IMG/VR virus record: IMGVR_UViG_3300012582_000004 | Coordinates: 283,858-347,857 of that record | Source: a virus | Length of the DNA stretch: 64,000 nt | Direction: 5' to 3' (one strand) | Shown here: piece after piece, positions 1 to 64,000 of the stretch | How the letters are laid out: each line of letters starts with the position of its first letter | Numbering within the stretch: position 1 is the first letter of the stretch | Program-made: the position numbers and the translations under genes | The notes under the pieces: generated by a model | Database searches by the model: none | Told to the model about the DNA's origin: nothing | The model's input: only the letters and a program-made list of their open reading frames with translations

Positions 1-168
1 CCATTTTTAATATTTGGTCCAGTTATGCTATGTATAGAATATAAGACTTATTGGTTCTTATTAATATACCCGTCTTATTATTTAGGAATGTTTATACATA
101 TTTTTTTAAAAGAAAGATATTCTATTAATAATAGAAAACGTAAAATAAACAATTTAATTTCAGATTAG
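1..168 (+). CDS. C-terminal part of a membrane protein with RKxRI-like tail (5' end outside window)
   Basis: An open frame runs from base 1 to a TAG at 166-168. The 55 visible residues are hydrophobic and aromatic, consistent with membrane segments, and end in a basic tail (NNRKRKINNLISD). That tail resembles the RKxRIxxL ending shared by many small proteins in this window. The next gene starts 1 base after the stop. Function unknown. Confidence 0.6.
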   Translation, partial: PFLIFGPVMLCIEYKTYWFLLIYPSYYLGMFIHIFLKERYSINNRKRKINNLISD

Positions 169-169
169 T

Positions 170-382
170 ATGATACCATTTCAAAAAGGCGACAGAATAA
201 CACTTAAAATTGAGTATAATTTATCAAACAAAAGAGAAATATGTATAGTTAGAAATTGTGAACTATATTTTCATGGTATATACGCATTAGCTATTGAAGG
301 TAAACCATATACTACTTATGATAGTTCTTACTTTGAGAAAGTTAATGATAGAAAGGATAGAATAGATAATTTAAATCTATGA
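170..382 (+). CDS. small GD-motif (SH3-like?) protein with RKxRIxxL tail
   Basis: 70 residues. It opens with FQKGDRITL, a pattern typical of small SH3/KOW-like beta barrels (an inference from sequence look only), and ends with the tail NDRKDRIDNLNL. It is the first of at least five tandem paralogues (also at 379, 833, 1491, 1940). Its stop overlaps the next start (ATGA), which suggests translational coupling. Function unknown. Confidence 0.75.
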   Translation: MIPFQKGDRITLKIEYNLSNKREICIVRNCELYFHGIYALAIEGKPYTTYDSSYFEKVNDRKDRIDNLNL

Positions 383-594
383 TTATGTTTATAAAGGGTG
401 ATAAAATAGTTGTTAGGAAAGATATACCATTACATGTATTAAAAGATAAGGTAAGCACAGTTTTGTCTTGTTTTGAATATTATAAAGGATTATACATATT
501 AACTATTGAGGGTAATTATAATATTTATAAACCTGATGATTTTGAGCTAGCTAATAATAGAAAATCAAGAATAGAAAACTTAAAATTGGATTAA
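379..594 (+). CDS. small GD-motif protein with RKxRIxxL tail
   Basis: 71 residues. FIKGDKIVV near the start and the tail NNRKSRIENLKLD mark it as a paralogue of its neighbours. It shares the middle pattern of a basic helix-like stretch, a hydrophobic strand ending in a cysteine, then a Y-rich strand. Overlaps the previous gene by 4 bases. Function unknown. Confidence 0.75.
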   Translation: MIMFIKGDKIVVRKDIPLHVLKDKVSTVLSCFEYYKGLYILTIEGNYNIYKPDDFELANNRKSRIENLKLD

Positions 595-609
595 CCTCTT
601 TTCATTACA

Positions 610-846
610 ATGAGCAACGAATTACACTATATTGATGAATTTCGTATTTGTATTACATCATTTAAAATTAATGAATTTACATTTGAAAAAGGTAATATGT
701 ATAATGTGGATTTTATTGTTGATGAAATTTATAAAAAAGAGCTTAGTAATAGAGTGGAATGTATTGTGTTTTTATCAGATAACTTTCGAACAATACATGA
801 ATATAGAAAAATTAAAATAGAAGATATAAATAATGATACCATTTAA
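610..846 (+). CDS. hypothetical protein with EYRKIKIEDI tail
   Basis: 78 residues, not recognised. The C-terminus TIHEYRKIKIEDI is a weak version of the tail seen elsewhere and also resembles the EHRExII tail family. An alternative frame at 632-820 is shorter and lies inside, so it is taken as a shadow. The end overlaps the next gene by 14 bases. Confidence 0.65.
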   Translation: MSNELHYIDEFRICITSFKINEFTFEKGNMYNVDFIVDEIYKKELSNRVECIVFLSDNFRTIHEYRKIKIEDINNDTI

Positions 847-1051
847 ACCAGGTGATAAAGTAGTTCTTAAAAATGGTATGTTAACACCTAGATTAACAGA
901 AGGTATTGTATATACAGTTTCTTCTTGTACTAAATATTCATCAATAGAATATCATATAGTAATTCTTGAAAATAGATTATCATTATTTTCAAGCGGTTAT
1001 TTTGACAAAGTTGATAGTAGAAAGGATAGAATAGATAAACTAAATTTATGA
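833..1051 (+). CDS. small GD-motif protein with RKxRIxxL tail
   Basis: 72 residues: FKPGDKVVL start, VYTVSSCTKY middle, tail DSRKDRIDKLNL. Clear paralogue of the genes at 170, 379, 1491 and 1940. The stop overlaps the next ATG. Function unknown; the family context suggests a short barrel plus a basic tail. Confidence 0.75.
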   Translation: MIPFKPGDKVVLKNGMLTPRLTEGIVYTVSSCTKYSSIEYHIVILENRLSLFSSGYFDKVDSRKDRIDKLNL

Positions 1052-1494
1052 AAAATAAAATAGAAAGCATATTGTCTCCATATCCAATAACTCTTGTGAT
1101 AAGTGCTACAAATTACGAATTTGTAAAAAATCCTGATTATTATCATACAAAATTTTATTTTTCAGATAATAAGCATAAATGGCTTAATTTAGTTAAAATA
1201 TTTGAAGATATGAATATTGATAATGTGAAATATAATTGTAATGAATATAACTATAAAACAAGTGTTGAAATTAGCAATTTAACTATAATAAAAAATATAG
1301 ATGATTTTATAGCTGATAAAAGATTAGAAATAATATATTATAAAAATAAATATTTAAAAAGCTACAAATATATTAAAATAACTCTTAATTCAATAGAAGA
1401 AGTAGAAGAAATTATTAATATACTTGTATTTCTATTAACAGAACCATCATACAAGAAATTAAAAAGAAATACTATTATAAACGAATTATTATGA
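1048..1494 (+). CDS. hypothetical protein, 148 aa
   Basis: Not recognised. Lysine, asparagine and isoleucine rich. It ends KLKRNTIINELL, similar to the HREAIINELL ending of the protein at 18536-18808. It sits in the coupled array, overlapping 4 bases on both sides, so it is probably co-translated with the GD-motif proteins. Confidence 0.7.
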   Translation: MKNKIESILSPYPITLVISATNYEFVKNPDYYHTKFYFSDNKHKWLNLVKIFEDMNIDNVKYNCNEYNYKTSVEISNLTIIKNIDDFIADKRLEIIYYKNKYLKSYKYIKITLNSIEEVEEIINILVFLLTEPSYKKLKRNTIINELL

Positions 1495-1712
1495 AACCAT
1501 TCGAACCAGGTGATAAAGTAGTTATTAAAACTGATATACTATCGCATAGTTTAAAAGATGTAGTATGTACAGTCATAACTTGTTATCAACTATACATGAA
1601 TATAGATTATGTAGTAACTATAGATTACGATAATTTTTTATATTATGCTGATAATTTCATGAAAATTAATAATAGAAAACATAGAATTAATAGATTATAT
1701 GAAAATAAATAA
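1491..1712 (+). CDS. small GD-motif protein with RKxRIxxL tail
   Basis: 73 residues: FEPGDKVVI start, the segment ILSHSLKDVVCTVITCY shared with the protein at 1940, and tail NNRKHRINRLYENK. Overlaps the next gene by 14 bases. Function unknown. Confidence 0.75.
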   Translation: MKPFEPGDKVVIKTDILSHSLKDVVCTVITCYQLYMNIDYVVTIDYDNFLYYADNFMKINNRKHRINRLYENK

Positions 1713-1947
1713 AAAGCTTATAGGAAATGTGTATGATGTAGTTGTAGATAGTAGAAAAGATGGTGTAAATTACTTAACTATTATTGATGTAATACGCAGT
1801 GAAAAACAAATCAAATTATTAGATAATAATAATAAAGAATTGTATATACGCTATGATATATTTTTATATTTAGAGATAAATGATTATATAATTTATTCTA
1901 AAGATAAAAATAGAATTAGAAAAATTAAATCCATTATTAATGAATAA
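1699..1947 (+). CDS. hypothetical protein with basic C-terminal tail (paralogue of 2185)
   Basis: 82 residues. IGNVYDVV near the start and KDKNRIRKIKSI near the end pair it with the gene at 2185-2460 (IGNVYNIV, KEKTRIRKIESL). The tail is a variant of the RKxRI ending. It is nested between two GD-motif genes, overlapping both. Confidence 0.72.
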   Translation: MKINKKLIGNVYDVVVDSRKDGVNYLTIIDVIRSEKQIKLLDNNNKELYIRYDIFLYLEINDYIIYSKDKNRIRKIKSIINE

Positions 1948-2182
1948 TATTAAACCATTCGAACCAGGTGATATAGTGATTGTTAGAAAAGATATACTAT
2001 CCCACACACTAAAAAATAAAGTATGTACAATTAGAACTTGTTATTATCACATAACAAAAAAAGAATATGTAGTATCTATTAAGAATGGTAGTAATCTTTA
2101 TTTTGGTAATCTTTACTGTGCTCGTTATTTTGAGAAGTATAACAGTAGAAAAGACAGAATTGAAAGTCTTAATTTAGATTAA
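1940..2182 (+). CDS. small GD-motif protein with RKxRIxxL tail
   Basis: 80 residues: FEPGDIVIV start, RKDILSHTLKNKVCTIRTCY middle, tail NSRKDRIESLNLD. Nearest paralogue is the gene at 1491. Function unknown. Confidence 0.75.
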   Translation: MNNIKPFEPGDIVIVRKDILSHTLKNKVCTIRTCYYHITKKEYVVSIKNGSNLYFGNLYCARYFEKYNSRKDRIESLNLD

Positions 2183-2184
2183 AT

Positions 2185-2460
2185 ATGGCTAAACCTGATG
2201 ATATTATTAAAATAGGAAATGTATATAATATAGTTAGAGATAATGATAGAGGTATATTTAAGGGGATAGAACTCTTAACTATAACTAATATTATGCATAT
2301 TGATAGAGAAATTGTTGATAGAACAATTGAATCAATATTATCTAATGGTAAAGCATATGATATGAATTATGAAATGTTTCACTTTTTTCATAGAAATAAA
2401 CATTTAGAATATTCAAAAGAAAAAACAAGAATTAGAAAGATAGAGTCATTAACTGAATAA
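2185..2460 (+). CDS. hypothetical protein with basic C-terminal tail (paralogue of 1699)
   Basis: 91 residues. It shares IGNVYNIV and the ending KEKTRIRKIESL with the gene at 1699. Starts 2 bases after the previous stop. Function unknown. Confidence 0.72.
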   Translation: MAKPDDIIKIGNVYNIVRDNDRGIFKGIELLTITNIMHIDREIVDRTIESILSNGKAYDMNYEMFHFFHRNKHLEYSKEKTRIRKIESLTE

Positions 2461-2481
2461 CTTTATGAGAAGTAAGAAAGC

Positions 2482-2913
2482 ATGAGAGTAGAATCATATC
2501 CATCATATGAGTTTTATAAGAAGACTGGTATAGAAGGACTCTATACCGAATGGAACATTCCTAATGAAGCATTGGAGAATAATAATTTTATAGTAGATGG
2601 TAGATATTTATGTGAAGATATTATATCACCAAAAATAGAGATACTTATAGAGGCATCTTACATGATGATTATTGATAGCAATAAAGAATTGAGTAGTATT
2701 AAAGCTTCTTCATTTATAGACAAACATAACGTTGTTTACGGGGCTATATCAAAGTTTAACTATTCGGACATTAAGTTCTTTACAGAGAACTATGATAACA
2801 TATTAGAATATAATAAAGGATGTAGGGATAAGTATAAGTTAATAGAAAAAATGTATGGTATTAGGCCACAATGGATAATGTCCACAGAGACATTACAATT
2901 AATTAAACTTTAA
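2482..2913 (+). CDS. hypothetical protein, 143 aa (paralogue of 7069)
   Basis: Shares YPSYEFYKKTGIEGLYTEW at the start and SKFNYSDIKFFTEN plus YGIRPQWIMS in the second half with the minus-strand gene at 7069-7494. The family is not recognised. Conservation between two distant copies supports a real protein with a folded core. Confidence 0.75.
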   Translation: MRVESYPSYEFYKKTGIEGLYTEWNIPNEALENNNFIVDGRYLCEDIISPKIEILIEASYMMIIDSNKELSSIKASSFIDKHNVVYGAISKFNYSDIKFFTENYDNILEYNKGCRDKYKLIEKMYGIRPQWIMSTETLQLIKL

Positions 2914-2929
2914 TAGATAAATTTAATTT

Positions 2930-3616
2930 ATGGATACTAAAATAGGAGTTGTTATTTCTTATAATAGAGAAAAAAGGTATGGATTTTTAATCTACAATGA
3001 TGTTAACTATTTCTTTTTTAATGACTCTAAAAAAAGAAGCGTAAGACATTTTTACAGAGGTGATGAAGTAGAATTTCAATTTGAACAAATTGATGATAGC
3101 CTACAAGCAATTAATGTAAAATTTATTAAGAATTCTTTTATAGATAAAATGATTGAAGAATATGAAAATAAAGGTTTTCTAATAGGATTTTTAAATATTA
3201 TTAATGATAAATATTTTGTTGTACATAAAACTAAAGTTGCTATTCCCATAGAAATATCTGAATGGGAAACTGATTTAGATAATACTTATACTAATCGTGT
3301 TAATCAATTAGTCAAATTCAGATTACATAAGGGTGGTGATATAACAAGAAGGTTTAGAGCTACTATAATAGATAGAAAATTTACTTCTGAATATTCTAAA
3401 TTAATTAATATGTATATTTCACAAGAAAGTATGGATGTCAAAATTGATAGTAGAGGTAACAATAATTTTGGATATTGTGTTAAAATATTTGATAATATAA
3501 GTGGATATATTACAGATAATATTTCTATCGGTGAAATTGAAAATGATAGTATAGTCAGTGTGAAAATTTCACAAGTATGTGAAAATAAATTCGTAAATTT
3601 AAAAATAGAAAATTAA
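2930..3616 (+). CDS. cold-shock-domain-like protein, 228 aa
   Basis: Residues 5-60 look like a cold-shock (OB-fold) domain: GVVISYNREKRYGFL corresponds to the RNP1-bearing GTVKWFNxxKGYGFI region of CspA, followed by YFFFND and GDEVEFQFEQ. The rest may hold a second, diverged OB-like unit (NFGYCVKIFDNISGYI). CspA-type proteins bind single-stranded RNA or DNA; at 228 residues this one is about three times their length. Role in the phage is inferred only. Confidence 0.65.
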   Translation: MDTKIGVVISYNREKRYGFLIYNDVNYFFFNDSKKRSVRHFYRGDEVEFQFEQIDDSLQAINVKFIKNSFIDKMIEEYENKGFLIGFLNIINDKYFVVHKTKVAIPIEISEWETDLDNTYTNRVNQLVKFRLHKGGDITRRFRATIIDRKFTSEYSKLINMYISQESMDVKIDSRGNNNFGYCVKIFDNISGYITDNISIGEIENDSIVSVKISQVCENKFVNLKIEN

Positions 3617-3620
3617 CTAT

Positions 3621-3899
3621 ATGAAAATATTTAATTCAAATAGATACAAAAAAGTATCATACGGTACATTAGAAAAAGTTTTACTAAAACTTAAATATGA
3701 AAGAGTTGAATCAGAAACTAAATATAGAGTTTATGTTAATGATTCATATGATGCTGTAATAGCACTGCCCAATTATACTGATGATGTAATTTTAGATGAT
3801 AGACATTATAATGGTGTTGTTACTAATATTATTGGTATGGGAGTTTTACCTAATATTGACAAATTTGAAAACCTCATTGATAAAATGGATAATCTATAA
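3621..3899 (+). CDS. hypothetical protein, 92 aa
   Basis: Short protein not recognised; last gene of the left + strand run. Starts 4 bases after the cold-shock-like gene. It converges with the minus-strand gene ending at 3910. No terminator hairpin is obvious between them. Confidence 0.7.
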   Translation: MKIFNSNRYKKVSYGTLEKVLLKLKYERVESETKYRVYVNDSYDAVIALPNYTDDVILDDRHYNGVVTNIIGMGVLPNIDKFENLIDKMDNL

Positions 3900-3909
3900 T
3901 AACATGTTT

Positions 3910-4128
3910 TTATACACTAAACACAATACTTCTAATAATCTGAAATATTGGTATATAGAAAATTACGCTTAAAATAATGGTAAGTGTAATCAATATTAAC
4001 ACCAAGCTGCCATCACCAATTTTAACATCCAGTTTTAATAATTTATATGAAATAAAATATAATGGCGTATAGAATAGAAAGACTTCTATATTAAAGACGG
4101 ATAAACAAAATATTAGTAATTTGTACAT
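3910..4128 (-). CDS. small membrane protein, 72 aa
   Basis: Two hydrophobic segments (about residues 3-27 and 39-70). Last of three adjacent small membrane-protein genes (4340, 4134, 3910). Function unknown. Confidence 0.65.
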   Translation of the reverse strand: MYKLLIFCLSVFNIEVFLFYTPLYFISYKLLKLDVKIGDGSLVLILITLTIILSVIFYIPIFQIIRSIVFSV

Positions 4129-4133
4129 TTTAA

Positions 4134-4334
4134 TTATTTTTTATATGTTAATAGAAAAATAAAGCCGAATACAAGAGTAGTAAACCCCGTAATAAATTCA
4201 ACAAACATTGCATTTCTGATACCTTCTATTAGAATGCATTCAGGAAATCCAACGAATGTAACAATTAAAAAACTAAAACAACATAGAGAAATGTATAATA
4301 GCAATTTAATATTTTTCATTTTTTCATTTTCCAT
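4134..4334 (-). CDS. small membrane protein, 66 aa
   Basis: Short charged N-terminus then two hydrophobic stretches (about 10-30 and 42-63). Separated by 5 bases from each neighbour in a membrane-protein trio. Function unknown. Confidence 0.65.
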   Translation of the reverse strand: MENEKMKNIKLLLYISLCCFSFLIVTFVGFPECILIEGIRNAMFVEFITGFTTLVFGFIFLLTYKK

Positions 4335-4339
4335 AATAA

Positions 4340-4522
4340 TTATTTTAAATATGTAGGCATAATCCCTAATTTAATATACCATTTAACAATTCTATCAACA
4401 CAATTACCAGCTTTTTTACTTAATAAAAGTAATGGCGATATTGGTGTAATCAATAATGTCAAAGTAATAACGAATACCAAAAATGATACAAATTTTAAAA
4501 TTTCAATAGTAATATTTTTCAT
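4340..4522 (-). CDS. small membrane protein, 60 aa
   Basis: One long hydrophobic segment (about residues 9-34). First of a three-gene membrane cluster read leftward. Function unknown. Confidence 0.62.
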   Translation of the reverse strand: MKNITIEILKFVSFLVFVITLTLLITPISPLLLLSKKAGNCVDRIVKWYIKLGIMPTYLK

Positions 4523-4563
4523 ATGTTAATTGTTATTTATTTTTATGATAAATTCAAACAATA

Positions 4564-5268
4564 TTATTCAAGGCTAATTTTTTCTACCACTTCTTTAAAT
4601 CGAGGATTCTTCATATTAGAATACTCCTGTTCAGTTATTTGATGCTCTGTATATTCAGTAATATCAAAATGCTTTATAGTATCTTGAATATAAGTATTCA
4701 AGAAGGTATTTTCTCTATCAAGAATGGTTATACCAAATGAATATAGATTTTGCTTCTTAATAATATCATAAGAATCATTACCATAATCAACAACGTCTAA
4801 ACCATCAATAAGAAACATTGATTTAATATTTCTTAGATTATTTTTAAAATCTTTGGTTTTTTCACCAACAGATATTTTGTAATGTATATACATCATACAA
4901 TCTTCTATTTCGTTAATTTTTTGTAATCTATTAAACTCATTTTGAAGATCTATCATAGTCGATACTCTTCTACTGATTAACAACTGTAGCTGGTTCTGTT
5001 CTATAGTATTCAATTTGTAATCTATTTTTTGTTCCTTTTCTATTGCCTGTTTATCTTGATAGAAATTAAACCATCCATCATATGCAGTAAAATAGATATT
5101 TATAAGTTTAATTATATTATTTGCTTCTGGCTTTTTCTCAATTTCTTGTTTTAGATTCTCGTTGGTTTCATACGCCCAACTCTTAATACCAAAGAATTTA
5201 GCAATATTTTTTAATGCAATATTTCTTGCAATTTCTCTATCAGCCTGTGTAATAAATATATTGTTCAT
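4564..5268 (-). CDS. hypothetical protein, 234 aa, with C-terminal domain shared by three other genes
   Basis: The N-terminal half is helical and charged. The C-terminal half (about residues 125-225) carries the pattern ITILDRENTFLNTYIQDTIKHF, seen also in proteins at 26291 (NKENSFLEPYIRHIIKRF), 42260 (DKDDEYLKTYVKDTLYKL) and 42576 (DEKNLYLVDYITNCLKKL). Unknown domain, present alone elsewhere and here fused to a longer N-terminus. Confidence 0.72.
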   Translation of the reverse strand: MNNIFITQADREIARNIALKNIAKFFGIKSWAYETNENLKQEIEKKPEANNIIKLINIYFTAYDGWFNFYQDKQAIEKEQKIDYKLNTIEQNQLQLLISRRVSTMIDLQNEFNRLQKINEIEDCMMYIHYKISVGEKTKDFKNNLRNIKSMFLIDGLDVVDYGNDSYDIIKKQNLYSFGITILDRENTFLNTYIQDTIKHFDITEYTEHQITEQEYSNMKNPRFKEVVEKISLE

Positions 5269-5290
5269 ATTTTATCAATTTTATTATGGA

Positions 5291-5374
5291 CACTGAGCAA
5301 TCTCCGATTGAAACCTCGCGAGTCATCTTTGTGGAATTGTCCCGTATTTGCATAACGGGATCGAAGACTCAGTG
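5291..5374. ncRNA. candidate multi-branched structured RNA element
   Basis: An 84-base G+C-richer island closed by a perfect 7-bp inverted repeat (CACTGAG 5291-5297, CTCAGTG 5368-5374). Inside are CAATC/GATTG with a 3-base loop (5298-5310), the palindrome CTCGCGAG (5315-5322) and TCCCGT/ACGGGA (5340-5360). Size and shape recall a tRNA, but no T-loop consensus is found on either strand. Strand and function unknown. A TTG-started frame across it (5265-5447) is judged spurious. Confidence 0.5.
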
Positions 5375-5424
5375 ATATATGTAAATGTACTAAATAATAT
5401 AGTGATATGCAAATATTTATGAAA

Positions 5425-5598
5425 TTATTGTATAGTAATTGAAGCAATTAATACAGTAATTGCTAAAATAAATGTTCCCACACCAGAAATAAAATATAAT
5501 GGTTTCATATATTTATTATCTTTATTACAATCAGCCAATAAAAAGGTGAAAATAATTACAACCAATTTAATGAAAACAACCCCAATAAGAATATACAT
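5425..5598 (-). CDS. small membrane protein, 57 aa
   Basis: An ATG at 5596-5598 opens a frame to TAA at 5425. Two hydrophobic segments (about 2-22 and 34-56) flank a short polar loop with CNKDN. It ends just before the structured element, consistent with a short leftward transcript. Function unknown. Confidence 0.5.
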   Translation of the reverse strand: MYILIGVVFIKLVVIIFTFLLADCNKDNKYMKPLYFISGVGTFILAITVLIASITIQ

Positions 5599-5934
5599 AG
5601 TTTTTATAGTTTAAATACTTGTATACTAATACAAAATATATTCCATTTTTAGGTATATTTTTAATCTATTGTAAATCAGTGTAATAGATTAATTATTAAA
5701 AATGTGGGAGTTTTTTATATAGAAACAAGTTCCTCATTATAAGAATTTTGTCTACAATATGTGTAATAATGGTTTAACATATTAAACATATTATTTTTTT
5801 AGCTAGACATATCATAAAAATAATACATCAAAGCTCAACGTAGTTTTTAGAAAAATATTTCTCATTCATTACACCAAATATGGTATTTTATTCTGATGAA
5901 TTTAATAATTAAATCTAATTCATGTTTGATTTTA
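5599..5934. other. gene-free stretch with a 10-bp inverted repeat
   Basis: No open frame longer than about 15 codons was found on either strand. A perfect 10-bp inverted repeat with a 12-base spacer (TTAATCTATT 5661-5670, AATAGATTAA 5683-5692) could be a protein-binding site or hairpin. It lies upstream of the minus-strand gene starting at 5598. Confidence 0.5.
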
Positions 5935-6381
5935 TCAATTGTGTTGATTTAGTTTCTTTATAGTAGCTTTTAATTCTTCAATCTTCTTATCTTTTTTAGC
6001 AATAGTCTCATTAGCTACAGATAATTCTAATACTAAATCAATATTAATATTATCTCTATTTTCTGCTTCAATATTTTTCTCTGCTATAGTATTATTAAGT
6101 TGTAGATTTCTATCTCTTTCAACAACATATCTATTTGACCAATGTTCATGTAGTTTAGCGAACTCATTTCCCTTTCCGTCCAATTGATACTTATACCAAC
6201 GTTCAGTAGCTTCTAATTCAACTTTAAGTTCTTGTTGATCACCATGACCAGTATTAAAAGCTTCTCCACCTAAATGAGATACTTTTTGAAATTCCTCCCA
6301 TGAAAGTTTATGCCACTCATTACTGACTTCATTTAAGAAGTCTTCGCGTGTTAGTTCTATAGACTTTTTATTTTTTCCCAT
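5935..6381 (-). CDS. coiled-coil hypothetical protein, 148 aa
   Basis: The C-terminal half (about 75-148) is a charged heptad-like region rich in E, K and L (ETIAKKDKKIEELKATIKKL), predicting a coiled coil. The N-terminal half has LSWEEFQKVSHLGG. Not recognised. Confidence 0.7.
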   Translation of the reverse strand: MGKNKKSIELTREDFLNEVSNEWHKLSWEEFQKVSHLGGEAFNTGHGDQQELKVELEATERWYKYQLDGKGNEFAKLHEHWSNRYVVERDRNLQLNNTIAEKNIEAENRDNINIDLVLELSVANETIAKKDKKIEELKATIKKLNQHN

Positions 6382-6421
6382 ATTAAAATTACTTAATGTT
6401 TTTATTCAATAAATCAAACCA

Positions 6422-6604
6422 TTACCCCTTTGGCATACCTAATTGTACAAAAGCCCAATATACTGAATATAGGACACCTAAACCAATCCATATCAATATG
6501 GTTAAAATGTAATTATGCATAAAGTTAGGTCCAATACAACCACTAATTATAGCGGAGAAGTTAACTATTATGAATATTGCTAATATTTTTTTTAATGTCT
6601 TCAT
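6422..6604 (-). CDS. small membrane protein, 60 aa (paralogue of 15090)
   Basis: Two hydrophobic helices. The C-terminus GVLYSVYWAFVQLGMPKG matches GSLYSVYWTFTQLDMPI of the small protein at 15090-15200. The shared ending argues that both are real genes. Function unknown. Confidence 0.65.
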   Translation of the reverse strand: MKTLKKILAIFIIVNFSAIISGCIGPNFMHNYILTILIWIGLGVLYSVYWAFVQLGMPKG

Positions 6605-6623
6605 ATTATCTATTGGTATAATT

Positions 6624-7064
6624 TTATTTTTTATCTCTACGATTTTTAAAATCTTCGATGGTTTTATCTAACTCCTTAATAGAAGCATCAACGTCCTTAT
6701 ACATATCAGGTAAAGAATCTCTACCAAATTGTTTTTCTATTTCAAGAATACTATTCTTAATAGAAGTTAAACTGTCAATACAATTCTGCCAACTATTTTT
6801 CTTTTCTTCAGGTGTATTGATTACTCTAACAATTGCAAACCCTTCAGTAAAGTCACCATTATCATACTCAGTTTGTCTTACTTCAAACTCTCCTTTCCCA
6901 AGAGAATTTAAAAATTCTTGTCTTGATACAAGACTTCCTTTAGAATTTCTACCAGTATAACCTATGGTATTTAGTTCAGCTAATTCAGCATCACTTAGAA
7001 AAGGTAATGAAATTCTTTTGGTTAATTTACCCATCGAGGTTTCAATATTGTATGTCTGTATCAT
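6624..7064 (-). CDS. hypothetical protein, 146 aa
   Basis: N-terminal mixed alpha/beta part with GYTGRNSKGSLVSRQEF, then a helical C-terminus likely to form a coiled coil (about 90-146). Not recognised. The + strand frame at 6658-6960 is its shadow. Confidence 0.72.
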   Translation of the reverse strand: MIQTYNIETSMGKLTKRISLPFLSDAELAELNTIGYTGRNSKGSLVSRQEFLNSLGKGEFEVRQTEYDNGDFTEGFAIVRVINTPEEKKNSWQNCIDSLTSIKNSILEIEKQFGRDSLPDMYKDVDASIKELDKTIEDFKNRRDKK

Positions 7065-7068
7065 AGTC

Positions 7069-7494
7069 TTACTTTAAGTCTAATTCTATTTTTAATAATT
7101 CAATTGTTTTAGGTGATATTACCCATTCAGGTATAACCCCATATATTTGTTCTATTAACAGATAAAAATCACTATTCATGATATTATATAATATTATATT
7201 ATGTGAATTTTCAGTAAAATATTTAATATCATCATAGTTAAATTTAGAAATAACTCCAGCTAAAACATATAATTTATCCATTTCGTCATTAACTATTATA
7301 CCTGTTAATTCCGAGTTATCAGTAATGTGTTGCTTATAAAGTTTATTGATATTTATTTTTTTAAATTTTTTACCGCCACTATGTAAAGAATTATAATAAG
7401 ATAAATTAAAAGATATAAACCATTCTTTATATAAACCTTCAATTTTTACTTTATTATAAAATTCTTTTGATGGATATCTCTCTTTTATTTTCAC
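7069..7494 (-). CDS. hypothetical protein, 141 aa, GTG start (paralogue of 2482)
   Basis: The start codon is GTG at 7492-7494, chosen because MKIKERYPSKEFY aligns with MRVESYPSYEFY of the gene at 2482 and no ATG precedes it. The stop of the upstream gene (TAG) overlaps the GTG. SKFNYDDIKYFTEN and YGVIPEWVIS are conserved between the copies. Function unknown. Confidence 0.72.
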   Translation of the reverse strand: MKIKERYPSKEFYNKVKIEGLYKEWFISFNLSYYNSLHSGGKKFKKININKLYKQHITDNSELTGIIVNDEMDKLYVLAGVISKFNYDDIKYFTENSHNIILYNIMNSDFYLLIEQIYGVIPEWVISPKTIELLKIELDLK

Positions 7495-7754
7495 TATTTT
7501 TCGGTGAATTGTAATAGTTTTTTAAACTTGTATTTTTTACATAAAGACGCTGGATGACATGACTTTAGAAACTCCGAACTCACATCATGCAAATAAACAG
7601 AATTTCCATCAGGATATTCTTTATCCCCTACTTTATAGTAAGTACATACTACACTATCATTTTTATTAAGCTCTATAACCGCTGAGATAGATTTATCAGC
7701 ATTGGTTATTCTTACAGGCAAACCTAAAGCGCAATATAGTTTTTTGATATTCAT
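7494..7754 (-). CDS. hypothetical protein, 86 aa
   Basis: Not recognised. LPVRITNADKSISAVIELNKND suggests a beta-rich fold. Spaced 1 base after the gene at 7756 and overlapping the following GTG, so it is translated within a coupled string. Confidence 0.68.
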   Translation of the reverse strand: MNIKKLYCALGLPVRITNADKSISAVIELNKNDSVVCTYYKVGDKEYPDGNSVYLHDVSSEFLKSCHPASLCKKYKFKKLLQFTEK

Positions 7755-7755
7755 A

Positions 7756-7998
7756 TTATTTTTCAGTGAACTTGTCTAAGAAATCTTTTACGTATTCTGT
7801 ATAATATTCTTCTGCTTTTTCATGCGCTATATCAAGGTCATATTTATAATAAGGATAATAATTAATATTAAGTAATTCAGTAAAATATATTGTATAAGTA
7901 GCACCATCTCTTAGAAGAAAACATACTACTACATTACTTACACTACCTGTATAATCATTTCCATTTGGGTGTAATCCCCACTGTATCTTTTTTATCAT
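7756..7998 (-). CDS. hypothetical protein, 80 aa
   Basis: Aromatic-rich (YYPYYKYD) short protein. Shares the ending KFTEK with the next gene (7494-7754, QFTEK). Not recognised. Confidence 0.68.
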   Translation of the reverse strand: MIKKIQWGLHPNGNDYTGSVSNVVVCFLLRDGATYTIYFTELLNINYYPYYKYDLDIAHEKAEEYYTEYVKDFLDKFTEK

Positions 7999-8025
7999 AA
8001 TATTAGAATTTAATCATCATATAGT

Positions 8026-8169
8026 TTAAGATAAGATACGTCTCATTAACAAGGCTTTTTCACACATAGTGAAATTACCATTGTAAATAAACCTATTTAG
8101 ATTTTTACATTGGTCAACTGTATTACATGAACTAATCCATTTAGAAATAATATCAATATTCTCTTCCAT
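8026..8169 (-). CDS. small hypothetical protein, 47 aa
   Basis: An ATG at 8167-8169 opens a 47-residue frame ending TAA at 8026 (contains SKWISSCNTVDQCKN). A strong Bacteroidota-type promoter (8174-8205) ends only 4 bases before this ATG, which supports the gene and suggests a leaderless or nearly leaderless transcript. Confidence 0.6.
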   Translation of the reverse strand: MEENIDIISKWISSCNTVDQCKNLNRFIYNGNFTMCEKALLMRRILS

Positions 8170-8173
8170 AGTA

Positions 8174-8205
8174 CAAAGGTAGTTAATTTTGTAGAGAAAT
8201 ACAAA
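8174..8205 (-). promoter_or_regulatory. Bacteroidota-type promoter
   Basis: On the minus strand TACCTTTG (-7, 8174-8181) lies downstream of TTTG (-33, 8202-8205). The ATG of the 47-aa gene follows by 4 bases. Confidence 0.75.
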
Positions 8206-8625
8206 TTATATTTTATAAAAATCAGAATTTGTTCTATAATCACCTAAATTAATAGTATCAAATTCATCAAGACTATTGTTTTTCATTACACCCAAATTGA
8301 ATAAAGCAACATTAATACGCTCACAATGTGAGACATTATTGTTATCTACCAATATAGCACTTTGTTCACCAAAACCACCGAAATAGTCAGTCTGTGCTAT
8401 TACGTATTTAGCATTTAAATCTTCGGAAACTGGTTTTAATGTTTGATCAAAATCAAAATGTTCATCAAAATCTACAATTGGTGCATTTCTATTAAACTCT
8501 TCAATAGGAATAGCAAAAAATTCATTATGATTATTGTCAGCCAATTTTACTGAATGGACTTTAAACTTTTCAGCAATTATCTGTAAGTTTTCTTTATCTA
8601 CAATTACAATGTTTATACTGTGCAT
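8206..8625 (-). CDS. hypothetical protein, 139 aa
   Basis: Not recognised. Contains VIAQTDYFGGFGEQSAIL, a glycine-rich conserved-looking core, and ends YRTNSDFYKI. It has its own promoter at 8645-8676. Confidence 0.72.
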   Translation of the reverse strand: MHSINIVIVDKENLQIIAEKFKVHSVKLADNNHNEFFAIPIEEFNRNAPIVDFDEHFDFDQTLKPVSEDLNAKYVIAQTDYFGGFGEQSAILVDNNNVSHCERINVALFNLGVMKNNSLDEFDTINLGDYRTNSDFYKI

Positions 8626-8644
8626 ATCCTTTTAATTTGTAATA

Positions 8645-8676
8645 CAAAGATATAAAAAATTGTAATCAAATACAAA
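8645..8676 (-). promoter_or_regulatory. Bacteroidota-type promoter
   Basis: TATCTTTG (-7, 8645-8652) and TTTG (-33, 8673-8676) on the minus strand, about 20 bases upstream of the ATG at 8625. Confidence 0.7.
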
Positions 8677-8687
8677 TATTTATGATA

Positions 8688-8876
8688 TTAATTAGTAGCA
8701 TTTCCAAATTTACCACAGATTCCGCACCTATGTATACCACCAAAATCATACCATTGGTGTTTACATAGTTTAGGTTTGGGTATATTTGTTTTCTTATTAG
8801 ATAGTTTCTCTAACACATAAATACGCTCATCATTATTTAAACTTAGTATAAAGTTGTCTAATTGATTTTTATCCAT
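8688..8876 (-). CDS. small zinc-finger-like protein, 62 aa
   Basis: The C-terminal half has C-x-H...C-x-x-C (CKHQWYDFGGIHRCGICGKF), a likely zinc-binding knuckle. The N-terminus is helical. Small zinc ribbons often bind nucleic acid or proteins; the partner is unknown. Confidence 0.68.
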   Translation of the reverse strand: MDKNQLDNFILSLNNDERIYVLEKLSNKKTNIPKPKLCKHQWYDFGGIHRCGICGKFGNATN

Positions 8877-8878
8877 AT

Positions 8879-9205
8879 TTATATGAGTTTAAGAGCTTCT
8901 AATAATCCTATTTCAAGTGCATCTTCATATTTGACATATGAATCACTATTAAAATCATCATAATTTGTTAATATAATTTGTAATTCTTTCCCAAAGTAAT
9001 TTACAGTAGAAAAGAATTTTAATTGATTTGGATATTCCGATGTATTATATAATACTTCTACTATACAGTTATGATTCTTTCTTAACCATGTCTGTAATTC
9101 GTATTGAGTTGGTATATTTACTAATACAGTTCCTATGTATTCGAATAAAAATCCTTTTTCTTCTGCTAATTTAGCTGTTTCGAATTTTATTTGGTCATCA
9201 TTCAT
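8879..9205 (-). CDS. hypothetical protein, 108 aa
   Basis: Not recognised. Mixed alpha/beta composition with a helical C-terminus (YEDALEIGLLEALKLI). Two bases before the zinc-finger gene, so likely co-transcribed. Confidence 0.7.
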   Translation of the reverse strand: MNDDQIKFETAKLAEEKGFLFEYIGTVLVNIPTQYELQTWLRKNHNCIVEVLYNTSEYPNQLKFFSTVNYFGKELQIILTNYDDFNSDSYVKYEDALEIGLLEALKLI

Positions 9206-9231
9206 ATTACTTTATTTTATAAAATGTCTGT

Positions 9232-9549
9232 TTATGCTCTAATAAATAATTCCATCTTATGAAATATAGCTTTACCGTCTTCTATTTTATACAATGCAGA
9301 AGATGCTCTTCCTGATAATGGTGCTATACAACTATACACATATCTATAGATGTTTTCTTCTACATGTTCAAAGCATAGGATAGCCATAGCACCTCTTCTT
9401 TGTGGTTTATAATATAAAGCACACAATTCATCAAGAGATAAGCTATCATTTTCAATATGTTTAAAATTCAGGATAGCTCTAAAAGCCTCTGCATGTTCTT
9501 TGATTATTTCAGAATAATCATTTTCTCTTAAGCCATAGCTATTTACCAC
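9232..9549 (-). CDS. hypothetical protein, 105 aa, GTG start
   Basis: Opens at GTG (9547-9549); there is no ATG before residue 55, so the GTG start is required to include the conserved-looking first half. Contains CALYYKPQRRGAMAILCFEH. Not recognised. Confidence 0.68.
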   Translation of the reverse strand: MVNSYGLRENDYSEIIKEHAEAFRAILNFKHIENDSLSLDELCALYYKPQRRGAMAILCFEHVEENIYRYVYSCIAPLSGRASSALYKIEDGKAIFHKMELFIRA

Positions 9550-9565
9550 TTCTTATACGTTTATG

Positions 9566-9898
9566 TTATCGACTTTGTTCAATTAAGTATAATGTTCCAT
9601 CAACATCTAATCTACCTGCCCACCAACCCATACTAAACCATCCACCTTTAATTGATTTTACAAAGATAATTTTCTCAATAAAATCATCATTTACTTTCAA
9701 ATCACCTTTTATAAAATAATCAGTTTCTTTTGAATATAACCAATCGCAATCTTTAACTTCACCTTTCCATAAAGATAGAGTATCTGAATCTATATTATTA
9801 AAAGGAATTATCTCTGTAATAGTAACAGGACTTCTTCTGCTTTCTCTAATCTTACCATCATCGTAATAATTATACGTTTGATTAAGTTGTACTTCCAT
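9566..9898 (-). CDS. hypothetical protein, 110 aa, MEVQLN start
   Basis: The ATG at 9896-9898 is preferred over an upstream TTG because MEVQLNQTYN resembles the starts MEVELNKDVRI (29454) and MKVELNKNIRI (29709). The C-terminus has GGWFSMGWWAGRLDVDGTLY, suggesting a beta-rich domain. Function unknown. Confidence 0.7.
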   Translation of the reverse strand: MEVQLNQTYNYYDDGKIRESRRSPVTITEIIPFNNIDSDTLSLWKGEVKDCDWLYSKETDYFIKGDLKVNDDFIEKIIFVKSIKGGWFSMGWWAGRLDVDGTLYLIEQSR

Positions 9899-9899
9899 A

Positions 9900-10205
9900 C
9901 TATTTATTTTTACCAATTATTCTAATATGTTCTATCTTTGTTTCGTATACATTACAAGTGCAATCAACTTCTTTAATGTTGTTAACATCTAATACAACAT
10001 ACGTATAATAATCATCATTAATAGAATACCCAATAATTTCACTCGAAGGGAAAATTCTTTTAATATGATTTATACATTTTTCTTTACATTCACTTTCTAT
10101 CTCCGCTCTAAATTTGTGGATACAAGAGTCTAATGCTATTACAAATATAAATACGATTATAAATATAATCGCACCTAATATTTTTTCAATGGTTGATTTT
10201 TTCAT
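9900..10205 (-). CDS. membrane-anchored or exported protein with conserved cysteines, 101 aa
   Basis: One N-terminal hydrophobic segment (about 8-27) precedes an exported-looking domain. ECKEKCINHIKRIFPSSEIIG and the C-x-C near the end match the distal part of the protein at 30886 (DCREKTLNEVKRIFPNSKVI, CSC). Shared cysteines could form disulphides in the periplasm. Function unknown. Confidence 0.68.
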   Translation of the reverse strand: MKKSTIEKILGAIIFIIVFIFVIALDSCIHKFRAEIESECKEKCINHIKRIFPSSEIIGYSINDDYYTYVVLDVNNIKEVDCTCNVYETKIEHIRIIGKNK

Positions 10206-10208
10206 ATC

Positions 10209-10508
10209 TTATTTCTCTAATTCTTTTTTAATTAATAATTTCAACATAACTGGTGAAATATTAGCACTACCATGACTTCTATTCATATTGTTGATGATAG
10301 TAAGCAAATCTACTACATTAATACTTGTTTTTGCATAATCATTAGCTTCTAAAGCATTTACAATTTTTTTAGCATCTTCTAAAGTTTCAGAAGTAACTAC
10401 AAAATACTTACCGTGAGGTTTAGTATCAAATGGAATGTCGCTCGTAGGTTTTTCGGTTCTGCCTAGAATTTCAAAGCTTTTTCTTTCTACAATATATTGA
10501 TTAGCCAT
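10209..10508 (-). CDS. hypothetical protein, 99 aa
   Basis: Not recognised. Contains KPHGKYFVVTSETLEDAKKIVNAL, a strand-helix pattern, and a helical C-terminus. Three bases upstream of the next gene. Confidence 0.7.
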   Translation of the reverse strand: MANQYIVERKSFEILGRTEKPTSDIPFDTKPHGKYFVVTSETLEDAKKIVNALEANDYAKTSINVVDLLTIINNMNRSHGSANISPVMLKLLIKKELEK

Positions 10509-10560
10509 AGTATAAATGTTTAGTACCTTTGTATTACCATATAAATAATTCTGTAATTAT

Positions 10561-10917
10561 TTAGAGAAAATAAATATTATGTTGTTCAGTATCCAATATA
10601 ATAGATTCAACATTAAAGAAATTATCTCCTTCAATATAAGCATCTACTTCATCATTTACAAGTATTCTATCCACACTAATCTTAGATAGTAAATATTTTA
10701 AACGAAATTCTTTATTGTCTTCTGTTTTAATAAAGTTGAGTCTATCGTGTTCCCATTGTTTTTTATAGGTTACATGAGCAAAACGTTGAATAATATGGCA
10801 CAATTTATCTTTATCCAATGGTAAACTACCATTATGTTTTAATGCAAGTAGCATCTGCATAATACTTAAGAAGATATTACCAAAATCATTATCACCGAAC
10901 TTAATAGCTATTTTCAT
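10561..10917 (-). CDS. hypothetical protein, 118 aa
   Basis: Not recognised; one histidine- and glutamine-rich helix (CHIIQRFAHVTYKKQWEHDR). Preceded by a strong promoter at 10937-10968. Confidence 0.7.
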   Translation of the reverse strand: MKIAIKFGDNDFGNIFLSIMQMLLALKHNGSLPLDKDKLCHIIQRFAHVTYKKQWEHDRLNFIKTEDNKEFRLKYLLSKISVDRILVNDEVDAYIEGDNFFNVESIILDTEQHNIYFL

Positions 10918-10936
10918 ATTTCTAAATTTATTTATA

Positions 10937-10968
10937 CAAAGGTATTACAAATTGTATTAACATACAAA
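10937..10968 (-). promoter_or_regulatory. Bacteroidota-type promoter
   Basis: TACCTTTG (-7, 10937-10944) and TTTG (-33, 10965-10968) on the minus strand, 20 bases upstream of the ATG at 10917. Confidence 0.72.
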
Positions 10969-10983
10969 TAATTCTATATTATT

Positions 10984-11301
10984 TTATCGTTTAATATTAA
11001 AAATATCTTGAATAATCCACACAACACCCTGTACGATAGTTATTAATATAACAATAGGGAGAACTAAATAGGTTATTGGATTTTTAAAATTGGGACCATC
11101 CAAGCTATGTTTACCTTCGTAATTAACTCCGTTGGTTTTTATAACCTTAATCTTAATAAGGAATGTTTGTATCATATCTGCTACAATATCAAAGAATTTA
11201 TTAAATTTTGATACACAGTTAACAATATTCCCTTCTTTATCAATATAACATTTATTACCATTTTTATCAATAAATGGTATATTATTTTCGTTTTGTTTCA
11301 T
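10984..11301 (-). CDS. hypothetical protein with C-terminal membrane segment, 105 aa
   Basis: Begins with a short repeat-like FIDKNGNKCYIDKEGN segment and carries one hydrophobic helix near the C-terminus (about 75-97). Not recognised. Confidence 0.68.
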   Translation of the reverse strand: MKQNENNIPFIDKNGNKCYIDKEGNIVNCVSKFNKFFDIVADMIQTFLIKIKVIKTNGVNYEGKHSLDGPNFKNPITYLVLPIVILITIVQGVVWIIQDIFNIKR

Positions 11302-11313
11302 AATTTATTTAGT

Positions 11314-11676
11314 TTATAACATGTAATAAAACATTCCTATATCTTCATTTTTGTCTACGAACTCTTCCCATATTAAATGGAAATCTTTTTGTAATTCTAT
11401 ATCTTCTGGATTTTCTTTTACCCAATCAAATACTCCCACATAGTCGGCTTTATCCGATTCATCTTTAGGTCCAAAATAGAATAAATTCATATGATAAATT
11501 AAACCCTTCCTATGGTCCTTATAGTCAGATTTATCACTTATAATCCAATTCCATACTCTTTTTCTAATACCCTTGCGCTTCGTTTCTAAGTAGTCTAAAG
11601 CAGGAAATAATTTGACATATTGTATAGTTCCCTTAATAGGTTTTTTCCTGTTGATATGAGATGGTAGATTTGACAT
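11314..11676 (-). CDS. hypothetical protein, 120 aa
   Basis: Not recognised; basic N-terminus, tryptophan-rich centre (RKRVWNWIISDKSDY), acidic C-terminus. Lies directly downstream of the clpX-like gene (17-base gap) and may be co-transcribed with it. Confidence 0.7.
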   Translation of the reverse strand: MSNLPSHINRKKPIKGTIQYVKLFPALDYLETKRKGIRKRVWNWIISDKSDYKDHRKGLIYHMNLFYFGPKDESDKADYVGVFDWVKENPEDIELQKDFHLIWEEFVDKNEDIGMFYYML

Positions 11677-11693
11677 ACTGTATAGTTTCCTTA

Positions 11694-12851
11694 TTAGGCT
11701 TCATATTGATTATAAATCATATTGATTCTTTCCTCGGTATATTGACATGTAAGCAAATAACTATCAACTTTCTGAGAAGGTAATTCAAACATAACATCAC
11801 TCATGATTTTCTCACAAATTGCTCTAAGTCCTCTAGCACCCAATTTAAATTCCAATGCTTTTTCAGCAATACATGCAATTGCATCTTCTTCTATTTCAAG
11901 CTTAATGTTATCAAGAGCGAATAATCTCACATATTGCTTCAATATAGAATTTCTAGGTTCAGTTAAAATTAATTTCAATGTTTCATTAGTAAGAGCATCC
12001 AAATGAGTTAGTATCGGCAAACGCCCCAACAATTCAGTTATTAATCCGAATTGAATTAAATCTTGTACAGCAATACATTTCAATAGATTATCTTCGTTGA
12101 TTGCTTGTGGAGTTTTGCTAGTGAATCCAACTTTACTATTCACATTCAATCTATTACGGATTATATCTTTAATACCACCAAAAGCACCACCTGAAATGAA
12201 AAGAATATTATCAGTATTCATTACCATCTCATTTTCAATGGCTTGTTTCTTACTTGGCTTTAGATTAACTATACTGCTTTCAAGTATTTTCAATAATGCT
12301 TGTTGTACACCGACACCCGCTACATCAAGCATTTGTGTTCCTTGAGTTCGTTTCTTAGCAATTTTATCAATTTCGTCAATATAGACAATACCTTTTTCTG
12401 CTTTTTTAATATCGAAATCCGATGCTTGTAATAAACGATATAAAATACTTTCAACATCTTCACCAGTATAACCTGTTTGAGTTAATGTAGTTGCATCTAC
12501 AATGCAAAATGGAACATCGAGAATTTTAGCAAGAATTTTAATCAAGTACGTTTTACCTGTGCCTGATTCACCAATCATAATAACATTGGATTTTTCGATA
12601 ATTACATCATCTTCATCTTTACAAGGATTGTTAATTCTCTTATAATGATTGTATGCTGCGACAGCAATAGTTTTCTTTGCTTCATCCTGACCAATAACAT
12701 ATTGATCCAAAAATTCTTTGATTTGTATAGGTTTTAAATCAAATGTTGGCGCTGCTTTTTTTATGAAATCTGGCTTAGAAGCCTTTTTGATAATTTTTTT
12801 AGGAAGTGGTTCAATCACTCTTTTTTTCTTCTTTTTGAATATTGTCTTCAT
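11694..12851 (-). CDS. clpX: ClpX-like AAA+ unfoldase lacking the zinc-binding domain
   Basis: 385 residues covering the AAA+ core of ClpX. YVIGQDEAKK (51-60), Walker A GESGTGKT (94-101), pore loop GYTG (127-130, normally GYVG), Walker B IVYIDEID (155-162), arginine-finger region GRLP (276-279) and sensor-2 LGARGLRA are visible. The N-terminal Cys4 zinc domain of cellular ClpX, which binds adaptors, is absent and replaced by a lysine-rich leader. A VGF tripeptide (241-243) stands where cellular ClpX has the ClpP-docking IGF loop. Known family role: ATP-driven unfolding of tagged proteins, delivered to ClpP. No clpP is seen here, so use of host ClpP is an inference. Promoter at 12856-12886. 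Confidence 0.92.
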   Translation of the reverse strand: MKTIFKKKKKRVIEPLPKKIIKKASKPDFIKKAAPTFDLKPIQIKEFLDQYVIGQDEAKKTIAVAAYNHYKRINNPCKDEDDVIIEKSNVIMIGESGTGKTYLIKILAKILDVPFCIVDATTLTQTGYTGEDVESILYRLLQASDFDIKKAEKGIVYIDEIDKIAKKRTQGTQMLDVAGVGVQQALLKILESSIVNLKPSKKQAIENEMVMNTDNILFISGGAFGGIKDIIRNRLNVNSKVGFTSKTPQAINEDNLLKCIAVQDLIQFGLITELLGRLPILTHLDALTNETLKLILTEPRNSILKQYVRLFALDNIKLEIEEDAIACIAEKALEFKLGARGLRAICEKIMSDVMFELPSQKVDSYLLTCQYTEERINMIYNQYEA

Positions 12852-12855
12852 ATTA

Positions 12856-12886
12856 CAAATATACTAATAATTGTGATAAATACAAA
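12856..12886 (-). promoter_or_regulatory. Bacteroidota-type promoter of the clpX-like gene
   Basis: TATATTTG (-7, 12856-12863) and TTTG (-33, 12883-12886) on the minus strand; the ATG of the clpX-like gene follows after 4 bases. Confidence 0.72.
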
Positions 12887-12887
12887 T

Positions 12888-13127
12888 TTATGAGAAATAT
12901 AATGTTAAAAATTCTTTATGAAGCTCTCTAACCTTATGTTTATGCTCTTCTTGTTTATCTTTCCATAAAGACATCATAAATGACTTAGATATAGAATCCA
13001 TCTGCCTTTCGGGATATTTCTTATCAAGTAGTTTGATATGCCAATTAATCCAATCTTCGAAAGAATTTAACTCTTTATCTAAATCAGTTATTAGTTTATC
13101 AATATGATTTTTAGTAATATCATTCAT
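12888..13127 (-). CDS. hypothetical helical protein, 79 aa
   Basis: The start at 13127 (MNDITKNH) is preferred; a frame from 13148 exists but would overlap the upstream 46-aa gene. Charged, helical, with WINWHIKLLDKKYPERQ. The -33 box of the clpX promoter lies just downstream of its stop. Function unknown. Confidence 0.68.
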   Translation of the reverse strand: MNDITKNHIDKLITDLDKELNSFEDWINWHIKLLDKKYPERQMDSISKSFMMSLWKDKQEEHKHKVRELHKEFLTLYFS

Positions 13128-13128
13128 G

Positions 13129-13269
13129 TTATTTACTGACAGGTTCATCTACTATAACAATTTGATTATTCTTTAAATGTGCATTTAAAATAGCAAGATG
13201 TCCGTCTGCTTGACATACCTGTTTATTATCTACCCACATATACCAATCACCATTTTTTATTTTTTTCAC
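13129..13269 (-). CDS. small hypothetical protein, 46 aa, GTG start
   Basis: A GTG at 13267-13269 opens a frame with KNGDWYMWVDNKQVCQADGH and stops 1 base before the next gene's ATG. It is the first frame after the promoter at 13292-13323, about 20 bases downstream of the -7 box. Beta-hairpin-like sequence. Function unknown. Confidence 0.55.
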   Translation of the reverse strand: MKKIKNGDWYMWVDNKQVCQADGHLAILNAHLKNNQIVIVDEPVSK

Positions 13270-13291
13270 AGTTTATACTTTTTTAATAGTA

Positions 13292-13354
13292 CAAAGGTAC
13301 AATAAATTGTAGTTATATACAAACGTATTGAGATATACTTTCCTATAATACGTT
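13292..13354 (-). promoter_or_regulatory. promoter with inverted repeat overlapping the -33 box
   Basis: TACCTTTG (-7, 13292-13299) and TTTG (-33, 13320-13323) on the minus strand. A perfect 8-bp inverted repeat, AACGTATT (13322-13329) and AATACGTT (13347-13354), begins inside the -33 box and extends upstream, as expected for a regulator site. The regulator is unknown. Confidence 0.6.
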
Positions 13355-13376
13355 AAAATGAGACATTATTTACCTA

Positions 13377-13613
13377 TCAATATATATCCATTGTCCAACC
13401 ATTTAATTCATCAAGTTTATTCAATTTATCTATTCTTTCAATAATACTATCTTTCAATTTCGCTGTATTATCATTAGAGCTTTCATTTGCAACATATTGA
13501 ATATCACCCATTTTATCCACAGATATTACAACACTGCTAGGTATAGTCGATATACTTTTTGTACAAACATAAAGTGTAAGCTGTCTCAATATTATATTAA
13601 ATAAATATTTCAT
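13377..13613 (-). CDS. hypothetical protein, 78 aa
   Basis: Not recognised. Hydrophobic N-terminus followed by STIPSSVVISVDKMGDIQYV. Divergent from the + strand genes that begin near 13731. Confidence 0.6.
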   Translation of the reverse strand: MKYLFNIILRQLTLYVCTKSISTIPSSVVISVDKMGDIQYVANESSNDNTAKLKDSIIERIDKLNKLDELNGWTMDIY

Positions 13614-13730
13614 AATGTTCTACTTTTAGATTTAATCCATATTATATAACAAATGTATTTCCATAATTATTTTAAAACTTTCGTCTTTAGTTTTACTATA
13701 ATTAGTATATGGGTAAAATTGCGAATTAAT

Positions 13731-13982
13731 ATGAATGATGAAATAATAGGTAATATATTAAAAAGTAATGTACTCTATTGTAAAGAAAATTATTATCCTT
13801 TTATTAAAGGTAGAATATACAGATGTGTAATAACAAATTTTAGTATAGTTATTACAATAGAAAGCAACTGCGGAAATCATAGATATTTTATAATAGATAT
13901 TAAAGATAGTATGAATAAACTACTAAATCATTTTACTACTGTTCAAGAACATAGAGAATCTATCATCAAAGATTTATTATGA
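13731..13982 (+). CDS. hypothetical protein with EHRExII tail, 83 aa
   Basis: Belongs with the proteins at 17936, 18282 and 18536: an aromatic beta-rich core and a C-terminal tail TVQEHRESIIKDLL. The ATG at 13731 (MNDEIIGNIL) is preferred by comparison with their starts; an in-frame ATG at 13653 would add a hydrophobic leader. The stop overlaps the next ATG. Confidence 0.65.
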   Translation: MNDEIIGNILKSNVLYCKENYYPFIKGRIYRCVITNFSIVITIESNCGNHRYFIIDIKDSMNKLLNHFTTVQEHRESIIKDLL

Positions 13983-14104
13983 AAATAGATAAAATAGAAT
14001 TAGATTCTCTAAATAGAATGTTAAGAGTTGGTTTTGGTAAACATAATGGGAGATGGTTTTTCAGAATTGATTTATGGTTTGTCGGATATAGAATAACCAA
14101 ATAA
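13979..14104 (+). CDS. small hypothetical protein, 41 aa
   Basis: A 41-residue frame from an ATGA overlap, with LDSLNRMLRVGFG and RWFFRIDLWFVGYRITK, an amphipathic aromatic C-terminus. Tight spacing (4-base overlap, then 4 bases to the next ATG) supports it. Function unknown. Confidence 0.6.
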   Translation: MKIDKIELDSLNRMLRVGFGKHNGRWFFRIDLWFVGYRITK

Positions 14105-14108
14105 ATAT

Positions 14109-14300
14109 ATGGATAAAATTACAGTAATTAAAGCATTTAAGTCTCATGGAATACAATTCAAGAAAGGTGATGTTTTCTATGGGCGATGGGTATATGCATC
14201 CAATCTTAATAAAGATAAAATACTACCATTAGTCGTAGCATGTAATTATTCGTATGGTCCCTTCCTATTACCTAAAGAAAACTTTATAAAAAATGATTAA
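14109..14300 (+). CDS. hypothetical protein, 63 aa
   Basis: Not recognised; GIQFKKGDVFYGRWVY suggests a small barrel of the GD-motif kind, here without the basic tail. Overlaps the next gene by 8 bases. Confidence 0.65.
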   Translation: MDKITVIKAFKSHGIQFKKGDVFYGRWVYASNLNKDKILPLVVACNYSYGPFLLPKENFIKND

Positions 14301-14517
14301 GAAGATATTAAGATGCTTATTTATAGTACAGGAAAGAAGTAATAAAGGTAGAACACCTAAATTGGGGAAAGGTTATTTCACTGCCTATAGATTCAATCCT
14401 TACAACCCATTAAGCTATATCACTGTAGTGATAGCATTAATCATTGGAATTATTCTATATGGTATATTAGGTATTTGGAAAGAAATGGATTCTCAAAATC
14501 CTTTTAAATGGAATTAA
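14293..14517 (+). CDS. small membrane protein, 74 aa
   Basis: A basic N-terminal half with TPKLGKGYFTAYRFNPYNPL precedes one strong membrane helix (about 42-65) and an aromatic end (NPFKWN). Family not recognised; membrane anchoring is an inference. Confidence 0.66.
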   Translation: MIKKILRCLFIVQERSNKGRTPKLGKGYFTAYRFNPYNPLSYITVVIALIIGIILYGILGIWKEMDSQNPFKWN

Positions 14518-14518
14518 T

Positions 14519-14767
14519 ATGAGCTATTCAAAATTCAAATCTATTTTAAATAAAAACATCTGTTATGATGGATTACAAGATTATACAGTTGAAAATGTAT
14601 TAGTAGAATACTTAAAAATATTAGGCAATACAGAAGATGTAGAAAAGAGTGCTGAATTTTATTCTACACATGTATCAAATGGTATAGACGAAGATAGAGA
14701 GCGAGCTAAACAAGATTATATAGCTGGCGTTAATTATATTATTAATCAATTTTTAAATAGAGATTAA
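14519..14767 (+). CDS. hypothetical helical protein, 82 aa
   Basis: Not recognised. Acidic and helical, with DEDRERAKQDYIAGVNYIINQFLN at the C-terminus. One base after the membrane-protein gene and 2 bases before the next. Confidence 0.68.
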   Translation: MSYSKFKSILNKNICYDGLQDYTVENVLVEYLKILGNTEDVEKSAEFYSTHVSNGIDEDRERAKQDYIAGVNYIINQFLNRD

Positions 14768-14769
14768 CT

Positions 14770-15093
14770 ATGATAGGAACAGAAAGAGTAGTATATAATG
14801 TAATGTCCATATGGGCGTTTGAATGGTATGTGAAAGATTATTTAGATATTAATATAGTAGATGTATTAGAAGAGTTTGGTGGTGCTAAAGATATACGTAT
14901 AGGCAGTCTTATCGAACAAGGAATTTCTAAAAGTATAGCATTTGAATTTAATATCACACAGGATAAATTAGATGTACATGGAGATAATTTATCATATGAT
15001 TCTAAAACAGAATACTATTTATATTCGTTATGTTCTAAAGGACTTATTCAACCAGGTAAATATCTGTTAAATTCTATAATTGAAGTATTATGA
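14770..15093 (+). CDS. hypothetical protein, 107 aa
   Basis: Not recognised; acidic alpha/beta protein (WAFEWYVKDYLDINIVDVLE). The stop TGA overlaps the ATG of the 36-aa membrane protein. Confidence 0.68.
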   Translation: MIGTERVVYNVMSIWAFEWYVKDYLDINIVDVLEEFGGAKDIRIGSLIEQGISKSIAFEFNITQDKLDVHGDNLSYDSKTEYYLYSLCSKGLIQPGKYLLNSIIEVL

Positions 15094-15200
15094 AAAAATC
15101 ATTAATTATTGTAATAATAGCATCCCTATTAATATTGCTTGTTTTAGGTTCTCTATATTCTGTGTATTGGACATTTACACAACTTGATATGCCTATTTAA
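15090..15200 (+). CDS. small membrane protein, 36 aa (paralogue of 6422)
   Basis: One hydrophobic helix (residues 5-20) and the ending GSLYSVYWTFTQLDMPI, matching the C-terminus of the 60-aa protein at 6422. Starts in an ATGA overlap. The conserved ending in two copies supports coding. Confidence 0.62.
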   Translation: MKKSLIIVIIASLLILLVLGSLYSVYWTFTQLDMPI

Positions 15201-15215
15201 TTTAAATAATTAATT

Positions 15216-15416
15216 ATGAAAAACTCGTATCATAAAATTTTAATACAAAATATGAAAAATGGTTCATATGGTGAATTACCACCAAGAATAAATAGAGTAA
15301 CTAATCCATCTAATTTAAAGCAAATACGAACTGATACTAAATCAGAAATTACTTGGAATACTATTATATTATATGCTGTATTATTTACAACAGCCATTAT
15401 AACAATTATTAATTAA
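15216..15416 (+). CDS. small tail-anchored membrane protein, 66 aa
   Basis: Basic, polar N-terminal part, then a single C-terminal hydrophobic helix (about 47-64). The layout suggests a tail-anchored protein. Last gene before a candidate non-coding RNA. Function unknown. Confidence 0.65.
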   Translation: MKNSYHKILIQNMKNGSYGELPPRINRVTNPSNLKQIRTDTKSEITWNTIILYAVLFTTAIITIIN

Positions 15417-15449
15417 TATTAAAACATATTTTAAAATTTATCGTTTAAT

Positions 15450-15618
15450 ATAGTATGCGCAAACATCGCATCATATGGTATCTCGAATATTATCATATGT
15501 TAATTTAAGGCTTTTTATTGATGGTTTACATCTTTTTGTCGCGGAAACAGTATCCCATGCAGCCTTTTTTAGTAATAAGAAAGCAGGACTATTGGAGAAA
15601 TTCAATAGTCTGTTTTTA
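15450..15618 (+). ncRNA. candidate structured non-coding RNA ending in a terminator
   Basis: A G+C-richer stretch with hairpins ATGCG/CGCAT (15455-15471), CATATGGTA/TATCATATG (15472-15499) and AAGGCT/AGCCTT followed by Ts (15507-15570). It ends with a stem CAG-ACTATTG/CAATAGT-CTG (15584-15612) and five Ts, a typical Rho-independent terminator. An open frame from 15475 runs through it, but only the part after 15682 is protein-like by paralogy. Function unknown. Confidence 0.5.
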
Positions 15619-15681
15619 TTTAAATTTGGATTTGATTGTAAAATTTTATATATTTGGTGTTATAAAAATAAACTACAAAAT

Positions 15682-15915
15682 ATGAGCGTAATAAATGAAA
15701 TACTTGATGGTAATTATCAGTTAATTAAAACTCTTTTAACAGATGATGTAGAAATTCTTATCGAACATGTTAAATTAATGGAAGAAAATGATAAGTTAGA
15801 CTTTATAACAAACATTGTTGATGAAGAAATTTTTGATGTTTACCCAGTTGGTTCACTTAAAAAATTTCTATTAAGCTTTAAAGATGAATTGGTAAAAATT
15901 TCAGATAGAAGTTAA
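15682..15915 (+). CDS. hypothetical protein, 77 aa (four-member paralogue family)
   Basis: The start at 15682 (MSVINEILDGNYQLIK) is set by alignment with the gene at 16339 (INEILNGNYKLIN). The C-terminal LLSFKDELVKIS also matches 16339 (LLNFKSELEKIS), 57758 (LLNFRLLLEKIA) and 28308 (LKNFKEELISIS). The in-frame extension to 15475 crosses the structured RNA and is rejected. Function unknown. Confidence 0.7.
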   Translation: MSVINEILDGNYQLIKTLLTDDVEILIEHVKLMEENDKLDFITNIVDEEIFDVYPVGSLKKFLLSFKDELVKISDRS

Positions 15916-16331
15916 TGACAAGAATTAATGTGGGTATTGCGGTTTCAAAATTAACTGACCAACATCTATTAGCAGAACATAGAGAAATTACAAGGATACC
16001 TAATGTAATCAAAGGTAAGTCTATTACTAATACCATTCCTAAGCATTTTAAACTAGGTAAGGGACACGTTATGTTCTTCTATGATAAGATAGGTTATTTA
16101 TATAATAGATACATAGAACTCTACAAAGAATGTCTTAACAGAGGCTTTAATATTGATAGTAAAGAATCTACATTTAATGGACACAATTTAACTATTAATT
16201 GGGAAGCCGATATAGATTGTCGTGCGATATTGATTGAAAGAATATCTAATAGAATATATGATTCTAAACAAATTCCAAGATATTACGGCAAGCCTGTTAC
16301 TAAAGAAGAAGCTATAAATTTATTAAAATAA
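15915..16331 (+). CDS. denV: pyrimidine-dimer DNA glycosylase / endonuclease V, DenV-like
   Basis: 138 residues, the same length as T4 DenV, with recognisable identity: MTRINVG start, DQHLLAEHRE, LGKGHVMFFYDK, IELYKECLNRGFNI and YYGKPVT. Known mechanism: after removal of Met1, the Thr2 amino group attacks the sugar at a cyclobutane dimer, helped by a glutamate (T4 Glu23). Thr2 and the equivalent Glu24 are present. It repairs UV-damaged DNA. Its start overlaps the previous gene's stop by 1 base; a small gene of the paralogue family at 15682 flanks it on either side. Confidence 0.95.
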   Translation: MTRINVGIAVSKLTDQHLLAEHREITRIPNVIKGKSITNTIPKHFKLGKGHVMFFYDKIGYLYNRYIELYKECLNRGFNIDSKESTFNGHNLTINWEADIDCRAILIERISNRIYDSKQIPRYYGKPVTKEEAINLLK

Positions 16332-16338
16332 AAAATAT

Positions 16339-16617
16339 ATGAATGCTATAAATGATTCTGAAACTAATGATTTAGTTAATAATATCAAATTTAGATATAT
16401 CAATGAAATACTCAATGGTAACTATAAATTGATTAATAATATTACTTCTGCTACAGTAGATACTTTTATTAACCATGTTAAAGAAATGAAGGAAGATGAA
16501 AGATTGGATTTAATTACAAATATTATTGATAATAGAGATAATATTATAGAAGGAAATCTTAAAGTAATTCTTTTAAACTTTAAATCTGAATTAGAAAAAA
16601 TATCTTCAATGAGTTAA
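16339..16617 (+). CDS. hypothetical protein, 92 aa (paralogue of 15682)
   Basis: Same core as the gene at 15682 (INEILNGNYKLI, HVKEMKEDERLDLITNIID, LLNFKSELEKIS). Helical throughout. The two copies flank denV, suggesting local duplication around it. Function unknown. Confidence 0.7.
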   Translation: MNAINDSETNDLVNNIKFRYINEILNGNYKLINNITSATVDTFINHVKEMKEDERLDLITNIIDNRDNIIEGNLKVILLNFKSELEKISSMS

Positions 16618-16633
16618 TTGTTTCTAACATCTT

Positions 16634-16945
16634 TTAATTAAAATAGTCGGAAATCTCCCTCCTATTTCTTATAATACTTTCTTTAAATTTAATATTTAAT
16701 TCATCCTTAAAATATCCCACATTTATTTCTTTAATTGTACCATCATATTCTTTAAATGATACTACGAACATTGTAGTTTCATTAACTAATAACCAACCAC
16801 TATTATTAGGATTTACCTTTATTTTTTCAGAAATAAAATATTTTTCGCACATAAAAATGTATTGATTAACATTCAATGCAATATTACTTATCCCAAATAG
16901 TCTATTGTGTATTTCAGATTCTCTAGATTCTCTATCGTGTTTCAT
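16634..16945 (-). CDS. hypothetical protein, 103 aa
   Basis: Not recognised; ends IRNRREISDYFN, distantly like the basic tails of other small proteins. Overlaps the upstream metallopeptidase gene by 14 bases, so the two are likely translated together. Confidence 0.68.
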   Translation of the reverse strand: MKHDRESRESEIHNRLFGISNIALNVNQYIFMCEKYFISEKIKVNPNNSGWLLVNETTMFVVSFKEYDGTIKEINVGYFKDELNIKFKESIIRNRREISDYFN

Positions 16946-17561
16946 TATAAAATTCTTTAAATAGTTTTATTTTCTCAACACATTCTTTACCATATTCCTC
17001 ACCACTTAAATATGCTGCACCAGTTTCGGCGAAATCTTCTTTTATATTAGTAGTTGCATAGTTAGATACAAATTGATAATCGAGACTCTCCCATCTATCT
17101 TTATATTTACTATCGAATAACTTACGATTATCAAAGTATAAAGCATGACAACATTCATGTAATAAAGTGCGTAAATGTCTATGATTTTTAGATGCTATTA
17201 AAATAGTAGATACACTTTTACCACTATTATGATGAGTAGTATAACATAAACCAATAGTAGATTCACCATCACCAGTATCAAACTCGGATGAGTTAGAAAT
17301 AATAATTTCTTCTATAGCCTTTATCTGATTGAGGGTGAATTTTTGAGAAAGTAGCTTTTTATACTCTTTCTCATAATTTTCAAACTCTTTTTCATCAGTC
17401 ATTAACATTTCATCACCAATAGGAATCCTCCTACTGCTCTCTACATATTTTAAACCAGTATATTGTTTATTATTGCTATGACTTATACCGTAGTATATAG
17501 AATATAAAAAGGACACAGATAGTAGTAACACTATACTCAATAAAGGTGTATATTTTCTCAT
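16932..17561 (-). CDS. membrane-anchored zinc metallopeptidase-like protein, 209 aa
   Basis: The ATG at 17561 is used (an upstream TTG is rejected). An N-terminal hydrophobic segment (about 7-27) is a signal or anchor. LLHECCHALYF holds an HExxH zinc motif (about 135-139), and NIKEDFAETGAAYL some 35 residues later supplies a downstream glutamate, as in gluzincins such as the anthrax-lethal-factor-like group. The family predicts extracytoplasmic proteolysis; the target is unknown. A -7 TATATTTG lies just upstream. Confidence 0.75.
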   Translation of the reverse strand: MRKYTPLLSIVLLLSVSFLYSIYYGISHSNNKQYTGLKYVESSRRIPIGDEMLMTDEKEFENYEKEYKKLLSQKFTLNQIKAIEEIIISNSSEFDTGDGESTIGLCYTTHHNSGKSVSTILIASKNHRHLRTLLHECCHALYFDNRKLFDSKYKDRWESLDYQFVSNYATTNIKEDFAETGAAYLSGEEYGKECVEKIKLFKEFYNETR

Positions 17562-17596
17562 ATTCAAATATACACAAAAAATTTGATATATTAAAA

Positions 17597-17917
17597 TTAT
17601 TTATATAGATTATCTATTCTTTTCTTCCTTTTAGTCAAAGCATCGTCACCACCATACATCATGGTTCTATATTTTTGATATTGATATTCAAATGAATTTT
17701 CAAATATTATATTACTATAACCATACGTCTTATCAACCAAATCATTAGAATAATCTGATATAGGATCAGCAGATATTACGATTCTATCAGATGTAATTTG
17801 TTCAGTATCAGGCACAGTATAGCATATTAATTCACTTTCTCTAATAGAATTCGATAAATAATTATTAAGATATTCTACTACATCTATTCCCACTGTTGAT
17901 TTATTTTTATCTTTCAT
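17597..17917 (-). CDS. hypothetical protein with RKxRIxxL tail, 106 aa
   Basis: Not recognised apart from the tail KRKKRIDNLYK. The middle (TVPDTEQITSDRIVISADPI) is beta-like. Upstream of the metallopeptidase gene in the same direction. Confidence 0.68.
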   Translation of the reverse strand: MKDKNKSTVGIDVVEYLNNYLSNSIRESELICYTVPDTEQITSDRIVISADPISDYSNDLVDKTYGYSNIIFENSFEYQYQKYRTMMYGGDDALTKRKKRIDNLYK

Positions 17918-17935
17918 ATTATGTCATTTAAAATT

Positions 17936-18289
17936 TTAAATATTATTATCAATGATATACAACCTATGTTCTGTGATAGTCATATAGTTATTCATAATGT
18001 AATCCACTGTATGATTAAAATATGATGCAACATAATATCGTTTATTATCCTCGTTAATAAAAATGGTAATAAAATCCTTTTCTAACTTAAAAAGATAATG
18101 CGTTTCAATAGATACTTTCTTACCTGTTTTTTTAGAATAAATATGATTTAATCCTATGAACTTTTTTAACTTCTGATAATTTATAGCACAATCTTTATCA
18201 TATTTTTTATTTACAGACTTTTTTCGATCAAAAAATGTGTATATAAAATCAATAATATTAAAATATAGGCTGTATATCTTTTTAATCAT
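17936..18289 (-). CDS. hypothetical protein with EHRxxII tail, 117 aa
   Basis: The core FIGLNHIYSKKTGKKVSIE and ending TITEHRLYIIDNN match the next two upstream genes. It has a longer, basic and aromatic N-terminus than they do. Part of a three-gene tandem family (17936, 18282, 18536). Confidence 0.7.
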   Translation of the reverse strand: MIKKIYSLYFNIIDFIYTFFDRKKSVNKKYDKDCAINYQKLKKFIGLNHIYSKKTGKKVSIETHYLFKLEKDFITIFINEDNKRYYVASYFNHTVDYIMNNYMTITEHRLYIIDNNI

Positions 18290-18539
18290 TACATAATTTA
18301 TTTATAATAGTTTCTCTATGTTCAGATGGTGTTATATAGTTATCCAATACGTATTTCACATGTGTATCAAAACTAGAAGTATAAAAATCTCTATTAACAT
18401 GATCATGAACATGAATTATATATGGTTCAAATTTATGAAAATCTCTCACTGAAACAAAAACCTTCTCACCAGTAGATTTACGATATATGTATTTTAAACC
18501 AATGAACTTTTTAAACTTATTATAACTTTCTTTACTCAT
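18282..18539 (-). CDS. hypothetical protein with EHRExII tail, 85 aa
   Basis: FIGLKYIYRKSTGEKVFVS core and TPSEHRETIINKL tail; paralogue of both neighbours. Overlaps 4 bases upstream and 8 bases downstream. Function unknown. Confidence 0.72.
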   Translation of the reverse strand: MSKESYNKFKKFIGLKYIYRKSTGEKVFVSVRDFHKFEPYIIHVHDHVNRDFYTSSFDTHVKYVLDNYITPSEHRETIINKLCND

Positions 18540-18808
18540 AATAACTCATTTATAATAGCTTCTCTATGTTCTGTAATAGTCAAGTAATTACTTAATAGTC
18601 GTTCCACATCTTCGTTATATAAAGAATTAAAAAGATGTATTCCATCACCAACTAGTATGTGAATACTATAGTCATAAATGTTATATTTAATCGGAATTTT
18701 AATACCTCTATATTTACAATATACGAATTTATCTTTTATAAACTTTTCGAATATTGAATAATTTATAGCACGTTGTTTAGTATTAATACTATCTATCATA
18801 CCGCTCAT
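18536..18808 (-). CDS. hypothetical protein with EHRExII tail, 90 aa
   Basis: FIKDKFVYCKYRGIKIPI core and TITEHREAIINELL tail; first of the tandem trio. Overlaps the neighbouring genes by 4 bases on each side. Function unknown. Confidence 0.72.
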   Translation of the reverse strand: MSGMIDSINTKQRAINYSIFEKFIKDKFVYCKYRGIKIPIKYNIYDYSIHILVGDGIHLFNSLYNEDVERLLSNYLTITEHREAIINELL

Positions 18809-18975
18809 TTTTTATAAACATCTACATCTATAAAATACTTCTCATTACACTCTGCGCTATAATTACCATCCAATGATATTACAAAACATAATCCACTAAG
18901 TCTAGTAGCAAGTATTCTATACTTCTCATTCTTGATTAAACTACTATTAGTTTCACCTATATACACTCTAACCAT
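18805..18975 (-). CDS. small hypothetical protein, 56 aa
   Basis: An ATG at 18973-18975 opens a 56-residue frame: MVRVYIGETN, LATRLSGLCFVISLDGNYS, ending DVDVYKK. The stop overlaps the next ATG (ATGA), and the sequence looks like a small beta barrel. Not recognised. Confidence 0.6.
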   Translation of the reverse strand: MVRVYIGETNSSLIKNEKYRILATRLSGLCFVISLDGNYSAECNEKYFIDVDVYKK

Positions 18976-18978
18976 ATA

Positions 18979-19146
18979 TCAATTTGTTTTACCTATTAAA
19001 GGTAATAACTTAATATAGTTTAACGCATACAGATGTTTAGGTACTGTATGATTCCACTCTTTTTTAATGGATATTTTATGATTAGATGTTGCTAATAAAA
19101 CAACTATAATAGCAAACATTAAATACGCGATAAGTTTTAATTTCAT
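18979..19146 (-). CDS. small exported or membrane protein, 55 aa
   Basis: Frame from ATG 19144-19146 to TGA 18979. Begins with a lysine-flanked hydrophobic segment (MKLKLIAYLMFAIIVVLLAT), a signal or anchor, then a basic hydrophilic part. Function unknown. Confidence 0.58.
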   Translation of the reverse strand: MKLKLIAYLMFAIIVVLLATSNHKISIKKEWNHTVPKHLYALNYIKLLPLIGKTN

Positions 19147-19154
19147 ATTTTACA

Positions 19155-19364
19155 TTAATCTAAATTCAATTTATTTATTCTATATCGTCTATAATCACTT
19201 ACCTTAATAAACAAATGACATTTCTGTATACCACCATATCCACTCGCACCACCATCAAAAGTCATATACCATGTATTATTTATTTCACCACACGCTCTAA
19301 CAGTATATACAACTTCAGAATTCTTTATGGATACTACTCTATCCCCTATATTAAATGGTTTCAT
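19155..19364 (-). CDS. small GD-motif protein with RRxRI tail, 69 aa
   Basis: FNIGDRVVSI start and DYRRYRINKLNLD tail, so a distant copy of the 170-2182 array. YTVRACGEI corresponds to the cysteine-containing strand of that family. Confidence 0.72.
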   Translation of the reverse strand: MKPFNIGDRVVSIKNSEVVYTVRACGEINNTWYMTFDGGASGYGGIQKCHLFIKVSDYRRYRINKLNLD

Positions 19365-19366
19365 AA

Positions 19367-20044
19367 TTAATCTTGAATAAATTCTGCTATTGTATGTTGT
19401 CTACACCATTGTTTATAATTTTGTATACCTAATTTATCAGCTATTAAATTAATAACATATTTCTCAATATCTTTATAGTTTTTATGTGCGCTTAATGATG
19501 CATAAATTATAGAAAGAGTATATGCATTAATATATTCTTTTGATGATACATCAACATTTGGAATATATTTAACTATAAAGTCTACATTTACTTCTCTTTT
19601 ACCATCTGTCATATAATCAAGTAAAAATAGAGAATATTGATATTCTTTAGTTGATGCTATAACATCATATTTTTTATTGAAATTAGTTTCATCCCATGGT
19701 GTTCCACGCTCAATCATATGTAATCTCTCACATTCATAAGTATGATCCCAAGAAGCACCATATACACTTATAAGTTTTACTGTAGGTGTAATTGTTGTAA
19801 ATAATATATTAACTTTATTATGTGTAAAATAATCAGATAATTTATCTACAATAAGTGTACCTATTATTATTTTTTCAAATTCAGAAAAAGTGGAAATGAT
19901 TTGATTATATTTTTGTATTTCAGAGTCTTCTATAGATAAAATTATTGGTGGTGTATCAATTACATCATCATTTTCATAGTTCTTCACTACTTTTCTCATC
20001 CAATTAAGTACTTCTTCAAATTGTGTATGTAATTTTAATTTCAT
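19367..20044 (-). CDS. hypothetical protein, 225 aa (paralogue of 20055 and 57078)
   Basis: Closely related to the adjacent upstream gene (SSTKEYQYSLFLLDYMTDGKREVNV, YKQWCRRHTIAEFIQD). The C-terminal YKxWxxR module also ends the protein at 57078. Mostly helical and soluble. Function unknown; a tandem duplication. Confidence 0.75.
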   Translation of the reverse strand: MKLKLHTQFEEVLNWMRKVVKNYENDDVIDTPPIILSIEDSEIQKYNQIISTFSEFEKIIIGTLIVDKLSDYFTHNKVNILFTTITPTVKLISVYGASWDHTYECERLHMIERGTPWDETNFNKKYDVIASTKEYQYSLFLLDYMTDGKREVNVDFIVKYIPNVDVSSKEYINAYTLSIIYASLSAHKNYKDIEKYVINLIADKLGIQNYKQWCRQHTIAEFIQD

Positions 20045-20054
20045 ATTTTAATAA

Positions 20055-20726
20055 TTAATCTTCTATAATATCTGCTAAAATAACTCGTCTACACCATTTT
20101 TTATAGCTATATACTTCTAATCTTTCAGCTATTAAATCTAACATATATTGGGATGCTTTATTCTTATCAATAGATATAGTATTGTAAATAACAGAAATTG
20201 CAAATAAGTTAACTATTTCATTTGCTGGTACGTCTAAATTAGATACATTAATTTCTCTATTACCATCAGTTATGTAGTCTAATAGAAATAATGAATATTG
20301 ATATTCTTTAGTTGATGAAACTCTATTATATGTTTCTTCGAATGTTTCTTTTACCCATACATTTTTTTCTTCATTAAAGATTGCCTTTTCCCATGGTGTA
20401 TGAGCATCTAATTTCTTTTTTTCGTATGTATCTGACCACGTATCACCATACGAAATATCTGATAGTAATTTGAGTACACTTATAACACTTTTTAATATGA
20501 TTTCTATTTTATCATCATTTATATAATAATGTGAAGAATCTATTATATGTGAAGCGATTAATATTTTCTCATATTCAGAGAAATTACTTATGTTATTTGC
20601 ATATTTTTGTATTATGACATCATCTACACAAAGAAGAAATGTTAAATCTGTTTCTGAATTCAGAAATATATTATTCCTTACCCAATTAAATGTTTCTTCA
20701 AATAGTGGATTTACGTTAAATTTCAT
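20055..20726 (-). CDS. hypothetical protein, 223 aa (paralogue of 19367 and 57078)
   Basis: SSTKEYQYSLFLLDYITDGNREINV and YKKWCRRVILADIIED are shared with the next gene downstream. Function unknown. Confidence 0.75.
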   Translation of the reverse strand: MKFNVNPLFEETFNWVRNNIFLNSETDLTFLLCVDDVIIQKYANNISNFSEYEKILIASHIIDSSHYYINDDKIEIILKSVISVLKLLSDISYGDTWSDTYEKKKLDAHTPWEKAIFNEEKNVWVKETFEETYNRVSSTKEYQYSLFLLDYITDGNREINVSNLDVPANEIVNLFAISVIYNTISIDKNKASQYMLDLIAERLEVYSYKKWCRRVILADIIED

Positions 20727-20776
20727 ATTATTTGATTTAGGTATTATATAAAATCTGATAGGTAATGTTTTAAAAT

Positions 20777-20920
20777 AGAGATATTATTTCGATAATAATG
20801 ACCTGGTTTGAGCTTCTAAAATTTTTCTTCCTTCGGAAGAGCGGGAAAGGAGGACCGAGTATTTCCCTAATATTGTGAATATTCTGTTATTAATATGTCA
20901 TTTATTCGGTAATAAATGGT
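20777..20920. ncRNA. candidate structured RNA element with several hairpins
   Basis: A gene-free, G+C-richer stretch with four stems: ATTAT/ATAAT around TTCG (20783-20796), TCTTCC/GGAAGA (20826-20840), GGGAAA/TTTCCC (20843-20867) and a perfect 8-bp CATTTATT/AATAAATG with a CGGT loop (20899-20918). It lies between divergent genes, so transcript strand is unclear. No known RNA family recognised. Confidence 0.4.
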
Positions 20921-20966
20921 ATATGTCCAATATTCTTAATGCTTTATTTAAACAATAAAAATGCAA

Positions 20967-20974
20967 TATATACA
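20967..20974 (+). promoter_or_regulatory. late-type promoter octamer TATATACA
   Basis: TATATACA two bases before the ATG at 20977; the identical octamer precedes the gene starting at 43380 on the other strand. T4 late promoters use TATAAATA. Confidence 0.45.
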
Positions 20975-20976
20975 AT

Positions 20977-21267
20977 ATGAAGCACTTTAAACTATTTGAG
21001 AATTATAATATAGATAAGAATCAATCTGTATACGGATATTGGGATTTAGCAAATGCTTTAGATATTACAAAATTAGTAACCTTTCTTAAAGATAATAATG
21101 TAACCTACAAATACGATAAATATTCTAATAAATTAGAAATTGAAGTTGAAACTATGGATAAAGACATTCACAGTCTTATACTAACAGAATTAGATAAAAT
21201 TGAAAGTGATACAACCGAATCAACAACAGATGATGTTATCTTAATAACTCCTATAAAATATTATTAA
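20977..21267 (+). CDS. protein with N-terminal MKHFKLFENY motif, 96 aa
   Basis: Starts MKHFKLFENYNIDK, a member of the MKYLKxFExF family, whose short N-terminal motif recurs on unrelated proteins here. The rest is an alpha/beta domain. Preceded by a TATATACA octamer. Possibly a virion protein; that is an inference. Confidence 0.72.
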   Translation: MKHFKLFENYNIDKNQSVYGYWDLANALDITKLVTFLKDNNVTYKYDKYSNKLEIEVETMDKDIHSLILTELDKIESDTTESTTDDVILITPIKYY

Positions 21268-21269
21268 TT

Positions 21270-21659
21270 ATGAAGTATTTAAAACTATACGAAAACTTCT
21301 CAGAGGATTGGGACGATGAAGAACCCGAAGATTGGGATAATGAAGACGAAGAAGAGGAAGAATTCTATGATATGTTTACTACATACAAAGACAAGTTTAC
21401 TATCATAAATTTCAAACATTTAATAGAATTATTTAAAAATCATGGTATAAATCTTACCAAAGAAAATTTCTTTATTGATGATGATAGACTACATATTTTT
21501 AATAAGCAGTTAATATTTAATGAATCTATAATTAATATTAGTATTATTTTAAAGAGTTATGATGAAGTAAAAGAATGTGGTTTAACATCAAATAGACATT
21601 TCATAATCAATTTCTATCATCCTATAAAAATGTTAGAACATTGGTGGGGAAATCTATAG
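21270..21659 (+). CDS. protein with MKYLKLYENF motif and acidic stretch, 129 aa
   Basis: N-terminal MKYLKLYENFSEDWDDEE motif runs into a strongly acidic segment (about residues 11-32), then an alpha/beta domain. The SEDWDxEEE pattern recurs in the proteins at 36800 and 50885. Two bases after the previous gene; a terminator follows. Confidence 0.74.
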   Translation: MKYLKLYENFSEDWDDEEPEDWDNEDEEEEEFYDMFTTYKDKFTIINFKHLIELFKNHGINLTKENFFIDDDRLHIFNKQLIFNESIINISIILKSYDEVKECGLTSNRHFIINFYHPIKMLEHWWGNL

Positions 21660-21669
21660 TTCCGATATA

Positions 21670-21696
21670 AAGGGAGTTTTTTAAGTTCCCTTTTTT
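21670..21696. terminator. bidirectional Rho-independent terminator
   Basis: AAGGGA/TCCCTT stem followed by six Ts, between convergent genes ending at 21659 (+) and 21698 (-). Confidence 0.8.
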
Positions 21697-21697
21697 A

Positions 21698-21916
21698 TTA
21701 CTGTAAAACTTTCAAATTATAAACATCTTTAATACTTTTACATGGTAAAGGTGTATATATACCATTGGGTTTAGATAAAAGGTGTTCATTTAGCTTATCC
21801 ATTGCATCTTGCTTAGATGTAGCTTTTACGATAGTTTCACCATATTCATATCTATCTGTTACGAAGTATTGATGCATTATTTTATACATTCCTTCTTCTT
21901 CTATAAATTGTACCAT
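21698..21916 (-). CDS. hypothetical protein, 72 aa
   Basis: Not recognised; IVKATSKQDAMDKLNEHLLSK resembles small alpha/beta ferredoxin-like proteins. Own promoter at 21937-21967. Confidence 0.7.
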   Translation of the reverse strand: MVQFIEEEGMYKIMHQYFVTDRYEYGETIVKATSKQDAMDKLNEHLLSKPNGIYTPLPCKSIKDVYNLKVLQ

Positions 21917-21936
21917 AATGTTTTTGTTTTATAATA

Positions 21937-21967
21937 CAAAGATAAAAAGAATTGTAGTCTAATACAA
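21937..21967 (-). promoter_or_regulatory. Bacteroidota-type promoter
   Basis: TATCTTTG (-7, 21937-21944) and TTTG (-33, 21964-21967) on the minus strand for the gene starting at 21916. Confidence 0.72.
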
Positions 21968-21985
21968 ACTTTTTTAACATTTTTT

Positions 21986-21993
21986 CTATATAA
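21986..21993 (+). promoter_or_regulatory. late-type promoter octamer TATATAAA
   Basis: TATATAAATA stretch 6 bases before the ATG at 22000; it contains a perfect T4 late box (TATAAATA, 21988-21995). Confidence 0.5.
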
Positions 21994-21999
21994 ATAGAT

Positions 22000-22170
22000 T
22001 ATGGAAGAAAATGATGATTGGTATGATATTGCCATAAGTATTAAAAGAAATAGAGAAGCGTGGCTTCATCCAGAAATAACATTAGAAAGAAAATTAGTGG
22101 AAGAGCTTACAAAAGAAATTGATAGACAAATTCTACAAGATTTAATGGCTATGGGCGATATGGATATTGA
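22000..22170 (+). CDS. small helical protein, 56 aa, possible frameshift near the end
   Basis: MEENDDWYDIAISIKRNREAW..., then LVEELTKEIDRQILQD, a charged helix. In frame it ends FNGYGRYGY. Skipping one T of the TTTT run at 22140-22143 gives LMAMGDMDIENL instead, which fits the helical pattern better and stops at 22180. Either a 1-base insertion or a natural alternative end. A late-type box precedes the ATG. Confidence 0.6.
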
Positions 22171-22181
22171 AAATTTATAAA

Positions 22182-22309
22182 AATTTAATTGGTAGAGATT
22201 TAAACTCTACGACAGGTCTGGGTATCCTTTGTGTACCTGAGTCAAACAGGATATATTATGGTTGATATATGGGTTAGTCTTTTTATTACTACTTCCCTAC
22301 AATTAAATT
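22182..22309. ncRNA. candidate multi-branched structured RNA element
   Basis: A 128-base intergenic element closed by a near-perfect stem (AATTTAATTG-TAG 22182-22195 with CTACAATTAAATT 22297-22309). Inside are GTAGAG/CTCTAC with a 7-base loop (22192-22210), GAC-AGGT/ACCT..GTC (22211-22243) and ATATAT/ATATAT (22251-22270). It fills the whole gap between convergent genes. No T-loop consensus, so not a standard tRNA. Confidence 0.5.
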
Positions 22310-22310
22310 C

Positions 22311-22781
22311 TTACAAATTATAAAGATTTGGATACTTATCTTTCATTTTTTTAGTCCATTCTAATGCTTCTCTTCTTCTCCGCGTTAAATCTATTTTAGA
22401 ATACCTTCTAACAACTGTCAGATTAGTTTTAATTAATACCTTATATGGTACATCACAGTTGGATATAATCCAATGGTAAATGGTTTCATATTTCTTAGGG
22501 ATAAAGAATGAACATACATCTTCATAATTTCGAGAAATATGTATTCCCGTAATTTCTTCAATTTCATCCAAAGCACAATCGTTCGCATCTGTCAAGTAAG
22601 TACGATACCATTCATCTCTTAACTTACCAGTGATTTGCTCTATCACTAACCATTTGAATTCTATGAAAGCTTTTACTCTATCATAACAATGTTTATTATA
22701 AGCTTCAATATTTCCCAATTTAAGTTTTTCATCACCACCACATTTCACTTTGATGATGAAATAATCACTACATTTTATCAT
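22311..22781 (-). CDS. hypothetical protein, 156 aa
   Basis: Not recognised; moderately rich in tryptophan and cysteine, with LRDEWYRTYLTDANDCALDE and a basic C-terminal helix (KIDLTRRRREALEWTKKM). Could bind nucleic acid, but that is a guess. Confidence 0.72.
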   Translation of the reverse strand: MIKCSDYFIIKVKCGGDEKLKLGNIEAYNKHCYDRVKAFIEFKWLVIEQITGKLRDEWYRTYLTDANDCALDEIEEITGIHISRNYEDVCSFFIPKKYETIYHWIISNCDVPYKVLIKTNLTVVRRYSKIDLTRRRREALEWTKKMKDKYPNLYNL

Positions 22782-22854
22782 AAAACAATGTTATTGTATA
22801 TTTGTTTTTCTATAGAAATAATTTTTTCGTTTTTCTGTATGTTTAGTAGATATC

Positions 22855-23109
22855 TTACATTTCTTCATCACGATCACGTTGAGCATCCAATTTAACTTCT
22901 TCTTTAATAGATTCAATGGCTTCATCCAAAGGTATTACCTTATAATTATTGGATAACATCCACCCGTAGGCGGTTTTCATTTTTTCATTACTTTTAATAC
23001 ATTCAGATTCAGCAAGAGTTTTATCAGTGAATATTTCAGAAATATCATAATCACCTTGTCTGAACACTACAAATACTTCTGTATAAGCCGAAAATAATTT
23101 CTTTCCCAT
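22855..23109 (-). CDS. hypothetical protein, 84 aa
   Basis: Not recognised. Helical and acidic C-terminus (DEAIESIKEEVKLDAQRDRDEEM). Starts at the last base of the preceding gene. The + strand frame at 22689 is a shadow. Confidence 0.68.
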   Translation of the reverse strand: MGKKLFSAYTEVFVVFRQGDYDISEIFTDKTLAESECIKSNEKMKTAYGWMLSNNYKVIPLDEAIESIKEEVKLDAQRDRDEEM

Positions 23110-23327
23110 TATTGTAATGTGTTTATTTTAGATTTTCTATTATTCAATCTACGTAAAAGTTCACTGGATAGGATATCTATCCATTTATCTTTTCCTCCTA
23201 AATAATCAATTGGTATTCTTACGTTCCCAATACCATTAAAACAATCAATAACAGAATTGATGTGTTCATTACTCATTTGAGATACAGGTATATGATTATC
23301 GTTTGCAGTAATCCAAATTGCTCCCAT
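23109..23327 (-). CDS. hypothetical protein with RKSKINTL tail, 72 aa
   Basis: Ends LNNRKSKINTLQ, a variant of the RKxRI tail. The core GNVRIPIDYLGGKDKWIDIL is not recognised. It overlaps the ATPase gene upstream by 1 base. Confidence 0.68.
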   Translation of the reverse strand: MGAIWITANDNHIPVSQMSNEHINSVIDCFNGIGNVRIPIDYLGGKDKWIDILSSELLRRLNNRKSKINTLQ

Positions 23328-23929
23328 TAGTTTTTAGTTTTATTTGAATTGATTCTATCTTGAATTGCTCTATGTAAACCACTTGCATATTTCTTAAAAT
23401 CATCCACATTGACAGGTTTAATTTCTCTATTAAACCATTCGGATTCAGTCATTTTTTCGAGATTGACAAACTCGTCATGCTTTAAATTACTAACAATATG
23501 TTTACTATGTGTGATTACCAAAATACCACAATTTACTTCTTTGATTTTTTCATTCAAATATTGAGCTAAACCAACTTGAAGTTCTTCACCTAAGCCAATT
23601 TCAGGTTCATCAATAACAATGAAATCGGGATTCGTTTGTTTGAACACTGAATCAATTGTATGGATAGTATTATCAGAGGTAGCTAACCAATCCAAATCAT
23701 GACACATAGTACTCAATGCACCCATCATAGGATTACTCTTAGTTCTAATTTCTTGGGAAGCTTGTGGAATATGAACTTTCTTTTTATTCAACACTTGCTC
23801 AAGATTAGTGCTCAAAAGCTTTCTAATCAATGATTTACCACTAGCATTTCTACCAGTAAGTATAGTAACCTTATCATGTGAGATTTTGATATTGCTGATA
23901 TAGTTAATATGTTCATCGAAATTTTCCAT
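23327..23929 (-). CDS. ABC/AAA-type ATPase, 200 aa
   Basis: Walker A GRNASGKS (26-33), Walker B FIVIDEPE (103-110) and an H-loop-like THSKH (140-144) define an ABC-class ATPase related to the RecF/SMC and AAA_23 type group. It lacks long coiled-coil arms. Members act in DNA repair, nuclease complexes or toxin-antitoxin pairs; no nuclease partner is seen beside it. Promoter at 23934-23965 ends 4 bases before the ATG. Confidence 0.82.
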   Translation of the reverse strand: MENFDEHINYISNIKISHDKVTILTGRNASGKSLIRKLLSTNLEQVLNKKKVHIPQASQEIRTKSNPMMGALSTMCHDLDWLATSDNTIHTIDSVFKQTNPDFIVIDEPEIGLGEELQVGLAQYLNEKIKEVNCGILVITHSKHIVSNLKHDEFVNLEKMTESEWFNREIKPVNVDDFKKYASGLHRAIQDRINSNKTKN

Positions 23930-23933
23930 GATA

Positions 23934-23965
23934 CAAAGGTACTAAAACTTGTATGTAAATACAAA
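23934..23965 (-). promoter_or_regulatory. Bacteroidota-type promoter
   Basis: TACCTTTG (-7, 23934-23941) and TTTG (-33, 23962-23965) on the minus strand; the ATG at 23929 follows by 4 bases, so the transcript may be leaderless. Confidence 0.75.
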
Positions 23966-23990
23966 TATATATGTAAATATATTTTTAATA

Positions 23991-24638
23991 ATGAAATATT
24001 TAAAGATTTTCGAAGATTACAACTTTCTTTTCTATCTAAATGAAATTGAAGAAACTTACTTTTCACCATATTCAAAGATAGTTTTAGATACTAATACAGA
24101 AGGATATATAATAACTAATAAAATTGCGCATGTTGGTGCTAGAATAGCATTTATTAAGAACTCTACAGAAGCTTTAAGAGATGGCTTATTTCATGAAATG
24201 GGACATATAGTAATGTTTAAAAATTTAGAAAGATTAAAAATGAGTAATTTTGGATTTGATTATTCAACAAAGGATAATTTAGGTTATAATGTTCCAATAT
24301 CATGGAATGGTATTAAAAATGAATGTAAAGCTATTATATGGCAATCAATTATATGTAAAAAATATGATATTCATTTTAACATTAATGACTTCGTTAAAGC
24401 ATTAAAATATATGGAAGATTTTACAAATGTTCCTTTAAAAGGGTGTTTTAAAAATGAATATAGATGGTATTATAATATAGAATTTACAGAAGAAGTTAAT
24501 TATAGAGATTCAGATAAATTGAGACTTGAAACTATTAAGGATTATGTACATAATGAATCAAATAATAGTGAATATACAATAATTAATTTTGATAAAAGAT
24601 GGAGCATTAGATGTCAGTGGTTAGAAGACAACTTATGA
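23991..24638 (+). CDS. metallopeptidase-like protein with MKYLKIFEDY motif, 215 aa
   Basis: The ATG at 23991 (MKYLKIFEDYNF) is chosen over an upstream TTG at 23949 because it restores the recurring N-terminal motif. LFHEMGHIVMF contains HExxH (68-72), the gluzincin zinc site; a downstream glutamate (about 108, KNECKAIIW) could be the third ligand. If the N-terminal motif directs proteins into the virion, this would be a virion protease; that is inference. Confidence 0.7.
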   Translation: MKYLKIFEDYNFLFYLNEIEETYFSPYSKIVLDTNTEGYIITNKIAHVGARIAFIKNSTEALRDGLFHEMGHIVMFKNLERLKMSNFGFDYSTKDNLGYNVPISWNGIKNECKAIIWQSIICKKYDIHFNINDFVKALKYMEDFTNVPLKGCFKNEYRWYYNIEFTEEVNYRDSDKLRLETIKDYVHNESNNSEYTIINFDKRWSIRCQWLEDNL

Positions 24639-24652
24639 TATTTTCACAATAA

Positions 24653-24660
24653 TATATAAT
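24653..24660 (+). promoter_or_regulatory. late-type promoter octamer TATATAAT
   Basis: TATATAAT 17 bases before the ATG at 24678. Confidence 0.42.
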
Positions 24661-24677
24661 TAAAAATAACATCAATT

Positions 24678-24860
24678 ATGAAAATAGTAATAATTCAAGT
24701 TTTATTATTCTTATTGGGAGTAGTATTATTAATCGTAGATGGTAGCGGCGGACATATAGCAAATGCATCATTTATATCGGTATTGGGTATAGTATCTTGT
24801 GTGATAGGTATTGGACTTTCCCAATTATTGGGACTTATAAGTTCATTAAAGAAGAAGTAA
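24678..24860 (+). CDS. small membrane protein, 60 aa
   Basis: Two hydrophobic helices (about 4-20 and 30-54) with a glycine-rich link (VDGSGGHIANAS). A terminator follows immediately. Function unknown. Confidence 0.65.
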   Translation: MKIVIIQVLLFLLGVVLLIVDGSGGHIANASFISVLGIVSCVIGIGLSQLLGLISSLKKK

Positions 24861-24861
24861 T

Positions 24862-24891
24862 AAAATGGAGTTTAAACTCCCTTTTATTTTT
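24862..24891 (+). terminator. Rho-independent terminator
   Basis: GGAGTTTAAACTCC palindrome (24867-24880) followed by CTTTTATTTTT, just after the stop at 24860. Confidence 0.75.
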
Positions 24892-24892
24892 A

Positions 24893-24900
24893 TATATAGT
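24893..24900 (+). promoter_or_regulatory. late-type promoter octamer TATATAGT
   Basis: TATATATAGT right after the terminator and 15 bases before the ATG at 24916. Confidence 0.4.
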
Positions 24901-24915
24901 AAAAATAGCTATTAT

Positions 24916-25629
24916 ATGGTTTTTAATTTTAACTTACATTCTATACTCGAATCAAAAGAAGCTGATTTTGATAAAGTAATTAAACTTTCTCAAATGAATA
25001 CTAACAGAGGAGCTTCCGCTGGCGAAGAAGCAAATGCTATATCTTTAGCAAAGCAATTAGTTAAAAAGAATAATTTCACACGCGAAGATTTTAAAGGTAA
25101 AATAGATGATGCAATTCTAATTTCAATTTTTGGTAAATTAAAACCATCTGCTAAAAAAGAACATCCATTCGAAAGAGATGAAAGACAATATCAAGAAGAT
25201 AAATCTAAGAAAAAAGATTTTATTGATTTAGTAGATGATGAAGGTAAAAAAGTATCATTGAGAAAAATTAAATTAAACTTTGGTGATAAAAATGGTGGTA
25301 TGTTAGATGTATTAATTGAAGATGAATATGATTTATTTGACCAATTTATCAATTCTCCTTTTTATACATTTATGGATTGGGGTAATAATGGTATGCCAAC
25401 ACGCACTACAAATTCTCGTATTGATATAGTACATACAAGTTGGTTTGAGCCCGCGGATAAAGGTGCTTTAAGTGCATGGTTTTTTGAAAAAATAACAGGT
25501 AAAACTATTGGTGGATTTGCATTGTTTCCCACTAAATGGAGATATGATGGTAAAAACTTCACATTCAAAACACCACCTTATCCAATATTATTTATAGTAC
25601 CAGAAAAAATTGCAGGAAATTATATGTAA
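24916..25629 (+). CDS. hypothetical protein, 237 aa
   Basis: The ATG at 24916 is chosen because a more upstream in-frame ATG (24865) lies inside a terminator hairpin. The segment MNTNRGASAGEEANAISLAK resembles the helical DUF2786-type pattern of repeated EAxxAxxxA helices. The C-terminal half is beta-rich with many tryptophans (WFEPADKGALSAWFFEK). Likely virion or late protein by promoter type; function unknown. Confidence 0.7.
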   Translation: MVFNFNLHSILESKEADFDKVIKLSQMNTNRGASAGEEANAISLAKQLVKKNNFTREDFKGKIDDAILISIFGKLKPSAKKEHPFERDERQYQEDKSKKKDFIDLVDDEGKKVSLRKIKLNFGDKNGGMLDVLIEDEYDLFDQFINSPFYTFMDWGNNGMPTRTTNSRIDIVHTSWFEPADKGALSAWFFEKITGKTIGGFALFPTKWRYDGKNFTFKTPPYPILFIVPEKIAGNYM

Positions 25630-25635
25630 TATTAA

Positions 25636-25664
25636 AAATGGAGTTTTTAGACTCCTTTTTTATT
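25636..25664. terminator. bidirectional Rho-independent terminator
   Basis: GGAGT/ACTCC stem (25640-25655) with T-run. It also contains the last codons of the minus-strand gene ending at 25647. Confidence 0.75.
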
Positions 25665-25847
25665 TTTATAAATTTTATTCCAATCAGATACTACAGCATT
25701 CCAATCGGATATTAATGCATCTTTATCAGACTTAAAAATATCACTGCTATTTATATCCATATCTTCATATGTATTATAATTACCCACTATATTAAATATA
25801 GAACCCATTCCCTTAAAGAAATTGGATATAAAGCTTTTAAATTTCAT
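25647..25847 (-). CDS. hypothetical protein, 66 aa
   Basis: The start at 25847 (MKFKSFISNFFKG) is preferred to 25880. Ends ISDWNAVVSDWNKIYKN, a duplicated SDWN unit. The stop lies within the terminator hairpin. Function unknown. Confidence 0.65.
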   Translation of the reverse strand: MKFKSFISNFFKGMGSIFNIVGNYNTYEDMDINSSDIFKSDKDALISDWNAVVSDWNKIYKNKKGV

Positions 25848-25906
25848 ATTAATATTTTTATTCAAATAATTCACAATCATTTTTATTTATTTTAAAAAAG
25901 CTACTC

Positions 25907-26287
25907 TTAATTTCCACACTTTAACTTTAAAACTGTTTCTTGAAATGTCTTGAATAATTCAGGCTCATCATCAAAATATTTTAAATAGGTATCTTCCAAC
26001 TCCATATCATCGAGAGCCTTCATAATATAATCACCAACATCATCAGAAAGTAAATCATATATTTTATCTATGATCTCATCAAAGTTACTATCTGTAACAT
26101 CTTTATATTCTCTACCTGTAGAAAAATAACTACCTATCTCTATCTTATTTCTTCCTGAATAATATAAATTATACACAGATTCAGCAGAATAAATTGTTTT
26201 CATAGGTACATGATATAATGTTATCATACCATTAATACTTCTAACACTTAAAATGGCATCTCTTAATTTGTCTTTTGTTATATTCAT
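25907..26287 (-). CDS. hypothetical acidic protein, 126 aa
   Basis: Not recognised; helical and acidic (YIMKALDDMELEDTYLKYF). Three bases downstream of the gene at 26291. Confidence 0.7.
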   Translation of the reverse strand: MNITKDKLRDAILSVRSINGMITLYHVPMKTIYSAESVYNLYYSGRNKIEIGSYFSTGREYKDVTDSNFDEIIDKIYDLLSDDVGDYIMKALDDMELEDTYLKYFDDEPELFKTFQETVLKLKCGN

Positions 26288-26290
26288 ATC

Positions 26291-26602
26291 TTATTTGAAA
26301 CCTGTTCTTTTTAGATTCATTATTTGTTTATCACTTATATCAAAAAAAGTTATTTTTAATTTTATTCCAAATCGTTTTATAATATGTCTAATATAGGGTT
26401 CTAAGAAACTATTTTCTTTATTTTTAATTATAATATAAAGTATATAAACTTTTTCACCTCTTATAAAATCATATGAAAAAACATCATATCCTTTATCAAT
26501 AATCTCTATCCCATCAATAGAAAATTTAGATATTAGACTTTTTGATGTCTTTTCTGCCTTATTGGTTTTTTGAAGTAAAGATACTCTATAATATTTATAC
26601 AT
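26291..26602 (-). CDS. hypothetical protein, 103 aa (paralogue of 42260 and 42576)
   Basis: Shares the pattern YILYIIIKNKENSFLEPYI with the genes at 42260, 42576 and the C-terminus of 4564: a beta hairpin then an amphipathic helix. Function unknown. Overlaps the next gene by 1 base. Confidence 0.7.
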   Translation of the reverse strand: MYKYYRVSLLQKTNKAEKTSKSLISKFSIDGIEIIDKGYDVFSYDFIRGEKVYILYIIIKNKENSFLEPYIRHIIKRFGIKLKITFFDISDKQIMNLKRTGFK

Positions 26603-26793
26603 TATAAATTCAATTTTTCGATTCTTTCTTTTCTTGTTTCTATTTTGGTATCATCAAATTCTAACATACCCAATTGTAAATATTCTTTAATTTCTTTTAT
26701 ACTAATCATATGCATTGGAAATGATTCTATTTCACTAGTTATAGCATTTATTGTATAAATTCTACCATCATTACGTAAATAATATTTTTTCAT
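26602..26793 (-). CDS. small protein with RKERIEKLNL tail, 63 aa
   Basis: Tail TRKERIEKLNL matches the recurrent motif. The short core (KKYYLRNDGRIYTINAITSE) is not recognised. Sits 2 bases after the HAD-like gene. Confidence 0.7.
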   Translation of the reverse strand: MKKYYLRNDGRIYTINAITSEIESFPMHMISIKEIKEYLQLGMLEFDDTKIETRKERIEKLNL

Positions 26794-26795
26794 AA

Positions 26796-27233
26796 TTAAT
26801 TAAGATGTCTATTATCTTTGTGTTCTCCTTTAGGTGCATTATTATGTGTCCATAATCTCGCAAAAGGTGTTGTGAAATTATTATTGTAAATCTGTGTATC
26901 GTCTATATGTAGAGTAATTTCATGATCTCTACAATAGTCTCCTTTAGTTCTATCCCATACATCATCATCAATTTTAGGGATATTGAATTTTACATGATGT
27001 CCAATTATTTCAGTGCCAATTTCTCTATGGTAATCAAAAATAGAGAAACTATGTGTAAATGGAATATCCAGTTCTTTTAACTTATCAATACACAAAGGTG
27101 TCCAAGTCATACCAGTAATGATATGTACTTCACCACCTTGTGCAATTACAGCTTTAGCTAAAAACGAAATGATTTCTGGTACAGCATCTAATACACCGTG
27201 CCAATCAATTCCAAGTTTAAAAGATTTGTTCAT
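26796..27233 (-). CDS. HAD-superfamily phosphatase-like protein, 145 aa
   Basis: Motif I GIDWHGVLD (D10 and D16; the usual DxDGxxx pattern with H for D at the second acid position), motif II-like HIITG (37-41), and an acidic motif near the end, HIDDTQIYNNNF (109-120), where HAD enzymes bind Mg2+. Small HAD proteins dephosphorylate nucleotides or sugars; the substrate cannot be read from sequence. The change in motif I may alter activity. Confidence 0.65.
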   Translation of the reverse strand: MNKSFKLGIDWHGVLDAVPEIISFLAKAVIAQGGEVHIITGMTWTPLCIDKLKELDIPFTHSFSIFDYHREIGTEIIGHHVKFNIPKIDDDVWDRTKGDYCRDHEITLHIDDTQIYNNNFTTPFARLWTHNNAPKGEHKDNRHLN

Positions 27234-27234
27234 A

Positions 27235-27411
27235 TTATCTACGATTATATCTTCTTCTTTTTGGTGTTGATAAATTTTCGTCTATTTTATAATATTTACT
27301 ATTACCACTAAATAGTGATTCATATTCAGCTTTTTCGATGTTAGCTAATTCTTCATCAATTGTTCCATTCTCTCTTAATGGGTAACCTTTATTATTTCTT
27401 ACTACTGACAT
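27235..27411 (-). CDS. small hypothetical protein, 58 aa
   Basis: ATG at 27409-27411, TAA at 27235. Begins MSVVRNNKGYPLRENGTIDE and ends in a very basic tail (PKRRRYNRR). Overlaps the preceding gene by 10 bases and stops 1 base before the HAD-like ATG. Basic end may bind nucleic acid. Confidence 0.6.
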   Translation of the reverse strand: MSVVRNNKGYPLRENGTIDEELANIEKAEYESLFSGNSKYYKIDENLSTPKRRRYNRR

Positions 27412-27623
27412 ATGCTATTAATTTTACGTTCTAAATATACAATTTTTAATTTAGTACAAGTTATTCCATGTCCTAAACAATCAGATGAATATTTGCTCCA
27501 CATATTCTCAAAATTAACCAACTCTGCTTTTAAGTATGTAATTGCTTTTTCAATTGAACCATGTTCTTTCACATCGTTTTCGGCTCTTTCAACTACTTTG
27601 TATTTTTTTTCTTGTTCAGACAT
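27402..27623 (-). CDS. hypothetical helical protein, 73 aa
   Basis: Not recognised; mostly helical with two cysteines (SDCLGHGITCTKLK). Ends TAG overlapping the next ATG. Confidence 0.66.
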   Translation of the reverse strand: MSEQEKKYKVVERAENDVKEHGSIEKAITYLKAELVNFENMWSKYSSDCLGHGITCTKLKIVYLERKINSICQ

Positions 27624-27625
27624 AA

Positions 27626-27808
27626 CTAAATTTTTAAACCTATCATTCCTTTACATGGAGATTTTCTATTATTATGACACTCCATAAACTCTATATTCAA
27701 ATTATTTTTTACTTTTTTAAGGCCATTGAGTTTAGCTTCAATAGCTTTTTGATTATTTATAGAAGATGCTGTTGAAAACGGACAGCCCGTACATGGTTTA
27801 TTTTTCAT
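27626..27808 (-). CDS. small cysteine-rich protein, 60 aa
   Basis: The start at 27808 (MKNKPCTGCPFS) is chosen; it follows the upstream stop by 2 bases. CxxCPF and later single cysteines (MECHNNRKSPCKG) suggest a metal-binding site, recalling small CxxCPxR proteins of phages. Function unknown. Confidence 0.65.
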   Translation of the reverse strand: MKNKPCTGCPFSTASSINNQKAIEAKLNGLKKVKNNLNIEFMECHNNRKSPCKGMIGLKI

Positions 27809-27810
27809 TG

Positions 27811-28308
27811 TTAAGGATTTTGTATTTCCCATTCAGCAATTAATTTATCAATATCAAATATTATTGTATGGTAATATAGCATTTTCTCAGAAGTTTCTAA
27901 AGTGAGAATCGTATCATTTGTATTGATAAAATATTCTCTCATTATTTCTAATAATACTTCAGGTGTATCGGTGTTCATTTTTTTACAAACTAATTCTCTA
28001 CATTCTGTTATTTCCATGAATTCAATTACATCATCAATAATTAATATTTCATTTCCCAACTCCCATGGTTTACTTTCATCACTAATTTTAGAAGAAATTG
28101 ATATTAATTCTTCTTTAAAGTTTTTTAAAATCATTATAAAAATTGGATCCGAATCATGTACTTTATCTGGTAAATTATCTAAAATTAAACACAATAAATT
28201 CTTCCTAATATCAGAATCTAATGCTTTCATTTCTTCTATAATATCCATACCTTCTTGATATGTTATTGTATCATTTTTAAAATGCTCTTTAATTCTTTCT
28301 TCTAACAT
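27811..28308 (-). CDS. hypothetical helical protein, 165 aa
   Basis: The ATG at 28308 (MLEERIKEHF) is preferred over a TTG at 28329. The middle ILKNFKEELISIS matches the C-terminal motif of the proteins at 15682, 16339 and 57758; the C-terminal 80 residues are extra. Function unknown. Confidence 0.7.
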   Translation of the reverse strand: MLEERIKEHFKNDTITYQEGMDIIEEMKALDSDIRKNLLCLILDNLPDKVHDSDPIFIMILKNFKEELISISSKISDESKPWELGNEILIIDDVIEFMEITECRELVCKKMNTDTPEVLLEIMREYFINTNDTILTLETSEKMLYYHTIIFDIDKLIAEWEIQNP

Positions 28309-28336
28309 ATTTTTAAATTTGTGTTCCAACTATTTA

Positions 28337-28876
28337 TTATGCTTTAATTTTTAATCCTAATTCTTCTAAACCTTTATCATGACAATCTTTAACAGCTTTC
28401 ATTCCATATTTAGTAGCTATTGATTCAAGTGCTTTTGCGTGATATGCTTCTTATGGTTCAATAATCGCAAACATATCTCTTAAATCATCAGGTGTACTTT
28501 TATCTTTAATAATAACTCTCATTCTTTTCAAAGATAATCCTTCTGCATATGCACCAATGGCTGCTGCTGTTTTTTTATCAACAATACATGGTAATGTATT
28601 TCTCCAATATCTACCATTCTTAGAAGTCTTTTCATATAAAGAAATTCCTCTATTTTTTATAACTTTCTCTACAATTTCTGCATGATTTTTTTCTTGCATA
28701 GCAATAGTGTAAAAAGTGATATATGCATCTTTATCACCTAAGCAATACGTTTCCGCAAAATGAACAAATCTTTCTTCGGCATCTTTTTCATTATTATAAA
28801 GAGATACCAACCAATGTTCCAATTTTTCTTTGTCATTAAGACATCTATTCCACCAATCTTCTGTTATACGTTTCAT
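28337..28876 (-). pseudogene. ferritin-like diiron protein interrupted by an in-frame TAA
   Basis: The frame starts at ATG 28876 (MKRITEDWW) and stops at TAA 28451-28453 after FAIIEP. It continues in the same frame for 37 codons (EAYHAKALESIATKYG...) to TAA 28337-28339. Together the parts give the four ligand groups of a ferritin-like diiron site: E in NNEKDAEER, ExxH in EKNHAE, E in YAEGLS, and ExxH in EAYH. The stop falls just before the last ligand pair, so the truncated product lacks it. A GAA-to-TAA change would explain it; readthrough is possible. Promoter at 28888-28919. Confidence 0.7.
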
Positions 28877-28887
28877 ATATAATTGTA

Positions 28888-28919
28888 CAAAAATACATAA
28901 ATTTATAGACAAATACAAA
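28888..28919 (-). promoter_or_regulatory. Bacteroidota-type promoter
   Basis: TATTTTTG (-7, 28888-28895) and TTTG (-33, 28916-28919) on the minus strand, upstream of the ferritin-like gene. Confidence 0.65.
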
Positions 28920-28923
28920 TTTA

Positions 28924-29208
28924 TTATAAATTATTTAAATTGTCTATTTTAGACTTTCTTTCAGATAAAATATCAACTTTATCAAAAAGTCTTGGGTTTA
29001 TTCCACTTATTTCACTATGATCAATATCTTCGAATCTTAAAAAACTAACACCAAAACTATAAGGTGTTATTGATTTTATAATGAGAACTTTATCACGTAA
29101 TGTATCAGCTATGCGTTTAGATGATTCTCGACTTATATCACCAATTCTACTTTCAATTAATATTACTTTATCACCAATATTAAACTTACACTGATTGTAC
29201 ATCATCAT
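28924..29208 (-). CDS. GD-motif protein with RKSKIDNL tail, 94 aa
   Basis: CKFNIGDKVILIE near the start and the tail SERKSKIDNLNNL: a longer member of the GD-motif family. Begins ATGATGATG, inside the end of the frameshifted gene upstream. Confidence 0.72.
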   Translation of the reverse strand: MMMYNQCKFNIGDKVILIESRIGDISRESSKRIADTLRDKVLIIKSITPYSFGVSFLRFEDIDHSEISGINPRLFDKVDILSERKSKIDNLNNL

Positions 29209-29454
29209 TTTTCTTAGCTATATAATTTTTAACATGTTCATATTTCTTTCTACCTATGATAGTACAGAATAGAGATTGATATGTTTTATCTAAATCGAGT
29301 TGATAAATTCCTTTATGCTCAATTAAATATATTTCGTGAAATGTGCTTCTTTACGGAACTCGACATCAATTAAATATAGATTGTAATTCTCGTCTTTTAT
29401 GGTATGATTTTGATATCTTTTAATTCTTACGTCTTTGTTTAGCTCTACTTCCAT
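29186..29454 (-). pseudogene. frameshifted gene, MEVELN family
   Basis: The ATG at 29454 opens MEVELNKDVRIKRYQ... and hits TAA at 29323 after FRKEAHFTKYI. The -1 frame takes up smoothly around 29330-29352 as HEIYLIEHKGIYQLDLDK... and ends at TAA 29186. The joined product reads like one protein related to 29709 (MKVELNKNIRI). One missing base near CATTTCACG would explain it. Confidence 0.6.
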
Positions 29455-29496
29455 TTTAATATTTTTATATTTACAATACAAAATTAGAACCAACTA

Positions 29497-29703
29497 TTAA
29501 AGATATGTAGTCCATGATATTTTTTTATTAACTTTTTCCATTTTTGAGAGATATAACATTTTATTTTTTATTAAAATGCATTCACACCCCACACCAAAAA
29601 TAGTTATAAATGTACATACCCAATTTCCAATTAAAATGAATATTACACCACATACAATGTATCCGAATATTCTTATATAATTTGCAACAAAATACTTTCT
29701 CAT
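29497..29703 (-). CDS. small membrane protein, 68 aa
   Basis: Two hydrophobic segments (about 9-25 and 28-45) with cysteines (CGVIF, GCECIL), then a basic C-terminus. Six bases after the gene at 29709. Function unknown. Confidence 0.64.
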   Translation of the reverse strand: MRKYFVANYIRIFGYIVCGVIFILIGNWVCTFITIFGVGCECILIKNKMLYLSKMEKVNKKISWTTYL

Positions 29704-29708
29704 ATTTT

Positions 29709-30101
29709 TTAGTATAATTTTTCTATTCGAGATTTTCTATCTAACACTTCAACTGATAATAAATAAGAAAAAGTAATAAGTGATGGTTTACCATCACTTA
29801 TATCAGGTGAAGTGAATTTGAAATATGATCTATTCGTAAGCTCTTCTATATATCCATTATATTCATTAATTACTGTTGAATTTCTTCTGTTTTGTGTTTT
29901 TATTTTAATTAATGTATTAGACGTAATATTTCTTAATAAGGTATAAGCTTCTATTCGAAATGCAACATCTTCTTTATAAAGTTTATTATTCTCGGCTATT
30001 AATTCTAAATTTTCTGTTTGACCATCCAAATATTCAGCGTATAGCATCATAGTTATACACTCTTTTCTGATTCTTATATTTTTGTTTAATTCAACTTTCA
30101 T
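29709..30101 (-). CDS. hypothetical protein with RKSRIEKLY tail, 130 aa
   Basis: MKVELNKNIRIRK start (shared with 9566 and 29454) and LDRKSRIEKLY end, so it carries two of the recurring sequence signatures. The middle is beta-rich. Function unknown. Confidence 0.7.
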   Translation of the reverse strand: MKVELNKNIRIRKECITMMLYAEYLDGQTENLELIAENNKLYKEDVAFRIEAYTLLRNITSNTLIKIKTQNRRNSTVINEYNGYIEELTNRSYFKFTSPDISDGKPSLITFSYLLSVEVLDRKSRIEKLY

Positions 30102-30113
30102 ATAATTTTAGAA

Positions 30114-30575
30114 TTAAAGAATCCTTGTTTGTTTATTTTGTTGCATTTTCATTTTTTCTTTTATCTCTCTACTTTCTGTTATCTTTCTATTATATGCCAT
30201 TTTATTTTTATAGACTACCCAATAAGATTTTATATTAGGATAATTCTCAACGAAACGTTCTAATGTAATATCATGACCCGAAGCATTGTTATTAAAATAG
30301 TAACTATGCTTACTTGCATTATATCCATTATACTTATATAAATTAAAATCAAATGTTTCATCCGCAGATTTTCCACTATATGATATTTTAGGAACTGGTT
30401 TCCAATGTCCTTTATCAGTTAAATATTCCAAATATCTATACTCACCATCAGGAGAAACAATTCTATATTGAGTACAATTATTCACTTCATACTTAGACTT
30501 AGAGTCAGAGCTCATCATTTTTAAAGTGACTGATGTTATAAGTAATAAACCTAAAATAATTAATAATATAATCAT
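30114..30575 (-). CDS. membrane-anchored hypothetical protein, 153 aa
   Basis: N-terminal hydrophobic segment (residues 1-20) then an exported or cytosolic domain with RIVSPDGEYRYLEYLTDKGHW and many tyrosines. Own promoter at 30592-30623. Not recognised. Confidence 0.7.
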   Translation of the reverse strand: MIILLIILGLLLITSVTLKMMSSDSKSKYEVNNCTQYRIVSPDGEYRYLEYLTDKGHWKPVPKISYSGKSADETFDFNLYKYNGYNASKHSYYFNNNASGHDITLERFVENYPNIKSYWVVYKNKMAYNRKITESREIKEKMKMQQNKQTRIL

Positions 30576-30591
30576 AAATTTTATTTATTTA

Positions 30592-30623
30592 CAAATATAG
30601 CAAACTTTAAACAAACATACAAA
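30592..30623 (-). promoter_or_regulatory. Bacteroidota-type promoter
   Basis: TATATTTG (-7, 30592-30599) and TTTG (-33, 30620-30623) on the minus strand, upstream of the gene starting at 30575. Confidence 0.68.
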
Positions 30624-30651
30624 TTTAAATTAAAAATGTTCACAAATTTGT

Positions 30652-30822
30652 ATGTTTGTAAAATTTTACTTAAATTCGCCAAATTATTTAAAATATTATA
30701 AGAATAATACAACTAAGGTATCTAAAAGAGGTGATGTTAGAATGAATTTATCAGAGATTATTGAAGGTGGTGATATAGATGCTCAATTAAAAAAATCAAT
30801 AGAAAAAATAATTAGTAAATAA
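30652..30822 (+). CDS. small basic hypothetical protein, 56 aa
   Basis: ATG 30652 to TAA 30820-30822. Basic N-terminal part (KVSKRGDVR), then a helix (MNLSEIIEGGDIDAQLKKSI). An internal ATG at 30742 would give 26 residues. The promoter of the next gene begins right at its stop. Low certainty. Confidence 0.42.
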   Translation: MFVKFYLNSPNYLKYYKNNTTKVSKRGDVRMNLSEIIEGGDIDAQLKKSIEKIISK

Positions 30823-30823
30823 A

Positions 30824-30855
30824 TTTGTATTTTTCTACAATATTTATTACCTTTG
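30824..30855 (+). promoter_or_regulatory. Bacteroidota-type promoter
   Basis: TTTG (-33, 30824-30827) and TACCTTTG (-7, 30848-30855) on the + strand, 30 bases upstream of the ATG at 30886. Confidence 0.75.
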
Positions 30856-30885
30856 TAATATTAATCAATTAAACAACCTAAAACT

Positions 30886-31374
30886 ATGAAACTATACACA
30901 ATCTTTATGGTACTAATGTCATTTATGATGATGTTATTAAGTACTATGCTTTATTATAAAGTATTTGATATGTCCGAAACAATGGATATTATCGCTAATG
31001 TTTTTTCTGCAACCATTCTAATGATACTTGGAATTGGCGCAACATTTTATAATATTTCTAAACTATATTTCTCTAAAAGTAATAAATTCAAATTGATCAA
31101 ATTGAAATGGAATACAATTTTTAATATCAAAATGGTTATCCTTTGTATTTTATTTATGTCATGTTCAGATAGTAAAATGGAAACTGATTGTAGAGAAAAA
31201 ACATTAAATGAGGTTAAAAGAATATTTCCCAATAGCAAAGTAATATATTACAATAATTATCGTGGTTATAATTATATAGTATCTGATACTATTAATGTAA
31301 TGAAAGTATCATGTTCATGTTTGAACAATGGTAGTACGGTAATATTCCATATAGAAGTACTTGAACAAAAGTAG
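30886..31374 (+). CDS. membrane protein with lipoprotein-like, cysteine-containing C-terminal domain, 162 aa
   Basis: Hydrophobic segments at about 4-25 and 33-60, then KMVILCILFMSCSDSK (about 82-97), which by itself looks like a lipoprotein signal (lipobox ending MSC). The following domain (DCREKTLNEVKRIFPNSKVI, CSC) is paralogous to the protein at 9900. So this may be a fusion of a small membrane protein and a lipoprotein, or translation may also start internally. Confidence 0.68.
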   Translation: MKLYTIFMVLMSFMMMLLSTMLYYKVFDMSETMDIIANVFSATILMILGIGATFYNISKLYFSKSNKFKLIKLKWNTIFNIKMVILCILFMSCSDSKMETDCREKTLNEVKRIFPNSKVIYYNNYRGYNYIVSDTINVMKVSCSCLNNGSTVIFHIEVLEQK

Positions 31375-31377
31375 TCT

Positions 31378-31563
31378 ATGAGAAATAACTTTGTTTATTA
31401 TAGTCCATTGATACCAATTATTGGTATGTTGATTGTTATATTCGTACCCGTATATACAAAATTATGTATTACCGATGATACACTTTATAAAAAATCTAAA
31501 CTGATTCAAAGATTATCTTCAATAATTCTTGGAATTATATCCATATCATATGTGCTATGGTAG
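31378..31563 (+). CDS. small membrane protein, 61 aa
   Basis: Two hydrophobic helices (about 9-25 and 43-60) around a short basic loop. Ends TAG, overlapping the next gene by 7 bases. Function unknown. Confidence 0.63.
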   Translation: MRNNFVYYSPLIPIIGMLIVIFVPVYTKLCITDDTLYKKSKLIQRLSSIILGIISISYVLW

Positions 31564-32111
31564 AAAAAATTAAATCATATAATTTAATGAGAGCGTTATA
31601 TTTTATATTATTATTTTTTATATTATCTAATGCTTATTCACAAGATTCGACATTTAAAGTTAAATCATCTTATTATAGTAGAATTCAAAGTTTAACTTAT
31701 GATGGGGTTGGTAGTAATAGACATTTACAAATAATAGAAGGTGGTAAATCATTTTCAGTTTTGGATATAGGAATCGCAATTGCGTATAGAGGTGGAGACT
31801 CTTTGATAATTATGCCTAAACTTACTTTGGATGCTTCACAGTACCAATATTTAAGCAACGAGTACTCAATTGGATTTGGATATTATTACAACAGTCAGAC
31901 ACCTATGGTATTTGATATTTCGAGTACTATATTAGCACAAGTACATAAAAAAATAGCAATCGGTATAAGTGCTGGCTTTAGTGATTATAGTGGAGATGCT
32001 ATAAATTATACAAAAAACTATATCGGGTTTATTGTTAGAATAGGTTTATTAAGAGACTTTAATGGAATGTTAACTAAAACAACTAGAATGAGATTTAATC
32101 ATCATCGATAG
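31557..32111 (+). CDS. secreted, likely outer-membrane beta-barrel protein, 184 aa
   Basis: Signal peptide ending NAYSQ-DSTF (cleavage after about residue 29), with the S-x-A..SQ style common in Bacteroidota. Translation may start at 31557 or at the in-frame ATG 31587. The mature part alternates polar and hydrophobic residues, with aromatic-rich strands (YSIGFGYYYNSQTP, IGISAGFSDYSG, YIGFIVRIGLL), as in small porin-like barrels. Phage-made outer-membrane proteins can mask receptors; that is inference. Confidence 0.68.
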   Translation: MVEKIKSYNLMRALYFILLFFILSNAYSQDSTFKVKSSYYSRIQSLTYDGVGSNRHLQIIEGGKSFSVLDIGIAIAYRGGDSLIIMPKLTLDASQYQYLSNEYSIGFGYYYNSQTPMVFDISSTILAQVHKKIAIGISAGFSDYSGDAINYTKNYIGFIVRIGLLRDFNGMLTKTTRMRFNHHR

Positions 32112-32127
32112 TCTTAGTATATTTTTA

Positions 32128-32436
32128 TTATTTAGCTATTTCCCAATCATTTTTTTCATCATCCCAATGACGATTGTCATATGTATAGAATATAAAAGAC
32201 TGTCCCAATATAGTCAAATCAAAATTAAATCCTGCATGATCACTTCTTCTTGTCCAACATAAATCAAATGAAAATATATTCCCCAATAAATTTAAATGTA
32301 TTCCAAACCATTTATTATCAGTCAATAAACGAACATTTAAATCAAACATTTGGTATACATTCAATTTATTCGGAAGCCATTGTAAACAGAATGATTTATT
32401 CTTACACCACTTAATAGGTTTCTCTATAAAATACAT
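32128..32436 (-). CDS. hypothetical beta-rich protein, 102 aa
   Basis: Alternating pattern with NLLGNIFSFDLCWTRRSDH and FNFDLTILGQSFIFYTYDN. Not recognised; the repeated F-x-F-D-L units suggest a beta sheet or curved barrel. Confidence 0.68.
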   Translation of the reverse strand: MYFIEKPIKWCKNKSFCLQWLPNKLNVYQMFDLNVRLLTDNKWFGIHLNLLGNIFSFDLCWTRRSDHAGFNFDLTILGQSFIFYTYDNRHWDDEKNDWEIAK

Positions 32437-32437
32437 A

Positions 32438-32647
32438 TTATAATATTTTTAATTCATCAACTTCGAATATATCACTACCTATAAAATTTCCCTTTATAGT
32501 AACCATTTTTCCTTCTAATTTATGTAATGGTTCGTCGTTCTTTCTCAATTTCATTTTCAACCAACCCAATACTATGAAAGCTTCTTCCTGTTCATTTTTA
32601 GAACCTTTGTCGAATATATCAACGACTACTTTTCCACTAATTTCCAT
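32438..32647 (-). CDS. small OB-fold-like protein, 69 aa
   Basis: EISGKVVVDIF...KMVTIKGNFIGSDIFEVDELKIL has the strand pattern and KxVTIKG signature of small OB-fold (nucleic-acid binding) proteins. No specific family recognised. Overlaps the gene upstream by 11 bases. Confidence 0.55.
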   Translation of the reverse strand: MEISGKVVVDIFDKGSKNEQEEAFIVLGWLKMKLRKNDEPLHKLEGKMVTIKGNFIGSDIFEVDELKIL

Positions 32648-33113
32648 ATATTTTATCTATTCTTGATTTTCTATCTTGTTTAATTTCTTTTTCTCTTATT
32701 GGCATGTGCCAATCTAATTTTCTATCATTATCAAGAAATATAGTAATATAATACTTTAATTCATTATGGAATTCTATTTCTCTTATTACTGCTTTCACGT
32801 CTATTGAATTATTTATTTTTGTTGTTATCACATCACCAACTTTAAACTTAGAGTTATCAATTATATATTGATTTCTCTGATTTTTTTCTATTTGTTTTAA
32901 TTTTTTGCTATACGGAATATCTAATAATACTAATGGTCCAGTAAGAATAAATATTAAATTCCACCCTCCTACAATATTAGTTTTATTTAAATATTTAGAA
33001 AAATATGTTTTGTGTTCTTTTATTTCAATAATACTTTTCATACCAATAATTATCCACAAACAAAAACCCGTTGTAGAAATAATTATCAATAAAGCTTCCA
33101 TTGTAGCATCCAT
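32637..33113 (-). CDS. membrane protein with GD-motif domain and RKSRIDKI tail, 158 aa
   Basis: Two hydrophobic helices (about 7-25 and 45-65), then SKFKVGDVITTKI (GD-motif barrel-like), ending QDRKSRIDKIYGN. Same layout as the proteins at 37812 and 43973: membrane part, small barrel, basic tail. Confidence 0.72.
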   Translation of the reverse strand: MDATMEALLIIISTTGFCLWIIIGMKSIIEIKEHKTYFSKYLNKTNIVGGWNLIFILTGPLVLLDIPYSKKLKQIEKNQRNQYIIDNSKFKVGDVITTKINNSIDVKAVIREIEFHNELKYYITIFLDNDRKLDWHMPIREKEIKQDRKSRIDKIYGN

Positions 33114-33171
33114 ATTAATTATATGTTCTCAAATACTATTTGTTTTATTTGTATTGAATTAAAATAGAAAA

Positions 33172-33549
33172 TTATGGACAATATGAGTTTTTCAATGGAC
33201 GAAATTCTTTTGGTAATTCTTCGAATGTTATAATATTATAATCAAGCTCACCACCATTATAATTTCTATCTACAATAAATATTGTTTTCGCTTGTTTTAA
33301 AATTTCTAAATAGATAATAGCTTTAGATAGAAAATCTGATATTTGTGCTTTAGTTGATAACACATGGATGAATCTGACAAACTCTTGTTCAACATCATCT
33401 AATAATATAACACCAAGCACTACTGTACCATACTTATTTGTTCCATAATAAATAACATCATTTTCACCATCATTAGAAACAACAGTATAATCACTTACAA
33501 TTTCATGTAAGTGTGGTATTAGATGTTTATGTTTTGCGACAATAAACAT
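33172..33549 (-). CDS. hypothetical protein, 125 aa
   Basis: Not recognised; alpha/beta with VVLGVILLDDVEQEFVRFIH. Followed 1 base upstream by the gene at 33551. Confidence 0.7.
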   Translation of the reverse strand: MFIVAKHKHLIPHLHEIVSDYTVVSNDGENDVIYYGTNKYGTVVLGVILLDDVEQEFVRFIHVLSTKAQISDFLSKAIIYLEILKQAKTIFIVDRNYNGGELDYNIITFEELPKEFRPLKNSYCP

Positions 33550-33550
33550 A

Positions 33551-33772
33551 TTACTTTTTTAATGATAATAGTTTATTAATTGTATTAGACAATTCTTCGT
33601 CCAATTCAGCATCTAACCAATAACTACCATTGTTACCATCTCTAATATTAATATCCCATTTTTTACAAATTTGTTTCAATCTTAAATCATTCAATTTAAC
33701 ATTATGAATTTCTAAGCCATTAACATAAGATGTAAAATCTTCTCTATATAATTTGTATAATTTTTCGTTCAT
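33551..33772 (-). CDS. hypothetical protein, 73 aa
   Basis: Not recognised; charged, with KICKKWDINIRDGNNGSYW. Likely co-transcribed with 33172. Confidence 0.66.
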   Translation of the reverse strand: MNEKLYKLYREDFTSYVNGLEIHNVKLNDLRLKQICKKWDINIRDGNNGSYWLDAELDEELSNTINKLLSLKK

Positions 33773-33780
33773 TTTAATTT

Positions 33781-33891
33781 TTATGTGTTAAATATCCAAT
33801 AGAAAAATAAACATAATACAATCATTATCGGAAATAATGCTAACATCCATGCCAACAACCACTTAGATGTATTTAATATTTTTTTAATCAT
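33781..33891 (-). CDS. small membrane protein, 36 aa
   Basis: ATG 33889-33891 in an ATGA overlap with the gene upstream; TAA 33781. One long hydrophobic helix (about 12-33). The tight overlap supports coding. Confidence 0.55.
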   Translation of the reverse strand: MIKKILNTSKWLLAWMLALFPIMIVLCLFFYWIFNT

Positions 33892-34031
33892 AACCTTTTA
33901 TATTTTATTTGTAATATTAAGCAATTTAATTTATCACTTTCTGATAAATTATTATTTATTTCATTTATAATATAATTAGTTATTTTTTCATGTAATACTA
34001 ACTTCTTTGCTAACTTTTCAAATGTATTCAT
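33888..34031 (-). CDS. small helical protein, 47 aa
   Basis: ATG 34029-34031 to TGA 33888. Charged helices (FEKLAKKLVLHEKITNYII, NNNLSESDKLNC), basic end KYKRL. The 4-base overlap with the membrane protein suggests a coupled pair; nothing further recognised. Confidence 0.55.
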   Translation of the reverse strand: MNTFEKLAKKLVLHEKITNYIINEINNNLSESDKLNCLILQIKYKRL

Positions 34032-34033
34032 AA

Positions 34034-34366
34034 TTATGATATAGAATTTTCTATAATTTTAGTTCTATATTCTTTGAGTGATAAGGAAGTTTTACTATTG
34101 AATTTTATAGTAACTCTATTTCCATTAATAGAAATTTCATCAACATCATAATGATATACCCAAGCATCAGATGAACGATTTTCCATGTATAATTCTTTAC
34201 TATCTCTTATTCTATTCCATATTTTAATATCAATAATATCAAATTTGGCACAACCATTTTTTGAAAAATATGTTGTATTATCTTTAAATTTAACTTTACC
34301 AAAAGAAAAAGTAAATTCTAAAGCTGCTTCCCATACTATGTTCTTATATTCTTTAATACTTATCAT
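34034..34366 (-). CDS. hypothetical protein, 110 aa
   Basis: ATG at 34366 (MISIKEYKNIVWEAALEF) is preferred over an upstream TTG. Beta-rich middle; the end SLSLKEYRTKIIENSIS resembles both the start of this protein and the EHRxxII tails. Function unknown. Confidence 0.66.
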   Translation of the reverse strand: MISIKEYKNIVWEAALEFTFSFGKVKFKDNTTYFSKNGCAKFDIIDIKIWNRIRDSKELYMENRSSDAWVYHYDVDEISINGNRVTIKFNSKTSLSLKEYRTKIIENSIS

Positions 34367-34383
34367 AATTGTAATTTTAACAT

Positions 34384-35019
34384 CTATAGCCAAGTACCGT
34401 ACCTTCTACCATTTCTTTCACTCCTTTCAGGCATATCAATTTCACGCACCTTACTTTTAAATATATTTAAATAATAGTCATTTAATCCTTTCTTAAAAAT
34501 TCTTGATAGTTTTAATGATTCTTCGCTTGTTAAATCTATTGTAAATTCTTTATATTTTAAATAACATCTAACATTTTCTACAGTAGTATAATACAACTGT
34601 GGATAAAATTCTCTATGAATATCATCAGCAAAATAATAATAATCATTATTTTGAATATATTTACTAATGGTATTACTACCACATAATCTATTAAACCAAT
34701 CCTTTAAATATCTCTCAGGTGTTTCTGGTTCAGGTTGTGTTGGTAATATAGGCGTTAATATATTTTCTGTATTGATAGCTTCTTCAATTTCATCCAAATC
34801 ATCATCATTTAAAAAAGTAAAATCTTCTTCTACGGTTGGATCAAAATCTGTGAAATCGTCATAAATATCACCATCATTATCAATAACTTCTGATGTAAAA
34901 TTACTACCATTTATATGCGAATCAACCTTCGGTGTAACTAATCTACCCTCCATATACAAATCTGATTTTGGAATAGGCGGGATGGTATGTTTTTTTACTA
35001 AATTAATTAATTTTCTCAT
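34384..35019 (-). CDS. hypothetical protein, 211 aa (paralogue of 35016)
   Basis: Acidic central linker (about 40-80), a P-rich stretch (LTPILPTQPEPETPE), then a domain ending FKKGLNDYYLNIFKSKV that matches the upstream gene (FNKGINDYYLNIFTNKI). Function unknown. Confidence 0.72.
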   Translation of the reverse strand: MRKLINLVKKHTIPPIPKSDLYMEGRLVTPKVDSHINGSNFTSEVIDNDGDIYDDFTDFDPTVEEDFTFLNDDDLDEIEEAINTENILTPILPTQPEPETPERYLKDWFNRLCGSNTISKYIQNNDYYYFADDIHREFYPQLYYTTVENVRCYLKYKEFTIDLTSEESLKLSRIFKKGLNDYYLNIFKSKVREIDMPERSERNGRRYGTWL

Positions 35020-35462
35020 AATATTATTTCTTTATATGTAAATTTCAAATCATTTATTTTATTAGTAAAAATATTTAAATAATAATCATTAATACCTTTA
35101 TTAAATATAGCTATTAAATTATCCATTTCTGTTCTATTAAGAGAAACTTTAAATTCTTTAAAGCTTAATTTAGTGTATGTAATTGATAATATGGGATAAT
35201 TATTTGATTCAACATTATTTTCACCAAAATAATAAGTCGTTGTACCACAACTATATTTATTTATATTCAAATCATTACATAATATAATAAACCATTCTTT
35301 TATTAATATTTCTGGTGTTGGCGGTAATGGTAATTGAGGAGTTAATGTATTTTGTTCTTCTTCCATTTCTATTTCTTCAATATCATCAGAATTTAAAAAT
35401 ATTGATTCCATTACATTCTGTTTCATATTATTTTCAATATTTTTGGATTTAAAAAACATCAT
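35016..35462 (-). CDS. hypothetical protein, 148 aa (paralogue of 34384)
   Basis: Same P-rich link (LTPQLPLPPTPE) and C-terminal NKGINDYYLNIF as its neighbour; overlaps it by 4 bases. Tandem duplication. Function unknown. Confidence 0.72.
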   Translation of the reverse strand: MMFFKSKNIENNMKQNVMESIFLNSDDIEEIEMEEEQNTLTPQLPLPPTPEILIKEWFIILCNDLNINKYSCGTTTYYFGENNVESNNYPILSITYTKLSFKEFKVSLNRTEMDNLIAIFNKGINDYYLNIFTNKINDLKFTYKEIIL

Positions 35463-35532
35463 AACTCTACAATTTAAACATTATAGATAAATTAATGATG
35501 AAAGTTTTAAAATGAATATTTTTTTATAAAAA

Positions 35533-35564
35533 TTTGTTTTTTTCTTCAGTTATGCGTATATTTG
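35533..35564 (+). promoter_or_regulatory. Bacteroidota-type promoter
   Basis: TTTG (-33, 35533-35536) and TATATTTG (-7, 35557-35564), 6 bases before the ATG at 35571. Confidence 0.7.
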
Positions 35565-35570
35565 TCATAT

Positions 35571-35840
35571 ATGAAGAGAAAATACAGAATCAAACACATC
35601 ATAAAAAAAGGTAATACATGCTATATTCCACAAATTAGGAAGTTTTTTATGTGGTTTGATATACAAGCAGAAGGAATGTTTGGTATGTATGACGTTTATT
35701 TTAATAACCAAGAAGATGCTAAAGATTGGATTAAAAAAGACATCGAACATCGAAAAAAGATGGCAGATAATAGAACAATTGAGTGTATTCCATTTCATAC
35801 AAGAACAGAAAGAATTCAAAATCTAATTGATAAAAAATGA
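35571..35840 (+). CDS. hypothetical protein with RTERIQNL tail, 89 aa
   Basis: Start at ATG 35571 directly after the promoter. Very basic N-terminus (MKRKYRIKHIIKKG) and the tail HTRTERIQNLIDKK. First gene of a coupled + strand run to 36779. Confidence 0.7.
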   Translation: MKRKYRIKHIIKKGNTCYIPQIRKFFMWFDIQAEGMFGMYDVYFNNQEDAKDWIKKDIEHRKKMADNRTIECIPFHTRTERIQNLIDKK

Positions 35841-35992
35841 TTCTTATTAAAGAAACAAAATATCAAGATGGTATCATGAAAGTCTATGAAGTAAAAACGC
35901 AATGCTTTATTCCCGAACATGGTAAAAAAGATATGAAAGAAAGTATATGTATTGAACACATCTTTATATTTGAAAAATATGAATCTATCTGA
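35837..35992 (+). CDS. small hypothetical protein, 51 aa
   Basis: ATGA overlap with the preceding gene; ends TGA 35990-35992, 14 bases into the next gene. MILIKETKYQDGIMKVYEVK start, one beta hairpin, not recognised. Confidence 0.58.
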   Translation: MILIKETKYQDGIMKVYEVKTQCFIPEHGKKDMKESICIEHIFIFEKYESI

Positions 35993-36248
35993 ATTATTTG
36001 ATAAATTAAAAATTGGAGATATTCTAATTATAGAAAAACTACCCAGTCTTTGGTCAAATGCTGCTGGTGGAAAATGTGGTATGAATGTTATTAAATATCC
36101 ATACCATTTTACTATAGAATCCATAGTACTAAGTAGAATCTCAATTCATATTGCAATAAAAGATACAAATGGATATGGTTGGTCAATTAATGATGAAAAT
36201 ATAAAATTGTTTACACACATAAACAGAGTTAATAGAATAAAAATTTAA
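35979..36248 (+). CDS. GD-motif-like protein, 89 aa (paralogue of 36256)
   Basis: Start 35979 (MNLSELFDKLKIGD) is set by alignment with the next gene. LPSLWSNAAGGKCGMNVIKYPY corresponds to ISWTSHNYGRCGTDRVKYPY there, and both have GYGWSI. Ends INRVNRIKI, a weak tail. Function unknown. Confidence 0.7.
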   Translation: MNLSELFDKLKIGDILIIEKLPSLWSNAAGGKCGMNVIKYPYHFTIESIVLSRISIHIAIKDTNGYGWSINDENIKLFTHINRVNRIKI

Positions 36249-36255
36249 ACCTATA

Positions 36256-36540
36256 ATGGAATACAACGATTTTAAAAAATTAAATGTAGGTGATAATATC
36301 ACAATTAAAGAAAATCCAATTTCTTGGACATCCCACAATTATGGTAGATGTGGAACTGATAGAGTAAAGTATCCGTATACATTTACCATCGTTAAATTTG
36401 CATATTTGAAAGGATTTTTTAATCATATTTCTATTATATGTCAAAACGGTTATGGTTGGTCAATTGAAGTGTCTAATTATGAAAAATTTGAAATTAATAA
36501 AAAAAGCAGAAGAAGTAGAATCGAAAATTTGAATATATGA
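36256..36540 (+). CDS. GD-motif-like protein with RRSRIENLNI tail, 94 aa
   Basis: KLNVGDNITI, the NYGRCGTDRVKYPY segment shared with 35979, GYGWSI, and the tail KKSRRSRIENLNI. The stop overlaps the next ATG. Confidence 0.72.
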   Translation: MEYNDFKKLNVGDNITIKENPISWTSHNYGRCGTDRVKYPYTFTIVKFAYLKGFFNHISIICQNGYGWSIEVSNYEKFEINKKSRRSRIENLNI

Positions 36541-36779
36541 AAATTGAAATTGGTGATGTAATGATTTGTTTACCAGGATTTACTAATAACATTAGTAACT
36601 CTAACTATGGTGGTGCTGGGTATACAGAAAATAAAATATTTACCGTAGGGAGCATTACAGGTAACGGTAGAGTTATATGGGCTAATGATGAAAGTGGTAA
36701 AGGTGTTTACAGTTATACATTAAAACATTATACTAATAGAAAATCAAGAATTGAAAAATTACACAATGAAAATTTATAA
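36537..36779 (+). CDS. GD-motif-like protein with RKSRIEKL tail, 80 aa
   Basis: IEIGDVMICLPG start, the NSNYGGAGYTENK segment equivalent to its neighbours' NYGRCG region, and tail TNRKSRIEKLHNENL. Third of the 35979-36779 paralogue trio. Confidence 0.72.
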   Translation: MKIEIGDVMICLPGFTNNISNSNYGGAGYTENKIFTVGSITGNGRVIWANDESGKGVYSYTLKHYTNRKSRIEKLHNENL

Positions 36780-36799
36780 TAATAAATAAAATACCATTT

Positions 36800-37228
36800 T
36801 TATATTATATGATATTCTAAATAATTATGTTTCTCTATATACTCTTGTGGTGATTTATATTTTTCGGGGAAACCTTTCGACCTATCCCAACTTGGTTTTA
36901 GCATATCTATTGCATACATAGCCCTAGCAATTGTTGGCTCATATGTAGAACCTAAACCAAAACCAGTTCCCCATTTAGATGATGGTTTATGTACAGATGC
37001 GAATCTGAACTCACCATAACGATCATAATCAACTTTACCAATTTTATTATCCTTAGTAAATAAAAACCATGTCGATGGTTCTTCTGGTACTATAATATCA
37101 AATCCATTTGATTTTAGCAGTTTTGCATATTGATTTAATGCTTCGGATGTAGAGTAAATTTCATCTTCCTCTTCTTCTTCCTCATCCCAATCTTCCGAGA
37201 AATCTTCAAACAATTTTAAGTATTTCAT
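36800..37228 (-). CDS. protein with MKYLKLFEDF motif and acidic stretch, 142 aa
   Basis: MKYLKLFEDFSEDWDEEEEEE start, almost the same as the start of the protein at 21270 (MKYLKLYENFSEDWDDEE). The remainder (about 30-142) is an alpha/beta domain with WFLFTKDNKIGKVDYD. Late-type box immediately upstream. Confidence 0.74.
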   Translation of the reverse strand: MKYLKLFEDFSEDWDEEEEEEDEIYSTSEALNQYAKLLKSNGFDIIVPEEPSTWFLFTKDNKIGKVDYDRYGEFRFASVHKPSSKWGTGFGLGSTYEPTIARAMYAIDMLKPSWDRSKGFPEKYKSPQEYIEKHNYLEYHII

Positions 37229-37251
37229 GAACTATATATAATATATACTTT
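37229..37251. promoter_or_regulatory. palindromic divergent late-type promoter
   Basis: A 23-base gap separates divergent ATGs (37228 minus, 37252 plus). It holds TATATAGT on the minus strand (37231-37238) and TATATACT on the plus strand (37242-37249), giving each gene its own box within 3 bases of the start codon. Confidence 0.5.
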
Positions 37252-37806
37252 ATGAATTTCTACTCAAATTTCGATGATTTTCTATTAGAGAAAAATGGAT
37301 TTACACACAATGTATTATTATATAAATTAAATATTCCTGGATGGGAAAATATTATAAACAGTATTGATAAAGAAGATATTTGGAAAATAGAGAATACAGA
37401 ATTACCTGGTATACCAGGTGGTTATCAATTGTATCCACATGTTACTTTATTGTATAATTTAAGAAATACAAATATAAACAAAATTGGTTCATTAATAAGC
37501 ACCTTAGAACCTATTAAATTTGAAATTAATGGTATAAATATATTTAGAACATCTAAGGGATACGATGTATTAAAAATGTCTGTTAAACCAACCGAAGAAC
37601 TTCTTTATATACATCAAATATTTAAGGATATTTTTCATACAAATTCTAATGATGATTATACACCACATATTACAATAGCATACTTAAAAGAAGGTACTGC
37701 TCTAAAATATGTTGATTATGAATATAAAAATATTATTTATTCCGATACTATCATATACAGTCTAAAAAGTGGTTATCAACTCGAATTTAAAATTGATGCT
37801 AAATAA
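37252..37806 (+). CDS. 2H phosphoesterase (2'-5' RNA ligase-like), 184 aa
   Basis: Two HxT motifs, YPHVTLL (H63, T65) and TPHITIA (H139, T141), spaced as in the 2H phosphoesterase superfamily, with the expected beta-alpha pattern. Known members hydrolyse 2',3'- or 3',5'-phosphodiester bonds in RNA or cyclic oligonucleotides; T4 Acb1 uses this fold to destroy CBASS signals. An anti-defence role here is inference. Late-type box and divergent MKYLKLFE-type neighbour at 36800. Confidence 0.8.
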   Translation: MNFYSNFDDFLLEKNGFTHNVLLYKLNIPGWENIINSIDKEDIWKIENTELPGIPGGYQLYPHVTLLYNLRNTNINKIGSLISTLEPIKFEINGINIFRTSKGYDVLKMSVKPTEELLYIHQIFKDIFHTNSNDDYTPHITIAYLKEGTALKYVDYEYKNIIYSDTIIYSLKSGYQLEFKIDAK

Positions 37807-37811
37807 GTAGC

Positions 37812-38249
37812 TTAATTATAAAGATTATCAATTCTCGATTTTCTATCAAGTTTTACACATCTTTCATCAAATTCTATACGCTCTAATCCTTCCAATAAAT
37901 AAACAATACTAAAATTTTTAACTTTAATTTTAACTATTTTACCTTTTATATTATGATTGTATAATATGGCTATTACTCTATCATCAATTTTAAATTTGAC
38001 GTTTCTCAGTAATCGTTTCTTGTGCTTTATGTTTATTATTGATGTAATTAAAATATCTATTGAAATTAATGGACCACTCAACATAAGTAATATATTATAT
38101 TTACTAAATAAATCATTTGTATCAAAATATTTAGATACTAAATACGTATTACTACAGTCATATAACATGTTAGTTAAAATAACACCTATCACAAACCAAA
38201 GCACACCTATTATAATAAAAATTATTGCTGTCGTTACTATTGTTTCCAT
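37812..38249 (-). CDS. membrane protein with GD-like domain and RKSRIDNLY tail, 145 aa
   Basis: ATG at 38249 (METIVTTAIIF) is preferred over a TTG at 38267. Two hydrophobic segments, then VKFKIDDRVIAIL (barrel-like), ending LDRKSRIDNLYN. Same plan as 32637 and 43973. Confidence 0.72.
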   Translation of the reverse strand: METIVTTAIIFIIIGVLWFVIGVILTNMLYDCSNTYLVSKYFDTNDLFSKYNILLMLSGPLISIDILITSIINIKHKKRLLRNVKFKIDDRVIAILYNHNIKGKIVKIKVKNFSIVYLLEGLERIEFDERCVKLDRKSRIDNLYN

Positions 38250-38253
38250 TAAA

Positions 38254-38571
38254 TTAAAAATTATCAACTAATGTTATTTCTATTTTTAGTGCATCTTCTA
38301 CTATACTTTTAATCCAATGATAACCAAATAGCGATTCTTTTGTTCCACATTTTTCTATAGCTTCTTTATGTGTTATAATATTAGAATTAACTGATTTATT
38401 TAGAATCATATTTCTAAACATATAAAAATCAACAATATCTAACATATATTGTTTACTTTTTAAATAATCTTTAATTTCTTCATCTTGTTTAATGAAATTT
38501 AACATTTCATAATTTACTCTACCCCCTGATAAGAAGTATTTCCATTTAGAACTTTTTGTTAATGATTGCAT
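38254..38571 (-). CDS. hypothetical helical protein, 105 aa
   Basis: Not recognised; helical, with FIKQDEEIKDYLKSKQYML. Starts the two-gene minus-strand unit with 37812. Confidence 0.68.
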   Translation of the reverse strand: MQSLTKSSKWKYFLSGGRVNYEMLNFIKQDEEIKDYLKSKQYMLDIVDFYMFRNMILNKSVNSNIITHKEAIEKCGTKESLFGYHWIKSIVEDALKIEITLVDNF

Positions 38572-38621
38572 AATATAAACTATGTGGGAATATTATAAAA
38601 TTTAATATGAATGATATGATA

Positions 38622-39029
38622 TTAATCATTATTAGCTTTTTTAGCGTTTTTTACTTTATTAACAAAGAAATTTTTCATTCTTGACGATATGTGACCATCA
38701 AATCCAATATCATCAACTTTTTTTGAATATTCTTGTAAAATTAATTTGTAAATATAAATTTTATTTTTAATATCGCTTTCAAAAATATCTTTAAATATAA
38801 CATTAAATGTTGCTAATAATTTTGATACCCTTTTATCAACAATAGCTTCTTTATTTAAAATATATAAGACTTTAAATTCTTTTTCGCTACCAAACGTACC
38901 AACCATCAATTTTTCCATTTTATCTTGTGGAATTTGAGGAGCAGGTTCAATATCAGGTTTTGTCGTATTGCTTACAGGCTTAACATTAGTTCTAATATTA
39001 CCTTCTGTTAAATTTGATTTCTTACTCAT
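38622..39029 (-). CDS. hypothetical protein, 135 aa
   Basis: Start ATG 39029 (MSKKSNLTEGN); the longer in-frame extension to 39218 lies under the opposite gene and is rejected. N-terminal third is polar and proline-rich; the rest is helical and basic, ending KNFFVNKVKNAKKAN. Possibly structural or DNA-associated; not recognised. Confidence 0.66.
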   Translation of the reverse strand: MSKKSNLTEGNIRTNVKPVSNTTKPDIEPAPQIPQDKMEKLMVGTFGSEKEFKVLYILNKEAIVDKRVSKLLATFNVIFKDIFESDIKNKIYIYKLILQEYSKKVDDIGFDGHISSRMKNFFVNKVKNAKKANND

Positions 39030-39113
39030 ATTAAGTGTTTTTATTATGTGTATTATAGTTAAAATAAATCTAAATGTTTCAGATTTCATACTTTTTTTCA
39101 AAAAACAATTTAA

Positions 39114-39121
39114 TATATAAC
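39114..39121 (+). promoter_or_regulatory. late-type promoter octamer TATATAAC
   Basis: TATATAAC 17 bases before the ATG at 39139. Confidence 0.42.
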
Positions 39122-39138
39122 AAAAACCCATAAATAAC

Positions 39139-39447
39139 ATGATAAAAATTACAAGTACTGCTAATAAAACAATTACAGTTAGCGATAATGGAACAAATGG
39201 TACGAGTGGTACACCCATATCTTCTTTTATATGTTTAGGGATTGATTGTGAAGTTAAGGTTTTTGATGATAATGTTGATCAATTCAATTATAAATATAGA
39301 GTTTTAAGAACTGTCAATATTACAAACAAATTCACAAAACTTTTAATAGCTACTGTAAATGTAGAAACATTAGATACATCATCATCAAGCTATAGTTCAA
39401 ATATGGATACGTATGCCAATAATTTAATAAGTATTTTATACGCTTAA
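39139..39447 (+). CDS. beta-rich, possibly structural protein, 102 aa
   Basis: MIKITSTANKTITVSDNGTNG start, glycine/threonine/serine-rich segments and alternating strands, as in phage virion decoration or adaptor proteins. Not assigned to a family. Late-type box upstream. Confidence 0.65.
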   Translation: MIKITSTANKTITVSDNGTNGTSGTPISSFICLGIDCEVKVFDDNVDQFNYKYRVLRTVNITNKFTKLLIATVNVETLDTSSSSYSSNMDTYANNLISILYA

Positions 39448-39464
39448 AATAAATTTTGTCAAAA

Positions 39465-39623
39465 ATGAAGAAATTTACTGACTACCAATTAGTTATAGAA
39501 AAAAAGGAAATAGAAAGAAAGAAATATTTAGAAGTAATTCACTTACCCGAATTATCAATAACAAAAGAATCACTTAATGAATACCTTAAACTATACAATC
39601 TAAAATTAGAAGAATTAAAATGA
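39465..39623 (+). CDS. small helical protein, 52 aa
   Basis: MKKFTDYQLVIEKKEIERKK start (a distant version of the MKxLKxFE motif), then helices ending KLYNLKLEELK. The stop overlaps the next ATG. Confidence 0.6.
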   Translation: MKKFTDYQLVIEKKEIERKKYLEVIHLPELSITKESLNEYLKLYNLKLEELK

Positions 39624-39838
39624 AATATTTAAAAACATTTGAGAATTACTATCACGATGTTCTGAATTATTATATCAAGAAGTCTGAAGTAGAAAAAGAG
39701 AAAGATGGTGGAGATGATAATGATGAAAATCTACCCGATGACTTACTCGATGATGATGAAATAGAAGTTAATGATGTAACTAAACCTTTAAAATATGATG
39801 TTAATAATTCTATAAACATCTTTAACAATTTAATGTAA
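39620..39838 (+). CDS. protein with MKYLKTFENY motif and acidic stretch, 72 aa
   Basis: MKYLKTFENYYHD start and a strongly acidic centre (about 30-52). Short C-terminal part. Followed by a terminator. Confidence 0.68.
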   Translation: MKYLKTFENYYHDVLNYYIKKSEVEKEKDGGDDNDENLPDDLLDDDEIEVNDVTKPLKYDVNNSINIFNNLM

Positions 39839-39840
39839 TA

Positions 39841-39869
39841 AAAAAGGGATTCAAACGAATCCCTTTTTT
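39841..39869. terminator. bidirectional Rho-independent terminator
   Basis: AAAAAGGGATTC/GAATCCCTTTTTT hairpin between convergent genes ending at 39838 (+) and 39872 (-). Confidence 0.85.
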
Positions 39870-39871
39870 AT

Positions 39872-41998
39872 TTATTTAACTATTGTCATAGATATACTAT
39901 CAGGAACAAAATCATACTTAGAAAACGTCATATTAGGGACTGCTCTTCCAGATGTTAGAGTTCTTAATGATGTAATATAACCAAACAACATTGATAGTGG
40001 AACTGATGCAGTAATAAGCTGAGTATTTCCTTTATTGTCAATATTCGTAATAGAACCTCTTCTCTTATTCAAATCACCAGATACAGACCCAATAAAATCA
40101 TCAGGTGTAGTTACAACTACTTCCATGATAGGTTCTAATAATTTTGGTTTAGCTTGTTTAGAAGCTACTTTAAATCCTTCTTTTGCTGCTAATTCAAATG
40201 ACAATGCATCAGAATCCACATCATGATAAGAACCATGTATAAGTCTAATTTTCATAGATTCTACAGGATAGCCACCTAAAGGACCATTTTTCATAGCTTC
40301 TTCAAATCCTTTTTGAATAGGTGTGATAAATTCTTTTGGAATTACTCCACCAACTATTTCATTAACGAATTCCAAACCTAATTTTCCATCTTCACGTGGA
40401 CCAATTTCAAACACAATATCAGCAAATTTACCTCTACCACCAGTTTGTTTACTGAATACTTCTCTATGTTGAAACTTATTAGTTAAGGTTTCTTTGTACG
40501 CAACTAAAGGCGCACCTTGTTTTACCTCAACACCATGATCACGTTTCAATGTTTCAAGTCTAACTTCTAAGTGAAGCTCACCCATACCCCTTATTATAGT
40601 TTGACCAGTTTCTTTATCAGTATTTACTCTAAGAGATGGATCCTCTTCAACTAATTTAGAAAGAGCAATTCCCAATTTATCAGAATCCGCTTGACTTTTT
40701 GCTTCAATCGCATAACCTATCACAGGCTCAGGAAAAGACATAGACTCTAAAACAACTTTGTTATCAATAACAAGTGTATCACCAGTTCTAATATTCTTTA
40801 TACCGATAAACGCAACTATATCACCTGCTTCTGCACTTTCAATTTGAATTTGCTTATTCGAGTGCATTTGTACAATTCTTGATACTCTTTCTTTAGTACC
40901 TGTTCTCATATTAATAATATAAGAACCTGCATTAATATGACCAGAATAACATCTAACATAACACAACTTACCATATTGGTCAGTTGTTATCTTAAAAGCA
41001 AGTCCAGTAAATGGTCTACCAATCGCTGGAGTAATCTCAACTTCTTCATCAGTATCAGTATTTATACCCTTTGTGATCCTATCTTTAGGTGAAGGAAGAT
41101 ATGCACATACAGCATCTATTACAGACTGAACACCTTTATTTTTAAAGGCAGAACCGCAAAGAACTGGAAATATTTTCATTTCAACAGTAGCCTTTCTGAT
41201 AACAGATTTCACTTCTTCTTCACTAATTTCTTGATTATCCAAATATTTTAGCATAAGTTCATCATCATATTCAGATAGAGTTTCTAATAAAGATTTTCTG
41301 TATTCATTTACAGTTTCTACTATATCTGTCGGAATTTCAATTTCTCTATAAGTTTTACCTTCATCTTCAGTATTCCATAGAATACCTTTCATTGCAATTA
41401 AATCAACTACCCCGATAAAACCATCTTCTGAACCAATTGGTATTTGTAATGGTATTGCATTCGCACCGAGTTTTTCTCTTATAGTTTTAACAGCCTTAAA
41501 GAAGTTAGCACCCGCTCTATCCATTTTATTAACAAAACATACTCTTGGAACACCATAACGATCAGCTTGTCTCCAAACAGTCTCAGACTGTGGTTCTACA
41601 CCCGATACAGCGCAAAATAGAGCAACTGCACCATCCAATACTCTAAGTGAACGTTCTACCTCAACTGTAAAGTCAACATGTCCTGGTGTGTCTATAATGT
41701 TAATATTATAGGATTCACTATTTGGTATAAGTTCACCTTGTGTTGTTGGATAGTTCCAAAATACTGTAGTTGCAGCAGAAGTAATCGTAATACCTCTTTC
41801 TTTTTCTAAATCCATATGGTCCATTGTAGCACCCGCACCATCTCTATCATGTACTTCACCAATTTTGTGTGTTTTACCCGTATAATATAAAATACGCTCT
41901 GTTGTTGTAGTTTTACCAGCATCGATATGGGCCATAATTCCAACATTTCTAAGTAGTCCGAGTTCCTTACCTTTCCTACCTGTATCCGAATCTTTCAT
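39872..41998 (-). CDS. fusA: elongation factor G (full length)
   Basis: 708 residues, normal EF-G length. All GTPase motifs are intact: AHIDAGKT (23-30), ERGITIT (67-73), DTPGH (103-107), NKMD (157-160) and a GSAF G5 box. Domains II to V follow, with the conserved GMGELHLEV and SGGRGKF-type (TGGRGKF) segments. Known role: GTP-driven ribosome translocation and, with RRF, ribosome recycling. The sequence is bacterial-like, and G+C looks higher than in neighbours, suggesting capture from a host. A phage copy could keep translation going when host EF-G is blocked; that is inference. A leader peptide and terminator-like hairpin lie upstream. Confidence 0.96.
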
Positions 41999-42037
41999 TT
42001 TCTTTTTTTTTATTTTTTGGTTAATTTTTACAAATAA

Positions 42038-42068
42038 AAAACCCTGAATTTTTTATGTTCAGGGTTTA
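42038..42068 (-). terminator. terminator-like hairpin in the fusA leader (possible attenuator)
   Basis: On the minus strand CCCTGAA/TTCAGGG with an 8-9 base loop is followed by TTTTTTATTTG. It lies after the 23-codon leader frame and about 40 bases before the fusA ATG, so transcripts must read through it to express EF-G. A 16-base palindrome TCGTATC-TT-GATACGA lies further upstream (about 42112-42128). Confidence 0.65.
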
Positions 42069-42093
42069 TATGATTGATTAAAAGTATTAGAAT

Positions 42094-42165
42094 TTAGTCA
42101 ATATATACCCTGTCGTATCTTGATACGATAATTGTTTTGATAATAAATTTTAATACTGTTTTCAT
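42094..42165 (-). CDS. possible 23-aa leader peptide upstream of fusA
   Basis: ATG 42163-42165 to TAA 42094: MKTVLKFIIKTIIVSRYDRV plus three residues. It overlaps the palindrome at about 42112-42128 and stops 26 bases before the terminator-like hairpin. The arrangement resembles leader-peptide attenuation, but no codon run points to a specific amino acid. Confidence 0.4.
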   Translation of the reverse strand: MKTVLKFIIKTIIVSRYDRVYID

Positions 42166-42248
42166 AATATTCTATATATCTTTGTGTATTATACCTCTAT
42201 AACGCAAAAATATCAAAAATGTTATATCTTTAAAGAAAACATTTTAAA

Positions 42249-42256
42249 TATATATC
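42249..42256 (+). promoter_or_regulatory. late-type promoter octamer TATATATC
   Basis: TATATATC 3 bases before the ATG at 42260. Confidence 0.42.
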
Positions 42257-42259
42257 ATT

Positions 42260-42586
42260 ATGATATTCAATTTCACCAAATTTAATGAATCAAATACTGA
42301 AAATAATAAAATATATCCATGTTATTGTTTTGCTGTTTATGATGATGAAGCACCTAAAAACTTAGAAAATATTAAAAAATTATTAAAATCAATAGATGGT
42401 ATTCGAATAATATATAATCATTATAATGATGGTGAAATATACTTACACGTAATAATACAAGATAAAGATGATGAATATTTAAAAACATACGTAAAAGATA
42501 CATTATACAAATTAGATAAACTTGCAGTTAATTTTTATATGTATAGCGAAAATGATATAAAATTTTTAATTGGTCATGGAAAATAA
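42260..42586 (+). CDS. hypothetical protein, 108 aa (paralogue of 42576 and 26291)
   Basis: MIFNFTKFNESN start resembles the MKxLKxFE motif loosely. LHVIIQDKDDEYLKTYVKDTL is the family pattern. Function unknown; two tandem copies. Confidence 0.7.
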   Translation: MIFNFTKFNESNTENNKIYPCYCFAVYDDEAPKNLENIKKLLKSIDGIRIIYNHYNDGEIYLHVIIQDKDDEYLKTYVKDTLYKLDKLAVNFYMYSENDIKFLIGHGK

Positions 42587-42857
42587 TTATACTTGTTATA
42601 GACTAACTTTACCAGAATCTAAAGATATAGTATCTAAATTTAGAGGACTTAAAAATAAGCTTAATGAAATTGAAGGATTAGAAGTATATCACTATAAATT
42701 AACTGCTGTTTTACATACTATAATCATTATAATAAAAGATGAAAAAAATCTTTATTTAGTCGATTATATAACTAATTGTTTAAAGAAACTTGGAAGGAAT
42801 TTTAATATGCTTTCTCTCACTGAAACCGATTTATTAAAATTGAGAAAATTAAAATAA
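42576..42857 (+). CDS. hypothetical protein, 93 aa (paralogue of 42260 and 26291)
   Basis: ATG at 42576 (MENNYTCYRLTLPES) is used; the upstream TTG is rejected. IIIIIKDEKNLYLVDYITNCL is the shared element. Overlaps the previous gene by 11 bases. Confidence 0.7.
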   Translation: MENNYTCYRLTLPESKDIVSKFRGLKNKLNEIEGLEVYHYKLTAVLHTIIIIIKDEKNLYLVDYITNCLKKLGRNFNMLSLTETDLLKLRKLK

Positions 42858-42858
42858 A

Positions 42859-43380
42859 TTATTCAACCCCATATTTACCGTAGCAATATACTTTATATTT
42901 AGAAATATTTGACTTAAGGCTATTTAAAATACTTTCAAAATTATCAAAAGTTATTCTATTATCAAAGAAACCAATTGTCTCTAAAAACTTATCATTTTCT
43001 TCCATATCATCATCTGAATTTTCATCTGAATAAACATCTTCATTAATGTAGAATACTAAATTAACTTTAAGCTTTTTTAAAGCATGAAAAATATTAACTT
43101 CTAAAACAGTATCAAATGCTCTACCGTCAAATTCTTTTGTAATTATGAAATATATCATAGTAGAATTATTACTATCTTTTACATAAACATGCTCATTGTT
43201 AAATTCTGGAATAGCTTTAAAAACCATAGATTTTATATACTTAGTATAATTTGCTACTTCTGGTTCAGGTTTTCCAAACATAAATCTGCTAAATTTCTTT
43301 GTTTTAGCCATATCCTTTATTTCCGAATCGGGCAACTTTGCCATATCAGAATAATCATAATATTCTTTTATATACTTCAT
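42859..43380 (-). CDS. protein with MKYIKEYYDYSD start, 173 aa
   Basis: A variant of the N-terminal MKYLKxFE motif, followed by a basic stretch (KTKKFSRFMFGKPEPE), an alpha/beta domain and an acidic segment (DENSDDDMEENDK). Late-type TATATACA lies 2 bases before the ATG, as at 20967. Confidence 0.72.
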   Translation of the reverse strand: MKYIKEYYDYSDMAKLPDSEIKDMAKTKKFSRFMFGKPEPEVANYTKYIKSMVFKAIPEFNNEHVYVKDSNNSTMIYFIITKEFDGRAFDTVLEVNIFHALKKLKVNLVFYINEDVYSDENSDDDMEENDKFLETIGFFDNRITFDNFESILNSLKSNISKYKVYCYGKYGVE

Positions 43381-43382
43381 AT

Positions 43383-43390
43383 TGTATATA
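43383..43390 (-). promoter_or_regulatory. late-type promoter octamer TATATACA
   Basis: On the minus strand, TATATACA then AT then ATG; identical spacing to 20967-20974. Confidence 0.45.
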
Positions 43391-43491
43391 TTTAAAACAT
43401 TTCTCTTTTTTAATACATCTCAACATGTTGATTATAAACAGTTTATTTAAAATTATTAGATTTTAAAACTTTTCAATTTCTAATCAATATA

Positions 43492-43704
43492 ATGTCTATG
43501 GAAAAGGTATTAATTATTTCTTCAATCATATTGACAGTTCTATCAATTGGTTGATTTGGTGTATACACAATCAAAACATCCGTCGGAAAATTATTGATGT
43601 GTCAAGACAACAGAGAATTTTCCGATATAATGGGAAATGAGCTTATATCAGAAATACAAAAAGATTCTGTGAAAGTATTTAAAATAGATAAAAAACAAGA
43701 ATAA
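43492..43704 (+). pseudogene. small membrane protein gene with an in-frame TGA
   Basis: ATG 43492 opens MSMEKVLIISSIILTVLSIG, then TGA (43552-43554). The same frame continues FGVYTIKTSVGKLLMCQDNR... to TAA 43702-43704, 49 further codons. The whole reads as one protein with an N-terminal membrane helix and a soluble tail. A tryptophan codon (TGG) changed to TGA fits the aromatic position. Nonsense mutation, readthrough or sequence error cannot be told apart here. Confidence 0.6.
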
Positions 43705-43725
43705 AAACTTTAAAATTAAATTAAT

Positions 43726-43941
43726 ATGTCAATAGTAAGAAGTAGGGAAGATGAATTAGATAGATTGGAGAAAGCACATAGCGCATTATCCGATATAGCT
43801 TTTAGTAGCGCATATAGCTCTCACCACGATACTTTAGTCAATGATATTATAAATTTTGACGAATTTACAGAAGTTTATGATAAAATTGCTAAATGGAGTA
43901 TTGAATTTAGAAAGAGAGTAGATGATATTGAATATCAATAA
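43726..43941 (+). CDS. hypothetical helical protein, 71 aa
   Basis: Charged helices (SREDELDRLEKAHSALSD, YDKIAKWSIEFRKRVDDIE). Not recognised. The opening SIVRSREDELDRL is unrelated to other families here. Confidence 0.66.
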   Translation: MSIVRSREDELDRLEKAHSALSDIAFSSAYSSHHDTLVNDIINFDEFTEVYDKIAKWSIEFRKRVDDIEYQ

Positions 43942-43962
43942 CATTTTTTTTCAATTTAACGT

Positions 43963-43970
43963 TATATAAA
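43963..43970 (+). promoter_or_regulatory. late-type promoter octamer TATATAAA
   Basis: TATATAAA 2 bases before the ATG at 43973. Confidence 0.42.
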
Positions 43971-43972
43971 TT

Positions 43973-44434
43973 ATGTTAATATTCACCATATTACTTTCAA
44001 TAATAGCAAATATTGGTATTGGCGCAATATCATGTGGGTTAGCTTCTATAACTATGAATATGTTTAATGAAGATTATGAAAACTATTTAGCCAGATTAAA
44101 TTTTTTACAGACTATAATACTTTTCTCATTTGGCGTATTAGCCATTTTCACAATACCTTATGCTATAATAAAAAGTGATAAAAATATTATCAAGAGAACA
44201 AGATTTAAACTTGGTGAAAATGTAAAAATAAAAAAGAATGAGATAGAAAAACATTATTCTAAAGAAAGTGCAATTCATAGAGAAAATTGGGTTTATAAAG
44301 TAAATTCAATGTCTGTACGTAATGGTAGATTAGTATATACTATTGCACATGATGGTGGTATGATAATTCGCTTGTATTCATCGGATGTCGAAAAAGTTTT
44401 AAGTAGAAAAGAAAGAATAAAAAATTTATGTTAA
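43973..44434 (+). CDS. membrane protein with GD-like domain and RKERIKNL tail, 153 aa
   Basis: Two hydrophobic segments (about 2-28 and 43-65), then TRFKLGENVKIKK (barrel-like), ending LSRKERIKNLC. Same plan as 32637 and 37812. Overlaps the next gene by 7 bases. Confidence 0.72.
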   Translation: MLIFTILLSIIANIGIGAISCGLASITMNMFNEDYENYLARLNFLQTIILFSFGVLAIFTIPYAIIKSDKNIIKRTRFKLGENVKIKKNEIEKHYSKESAIHRENWVYKVNSMSVRNGRLVYTIAHDGGMIIRLYSSDVEKVLSRKERIKNLC

Positions 44435-44859
44435 TTTTAATCATAGCAATTTTTTTAATATTTGGACTGGGTACATGGTATGCAGTTCATACAGATGAAA
44501 CTTATGATAAAATTAATGGAGTAATTAAATATAAATACACCAATGTTATTACGGATTTAAAACCAGGTGATGATTTTTCTTGTCGCATAGATGGTGATAG
44601 ATGTGTAGGCAAAATACAGATTATATCAAATCGTGTTTATTTATGTCAAGATGTTAGCTATGGTGTAGCACCTGCGTGGCATTCACATCGTGATAAAATG
44701 GGATATGCTTATAGTTGGTTTGCTGGATATATTTATTTAACTAAAGGAATTAATACAAGAGTATTACAAGAATTTTTACAGTCCATTGAAAAGTACAGTA
44801 TTACCGACTTTAAGTTGAGGGATAATAGTAGGAAAGAAAGAATAAAAAGGTTGTATTAA
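44428..44859 (+). CDS. membrane-anchored protein with GD-motif domain and RKERIKRLY tail, 143 aa
   Basis: One N-terminal hydrophobic helix (2-20), then LKPGDDFSCRIDGDRCVGKI and a tryptophan/histidine-rich part, ending NSRKERIKRLY. Fourth member of the membrane-barrel-tail group. Confidence 0.72.
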   Translation: MLILIIAIFLIFGLGTWYAVHTDETYDKINGVIKYKYTNVITDLKPGDDFSCRIDGDRCVGKIQIISNRVYLCQDVSYGVAPAWHSHRDKMGYAYSWFAGYIYLTKGINTRVLQEFLQSIEKYSITDFKLRDNSRKERIKRLY

Positions 44860-45116
44860 TTCTCTTTTTTATCATTAAGCTTTCTAAGTTCTTCTAATAT
44901 TTCCAAAGAATTATTAAGTATTTTTCCAAATTTAGTTTCTTCAAAGCAATTCAATTCGGTGAGAGTATTTCTATCAGTTTTACTACCGTTCTCTCTCCAC
45001 CAATTTTCAAATACTTCATTATTTCCCAATTCGCATGCACGTGGTTCATCGGGAGTATAAACTTTTATTTTACCTATTTTATAAAATTTACAATTTGGAC
45101 AATTTTTATTTTTCAT
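44856..45116 (-). CDS. zinc-finger-like protein, 86 aa
   Basis: N-terminal NCPNCKFY (CxxC) plus later cysteines (RACELGN, LNCFEE) suggest one metal site. Charged helical C-terminus. Overlaps the upstream gene by 4 bases. Function unknown. Confidence 0.68.
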   Translation of the reverse strand: MKNKNCPNCKFYKIGKIKVYTPDEPRACELGNNEVFENWWRENGSKTDRNTLTELNCFEETKFGKILNNSLEILEELRKLNDKKEN

Positions 45117-45475
45117 AAGAATAGGTTTTTAATATGTTCTGCTATAATTTCTTTTTCTTCTTCGGTGTAAGTACCTTTAACAATTTTTGAGAAATCTTTT
45201 AATGATTTGTAGTATTCATTCATTGTATTTGCAACTGCGCCTTGAGCTTTATGTTTCTCTGTAATTTCTGGAATTATTCTATCTACATTAATTGGGCAGA
45301 TAAAATATTTCTTATCATCGTAGAATCCTTGAATAGAAACTATTTTACCATCTTTAGCTGTATTAATTTTAGTGATAGTAAATTTCATTTTGGTTTGAAA
45401 TTTTGTATCGTATGTTTTACCTTCTTCTAAAGGTAGAGATACTTTAAAACTGAAGTTGTCTGTGAAGTTTTCCAA
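45113..45475 (-). CDS. hypothetical protein, 120 aa
   Basis: Not recognised; beta-rich first half (FKVSLPLEEGKTYDTKF), helical C-terminus with YTEEEKEIIAEHIKNLF. One base after the gene at 45477. Confidence 0.7.
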   Translation of the reverse strand: MENFTDNFSFKVSLPLEEGKTYDTKFQTKMKFTITKINTAKDGKIVSIQGFYDDKKYFICPINVDRIIPEITEKHKAQGAVANTMNEYYKSLKDFSKIVKGTYTEEEKEIIAEHIKNLFL

Positions 45476-45476
45476 G

Positions 45477-45857
45477 TTATTGTAATTTTATAATTAGTTC
45501 AACATCTTTATTTAGATAAGCTAATAGCATATTTTTAATTTTAGTATCATTTGTTATGGAATCATAAATGTTAACACCTGAACCACTTTCCATTGCTTCA
45601 ATATCATTTACTTCCCAACCATCTACGGAGAATTCTATTGATTTCAATTCTATTGATTCTTCTACACCACCATAAATTACAGATAATGTTTTTTTATTTT
45701 TGAAGTATAGATAACGCTTATCTGGGTCAGAAATTTTATAAATAATTTTTAGAAAGTAATCCATAATTGGTGATACTACACCATCATCCGTTAAAATAGA
45801 TAACATTTCATGTTCAAATCCAATTTTAACTAATACAATCTTACCATTTATATTCAT
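45477..45857 (-). CDS. hypothetical protein, 126 aa
   Basis: Not recognised; beta-rich (GKIVLVKIGFEHEMLSILTD). First gene of the 45857-44856 unit, with promoter at 45862-45893. Confidence 0.7.
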   Translation of the reverse strand: MNINGKIVLVKIGFEHEMLSILTDDGVVSPIMDYFLKIIYKISDPDKRYLYFKNKKTLSVIYGGVEESIELKSIEFSVDGWEVNDIEAMESGSGVNIYDSITNDTKIKNMLLAYLNKDVELIIKLQ

Positions 45858-45861
45858 AATA

Positions 45862-45893
45862 CAAAAATAACATAATTTATCTAAATTTCCAAA
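45862..45893 (-). promoter_or_regulatory. Bacteroidota-type promoter
   Basis: TATTTTTG (-7, 45862-45869) and TTTG (-33, 45890-45893) on the minus strand; ATG 4 bases further. Confidence 0.65.
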
Positions 45894-45917
45894 TAATGAA
45901 GCATTTTATTTAAATTA

Positions 45918-45949
45918 TTTGTATTTGTCTACAAAAAATATTACCTTTG
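45918..45949 (+). promoter_or_regulatory. Bacteroidota-type promoter of the J-domain gene
   Basis: TTTG (-33, 45918-45921) and TACCTTTG (-7, 45942-45949); ATG at 45954 follows by 4 bases. Divergent from the promoter at 45862. Confidence 0.75.
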
Positions 45950-45953
45950 TATC

Positions 45954-46526
45954 ATGTCAAATATTATAGAAGATAAAGATTATATATTGGTAAACATTGA
46001 AAACGCAAAATTCAATGTTGAAGGCATTTTAGAAAAAATGCTTGATAAATCTTATTTGAAATATAAAATTTTTAATAATAGATTTACTATCTTTTTTAAA
46101 GATGGTGGATTTTTTGGGCATGGTTTGAGTGAATTGATTAAGTATGCTGAAAATGATGGTACTTGGTATTCTAATACATGGAACTGTATTCTTGGTACAG
46201 AGCCATATACAGGAAGATTGCGTTCTTTATATTATGATGAATTTGTATTTTTGCTTTCCGAAGATTTAATTCAATTTGATGATTTTGAGTTGTTGACTTC
46301 TGATGATATTTGGAAAAATTTTGATAATTATATTGAAGCTAAAGAAACTCCTTTCTTAAAATCTCTTATGGATTGTAAAAATAAAGCCGATTTAAGAAAG
46401 GAGTATAGAAAGCTTGTTATGGAATATCATCCTGATAAAACAGGTAGCGATAACGAGCAAATTAGACAAATTACAGCAACTTATTTGAGACTTGTAAAAC
46501 AAGTTAATAGTCTTAAAACATTTTAA
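45954..46526 (+). CDS. protein with C-terminal J domain (DnaJ-like), 190 aa
   Basis: Residues about 138-188 form a J domain: KADLRKEYRKLVMEYHPDK with the HPD motif (159-161) and the following helix. J domains stimulate Hsp70 (DnaK) ATPase. The first 130 residues are a novel domain in the place of a client-binding part. The phage protein may direct host DnaK to a chosen target; that is inference. Strong early-type promoter with almost no leader. Confidence 0.8.
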   Translation: MSNIIEDKDYILVNIENAKFNVEGILEKMLDKSYLKYKIFNNRFTIFFKDGGFFGHGLSELIKYAENDGTWYSNTWNCILGTEPYTGRLRSLYYDEFVFLLSEDLIQFDDFELLTSDDIWKNFDNYIEAKETPFLKSLMDCKNKADLRKEYRKLVMEYHPDKTGSDNEQIRQITATYLRLVKQVNSLKTF

Positions 46527-46589
46527 TAAATATTACGAAATATATTGAAAAATTATGACATATACACCATTTATATAAAAAATATTTTA

Positions 46590-46597
46590 TATATAGA
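46590..46597 (+). promoter_or_regulatory. late-type promoter octamer TATATAGA
   Basis: TATATAGA 3 bases before the tnpA ATG, so the element may be read by the phage late transcription programme. Confidence 0.38.
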
Positions 46598-46600
46598 AAT

Positions 46601-47188
46601 ATGAAGTTAAGTGAATATGCAAAGGAATTAGGAGTTAGTTATAGAACAGTTTTTAGATGGTTTCAAGAGAATAGACTACCAGATGATGTTATATCTAAAC
46701 AAACACCATCAGGAACAATAATAATTGAGAAGATTGTTGATAATTCTCATTTCGAACAAAAGAATATTTTTATTTATTGTAGGGTGTCATCTTACGAAAA
46801 AAAAGATGATTTAAATAGACAAATAAAACGCTGTGAAGATTATTGTATATCTAGTGGTTATAAAATAACTAAAGTATTTAAAGAAATTGGTTCAGGTATG
46901 AATGATAATAGAACACAATTAACAAAAATGTTAAATTCGAATCCAAATATAATAGTAATTGAAAATAAAGATAGAATTACAAGATTCGGATTTAATTATC
47001 TTAATTTACTATTATCTAAAATGAATTGTAAAATAGACATTATAAATGTTGAAAATAATAATGAAAAGGATTTAAATAAAGATTTGATTTCAATTATATC
47101 ATCTTTCTGTTGTAGATTGTATGGTATGAGGAAAGGTTATAATAAAGCAAAAAGTATTAAAGATAAAATTGAAAACAATAATATTTAA
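46601..47188 (+). CDS. tnpA: IS607-family serine recombinase TnpA
   Basis: 195 residues. N-terminal MerR-like helix-turn-helix (MKLSEYAKELGVSYRTVFRW, then PSGTIIIE) followed by a resolvase catalytic domain: FIYCRVSS with nucleophile S63, GSGMNDNRTQL and ENKDRITRFGF. This N-terminal DNA-binding arrangement is the hallmark of IS607 TnpA. It catalyses cut and paste of the element through a 5'-phosphoserine link. All catalytic signatures look intact. Confidence 0.92.
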   Translation: MKLSEYAKELGVSYRTVFRWFQENRLPDDVISKQTPSGTIIIEKIVDNSHFEQKNIFIYCRVSSYEKKDDLNRQIKRCEDYCISSGYKITKVFKEIGSGMNDNRTQLTKMLNSNPNIIVIENKDRITRFGFNYLNLLLSKMNCKIDIINVENNNEKDLNKDLISIISSFCCRLYGMRKGYNKAKSIKDKIENNNI

Positions 47189-48596
47189 ACACAGATGTTC
47201 AGACGATGATTTAAAAACATTAAAAATACTACAGCACCAGGGATCAATTGATTTCAGAAAATGTTATAATAATTTAGAATTATTAGATGATAAATTGTTC
47301 AAAGATAGTTTAAATATTAAATCATCAAAATTTAAAGAATATTTAAAGAAAGAAGTTATTTCTTTTTATGAAAGATATGTATCATCAAAAGAAAGAATTT
47401 TAGGAAAAATAAATGCACTAAGTAATAAAAAACTCAATGAACAAGAGTTTAAAAAATTAATTTTTCTTAAAAAGAGTTATAAATCTAAAATAGTTTTTGG
47501 TGGTAAAGTAAATATTTTAAGAAGAAATAAAAATTTAATAACCAACGAAGAATTTAAAAAATGTAGATTATACCCACTTACAATCTATGGTGAAACTAGT
47601 AGAAAGGGTAATAGATTCTTTAATTTTAAAGATATTTCAAATGGTAAAATATTGTTTAATTTAGAATCTACAAAAACAAAAATAGAATTATCTATTTCAA
47701 ACAAAAAACATTTGAAAGAATTAAAACTTCTACAACAATTGTCTGTTGATAAAAAAATTCCAATATCAGTTAAATTGACATATGATAAAATTTATTTATC
47801 GTATGATGAATCGATTCTATACAATTCAAATTTTGATATAAGATTATTGACTAAATCTGCACCTATAGATAAGTTAGAAAGAAAAATATATTGGAAAAAT
47901 GCATATAGAAACCATGACGAATTATTAAAAGAAGGTAAGTTGGAAAGATATTTATCAATTGATTTAAATCCTAATCAAATTGGTTTTGTGATAACCGATA
48001 AAAATTTAAACATTTTAGATAAAGGTTGTTTTGAAATAGAAAATAAGGTATCATCTAATAAAAGAAAATATGAATACTCAATTATCATAAAACAATTATT
48101 TTTAAAAATTAATCATTTTAAATGTTCATATTTAGTTATGGAAGAACTTGAAAATATAGTTAAAGAAAATTATGGAAATGTAATTTCAAATCGAAAAATA
48201 AAAAATGAATGGAAATTAAACTATTTAAAGGATTTAATAAGGAGAAAATGTAATGAAACTAAAACAATTTTAATTAATGCAGCAGCTTATTATTCTTCAT
48301 TTATAGGTAATTTAAGCTATAATCTATATGATCCTATAGCATCAGCTATGGAGTTGTGTAGACGTGGTATAAATAAATATATTAAAGGATTTAAAATAAT
48401 TCCAGAATTTAATTTAAACAATATTACAACTGACAAACTTTTACAGTTTAAGATAGATTATAATATAGATTTAAATTATATAAAAAATTATGTCGAATTA
48501 TTTAAATCTATCCGAAACAAGAGTTATCGGAGAAAGGATAAAACCTTTTCAAGCTTTTTACTTAGTAAAAACAGTCATGTTTGTCTATTTATTTAG
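47169..48596 (+). CDS. tnpB: TnpB-like RNA-guided nuclease (no obvious zinc finger)
   Basis: 475 residues, longer than the usual 370-450. RuvC acids are visible: YLSIDLNP (D265), LVMEELENI (E325) and YDPIASAMELCRRG (D388), the last a standard TnpB/Cas12 signature. Between RuvC-II and RuvC-III, the CxxC...CxxC zinc finger of typical TnpB is missing; only one cysteine remains there. TnpB proteins use an omega-RNA from their own 3' end to cut DNA at the donor site. The 3' end here carries three consecutive hairpins. Confidence 0.88.
   Translation: MKTIIFKHRCSDDDLKTLKILQHQGSIDFRKCYNNLELLDDKLFKDSLNIKSSKFKEYLKKEVISFYERYVSSKERILGKINALSNKKLNEQEFKKLIFLKKSYKSKIVFGGKVNILRRNKNLITNEEFKKCRLYPLTIYGETSRKGNRFFNFKDISNGKILFNLESTKTKIELSISNKKHLKELKLLQQLSVDKKIPISVKLTYDKIYLSYDESILYNSNFDIRLLTKSAPIDKLERKIYWKNAYRNHDELLKEGKLERYLSIDLNPNQIGFVITDKNLNILDKGCFEIENKVSSNKRKYEYSIIIKQLFLKINHFKCSYLVMEELENIVKENYGNVISNRKIKNEWKLNYLKDLIRRKCNETKTILINAAAYYSSFIGNLSYNLYDPIASAMELCRRGINKYIKGFKIIPEFNLNNITTDKLLQFKIDYNIDLNYIKNYVELFKSIRNKSYRRKDKTFSSFLLSKNSHVCLFI
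48512..48571 (+). ncRNA. candidate omega-RNA region at the 3' end of tnpB
   Basis: Three adjacent stems overlap the last codons: CCGA/TCGG (48512-48530), AAAGG/CCTTT (48533-48548) and TTTTTAC/GTAAAAA with a 3-base loop (48555-48571). In IS605/IS607 elements the omega-RNA scaffold lies exactly here. The guide would start beyond the right end. Confidence 0.5.
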
Positions 48597-48603
48597 TAAC
48601 TCT

Positions 48604-48852
48604 TTAAATACTATAGCTTGTAGTTATTATAAATTGCTTTCTTGAATATACAGTAATTAATATAATTTTGTGAAAATTATATTTTTCTTTAAATGATTTT
48701 ATTAGAACTTTTCCGTTAAAATTATTTTTTATAAACTTTTCAAAGTCTGAAAAAGTAAAATAATAAGCATTATCCTCATACCATGGTGGTATAGCAGTTT
48801 TCATTTTTTGTTCCAATCTTGTGTGTAAAGCCTTTTTTATCTCTCTATCCAT
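48604..48852 (-). CDS. hypothetical protein, 82 aa
   Basis: Not recognised; basic N-terminal helix (MDREIKKALHTRLEQKM) and beta-rich C-terminus (HKIILITVYSRKQFIITTS). It ends a few bases from the right end of the IS607-type element. Confidence 0.66.
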   Translation of the reverse strand: MDREIKKALHTRLEQKMKTAIPPWYEDNAYYFTFSDFEKFIKNNFNGKVLIKSFKEKYNFHKIILITVYSRKQFIITTSYSI

Positions 48853-48893
48853 ATCTAATTATACTCAAAATATTATAGAAGTTTAAAAACAGA

Positions 48894-48901
48894 TATATAA
48901 A
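48894..48901 (+). promoter_or_regulatory. late-type promoter octamer TATATAAA
   Basis: TATATAAA 31 bases before the ATG at 48933. Confidence 0.4.
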
Positions 48902-48932
48902 TTGTGGAATGACTAAAAAATAATAATAAATT

Positions 48933-49379
48933 ATGCAAGAATATGAAATAAAAATACCTTTAAGTAATGATCAAAATGCTATTGGGTTAACTAGATTAGC
49001 TGATGTTACCCATTTTATATGGTTACTTAAGTCAAACCAGGTTAAGTTATTAATCAAAAGACAATATCTTGATGTTGCTAAAAATCTTATAAAAGAAACT
49101 GATAAAGACTTAGTAGCTGAAAATATCAATGTCGTAAATTCTTTAAGTCCATCTCTTGATATGTTAATAAGTAATGGTGTAGTAGTTAATGATTTATATG
49201 GTGAAGATACATCTCTATTTCCTGGTGCAGTTGGTGAATATACATTATTTGTAAATATTAAAATAAAAGACATTGTACCTTCAGCTACAGGAGAAGTAGG
49301 CGATATGAAAGTTTCCGATTTAATTTCAATGGCTATACAACAACAAATAGCTGTTTCTGATAGTAGAGGAAATATGTAA
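48933..49379 (+). CDS. hypothetical protein, 148 aa
   Basis: Not recognised; alpha/beta with DTSLFPGAVGEYTLFVNIKI. Looks like a soluble single-domain protein; late-type promoter suggests a late, maybe virion, role. Confidence 0.7.
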   Translation: MQEYEIKIPLSNDQNAIGLTRLADVTHFIWLLKSNQVKLLIKRQYLDVAKNLIKETDKDLVAENINVVNSLSPSLDMLISNGVVVNDLYGEDTSLFPGAVGEYTLFVNIKIKDIVPSATGEVGDMKVSDLISMAIQQQIAVSDSRGNM

Positions 49380-49384
49380 TAATA

Positions 49385-49795
49385 TTATTTAGCTATACTT
49401 TCATATAAAGAAGAATCAATATCCTCTTTCAAAGATTTTATTATTGAAAGAGGTATTTTAAATTCCATAGATTGAACAAATTTTATTAAGTATGCTTTAA
49501 ATTTACTATCAGTAAATTTACCACCACCTAAAATATATTGAGCATAAGCTTCTTTAATATGAAGATTTTCGAATTCCGATGTTCTGATATAATTTTCAAT
49601 AACATGAAATTTATTAGATGGAATTATATCAAAGTGGATAACTAAAGAAGCTGTTAGTATCTCTTCTTGTTCTTTTTCGATTGAAGATAATTTAGAATTT
49701 TTATATGCTTTTTCTATTAAAGGAGTCATACCCAATTTGTTGGGCTTATCAAATAATTGGTCATATAGTATATCTAAAGGCTCTGTAAATTTCAT
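49385..49795 (-). CDS. hypothetical helical protein, 136 aa
   Basis: Helical (LSSIEKEQEEILTASLVIHFD). Overlaps the upstream gene by 4 bases. Not recognised. Confidence 0.7.
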   Translation of the reverse strand: MKFTEPLDILYDQLFDKPNKLGMTPLIEKAYKNSKLSSIEKEQEEILTASLVIHFDIIPSNKFHVIENYIRTSEFENLHIKEAYAQYILGGGKFTDSKFKAYLIKFVQSMEFKIPLSIIKSLKEDIDSSLYESIAK

Positions 49796-50424
49796 GAGTT
49801 GTGTTGCTTTATTTCATCTTCAGTAGATTGTAGAAATTCAATAATTTGTTTTCCTTTTGTTATAGTTGATATAACAGTAATGTATACGCCTTTTTCTATA
49901 GGTGCTACATCTATAAGTAATTCATTTGGATAAATATTTATAATATTATCATTTGAAAATATACAGAGTGTAAATGATTTATCATCACAATCTTGAATTT
50001 GACCAATAGATTTAACAACTATAGGTTCAGGTTTATAAAAGCCAAATATTCTAATCTGTCTTTCACTCAATTTATCAAAAGATGTATTAGGAAACCCTTT
50101 ACCCATCTTTTTATTGTGTATTTCTTCCCAACCTTCTATGTATATTTTACCATAACTACTAACTTTTTTAACTTTAGCTGGTTTTGTTATATCAACTGTT
50201 TTTGGATTAAATTTATCAACATAATATTTATGATATTTTGATTTTAATAAAATCATATCACCTTTACCAATTAAAGTATTAATCACAACTTTTTTATGTA
50301 CTCTTTCGACTCTACTACTATCAGATAGATGTTGAGAATCAAAATTACTTCTTTGTACTCTTTCCACTTTATTATTAGCATAAAAAGATTCACCTTTTAA
50401 TGCATCACTCCAAGCATCACTCAT
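49792..50424 (-). CDS. hypothetical protein, 210 aa
   Basis: N-terminal half has a repeated VERVQRSN / VERVHKKV pattern; the rest is beta-rich with KGDMILLKSKYHKYYVDKF, a possible barrel. Not recognised. Confidence 0.7.
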   Translation of the reverse strand: MSDAWSDALKGESFYANNKVERVQRSNFDSQHLSDSSRVERVHKKVVINTLIGKGDMILLKSKYHKYYVDKFNPKTVDITKPAKVKKVSSYGKIYIEGWEEIHNKKMGKGFPNTSFDKLSERQIRIFGFYKPEPIVVKSIGQIQDCDDKSFTLCIFSNDNIINIYPNELLIDVAPIEKGVYITVISTITKGKQIIEFLQSTEDEIKQHNS

Positions 50425-50426
50425 TT

Positions 50427-50762
50427 TTATATATTTATCAAATAACTAAATGTAATATAACCTACTTCCATTTTCAATTGTTTGGAAATTTCTTCGCAAA
50501 TATTAAAACTTGGTTGAAGAATAATTCCAAAATAGTGTGATTCTGAGTTCTTCTTCAAATAATATTCTTTTTTATCAGTAAATTCTTCTATTGAAATTCT
50601 TGTTTCAAGAATTCTAAAATGATTAGATGATATTCGTTGACCATCAGCTTGAATTACTAATGGTGTCAACATGCCTTTAACATCAATTTCTTTTCCTCGC
50701 ATCATTGCTACAACAATCTCTTTAGCAAATTCTGTTGAAGTTTGTATAGAAACATTTTTCAT
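50427..50762 (-). CDS. hypothetical protein, 111 aa
   Basis: ATG at 50762 (MKNVSIQTSTEFAKEIV) is preferred to a TTG at 50783. Not recognised. A -7 TATATTTG with an upstream TTTTG lies on the minus strand about 30 bases before the start. Confidence 0.7.
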   Translation of the reverse strand: MKNVSIQTSTEFAKEIVVAMMRGKEIDVKGMLTPLVIQADGQRISSNHFRILETRISIEEFTDKKEYYLKKNSESHYFGIILQPSFNICEEISKQLKMEVGYITFSYLINI

Positions 50763-50874
50763 TTTTTTATGATTAAATATCAATTTAACCCAAATATAAT
50801 TAAAAATATGATAATATGCAAAATTTTATATAAAAATATTATTTAATCAAAAAAATAATACATTTTCAGAATTA

Positions 50875-50882
50875 TATATAAC
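50875..50882 (+). promoter_or_regulatory. late-type promoter octamer TATATAAC
   Basis: TATATAAC 2 bases before the ATG at 50885. Confidence 0.45.
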
Positions 50883-50884
50883 TT

Positions 50885-51625
50885 ATGAAATATTTAAAGC
50901 TTTTTGAAGATTATTCTAACCCCATGTTAGAACAACGTAAAGATATGTTATCATTACGTAATAATTTAGATACTTATTTTAAAGAACATCATCCAGAATT
51001 AAAAATTACGTTTGATATAAGAGGTGAATATCCAGAAGAATATTTAGGTGATTATATAGAAATTACTAGTGCAGATATTAAAATGACATTATCAACGACA
51101 CATGAAGGTAAAATATTTGCTGATTATGGTGATGAAGATGATAGAGAAATATTTGATAAAACTGATGTTGATAATATAATATTTATGATAGAAGAACAAT
51201 TTCGTGTTAATGAAAATGTTTCAGATTGGGACGATGAAGAGGAAGAGGAAGATGATTTAAGCATTATGTTTGAAACCATAGAATTAGATGATGATGCTAT
51301 AGAATATGGCTTTGAAAATGGTTATATATTTCACATTGGTAAAATCATAGATTATTTATCTAAACACGGTATAAATGGTGTACAAGTGAAAGATTTTAAA
51401 GGTAAATCTATTGATACCGCTATGGGTGGGACTGACATTATTATTACAATTAAAATTCCAACTACAGATAAAGAAACTTTAATTAAAATAAAAAATGACT
51501 TGGAAAGATTTGAATATTTTGAATCAGTAAAAATTACTAAAAATAGTATTAAAATATCGTATTCTGCGGATTCTATTTTGGTATATTTTCAACCTGAGAT
51601 TTTTCTAAATGAACACGATTTATAA
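50885..51625 (+). CDS. protein with MKYLKLFEDY motif and acidic linker, 246 aa
   Basis: MKYLKLFEDYSNP start; two alpha/beta units joined by an acidic linker containing VSDWDDEEEEEDDLS (about 115-130), the same acidic pattern that directly follows the motif in 21270 and 36800. The C-terminal unit has TDIIITIKIPTTDKETL. Probably a duplicated domain. Function unknown. Confidence 0.74.
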   Translation: MKYLKLFEDYSNPMLEQRKDMLSLRNNLDTYFKEHHPELKITFDIRGEYPEEYLGDYIEITSADIKMTLSTTHEGKIFADYGDEDDREIFDKTDVDNIIFMIEEQFRVNENVSDWDDEEEEEDDLSIMFETIELDDDAIEYGFENGYIFHIGKIIDYLSKHGINGVQVKDFKGKSIDTAMGGTDIIITIKIPTTDKETLIKIKNDLERFEYFESVKITKNSIKISYSADSILVYFQPEIFLNEHDL

Positions 51626-51853
51626 TCCATTTTTAAGTATTCTAAGCTTTCTATTTAGAATACTAATTCTATCTTTGTTTCCAATCATTCTCCCACGAAT
51701 ATTTTCTCTATATCCATAAGAAGCTCCTTTAGCTATATTTAAATGAAAACTATCTGATATAAATTTTTCAGTTAATAGTTTAATCTCTTTATTAATACAC
51801 TTAATTTCAGATATATTAATAATATGGTAATATAAATTAAGAATTTTTTTCAT
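51620..51853 (-). CDS. hypothetical basic protein, 77 aa
   Basis: Basic, helical; ends MIGNKDRISILNRKLRILKNGL, which contains two RI-type elements like the recurrent tail. Overlaps the upstream gene by 17 bases. Confidence 0.66.
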   Translation of the reverse strand: MKKILNLYYHIINISEIKCINKEIKLLTEKFISDSFHLNIAKGASYGYRENIRGRMIGNKDRISILNRKLRILKNGL

Positions 51854-52139
51854 TTATTTTACTTATCCAATTTAATCTAACTTGTTCAACAAATACTCTA
51901 AATTTAGTATAATTTTCATTATATGCAAAATCAGAACCTTTTTTAACACCTTGAAATTCAAAATATTCAAAGAAGAATGAATCACACAATTTATCCAATC
52001 TTAGAAAAATTCCATGATTTGCATATGAACCATTATCAGGATTTATAAACCAATTATTAAAATTTGTCACATTAAATATCTCTTCTATACTTTTTATAGA
52101 AGTTTTATTTTGTGATTTTTTAAACAGATTTTTAAACAT
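51837..52139 (-). CDS. hypothetical protein, 100 aa
   Basis: Basic N-terminus (MFKNLFKKSQNK), aromatic middle (DSFFFEYFEFQGVKKGSDF). Not recognised. Promoter at 52144-52175 ends 4 bases before the ATG. Confidence 0.68.
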   Translation of the reverse strand: MFKNLFKKSQNKTSIKSIEEIFNVTNFNNWFINPDNGSYANHGIFLRLDKLCDSFFFEYFEFQGVKKGSDFAYNENYTKFRVFVEQVRLNWISKINEKNS

Positions 52140-52143
52140 ATTA

Positions 52144-52175
52144 CAAATTTAACAAAAATAATAGATAAATCCAAA
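52144..52175 (-). promoter_or_regulatory. Bacteroidota-type promoter
   Basis: TAAATTTG (-7, 52144-52151) and TTTG (-33, 52172-52175) on the minus strand; ATG at 52139. Confidence 0.62.
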
Positions 52176-52244
52176 AATATTTCAATTAAAGTTAAACTTT
52201 GAAATCATTTTTCTATACAATAACAAATAAACTAACCTCCTTTT

Positions 52245-52691
52245 ATGAGTAAGAAAACAGAAAAATATTATCAGTGGAAAAAATTATATTACGAAAAACG
52301 TAGAGAAAATACCAATAATGGTAGAAAGAAATGGTTAGAACAAGATATAACTTTATTATTTGAATTTAAAGGTACTGATAGTGAATTGAGCAAAGTTCTT
52401 AATAGAAGTGTTCAATCTATACAAGTTAAACGTTCTAAAATAATTAAAGCAGAAGATTCGAATAAAGATATTAAAAAGAGTGAATATATTAATACATCAT
52501 GCACACCAAGAAATTTATTTGATATTGATATAACCATACCACCTGTTGTCGCATATAGAATGGCAACAGAGACAGAAGATAATACCGCAGATGTACTAAC
52601 AACAGATGATGGTGAAATCGATTGGGTCCAAACTGAAGTAATTAATGAAAATGTAGATATAACAGAAGCTATAGAAGATAATAACGAATAA
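52245..52691 (+). CDS. putative DNA-binding protein with Myb/homeodomain-like helices, 148 aa
   Basis: NGRKKWLEQDITLLFEFKG then TDSELSKVLNRSVQSIQVKR follows the W...LL...S-x-L-x-R-S-xx-AI-xx-KR pattern of Myb/SANT-like three-helix DNA-binding domains. Basic N-terminus, acidic C-terminus. A role in transcription control is inference; the gene stands alone between strand switches. Confidence 0.6.
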   Translation: MSKKTEKYYQWKKLYYEKRRENTNNGRKKWLEQDITLLFEFKGTDSELSKVLNRSVQSIQVKRSKIIKAEDSNKDIKKSEYINTSCTPRNLFDIDITIPPVVAYRMATETEDNTADVLTTDDGEIDWVQTEVINENVDITEAIEDNNE

Positions 52692-52712
52692 TGTATTTAA
52701 AAAAATAATACA

Positions 52713-53024
52713 ATGAAATTATATTGTAAAAGAGATAATACATTTAGAATTATGGAAGTAGAAAAACATGACAACGCACTTCATTTGTATGATTATTTAA
52801 TTAGTGCTGATATTGTTTTTCAAAGATTGACATCTAAATTTTCTAAAGTTAATTATATAAGAATACTTAAATCGAGAGAATTTAATAGAAATGCACACAT
52901 TTATGAATATGAATTTTTAGAATACCTTAAAAGTATTTTATCAAACGAACATCATCAGGAAATATTAATAGTTTTCAATAAACCAAATAGAAAAGAAAGA
53001 ATTCATAATTTAAATTTATTATAA
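52713..53024 (+). CDS. hypothetical protein with RKERIHNLNL tail, 103 aa
   Basis: Core not recognised; ends PNRKERIHNLNLL, the recurrent tail. Two bases before the next gene. Confidence 0.7.
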   Translation: MKLYCKRDNTFRIMEVEKHDNALHLYDYLISADIVFQRLTSKFSKVNYIRILKSREFNRNAHIYEYEFLEYLKSILSNEHHQEILIVFNKPNRKERIHNLNLL

Positions 53025-53026
53025 TA

Positions 53027-53356
53027 ATGGAAATATCAATAAAGAATAATTATGGTTATACATTAATTTTCAAAGCCGAAAATGTAAATGTGGAGGAAGA
53101 TATTGAAGAACGAATATATTCTAAAAAAGAAGATGGTAAAACTGATTTTTCTAAAGTATCTATACGAGATATTAATACGGGTGTTTTAGAGCAGGTTACT
53201 AGAGTTTTATATGATATGATTTATTATAGAAAACGTGAGTTCGATAGTAGTTCATTGATTGAAAATCTTTTTGAAAAATTACCACAAGATGTAGCAAATA
53301 ATTTAGCTATAAAATTAAAGCGTTCATATGAAATTGATTATTCAGAGGAGGAATAA
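53027..53356 (+). CDS. hypothetical protein, 109 aa
   Basis: Acidic alpha/beta protein (FKAENVNVEEDIEERIY) with a helical C-terminus. Last gene before a strong terminator. Not recognised. Confidence 0.7.
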   Translation: MEISIKNNYGYTLIFKAENVNVEEDIEERIYSKKEDGKTDFSKVSIRDINTGVLEQVTRVLYDMIYYRKREFDSSSLIENLFEKLPQDVANNLAIKLKRSYEIDYSEEE

Positions 53357-53365
53357 TTTAAGACT

Positions 53366-53395
53366 AAGCCTGATTAATCAAATCAGGCTTTTTAT
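53366..53395 (+). terminator. Rho-independent terminator
   Basis: Perfect 10-bp stem AAGCCTGATT/AATCAGGCTT (53366-53390) then TTT, 10 bases after the + strand stop at 53356. Confidence 0.85.
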
Positions 53396-53434
53396 GAATG
53401 TATAATTTGTATCATTATACAAATAGATATGCAA

Positions 53435-53465
53435 AAAAGAATGGTTTTTAAACCATTCTTTTTTT
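53435..53465 (-). terminator. Rho-independent terminator overlapping the exonuclease stop
   Basis: AAGAATGGTTT/AAACCATTCTT stem with T-run on both strands; it includes the last codons of the minus-strand exonuclease gene. Confidence 0.8.
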
Positions 53466-53993
53466 AAAATTCCACTTTTCGTAGTGTGCTATGAAAATTT
53501 TAGCAATGTTCTTAGCATCATCTATTCCTCTGTGGTGAGTGCCTTCAAATCTCAAACCCTCCATTCTAAGTGCTTTTTGAACACCTACGCCTTTTCCAAG
53601 TTTAAACATACTACCATGTTGATGTTTTAAGCTGATATGCTCTTCACACCAATCATAAGACATGCCATGAAGTATACAATCTTTAGTTAGTTGTGATTTA
53701 TCATAAAATCCCCAACTACATAGAGTGTAGCCTTCACCAATGAATTTAATAAATTCGGCACACACTACACCAAAATTCTCAGCATTGTCTACATCAATTT
53801 GTTTAATTTTTGTTAAGTCTTTACAAAATTCTGTTAATAAAGGGTTCTCTACAGGTTTAACAAATCTTTGAAATTCTTCAATGATGTTGAGATTTTTGTC
53901 TATTTTCACAGCACCAATCTCAATAATTTCGTTCCGAATTTTTTCTTTACCATCGGTACACGTAGCCTCTAAATCTATTACAATATAATTCAT
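53448..53993 (-). CDS. DEDDh 3'-5' exonuclease, 181 aa
   Basis: ATG at 53993 (MNYIVIDLEATC) is chosen; a longer frame to 54065 overlaps the upstream gene. DEDDh residues: D7 and E9 in VIDLEATC, D98 in GFYDKSQ, H154 and D158 in HHRGIDDAKN. Closest in look to the KapD/ERI-1-like and DnaQ-like group. Degrades DNA or RNA from the 3' end with two metal ions; the substrate is not clear. Confidence 0.85.
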   Translation of the reverse strand: MNYIVIDLEATCTDGKEKIRNEIIEIGAVKIDKNLNIIEEFQRFVKPVENPLLTEFCKDLTKIKQIDVDNAENFGVVCAEFIKFIGEGYTLCSWGFYDKSQLTKDCILHGMSYDWCEEHISLKHQHGSMFKLGKGVGVQKALRMEGLRFEGTHHRGIDDAKNIAKIFIAHYEKWNFKKRMV

Positions 53994-54018
53994 TTTGTTT
54001 AATTTAAGCAAATAATAA

Positions 54019-54252
54019 TTAATACCACTCAGGGAATTCTTTTTTAATGTGTTTAAATGCAACATGATTAGAAGGTACTATTTTAACTTTACCTTTAAAT
54101 CCCATATCATTTAGGTTTTGCCTAATATAAACTGGATATGCACCTGCTCTCATTAGAGTCCATATTTTCAACTCAGTGATATTAAGTCTTTTGGTATCAG
54201 TTCTTCTACTGAGTGTTCTACCATTTAATATAACTTTAGTTGTTGGTCTCAT
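54019..54252 (-). CDS. hypothetical basic protein, 77 aa
   Basis: Basic N-terminus (LNGRTLSRRTDTKRLN), then helices. Not recognised; may bind nucleic acid. Upstream of the exonuclease gene, sharing the promoter at 54269-54300. Confidence 0.68.
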   Translation of the reverse strand: MRPTTKVILNGRTLSRRTDTKRLNITELKIWTLMRAGAYPVYIRQNLNDMGFKGKVKIVPSNHVAFKHIKKEFPEWY

Positions 54253-54268
54253 TTTTTATTTTTAAACA

Positions 54269-54300
54269 CAAATTTAACAATAATTGTAGACAAATACAAA
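54269..54300 (-). promoter_or_regulatory. Bacteroidota-type promoter
   Basis: TAAATTTG (-7, 54269-54276) and TTTG (-33, 54297-54300) on the minus strand. Confidence 0.68.
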
Positions 54301-54341
54301 TATTTTTAAAACTTTTTATTTCATTTTTACTATAATAAAAT

Positions 54342-54497
54342 ATGAAAGTTGTTATATTATCTGTAATATTGGGATTGTGTTTAAATGGATGTATAATATC
54401 TAGTAATTCGCAGCTGCCTAATTCGGCATATAAAGTTAAAATAAAAAGACATAAGTCAGAAGAATATAAGAGATATTATTATGGAAAAGGAGTATAA
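54342..54497 (+). CDS. small lipoprotein, 51 aa
   Basis: MKVVILSVILGLCLNGC is a lipoprotein signal with the lipid-bearing Cys at 17. The mature part is 34 residues and ends basic and tyrosine-rich (KRYYYGKG). Overlaps the next gene by 17 bases. Likely an envelope protein made during infection. Confidence 0.6.
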   Translation: MKVVILSVILGLCLNGCIISSNSQLPNSAYKVKIKRHKSEEYKRYYYGKGV

Positions 54498-54849
54498 ATG
54501 GTTGTGGTATAATAGAACATATGTACTTTGTCATTATGATAATTTATATAGAGAAGTTTATGTAGAAGTAACACCATGTTACTCAAATCCAAATGCTGAG
54601 TATAGCACATTATATTTCATGGGTAAAAAATATGAATTTGAATGTTATAATGATGCTATAGCTAAAGGTGAAGAGTTATTTATAATAAAGACAAAAAGAA
54701 ATAGTAGAATAAAAAAAATAAATTCTATTAATAAAGAAGAAACTTCTTTGGATATAATTAAAAATAGCCTACCATTAAGTAAAAATATGATATTAATAAT
54801 TTCTGGACTTTTAATAGGGTATTTTGTAGGATATATCATATTAAATTAA
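54481..54849 (+). CDS. hypothetical protein with internal KRNSRIKKI element and C-terminal membrane helix, 122 aa
   Basis: A beta-rich first part, then TKRNSRIKKINSINKEE, like the recurrent basic tail but here internal, then a C-terminal hydrophobic helix (about 98-121). So the tail-like element sits next to the membrane. Confidence 0.68.
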   Translation: MEKEYKWLWYNRTYVLCHYDNLYREVYVEVTPCYSNPNAEYSTLYFMGKKYEFECYNDAIAKGEELFIIKTKRNSRIKKINSINKEETSLDIIKNSLPLSKNMILIISGLLIGYFVGYIILN

Positions 54850-54852
54850 TTT

Positions 54853-55110
54853 ATGAATAGAAAACTTATATCTAATAATATAATTAATTCGGAACTATTC
54901 GATGATATGACTTGGGATGGAATTGATTGTGATGAATTCTGTAGTTGTAATTGTTGTGTTTACTGTATCAATGATAGAATATCATATGAAGCATTTATAT
55001 ATGATGATTGGTTGGATTCAAATTTAAGAAAAAGAAAAATATCTTGGTTTATTGGCGAACCAAACACATTAGAAAATATTTCTAAAATGAAAAATGATGA
55101 AAGAGAATGA
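54853..55110 (+). CDS. cysteine-rich hypothetical protein, 85 aa
   Basis: CDEFCSCNCCVYC (about 28-40) has six cysteines in 13 residues, a likely metal-binding cluster. Overlaps the next gene by 17 bases. Function unknown. Confidence 0.66.
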   Translation: MNRKLISNNIINSELFDDMTWDGIDCDEFCSCNCCVYCINDRISYEAFIYDDWLDSNLRKRKISWFIGEPNTLENISKMKNDERE

Positions 55111-55348
55111 AATTATTTTTTACAAAAGCGGTGATAAAACGTATCTATCGGTTGAAGTTAAATACCAAATATATAGATTAAGGCAGAGTATTGAATATTG
55201 GGTGATTGGTTTGCCTAAAAATAATAAAAAATTAATTAAAACTGATAAAGGAAATCTTTTAGCATATAAAAGCTTAATTGATATAGAAAAAGATTTTGAA
55301 ACTATACATCAAAGACGTAAAAGAATATCTGATGATTTAATACAATAA
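55094..55348 (+). CDS. hypothetical protein with RRKRISDDL tail, 84 aa
   Basis: FYKSGDKTYLSVEV core and the ending TIHQRRKRISDDLIQ, which combines features of the EHRExII and RKxRI tails. Start may be 55094 or 55097 (two ATGs). Confidence 0.7.
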   Translation: MMKENEIIFYKSGDKTYLSVEVKYQIYRLRQSIEYWVIGLPKNNKKLIKTDKGNLLAYKSLIDIEKDFETIHQRRKRISDDLIQ

Positions 55349-55372
55349 AGGGACTCAATTGAGTCCCTTTAT
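55347..55372. terminator. bidirectional Rho-independent terminator
   Basis: Perfect stem AAAGGGACTC/GAGTCCCTTT (55347-55370) between convergent genes. Confidence 0.82.
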
Positions 55373-55645
55373 TTATTTTAAAATATCAACTGATATACAA
55401 TGTGTACTGTCCGATAAATTAGTTTTTAACATAAATGTAAATTTATAAACATCATAATCCGTTTCAAACTTTACTACATTCACATCATACCTTTCAAATA
55501 GAATTTTATTTAAGTTTGAAATTCTAGACGGAACAATGAAAGTACTTTTTAAAAATTCTTTTACAGATTTAATAAGTTCAATTTCTTGATATTTTTTATC
55601 ATGCATTCTTTGAACGGTTTCGCAAGTAGTTTTTTTACTGTCCAT
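55373..55645 (-). CDS. hypothetical protein, 90 aa
   Basis: N-terminal helical part, then beta-rich VVKFETDYDVYKFTFMLKT. Not recognised. Two bases after the SPFH-like gene. Confidence 0.68.
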   Translation of the reverse strand: MDSKKTTCETVQRMHDKKYQEIELIKSVKEFLKSTFIVPSRISNLNKILFERYDVNVVKFETDYDVYKFTFMLKTNLSDSTHCISVDILK

Positions 55646-55647
55646 AA

Positions 55648-56190
55648 TTATTCGATTATTTTTGATACTTTAATAAATTTTCTTTTTTCATTATCGAAAG
55701 AATATCCTCTTAATAAATCTTTCATACCTCTGTATTCATCATCGTAACCAGAGTTGTATGAAATTCTATTATCCCACCAATAATATCTAAATCCTTCTAT
55801 TTCTACAAACTCTCGCCATCCCAATTTATCAAACTCTACTAGACGAGAGTTAAAACTTCTTGATGATGTTGAAATTGATACTCTAATAGGTCTAATATCA
55901 ATTCTAACAACTTTAACCCAAGGTGCTGATAGATTAGGACCTGGTTTATCATCTAACCACAATTCACCTGTTATTTCATTTCTAATAATTCCTATTTGGT
56001 GAGAATCTGTATAATGAAAGCATGTTGCCCAAAAAAGTAATAAAAAACTAATTGAGCCAATTGTAATTTTTATTTTCTTTGTTAGTCGTATTCTAAACTT
56101 TAAATAGAATTCTTTAATATCCTTTATTGTATATTTTTTTACAATAAATAAATAATAAAGTAAACCGATTATAATAAGTATGTAAATCAT
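55648..56190 (-). CDS. SPFH/band-7-like membrane protein, 180 aa (paralogue of 56187)
   Basis: Hydrophobic N-terminal segments (about 3-16 and 43-60), then HQIGIIRNEITGELWLDDKPG, APWVKVVRIDIRPIRVSI and KLGWREFVEIEGF, aligning with the neighbour upstream. The pattern of a membrane helix followed by xxxxGxxxNxxxGx...PPWxxxxxIDxRP resembles SPFH (prohibitin-like) domains, which form membrane-bound rings. Confidence 0.65.
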   Translation of the reverse strand: MIYILIIIGLLYYLFIVKKYTIKDIKEFYLKFRIRLTKKIKITIGSISFLLLFWATCFHYTDSHQIGIIRNEITGELWLDDKPGPNLSAPWVKVVRIDIRPIRVSISTSSRSFNSRLVEFDKLGWREFVEIEGFRYYWWDNRISYNSGYDDEYRGMKDLLRGYSFDNEKRKFIKVSKIIE

Positions 56191-56714
56191 TTTACTAAGA
56201 TTTCTGTTTTAATGGTATCTGCTTTGAAAACTTTATCCGAATTGTTTTCCATAGTACCTTTTTCATCAGGTTTCAATTCTTTCGTAATAGATAAGAATGG
56301 ATACTGACTTAAATCTGAACCATCGTAAGCATATGATAATAAAATATCTTTTAAATTAGTTACAGTGTTGTAATCACCTCTACCATGCCAATCAATAAAT
56401 GTTTTAAAGCCAGTTGGATTAAATCGAACTAATTTACAGTTAAGAATTCTTGAGTTAGCATTAATACAAACTTGTACAGGACGTAAATCAATCGTATGAA
56501 CCGATACAACAATAGGTGGTGTAATCACATAACCTGTTTTGATTTTGCCTTTTTCGGTAAGAATAGGTGTGATTTCACCTGAGCGTTTATCATATTTATA
56601 TCCGAATTCGTGGCTATCAATAAATGTTACCCAACCAATTCTAAAAATTATTAAGCCGACTATAGAAACTGCAACTAGTATCATTGAAATAATTGCCAAA
56701 GGTTTTAAATTCAT
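56187..56714 (-). CDS. SPFH/band-7-like membrane protein, 175 aa (paralogue of 55648)
   Basis: One N-terminal membrane helix (about 6-26), then SHEFGYKYDKRSGEITPI, GYVITPPIVVSVHTIDLRPV and a soluble C-terminus. Overlaps the paralogue by 4 bases, suggesting a hetero-oligomer. Family role in phages is not settled; scaffolding or protease control at the membrane is inference. Confidence 0.68.
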   Translation of the reverse strand: MNLKPLAIISMILVAVSIVGLIIFRIGWVTFIDSHEFGYKYDKRSGEITPILTEKGKIKTGYVITPPIVVSVHTIDLRPVQVCINANSRILNCKLVRFNPTGFKTFIDWHGRGDYNTVTNLKDILLSYAYDGSDLSQYPFLSITKELKPDEKGTMENNSDKVFKADTIKTEILVK

Positions 56715-56778
56715 ATTTTATGTGTGTTAATTTAAATTATAAACAAATATATAAAAAATATTTAGTAAAAACAAGAAT

Positions 56779-57081
56779 TTAGAGTAATTTATCTATTTTT
56801 TCTTTTCTAATTTGAGATTTAGTTTTAAATTGAGTTTCTTTATATGGTGTTCCACCCCAGAAAATTGTTACAAATAAAAATTGTATATCATGATGGTAAC
56901 CATCGTAATAAGCACTATATCTTTCAAATTTATGCAATTTGAACTCAAATACAATAGATAAATAATCTATGCAATACCATTTATTGTTAAAAATATATGA
57001 TTGTGCTAACCAATGTGTATGCCCACCATATTTTTTATATCTTCTATTAAATACATCTATACCATGTTTAAAAAATTTCAT
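56779..57081 (-). CDS. hypothetical protein with RKEKIDKLL tail, 100 aa
   Basis: Aromatic and histidine-rich (GGHTHWLAQSYIF, YYDGYHHDIQF) beta-like protein with the tail SQIRKEKIDKLL. Overlaps the upstream gene by 4 bases. Confidence 0.7.
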   Translation of the reverse strand: MKFFKHGIDVFNRRYKKYGGHTHWLAQSYIFNNKWYCIDYLSIVFEFKLHKFERYSAYYDGYHHDIQFLFVTIFWGGTPYKETQFKTKSQIRKEKIDKLL

Positions 57082-57761
57082 ACTTTACATTCATTTAAGA
57101 AATAATCAATCAATGCTCTTTTTTCCCATTTTTTATAAGTATTAATATTTAGATGCTCCGCAACCAAAGAAAGAAATAAAATTTTCTTTCTTTCTGATAC
57201 ATCTAAAATAGTTTCTTCTATAAATAAGTAATAAATACAACCAAAAAGATAATATTCCATATCACTTATTACATCTATACCAGCCGTATAGTAATTAACG
57301 TATGATGGCTTCTTCTTACTTTCACATACATAATTTAATATGTATTTAGCATAATTATAACTACTCGATTCTCTTACTTTTTTCCATTTAGCTAAATTTT
57401 CTTTATTATCTTCAATAAATCCTGTTTTTGTATTCATTGTTGATTTACCCTTTAATCTATGCAAAATATCCCATCTATCATTATTAAAATATGTATTAGA
57501 TAAATCAGTTTCTATAAAAATATCAAGTAATTTTTTAATTCTTTTTGTCGAATTTTTAATTATAATTTCTACACCACCATAGATATTTTGTTGAGAAGAA
57601 CAAATATCAATCATTCTAACAGAAATAATATAATTTTCAAACAAGCTCATTTTTAAAAACATCTCACTATCAAAATAAAGTAGTCCTATACCTTTAAATG
57701 AATTATTTGAGATTATATCATACAACTTTACAAACTCTTTGCTACGAGGAATACTTTTCAT
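57078..57761 (-). CDS. hypothetical protein, 227 aa (paralogue of 19367 and 20055)
   Basis: C-terminal LVAEHLNINTYKKWEKRALI matches LIADKLGIQNYKQWCRR and LIAERLEVYSYKKWCRR of the genes at 19367 and 20055. Also shares NYAKYILNYV with their SLFLLDY region. Helical. Function unknown. Confidence 0.72.
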   Translation of the reverse strand: MKSIPRSKEFVKLYDIISNNSFKGIGLLYFDSEMFLKMSLFENYIISVRMIDICSSQQNIYGGVEIIIKNSTKRIKKLLDIFIETDLSNTYFNNDRWDILHRLKGKSTMNTKTGFIEDNKENLAKWKKVRESSSYNYAKYILNYVCESKKKPSYVNYYTAGIDVISDMEYYLFGCIYYLFIEETILDVSERKKILFLSLVAEHLNINTYKKWEKRALIDYFLNECKV

Positions 57762-58045
57762 GACATACTAGCAATTTTTTCAAGCAACAATCTAAAATTA
57801 AGAAGAAAGTTTTTTACACTTTTATAAGAAGAGCAACAATCTATTTTATCAATTAAATGTGTTAAAAATATAATCTGTTCTTCTTCAGGCTTAGATTTAA
57901 CTTCATTTAACAGCATTGATAATTGACTATTATTTAAATCTAATATTAACTTAGCATTATCTAAAATTTTAGGCATATATTCCACACGTATATCTCTCCT
58001 CTTATTTATGACTATAGTTAAGTCATTATCAAAACAGTCATTCAT
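57758..58045 (-). CDS. hypothetical protein, 95 aa (paralogue of 15682 and 16339)
   Basis: LNEVKSKPEEEQIIFLTHLID and the ending LLNFRLLLEKIASMS mark it as a member of the family that flanks denV. Overlaps the next gene by 4 bases. Confidence 0.7.
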   Translation of the reverse strand: MNDCFDNDLTIVINKRRDIRVEYMPKILDNAKLILDLNNSQLSMLLNEVKSKPEEEQIIFLTHLIDKIDCCSSYKSVKNFLLNFRLLLEKIASMS

Positions 58046-58165
58046 AGTTTATTATTTTTATATTCTATAAATGTAGATAAAACTTCACACATCTCCAAAT
58101 AAAATAAATCATTTTTTAAATATAATCGTTAATAGTAATGTTAGATTGTGTAGTTCGATGTATAT

Positions 58166-58579
58166 ATGAATAGAATTATGGATTTATTGATTAATATAAT
58201 AAGAGGTTTTAACAGTTTTATTTCTCCACAAAAGAAATCAAATCGTTATAATACCCCATTAAATGCTAATAATATTGTATGGTCTGTTGTACCACAATTT
58301 ATTTTTAATATTAAAGAAAATAGGATAATTACAAGTTTTAATGATCCGCTATGGCTTGATAAAGATAATAATATCAAAAATGAAGTCATTACTTATAGAG
58401 TTGATGATTCTAATAGAGAAGAATTAATAAAAAAAATAAATCGTTCAAAATTTACAATTGTATATAAATTTGAGGAAACTGAATGGAAAATGCTTTTATT
58501 AGAAGATTTTACGAACCATCCTAAATACAATTCTGAAAAAAGAAGATTTTTAATTGCAAATTTTATTGAGTTGACATAA
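58166..58579 (+). CDS. hypothetical protein, 137 aa
   Basis: N-terminal amphipathic helix (MDLLINIIRGFNSF) then a mixed domain with ITYRVDDSNREELIKKI. Not recognised. Confidence 0.68.
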   Translation: MNRIMDLLINIIRGFNSFISPQKKSNRYNTPLNANNIVWSVVPQFIFNIKENRIITSFNDPLWLDKDNNIKNEVITYRVDDSNREELIKKINRSKFTIVYKFEETEWKMLLLEDFTNHPKYNSEKRRFLIANFIELT

Positions 58580-58628
58580 CATTTTTCATTTTTATACGTT
58601 TAAAAGATATAACTTAAATAATAATATT

Positions 58629-58844
58629 ATGAATGTGTTAGATGTATTAGGTATCAATAAGTATAAAGGATTACTTAACAAATTAAAAGAAGCTCGTATT
58701 TATAAAGAGGATGGTGTATTGAAAGCTCATGTAAAAATGAATGATGATACTGAGTTCACATCACCTTTAACAAATTATAAAGCAATTGTAGATGCAATTG
58801 CTAGAAGTAAAGATGTTGATACTGAAGTTAAAGCTAAAAAATAA
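58629..58844 (+). CDS. hypothetical protein, 71 aa
   Basis: MNVLDVLGINKYKGLLNKLK, beta-strands with KAHVKMNDDTEF, basic end. Not recognised. Ends 10 bases before the GTG of the next gene. Confidence 0.68.
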   Translation: MNVLDVLGINKYKGLLNKLKEARIYKEDGVLKAHVKMNDDTEFTSPLTNYKAIVDAIARSKDVDTEVKAKK

Positions 58845-58854
58845 CATAAAGCAC

Positions 58855-59118
58855 GTGTTAAACTTAAAAGAACTTGAATCTAAATTAGATACAGCATTAT
58901 CTAAAGAGACTTCCGAAAGTTTAATATCTTGGTTAAGAATAAAACGACAAAACAAAACTAAAAAATATATGAAACTAACATTAACTAACATATTTATGGT
59001 ACTCGCACTTGTATTAGTGCTCGTACTTGTTTTTAAATTAGCATTATCATTCTTACCTTATCTATTAATTGGTGGTGTGATTTATTTTGTATATAAAGGT
59101 TTTAAAAATAGGTTTTAA
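58855..59118 (+). CDS. hypothetical membrane protein, 87 aa, GTG start
   Basis: GTG at 58855 is the best start: it follows the upstream stop by 10 bases and gives the soluble helical part LKELESKLDTALSKETSESL. An ATG at 58792 overlaps the previous gene by 53 bases; an ATG at 58969 would leave only the membrane part (MKLTLTNIF...). The C-terminal half has one or two hydrophobic helices. Confidence 0.58.
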   Translation: MLNLKELESKLDTALSKETSESLISWLRIKRQNKTKKYMKLTLTNIFMVLALVLVLVLVFKLALSFLPYLLIGGVIYFVYKGFKNRF

Positions 59119-59127
59119 AAATCATAA

Positions 59128-59240
59128 ACAATCTTATAAATGTTCGTATGCTAATGAGACACCTTACGCCTCCACTGCATACATTGACAGTTTCCTCACT
59201 CTATCCGAAAGCCCTCGAAGCAAACGGAATGTTTTAAAAG
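59128..59240. other. G+C-richer non-coding stretch next to the tRNA, partly self-complementary
   Basis: Contains GTATGC/GCATAC arms (about 59146-59184) with a GAG/CTC inner stem, and is clearly less AT-rich than its surroundings. No intact tRNA was found in it. It may be a decayed tRNA or a separate small RNA. Confidence 0.35.
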
Positions 59241-59314
59241 TGCTGTGGAGCAGATTTGAACCGCTCTATTCTACCATATCAGAGTAGTGTGTTAACCGAA
59301 TACAACCACACAGC
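59241..59314 (-). tRNA. tRNA-Ile(GAT), slightly degenerate
   Basis: 74 bases on the minus strand. Acceptor GCTGTG/CACAGC with a T-C mismatch at the seventh pair; D-stem TGT/ACA with a mismatched first pair and a D-loop ATTCGGTTA; anticodon stem CTACT/GGTAG with loop CTGATAT (anticodon GAT); 5-base variable loop; T-stem AGCGG/CTGCT with perfect T-loop TTCAAAT; discriminator A. No CCA encoded. The unusual G at position 8 and two mismatches leave doubt about function. Confidence 0.62.
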
Positions 59315-59340
59315 TTTAGGCGTCCAACCTAATTTCATTA

Positions 59341-59365
59341 AAAACCCTGTCAAGCAGGGTTTTTT
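59341..59365. terminator. bidirectional Rho-independent terminator
   Basis: AACCCTG/CAGGGTT stem with TCAAG loop and T-runs on both sides, between the minus-strand gene ending at 59388 and the tRNA. Confidence 0.8.
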
Positions 59366-59387
59366 CGTTTATAATATAAAATGTGAA

Positions 59388-59729
59388 TTAAATTTCGCCA
59401 ATTATTTTATTTCTATATTCGGCTTTACTAATAACTGTGTTAGTTTTTTCTATGGCATTTTCCATTCTTTCAATACCAAATATTTGATATGCTCTTATAT
59501 TAGTTATTTTTTTAACTAATATTTTTTTTGTCTCTGTATAAAAATTATGATAGCTACTAAGACAAACAAAATTAGGACCAATATACATATAAAAATAATG
59601 TGGCGCATCATCGAAAAAATCCTCTAATGATTTATGTGAATTTTCTTGAACATACTTCTTACCAAATATGCTATAAAATAGCCATTTTGGATGTCCATAT
59701 AATTCAGTTTGTGGTTGCATTTTTCCCAT
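59388..59729 (-). CDS. hypothetical protein, 113 aa
   Basis: Start at ATG 59729 or 59720 (MQPQTELYG). Aromatic middle (DDAPHYFYMYIGPNFVC), helical C-terminus. Overlaps the upstream gene. Not recognised. Confidence 0.68.
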   Translation of the reverse strand: MGKMQPQTELYGHPKWLFYSIFGKKYVQENSHKSLEDFFDDAPHYFYMYIGPNFVCLSSYHNFYTETKKILVKKITNIRAYQIFGIERMENAIEKTNTVISKAEYRNKIIGEI

Positions 59730-60039
59730 CAATTTTTTTCTTAATTAAATTTCTTATTTTTAACTCTTTTGATAAGTCTTTATTTTCTATTGCTCTCATT
59801 AAGAATCTAAACATAGAATAAAATGTATCAACACTTTCAATTTTAGCCATAGCATCCTCATATGCTTGTGCTGCAATTTTTCTACATTTATTTTCTTCTA
59901 AAACCAAATGTTCTATATCTAAATCACCACCACCATTTAAGTACTTAGTAACATAAGATAGCAAAGAATTAGACTTTTCTGAATAATGCTCATTTATTTT
60001 AATTAATTCTAATATTTCATTAATCTCTGACTGTTCCAT
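59704..60039 (-). CDS. hypothetical helical protein, 111 aa
   Basis: Helical throughout with basic end (RNLIKKKIDGKNA). Overlaps both neighbours by about 20 bases. Not recognised. Confidence 0.68.
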   Translation of the reverse strand: MEQSEINEILELIKINEHYSEKSNSLLSYVTKYLNGGGDLDIEHLVLEENKCRKIAAQAYEDAMAKIESVDTFYSMFRFLMRAIENKDLSKELKIRNLIKKKIDGKNATTN

Positions 60040-60310
60040 AATCTAATATTCTATTTTTTAATTGCTCCGATCTTTCATAATCACCTCTTTCAATTGAATT
60101 GTATAATTGATGAAATAGAAAATATGTTTCAATTAATATTATACTTTTAATTTCTATAATAAGCATAGATTGCTTTTTTTCTATATTCATTAAATGTTTT
60201 TCGTTATTTTTATTTGATTCAATTTTCAAATCTGTAGCAATTTGTTTATATAAATTGAACACTTTTATTTTTTCTAAAACTTCGATAATTTCTTCGTTTG
60301 TTATTTTCAT
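60020..60310 (-). CDS. hypothetical coiled-coil protein, 96 aa
   Basis: Almost entirely helical (VLEKIKVFNLYKQIATDLKI). A distant relative of the gene at 59704 is possible. Overlaps the neighbours by 20 and 4 bases. Confidence 0.66.
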   Translation of the reverse strand: MKITNEEIIEVLEKIKVFNLYKQIATDLKIESNKNNEKHLMNIEKKQSMLIIEIKSIILIETYFLFHQLYNSIERGDYERSEQLKNRILDYGTVRD

Positions 60311-60729
60311 TGAATCTTATAGTTAAATTTACCATCAACATATTTAACTCTATACTCATCTTCACCAAATAAAACCGCAAATATTCCTTCATCACCTAAT
60401 ATTTCTTCACATTCTATTAATAAATCAGAACCATTTTCAATTTCTTCATTTTTAATTTTATCTAATAAATCTTTTGGAAAATTATTGGGTAATGAAATCA
60501 CTTTTAAATTGTATAATCCATTGACTATATAATCTTGTAAAGCGGGGATCAACATGTTAGCATTTAAAGAATTCCATTCCACTTGCTCATTTATTATATT
60601 TGGAAATAATGTCAAATCTCCAATTTTTGATTGCTCTAATTCGGATACTAAAAATGGCATAGGTACTAAGACTAATTTGACTTTAAGCCAGAATTTATTA
60701 TCAAAACTATTGACTTTTTTAATTTTCAT
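60307..60729 (-). CDS. hypothetical acidic protein, 140 aa
   Basis: Alpha/beta; NEEIENGSDLLIECEEILGD is acidic. First gene of the 60729-59388 unit; a -7-like TATATTTG occurs upstream. Not recognised. Confidence 0.7.
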   Translation of the reverse strand: MKIKKVNSFDNKFWLKVKLVLVPMPFLVSELEQSKIGDLTLFPNIINEQVEWNSLNANMLIPALQDYIVNGLYNLKVISLPNNFPKDLLDKIKNEEIENGSDLLIECEEILGDEGIFAVLFGEDEYRVKYVDGKFNYKIQ

Positions 60730-60795
60730 ATTAAACTTTTAATGAATCTATCAAATATACCAATAAATGTGCGAAATTACAAGAAAAATTAATAA

Positions 60796-60803
60796 TATAT
60801 AAT
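60796..60803 (+). promoter_or_regulatory. late-type promoter octamer TATATAAT
   Basis: TATATAAT 2 bases before the ATG at 60806. Confidence 0.45.
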
Positions 60804-60805
60804 CT

Positions 60806-61234
60806 ATGAAATATTTTAGAACATTTGAACTATTTGATTCTGATGAATTGAAAGCTCAACACGAGATAGAATTTATTAAAGGAGAAATTGATAAAAATGA
60901 AATAACTAAAGGTGGTATACAACTATCTGATGCTATAGCATTAAATAATGCCATTATAGCTGAAGTTCCAGTATTTGCTTATGGAAGTCCCAATGTTCAG
61001 AGTGATTTCATATCATATGAATTTAAACACGATGATATTAAATTTTTAATTGGTATTTCAACAGAAGCTAAGAACGTTGATAAATTTCCTACAGTTGTTA
61101 AAATTATGGTTAATGATGTAGAAGATAAAGTGAAATCAAATGTATTCGATTTTACTGGTTTAATTGGACAATTATTAATTTTTCAAAGAGAATTTGAAGG
61201 AAATATTACAAAAATTATTCCCCAAAATAATTAA
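60806..61234 (+). CDS. protein with MKYFRTFELF motif, 142 aa
   Basis: MKYFRTFELFDSDELKAQHE start, then an alpha/beta domain (DDIKFLIGISTEAKNVDKFP). DDIKFLIG recalls NDIKFLIG in the protein at 42260. Followed by a terminator. Function unknown. Confidence 0.72.
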   Translation: MKYFRTFELFDSDELKAQHEIEFIKGEIDKNEITKGGIQLSDAIALNNAIIAEVPVFAYGSPNVQSDFISYEFKHDDIKFLIGISTEAKNVDKFPTVVKIMVNDVEDKVKSNVFDFTGLIGQLLIFQREFEGNITKIIPQNN

Positions 61235-61235
61235 T

Positions 61236-61252
61236 AAAAAAGGGCTTTTTTA
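61236..61252. terminator. bidirectional terminator
   Basis: A 12-bp stem TTAATAAAAAAG/CTTTTTTATTAA closes on a short loop between convergent genes ending at 61234 and 61253. Confidence 0.65.
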
Positions 61253-61501
61253 TTAATTTATTTTTTCAAATCTATCTTCAATTAAATTAATTGCTTGATT
61301 ATCAGATAAGTATAAAAGTTCTTCTATACTGATTCTTAAATCACTATTTTTTAAATCCATTTCTAATTGTTCTGATGCTATTTCATATGCATCTTCAAAT
61401 GGATAACCTTTTGGAAATAATGCTATATTTACTGTATCATGCTGTTTTTTTATTTGTTCTGCACGAATTTTAAGGTAAATTTGCTTATGTTTATCTTCCA
61501 T
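61253..61501 (-). CDS. hypothetical helical protein, 82 aa
   Basis: Charged and helical; FPKGYPFEDAYEIASEQLEM. Promoter at 61506-61537 ends 4 bases before the ATG. Not recognised. Confidence 0.68.
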   Translation of the reverse strand: MEDKHKQIYLKIRAEQIKKQHDTVNIALFPKGYPFEDAYEIASEQLEMDLKNSDLRISIEELLYLSDNQAINLIEDRFEKIN

Positions 61502-61505
61502 ATTA

Positions 61506-61537
61506 CAAAGTTAATGAAAATATTTATTTTTTCCAAA
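61506..61537 (-). promoter_or_regulatory. Bacteroidota-type promoter
   Basis: TAACTTTG (-7, 61506-61513) and TTTG (-33, 61534-61537) on the minus strand. Confidence 0.62.
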
Positions 61538-61557
61538 TTGAAAGGAATATTTTTAGA

Positions 61558-61565
61558 TATATAAT
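61558..61565 (+). promoter_or_regulatory. late-type promoter octamer TATATAAT with long leader
   Basis: TATATAAT about 86 bases before the ATG at 61652. The leader holds the small hairpin AGTTA/TAACT (about 61600-61615). Confidence 0.4.
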
Positions 61566-61651
61566 TTTAACTATATGTTCTGAGCTTAAAAAGCTTTGGA
61601 GTTATTACGGTAACTAAAGAATATGTAGCCTAAAAAATAAGTTTAAGGACT

Positions 61652-62617
61652 ATGAACAAAACACACAACCAAAGTGTGCAGACTAATCCAACTGCATACA
61701 TCACAGTAAGAAAAGGTAGAGTTAAAATCTACGACAAAGAAAAACAACCATCAAAAATATACCTTCAAGGTGGTCAAGAATTTGAGGTAGAATTATTTAA
61801 TCCCACAACATCACATCAACTCGCAATTATTGAAATTAATGGTAAATTAATTTCTGATACTGGTATTGCATTAAAACCAGGTCAGCGTGTATATCTTGAA
61901 AGGTATTTAGATGTTGCTAAAAAATTTAAATTTGATACGTATGATGTTGAGTCAGGTAACGCTTCTGTCGAAAAAGCTATTGTACTTAATGGTAATATAA
62001 AAATTAAATTTTATGCAGAAACGTTAAAAACAAATTTAAATGTGAGTAATGGTTCATTTGGGCGTTTTAATAAGAAAAGAGTTGATGAAAAATGGTCACC
62101 AGTAATTGACACGACAACTATAGCACCATTGAATCTAACAGGAACTATTACTATTCCAACAAATACAAATACAATTAGTTGGGATAGCATTAATTTTAAT
62201 AGTGCTACAACTAATATTAACTCTACATCTACTAACTATGATTGGACAAATAATTGTACATTCACAACAAACAGTACAATAAATGTAGATTCTAATTTAT
62301 CAGATTTTAATTTAAATAGTACGATTGATTATTCGCCTGATAAAAAAAGTTTAGATATTGAATCTGAAAGTCCAACTAAAGAAGATGTAAAAATGAAAGA
62401 AACAGGAAGAGTTGAACAAGGTTCATCATCAAGCCAATCATTTGAATATATTGATATGGATTTCTCAACATTAGCTAATACTACAATAGAGTATCAAATA
62501 CTACCTTTATCAGAAAAAATAGTAGAGGCTAAGGATTTAAAAAACTATTGTACAGAATGTGGTAGAGGATTAAAACCAGAGTTTAAATTTTGCCCATCAT
62601 GTGGTACAAAAAATTAA
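61652..62617 (+). CDS. probable virion protein with C-terminal zinc ribbon, 321 aa
   Basis: N-terminal beta-rich domain (AYITVRKGRVKIYDKEKQPS, GGQEFEVELFNPTTSHQLAI), a long Ser/Thr/Asn-rich linker (about 140-230), and a C-terminal double CxxC zinc ribbon (YCTECGRGLKPEFKFCPSCG). The first domain resembles phage head or tail surface proteins. The flexible linker and free zinc ribbon suggest an exposed module. First gene of the apparent structural region. Confidence 0.68.
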   Translation: MNKTHNQSVQTNPTAYITVRKGRVKIYDKEKQPSKIYLQGGQEFEVELFNPTTSHQLAIIEINGKLISDTGIALKPGQRVYLERYLDVAKKFKFDTYDVESGNASVEKAIVLNGNIKIKFYAETLKTNLNVSNGSFGRFNKKRVDEKWSPVIDTTTIAPLNLTGTITIPTNTNTISWDSINFNSATTNINSTSTNYDWTNNCTFTTNSTINVDSNLSDFNLNSTIDYSPDKKSLDIESESPTKEDVKMKETGRVEQGSSSSQSFEYIDMDFSTLANTTIEYQILPLSEKIVEAKDLKNYCTECGRGLKPEFKFCPSCGTKN

Positions 62618-62620
62618 AGT

Positions 62621-62648
62621 AAAAGGCTTCTTAATAGAAGCCTTTTTT
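62621..62648. terminator. Rho-independent terminator
   Basis: AAAAGGCTTC/GAAGCCTTTT stem with eight Ts after the stop at 62617. Confidence 0.85.
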
Positions 62649-62651
62649 TTA

Positions 62652-62996
62652 TTATCCAAATATAATTAATTTTCTTTCTTTAGACTTCAATTCTTTGTAG
62701 TTAAGCATTAGATTTGCAACTTTAACAGTTTCATCAGCTAAACCATGTTCATCATTCTCATTGTATTTGATGGTTTTTAAATCATTCTTAAATTTAGAAA
62801 ATAATGTATGGTTTTTCTCAGTCATACCCATCCACAAAGATGCTTCATCCAAAGCAATTTTCATGTGTTCTTCGGTTCTTCCAAAATCTTTCTTTAAATA
62901 CCACATAACTACTGTTCTAGCACACTCGGCCAACACATTATTATTAACAAATAGTTTATCTAACCCATTCTTTGTAGGTTCGTAGAAAGTCTTCAT
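62652..62996 (-). CDS. hypothetical helical protein, 114 aa
   Basis: ATG at 62996 (MKTFYEPTKNG) is preferred to 63059, whose extension is AT-rich and crosses a late-type box. Helical, with RTEEHMKIALDEASLWMGM. Not recognised. Confidence 0.68.
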   Translation of the reverse strand: MKTFYEPTKNGLDKLFVNNNVLAECARTVVMWYLKKDFGRTEEHMKIALDEASLWMGMTEKNHTLFSKFKNDLKTIKYNENDEHGLADETVKVANLMLNYKELKSKERKLIIFG

Positions 62997-63018
62997 AAAG
63001 TTCTTATTTAATATATCA

Positions 63019-63026
63019 ATTATATA
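63019..63026 (-). promoter_or_regulatory. late-type promoter octamer TATATAAT
   Basis: On the minus strand, 22 bases upstream of the ATG at 62996. Confidence 0.4.
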
Positions 63027-63072
63027 TATTGAAAATTGAAATGTTTTAAAAATACACATTAATATTTTTTAT

Positions 63073-63492
63073 CTACATAATAGTGAATATTATTTCATAT
63101 TTCTTTTTACTAATTCTTATAATTCCAAATTTTAAATTCCCCCATTCAGTTTTAAATCCTGTTTCAAAGAATGGTATTGTATTTAATTCAATTTTTTCAG
63201 ACTTTATTTGAACATTATTTATAAAGAGAGAACCACATTTTATCAATTCTCACATTTCTCTTTTTGATGACACTATTTCAACGCTTTCAAGAATTTCGAA
63301 TAATTCTGGATAAATTGTAAATATACCATCATCGGTATAAATGTCTTCATCTATAATCCTTTTAGTGAATTCTAAAGAATTTAAATGTAAGTGTGATGCT
63401 ATACACAAAAATTCATATTTTTCAATATCTCGTGGCTTATTGAAAAATATGAATAGTTCATTTATTGGTAATTTACAATCAAAATGATTCAT
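63073..63492 (-). pseudogene. hypothetical protein gene interrupted by an in-frame TGA
   Basis: ATG 63492 (MNHFDCKLPINELF) runs to TGA 63250-63252 after VSSKREM. The same frame stays open for 58 more codons (ELIKCGSLFINNVQIKSEKI...) to TAG 63073. The downstream part looks like natural beta-rich protein and has no ATG near its start. REM-W-ELIKCG would be a smooth join, so a TGG-to-TGA change is likely. Compare 43492-43704. Confidence 0.6.
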
Positions 63493-63554
63493 GTGGATAA
63501 ATATAGATAAATAAAATAAGAAAACCAAAAATTATAGAAAAGATTCATTTTTAT

Positions 63555-63562
63555 ATATAAAC
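63555..63562 (+). promoter_or_regulatory. late-type promoter octamer TATATAAA
   Basis: TATATAAA 23 bases before the ATG at 63586. Confidence 0.45.
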
Positions 63563-63585
63563 TACTTAAAAATTGTATAATTTAA

Positions 63586-64000
63586 TGATTGGTAGCAAAT
63601 TTACTGGCCCTATATTACCCTTTAATTTAAATGATCCCACACATATTTCGGGATATGGTAAAGGTGGTATTTATACATCAATAGATACTCTAACTGATAG
63701 AGATGCTATACCTATTGGTAAAAGAGAGCATGGTATGGTTGTAGCCGTTGGTAATGCAAGCACTGCTGGTGGTGTGTTTGATAATTATCAATTAATTATA
63801 CCAAATTGGTATCTTTTAAATAGTGTAGATAGACTTACATCATTAGCTGACAATAATAATTGGAGAAAATTAGTAAATATTACAATAAATGGTTCTAGTG
63901 GTACTAATTTCACTTTAACAACATCTAATATTAATGAAGGAACTAACTTTTATTATACCGATGTAAGAGTAAATGCAAATTCAAATGTTATTAATGGTGC
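63586..64000 (+). CDS. tail-fibre or baseplate-like structural protein, N-terminal part (cut by window edge)
   Basis: ATG 63586 opens a frame that is still open at base 64000 (138 codons). MIGSKFTGPILPFNLNDPTH is followed by IDTLTDRDAIPIGKREHGMVV, the pattern xxLxxRDAIPxxxRxxGMxV common at the start of phage tail and fibre proteins. Then come Thr/Asn/Gly-rich strands. Probable appendage protein; exact role unknown. Confidence 0.72.

Follow-up and report, generated by a model that had tools for sequence, protein, structure and literature searches.

Why should many small, otherwise dissimilar proteins of one giant phage end in the same few residues? The question arises from a 64,000-nucleotide stretch (the window) of the LR756504 genome, a 636-kb Mahaphage, in which an earlier note had reported 21 proteins ending in variants of [N/D]xRKxRIxxL[N/Y]L. 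All 21 positions (21/21) proved to be true ends of open reading frames, and all of these proteins are tailed; 20/21 match a strict pattern, [RK][KR]x[RK][IL]xx[LI] within 8 residues of the protein end, the exception being 35562-35840. One additional tailed protein of the window (610-846) had not been listed. No earlier report of such a tail was found in the literature searched. The tailed genes, the looser variants, and the ClpX-like gene of the window are given below, with the basis of each entry in parentheses.

25..168, + strand: small membrane protein, ends NNRKRKINNLISD (matrix, 21.9 bits)
170..382, + strand: SH3-like (GD) barrel, ends NDRKDRIDNLNL (29.7 bits; barrel family)
379..594, + strand: SH3-like barrel, ends NNRKSRIENLKLD (matrix match)
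610..846, + strand: tailed protein missed by the earlier note, ends EYRKIKIEDINNDTI (16.2 bits)
833..1051, + strand: SH3-like barrel, ends DSRKDRIDKLNL (matrix; helical, detached tail in AlphaFold model)
1491..1712, + strand: SH3-like barrel, ends NNRKHRINRLYENK (matrix match)
1940..2182, + strand: SH3-like barrel, ends NSRKDRIESLNLD (matrix match)
11694..12851, - strand: ClpX-like AAA+ protein of the earlier note (other tail-rich phages searched lack a strong match)
13653..13982, + strand: looser tail variant EHRESIIKDLL (ORF reading)
17597..17917, - strand: 106-aa protein, singleton among tailed cores, ends TKRKKRIDNLYK (matrix, clustering)
18282-18539 and 18536-18808: looser tail variants of the EHRESIIKDLL class (ORF reading)
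19155..19364, - strand: SH3-like barrel, ends DYRRYRINKLNLD (matrix; barrel family)
23109..23327, - strand: 72-aa protein, ends NNRKSKINTLQ (ORF, matrix)
26602..26793, - strand: 63-aa protein, ends ETRKERIEKLNL (ORF, matrix)
28924..29208, - strand: SH3-like barrel, ends SERKSKIDNLNNL (matrix; barrel family)
29709..30101, - strand: 130-aa protein, ends LDRKSRIEKLY (ORF, matrix)
32637..33113, - strand: transmembrane segments plus barrel (by reading), ends QDRKSRIDKIYGN (matrix, clustering)
35562..35840, + strand: weaker tail variant TRTERIQNLIDKK, also given as HTRTERIQNLIDKK (9.2 bits)
36256..36540, + strand: barrel (by reading), ends KSRRSRIENLNI (matrix)
36537..36779, + strand: 80-aa protein, next gene convergent, ends TNRKSRIEKLHNENL (matrix)
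37812..38267, - strand: transmembrane segments plus barrel (by reading), next gene convergent, ends LDRKSRIDNLYN (matrix, clustering)
43973..44434, + strand: two transmembrane segments plus soluble part, ends LSRKERIKNLC (matrix, clustering)
44428..44859, + strand: membrane protein of a 5-member family, ends NSRKERIKRLY (matrix, clustering)
52713..53024, + strand: 103-aa protein, ends PNRKERIHNLNLL (ORF, matrix)
56779..57081, - strand: 100-aa protein, ends QIRKEKIDKLL (ORF, matrix)

Within the window, 21 of 23 pattern matches were C-terminal. Back-translated into DNA, the pattern matched 13 times (0.73 expected; largest of 100 shuffles, 4), each time at a gene end (13/13). The earlier note had called for a comparison with shuffled and reversed termini and for enrichment at C-termini over internal positions, and both came out in favor of the tail. 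A matrix trained on the window tails was applied to 229 held-out proteins from seven other LR756504 stretches, yielding 25 C-terminal and 5 internal matches at ≥8 bits; the same proteins reversed gave 0 and 2, respectively, and shuffling of the last 20 residues gave a mean of 0.38 matches (maximum, 2). We then quantified tails with a looser pattern against control windows placed 25 and 50 residues upstream of the protein end. Tails were present in 81/544 sampled genes of LR756504 (control windows, 1 and 2 of 452), 78/680 of LR756502 (3 and 4 of 563), and 78/638 of LR745206 (0 and 3 of 518). Together, these three deeply sampled phages hard-code the tail in 237 of 1862 sampled genes, approximately 1 in 8. 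De novo discovery returned R...I..L in 64/533 windows of the last 16 residues versus 3/1599 internal windows (LR756504), R......IL in 29/403 terminal versus 1/1209 internal windows (LR756502), and R..K...I in 26/386 versus 1/1158 (LR745206). These data confirm that the tail is real and C-terminal and that it re-emerges unprompted. The consensus first proposed is more variable than stated, with R...I..L as its core; the motif is followed by 0 to 8 variable residues before the stop, and the commonest endings differ. Separately, two proteins with two transmembrane segments were observed to have the motif close to the N-terminus.

A sister tail, RDxKIxxIL, was detected in LR756502, LR745206, and at least 6 of 13 related contigs; across these thirteen further contigs, 52/1042 genes were tailed versus 3.5 in control windows. 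The residue following the invariant Arg (+1) is Lys or Arg in 51/83 LR756504 tails and in 0/88, 8/92, and 2/54 tails elsewhere. Between lineages, this residue switches from Lys to Asp, and R...I..L is retained. Tails are also retained in orthologues: among 177 reciprocal best pairs of LR756502 and LR745206, 13 were tailed in both members, 10 in one, and 154 in neither. Six of the ten one-sided pairs keep a near-tail by reading. The pairs of LR756504 with these two phages share no tails (tailed in either member, 0/57 with LR756502; with LR745206, in both 0/56 and in one 3), indicating that the label reappears on another set of cores.

Tailed genes are small and lie in tight operons, often overlapping the next start (median distance, -1), as might be the case if the shared ends were an element of the DNA or RNA, coding by chance, such as a terminator, a promoter, or a site for coupling or recombination. 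Consistent with such an element, LR756502 tails are rarer before a convergent gene (7/118 versus 49/289; Fisher P = 0.0025; 0.23 and 0.19 in the other two phages), some tail pairs are 85 to 90% alike in DNA over 31 to 45 bases, as in recent duplicates, and codons were more uniform than background (P < 0.05) in 10 of 23 position tests across the three phages, mostly A-ending. However, almost all conserved positions show synonymous variation (at invariant positions, five codons for Leu, three for Ile, and four for Arg), the motif-to-stop distance is not fixed (0 to 8 residues), tails do occur before convergent genes (18/156, 7/118, and 11/120 in the three phages), and the protein spacing of the conserved residues is kept in many unrelated sequences. 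Nucleotide conservation beyond that of the amino acids, as expected of a signal embedded in coding sequence, was not found despite the 10/23 skew. The element is therefore largely refuted and very unlikely. The previous proposal of selection on the protein holds, with mild codon skew, and the identical nucleotide sequence in all copies that would have pointed to a nucleic acid signal is not seen.

Clustering of tailed cores by sequence (one core of <30 residues dropped) resolved 81 LR756504 cores into 56 groups, and 56 and 51 cores of the other two tail-rich phages into 55 and 50, respectively. The cores thus fall into many unrelated clusters, but several that the earlier note took as different turned out to be one and the same SH3-like barrel, with five of the window's barrels in a single cluster. 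Some membrane proteins consist, by reading, of transmembrane segments plus an SH3-like barrel. The 81 tailed LR756504 proteins matched nothing in Pfam below 0.002 or in PHROGs below 7e-5, and 137 tailed proteins of three relatives had few informative matches to either; the tail is the sole sequence common to these diverse small proteins. Could it be shared by paralogy only, as the terminal helix of a single ancient domain that diverges quickly? Paralogy does link the five window barrels, the members of a 7-member family, and further bearers, and in barrels the invariant positions include R, I, and L as well as core residues. Nevertheless, the 56, 55, and 50 clusters (distinct in sequence, not necessarily in fold) and the mix of membrane proteins, barrels, and other sequences among the bearers argue against common descent, as do two AlphaFold models in which the tail appears detached from the folded core (family one, core blocks 84-93, tail 59 and 52; family two, core blocks 73-92, tail 46 and 40). 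We consider paralogy alone unlikely, with little probability left to it. A transmembrane segment was predicted in 5/81 tailed LR756504 proteins, N-terminal of the tail, and Lys/Arg-rich stretches after the last segment suggest that the tail end is cytosolic.

A packaging role, also raised earlier, would make the tail a C-terminal capsid-targeting sequence (CTS) that loads small proteins into the head, as the N-terminal CTS does in T4. The T4 CTS marks virion proteins and is N-terminal, whereas the tail here is C-terminal; internal proteins of T4 are likewise produced early, and a promoter-based argument against packaging would lose force by this. In favor of packaging, the highly diverse T4 internal proteins have only the CTS in common (extract of PMC3012670), the same pattern as here: a short terminal peptide serving as an address label is the only feature shared by diverse small phage proteins. 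Expression with head genes was judged by an upstream element (ATATATA, ≤80 nt upstream), which precedes the major capsid genes of three phages and the portal and prohead-protease genes of one. By this measure, tailed genes do not appear to be expressed with head genes, as most lack the element: the element was found upstream of 2/79, 2/77, and 8/78 tailed genes in the three phages (4/51 in further contigs), compared to 83/438, 142/544, and 131/524 other genes. A separate set of proteins with a CTS-like N-terminal motif often has it (13/18, 33/44, and 15/24). N-motif and tail were never found on the same protein (0 observed versus 9.21 expected, length stratified; minimum of 1 in 5000 permutations), although each phage taken singly is only moderately significant (Fisher P = 0.09, 0.006, and 0.06; 0.06, 0.008, and 0.09 with an earlier N-motif pattern). 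Tails were likewise on 0/43 N-motif proteins of further contigs and on none of the major capsid proteins seen. Promoter class and exclusion from the N-motif set together disfavor packaging, which we regard as quite improbable.

Given the variable codons, the mostly unrelated cores, and the separation of tail from core in the AlphaFold models, the tail is, as far as sequence and models indicate, a protein-level docking peptide. These same observations, together with retention in orthologues, support the earlier suggestion of a tag that binds a common partner. The best explanation as a whole, at a probability of roughly 0.4, is a C-terminal address label docked by a common, phage-encoded partner; that the tail is a phage-encoded docking label, whatever its destination, is probable. 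Such a label would be a short peptide able to form a helix and hanging off a folded core, with a docking face of invariant Arg, Ile, and Leu, mostly with a basic residue before Ile. One common partner would dock it. This partner is most likely phage encoded, since the charge of the label changes between lineages and its frame stays constant; the +1 switch from Lys to Asp suggests a co-evolving reader. No direct tail-binding partner was found. That there is just one partner, that it comes from the phage, and that the bearers are expressed early are inferences, the last from operon structure and the absence of one promoter element. The label would mark small proteins outside the head-gene program, early or accessory and presumably host directed, and would be kept separate from the CTS-like N-terminal label. 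For most small proteins encoded by huge phages no relative is known, and in this giant-phage family a sizeable share of small, otherwise unrelated proteins carries the same short tail. The shared label places them in a single functional class amenable to joint testing, with a synthetic tail as ready bait for the partner. If the reader is phage made, these phages use a private code, different from lineage to lineage, to address or time some of their own proteins.

The earlier note had speculated on a link to ClpX. Among 15 genomes searched, strong ClpX-like matches occurred only in LR756504, two Lak phages, and phage G; their absence from tail-rich LR756502 and LR745206 leaves this link unsupported. 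A protease tag read by a two-ring Clp unfoldase plus ClpP is possible instead, and this pair ranks first among the candidate readers. LR756504, LR756502, and LR745206 each carry genes for a two-ring Clp unfoldase, which has a [VI]GF loop (ClpP-docking type) and no Clp_N among the Pfam matches listed, and for two ClpPs whose Ser and His motifs are intact (GxAAS and MIHQ). Two AAA+ rings were present in 5/5 unfoldase proteins scanned. The LR756508 unfoldase also has the loop, with Clp_N again absent among the matches listed; a UVR motif was found in the LR756502, LR745206, and LR756508 proteins, with none among the matches listed for LR756504. The best NCBIfam match was ClpB, then ClpA, all below cutoffs. 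Unfoldase and ClpP also co-occur in tail-rich G001 (22/132), with one ClpP match rather than two in a 508-kb record that may be incomplete. In LR756501, where this tail is scarce, one protein matches Clp_N (8.7e-18) but lacks the [VI]GF loop, and ClpP has no match. This co-occurrence is weak evidence because the three tail-rich genomes are related. Moreover, LR756508 and contig G005 argue against a Clp reader, since both have a [VI]GF unfoldase (lacking the N-domain by reading) and a ClpP match, but tails in 0/131 (one chance-like loose match) and 0/139 sampled genes, respectively.

Like a Clp C-degron, the tail is C-terminal. ClpXP C-degrons (MuA, ssrA) are read by an AAA+ unfoldase, and those of the ssrA type need an exact C-terminus. 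The tail has no defined last residues with a free carboxylate; the 0 to 8 trailing residues and the two near-N-terminal copies therefore speak against a degron, and in our judgment a nine-residue conserved face exceeds the needs of most ClpXP degrons. The MuA C-degron RRKKAI, in a table with ssrA (extract of PMC8138137), is likewise short, C-terminal, and basic. In contrast, this putative degron conserves about nine residues ahead of a variable end, differs between lineages, and is hard-coded in about one sampled gene in eight. Phage SPO1 also turns a ClpC-ClpP protease to its own program through Gp53 (extract of PMC6873191); Gp53 is one adaptor on host ClpCP, whereas here a tag on many phage proteins would meet a phage-encoded unfoldase and ClpP. 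Delivery to the phage two-ring Clp unfoldase and ClpP is ranked as the label's most likely action but is tentative, and taken by itself it has a rather low probability; under it, takeover proteins would be short-lived or removed on schedule. Unlikely, too, is its fuller form, in which about 1 in 8 genes of the three phages carry a lineage-specific degron read by an unfoldase that would have lost its N-domain and would work with the phage ClpPs. If true, giant Bacteroidota phages would own a private clock for clearing takeover proteins.

Alternatively, the tail may have no role in proteolysis and instead bring its bearers together within the infected cell, at a single site or complex; this could be a replication compartment, a protein acting as hub or scaffold, or host machinery such as RNA polymerase or the ribosome. 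We take this as a serious though lesser possibility. The same tail evidence (held-out and control-window enrichment, de novo discovery, clusters, orthologues, and lineage-specific sequence) fits it, as do the five LR756504 bearers with a transmembrane segment, and the near-N-terminal motif of the two 2-TM proteins fits docking better than a C-degron. However, no hub candidate was found, and a universal host partner would leave the +1 switch unexplained.

No C-terminal motif of this kind was conspicuous in the genes sampled from Lak phages or G. DPYGEE of the 735-kb LR756501 and the NADDFG tail of LR756500 are, like the tail here, lineage-specific peptides on many proteins, in these cases of related giant phages, but their residues are acidic and aromatic. 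In sampled LR756501 genes, 35 DPYGEE copies were C-terminal and 63 elsewhere, including sites between domains and close to the N-terminus.

The RKxRIxxL-type peptide is a real, protein-level and modular C-terminal tail, found across much of the sampled clade. All 21 gene ends named in the earlier note bear the tail, and 610-846 is a further bearer absent from its list. Matches to a simple pattern fell within 8 residues of the C-terminus in 21 of 23 cases in the window and in 11 of 15 in seven held-out 20-kb stretches. Across 229 held-out proteins, a matrix trained solely on window tails scored 25 sites at C-termini and 5 at internal positions, compared with 0 and 2, respectively, when the proteins were reversed and an average of 0.38 when the last 20 residues were shuffled.

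The parent virus record has 347,857 bases, the window being its bases 283858 to 347857. The uncultured 636-kb phage LR756504 encodes an elongation factor G identical to that of the window, and 42 kb of its record match the window at 100%.

Window 39872-41998: elongation factor G, phage-encoded, full length

The huge-phage paper reports complete genomes of 634, 636, 642 and 735 kb, a clade (Mahaphage) holding that paper's largest genomes and the Lak phages, and Bacteroidetes as predicted hosts of the largest huge phages (PMC7162821). We sampled LR756504 (344 kb, 544 called genes), LR756502 (422 kb, 680) and LR745206 (418 kb, 638), which are cited in this order below, together with the 735-kb LR756501 (428 kb, 704) and LR756508 (82 kb, 131). 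LR756501, LR756508 and the outgroups were sampled in part, so absences there apply to sampled genes. Genes were called with a simple longest-ORF script, and some false ORFs are inside the counts.

A search with no prior motif ranked R...I..L as the spaced triplet most enriched among the 16 C-terminal residues of LR756504 proteins (64/533 versus 3/1,599 internal windows). Fixed-pattern tails closed 81/544, 78/680 and 78/638 proteins of the first three genomes, counts that still contain two likely chance matches (L035 5927-6637 and L010 24-995); in control windows set back 25 and 50 residues from the C-terminus, matches occurred in 1 and 2 of 452, 3 and 4 of 563, and 0 and 3 of 518. C-terminal enrichment over internal positions, on which the earlier note had made the motif depend, is thus strong. 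From 0 to 8 residues follow the motif. Two proteins read as having two transmembrane segments (L009 3635-4009 and L014 5611-6153) carry RKxRIxxL near the N-terminus and not the C-terminus.

The copies are not identical in DNA: as the earlier note had stated, tail codons differ, the conserved Leu of LR756504 tails being written TTA 39, CTA 10, CTT 7, TTG 7 and CTC 1 times. Codon uniformity nevertheless exceeded background (P < 0.05) in 10 of 23 position tests across the three genomes, mostly favoring A-ending codons and most clearly ATA at one Ile position in LR756504 and one in LR756502. Given this skew, we raised slightly our estimate that the shared ends are a DNA or RNA element, an explanation that is still very improbable. 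The tail needs no downstream gene, since 18 of 156 LR756504 genes with a convergent next gene are tailed; in LR756502, tails were rarer where the next gene is convergent (7/118 versus 49/289; Fisher 0.0025).

Clustering of tail-stripped cores with phmmer gave 56 clusters from 81 tailed proteins, 55 from 56, and 50 from 51. Plain paralogy lies behind part of the sharing (five window barrels and a family of seven members are among the cases). For two families, AlphaFold predicted an ordered core with an unpacked, low-confidence C-terminal helix: in the barrel family the tail occupies residues 62-70 (block pLDDT 59 and 52; barrel 84-93), and in the second residues 133-141 (46 and 40; core 73-92 plus a low-confidence linker). 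In a fold search, the barrel matched SH3/KOW/tudor-like folds only weakly, with every E-value above 0.001. Pfam and PHROGs scans of 81 and 137 tailed proteins, the larger set including 29 with LR756501 tails, gave few informative matches: a BtpA-like match in one tailed protein, and matches to 21 Pfam families, none with more than two members. Members are unnamed in the scan; by our assignment, the DNA methyltransferase match probably belongs to L035 5927-6637, where the fit of the C-terminus to the pattern would be a chance one. L010 24-995 (323 aa) likewise looks like a chance match. Window 37252-37806 encodes a 2H phosphoesterase-like protein above the Pfam cut-off for both 2_5_RNA_ligase2 and the anti-CBASS protein Acb1.

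The tail occurs in dialects. In LR756502 and LR745206 it reads R-D-x-K-[IL]-x-x-[IL]-L, with LGI as a frequent ending, and Lys or Arg directly follows the invariant Arg in 51/83 LR756504, 0/88 LR756502 and 8/92 LR745206 tails. Among 704 genes, LR756501 has 13 copies of a related KRTKLIDKMLNE-type tail, and a single stretch accounts for ten of these copies. Thirteen further contigs, reached via the major capsid protein and picked for length among the best 80 of 389 loci, held 52 tails in 1,042 genes, versus 3.5 for control windows taken from those proteins, and Lys or Arg followed the Arg in 2/54. One contig (G001) had 22 tails in 132 genes and five had four to six each; another five had one or two, within chance, and the sampled genes of G005 and G011 had none. 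A comparable C-terminal motif was absent from sampled genes of Lak, PTm1, PAU, pT24, phage G, T4 and phiKZ; the Chryseobacterium phage sample is too small to judge. Among 177 reciprocal best pairs between LR756502 and LR745206, both members were tailed in 13, a single member in 10 and neither member in 154; by our reading of the ends, six of the ten one-sided pairs keep a near-tail. Against LR756504, 0/57 LR756502 pairs were tailed in either member, and 0/56 LR745206 pairs in both (3 in one). These pair counts, from genomes sampled in part, indicate that the tail is inherited by descent at short range and sits on a different protein set at long range.

Tailed proteins are short (median 97, 109 and 110 aa versus 137, 144 and 146), and their genes mostly abut or overlap the next gene. 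A different peptide, the N-terminal MKYLKxFExFxE and its variants (N-motif), begins many proteins of the first three genomes, LR756501 and LR756500. It appears to resemble the capsid targeting sequence of T4, a likeness based on one T4 sequence and one match, a single gene with such a start in the T4 sample. ATATATA lies within 80 nt upstream of 13/18, 33/44 and 15/24 N-motif genes, versus 2/79, 2/77 and 8/78 tailed genes and 83/438, 142/544 and 131/524 others. It also precedes the major capsid genes of all three genomes and, in LR756502, the portal and prohead-protease genes; a clamp-loader gene in the head region is preceded by it too, and its use may therefore extend beyond late genes. N-motif genes of these genomes often have the AT-rich element TTTAATATATAA about 11 to 14 nt before the start. 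TAATATA, tried as promoter core, was weaker than ATATATA in LR756504. No protein carried both N-motif and tail, versus 9.21 expected (length-stratified; the lowest count over 5,000 permutations was 1). ATATATA and one adjustment of the N-motif pattern were chosen after seeing these data; in the independent check, the 13 further contigs, 0/43 N-motif genes were tailed and ATATATA preceded 29/43 N-motif, 4/51 tailed and 264/913 other genes. Proteins with the N-motif form a set that can be predicted and is probably packaged in the head. The element counts and the lack of overlap place tailed proteins in a class outside the head-gene program and, repeated in the further contigs, disfavor their packaging. 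We infer that the tailed class is early. TAnnTTTG, presumably a promoter of Bacteroidota type, was no more common upstream of tailed operons than of others. The internal proteins of T4 vary widely and have nothing in common but a capsid targeting sequence (PMC3012670). As an address label the tail is like the T4 sequence, but it sits at the opposite terminus and on another gene class.

The tail likely docks on a partner that the phage encodes. The earlier note had speculated on ClpX, but among 15 genomes searched strong matches to the window's ClpX-like protein were confined to LR756504, two Lak phages and phage G; the lack of a strong match in LR756502 and LR745206 led us to reject ClpX as reader. 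A better lead is a two-ring Clp unfoldase, present in all five sampled genomes, acting with ClpP. In LR756504, LR756502, LR745206 and LR756508 its N-terminus lies at the first AAA+ ring or close to it, and the protein carries a [VI]GF loop of the ClpP-docking kind, and has no Clp_N domain among the Pfam matches listed; that of LR756501 has Clp_N and no [VI]GF loop. A UVR motif is found in LR756502, LR745206 and LR756508. NCBIfam ranked ClpB best and ClpA close behind for all five, all below cut-offs, and a ClpC-like label was dropped accordingly. ClpP matches numbered two strong plus one divergent in each of LR756504 and LR756502, two strong in LR745206, one strong plus one divergent in each Lak phage, one strong in phage G, two weaker in LR756500, one weak in LR756508 and none in LR756501; all six strong ClpPs of the first three genomes keep GxAAS and MIHQ.

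All three tail-rich genomes searched whole have the two-ring unfoldase and two full ClpPs, a co-occurrence counted over related genomes. LR756508 and G005 have the same kind of unfoldase and a ClpP match, yet none of their sampled genes (131 and 139, respectively) is tailed, and the tail-rich G001 has one ClpP match. Because of the NCBIfam scores and the [VI]GF loop also found in the G005 unfoldase, we lowered the probability that tail bearers are handed to this unfoldase and ClpP from 0.3 to about 0.25. For the same reasons, a private tag-and-shred system, in which a lineage-specific C-terminal degron is read by the phage's own Clp, was marked down from doubtful to rather unlikely. Degradation by Clp and ClpP is roughly as plausible a destination as localization to a hub or compartment; of the two, degradation is the more specific proposal and can be tested more easily. 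Known C-terminal degrons for ClpX include MuA RRKKAI and ssrA (PMC8138137), which the tail resembles in position and, in LR756504, basic character, although it lacks a fixed last residue. That a phage can bend ClpCP is seen with SPO1 Gp53 (PMC6873191). Among the papers listed in searches of a largely open-access literature, none was relevant to such shared C-termini.

Other shared peptides were observed. At the DNA level LR756501 contains 109 occurrences of DPYGEE(x)W, with synonymous positions varying freely; a reversed-pattern control gave 0, as did four other huge phages. Of the copies in sampled genes, 35 sit at C-termini and 63 at other positions, either separating domains of large proteins (one of which has a tRNA nucleotidyltransferase domain) or shortly following an N-terminal MIKKFxxFE start; the peptide could serve in processing or in docking.

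L051 14863-18564: DPYGEE(x)W example, LR756501
L132 4452-6983: DPYGEE(x)W example, LR756501
L138 4332-6339: DPYGEE(x)W example, LR756501

The stand-alone protein L049 11314-11850, related to the T4-type prohead protease (PHROGs 3.4e-19; under the Pfam cut-off), ends in a DPYGEE tail. NADDFG or a near variant, unrelated to the tail, ends 9 of 187 proteins of LR756500, a 462-kb phage (L097, L101, L102); unlike the tail, it shares three of its nine bearers with the N-motif. In the window, an F...L.KI...S-type ending is common to 15475-15915, 16339-16617 and 57758-58045, and a YK.W..R-like C-terminal stretch to the ~225-aa proteins of 19367-20044, 20055-20726 and 57078-57761.
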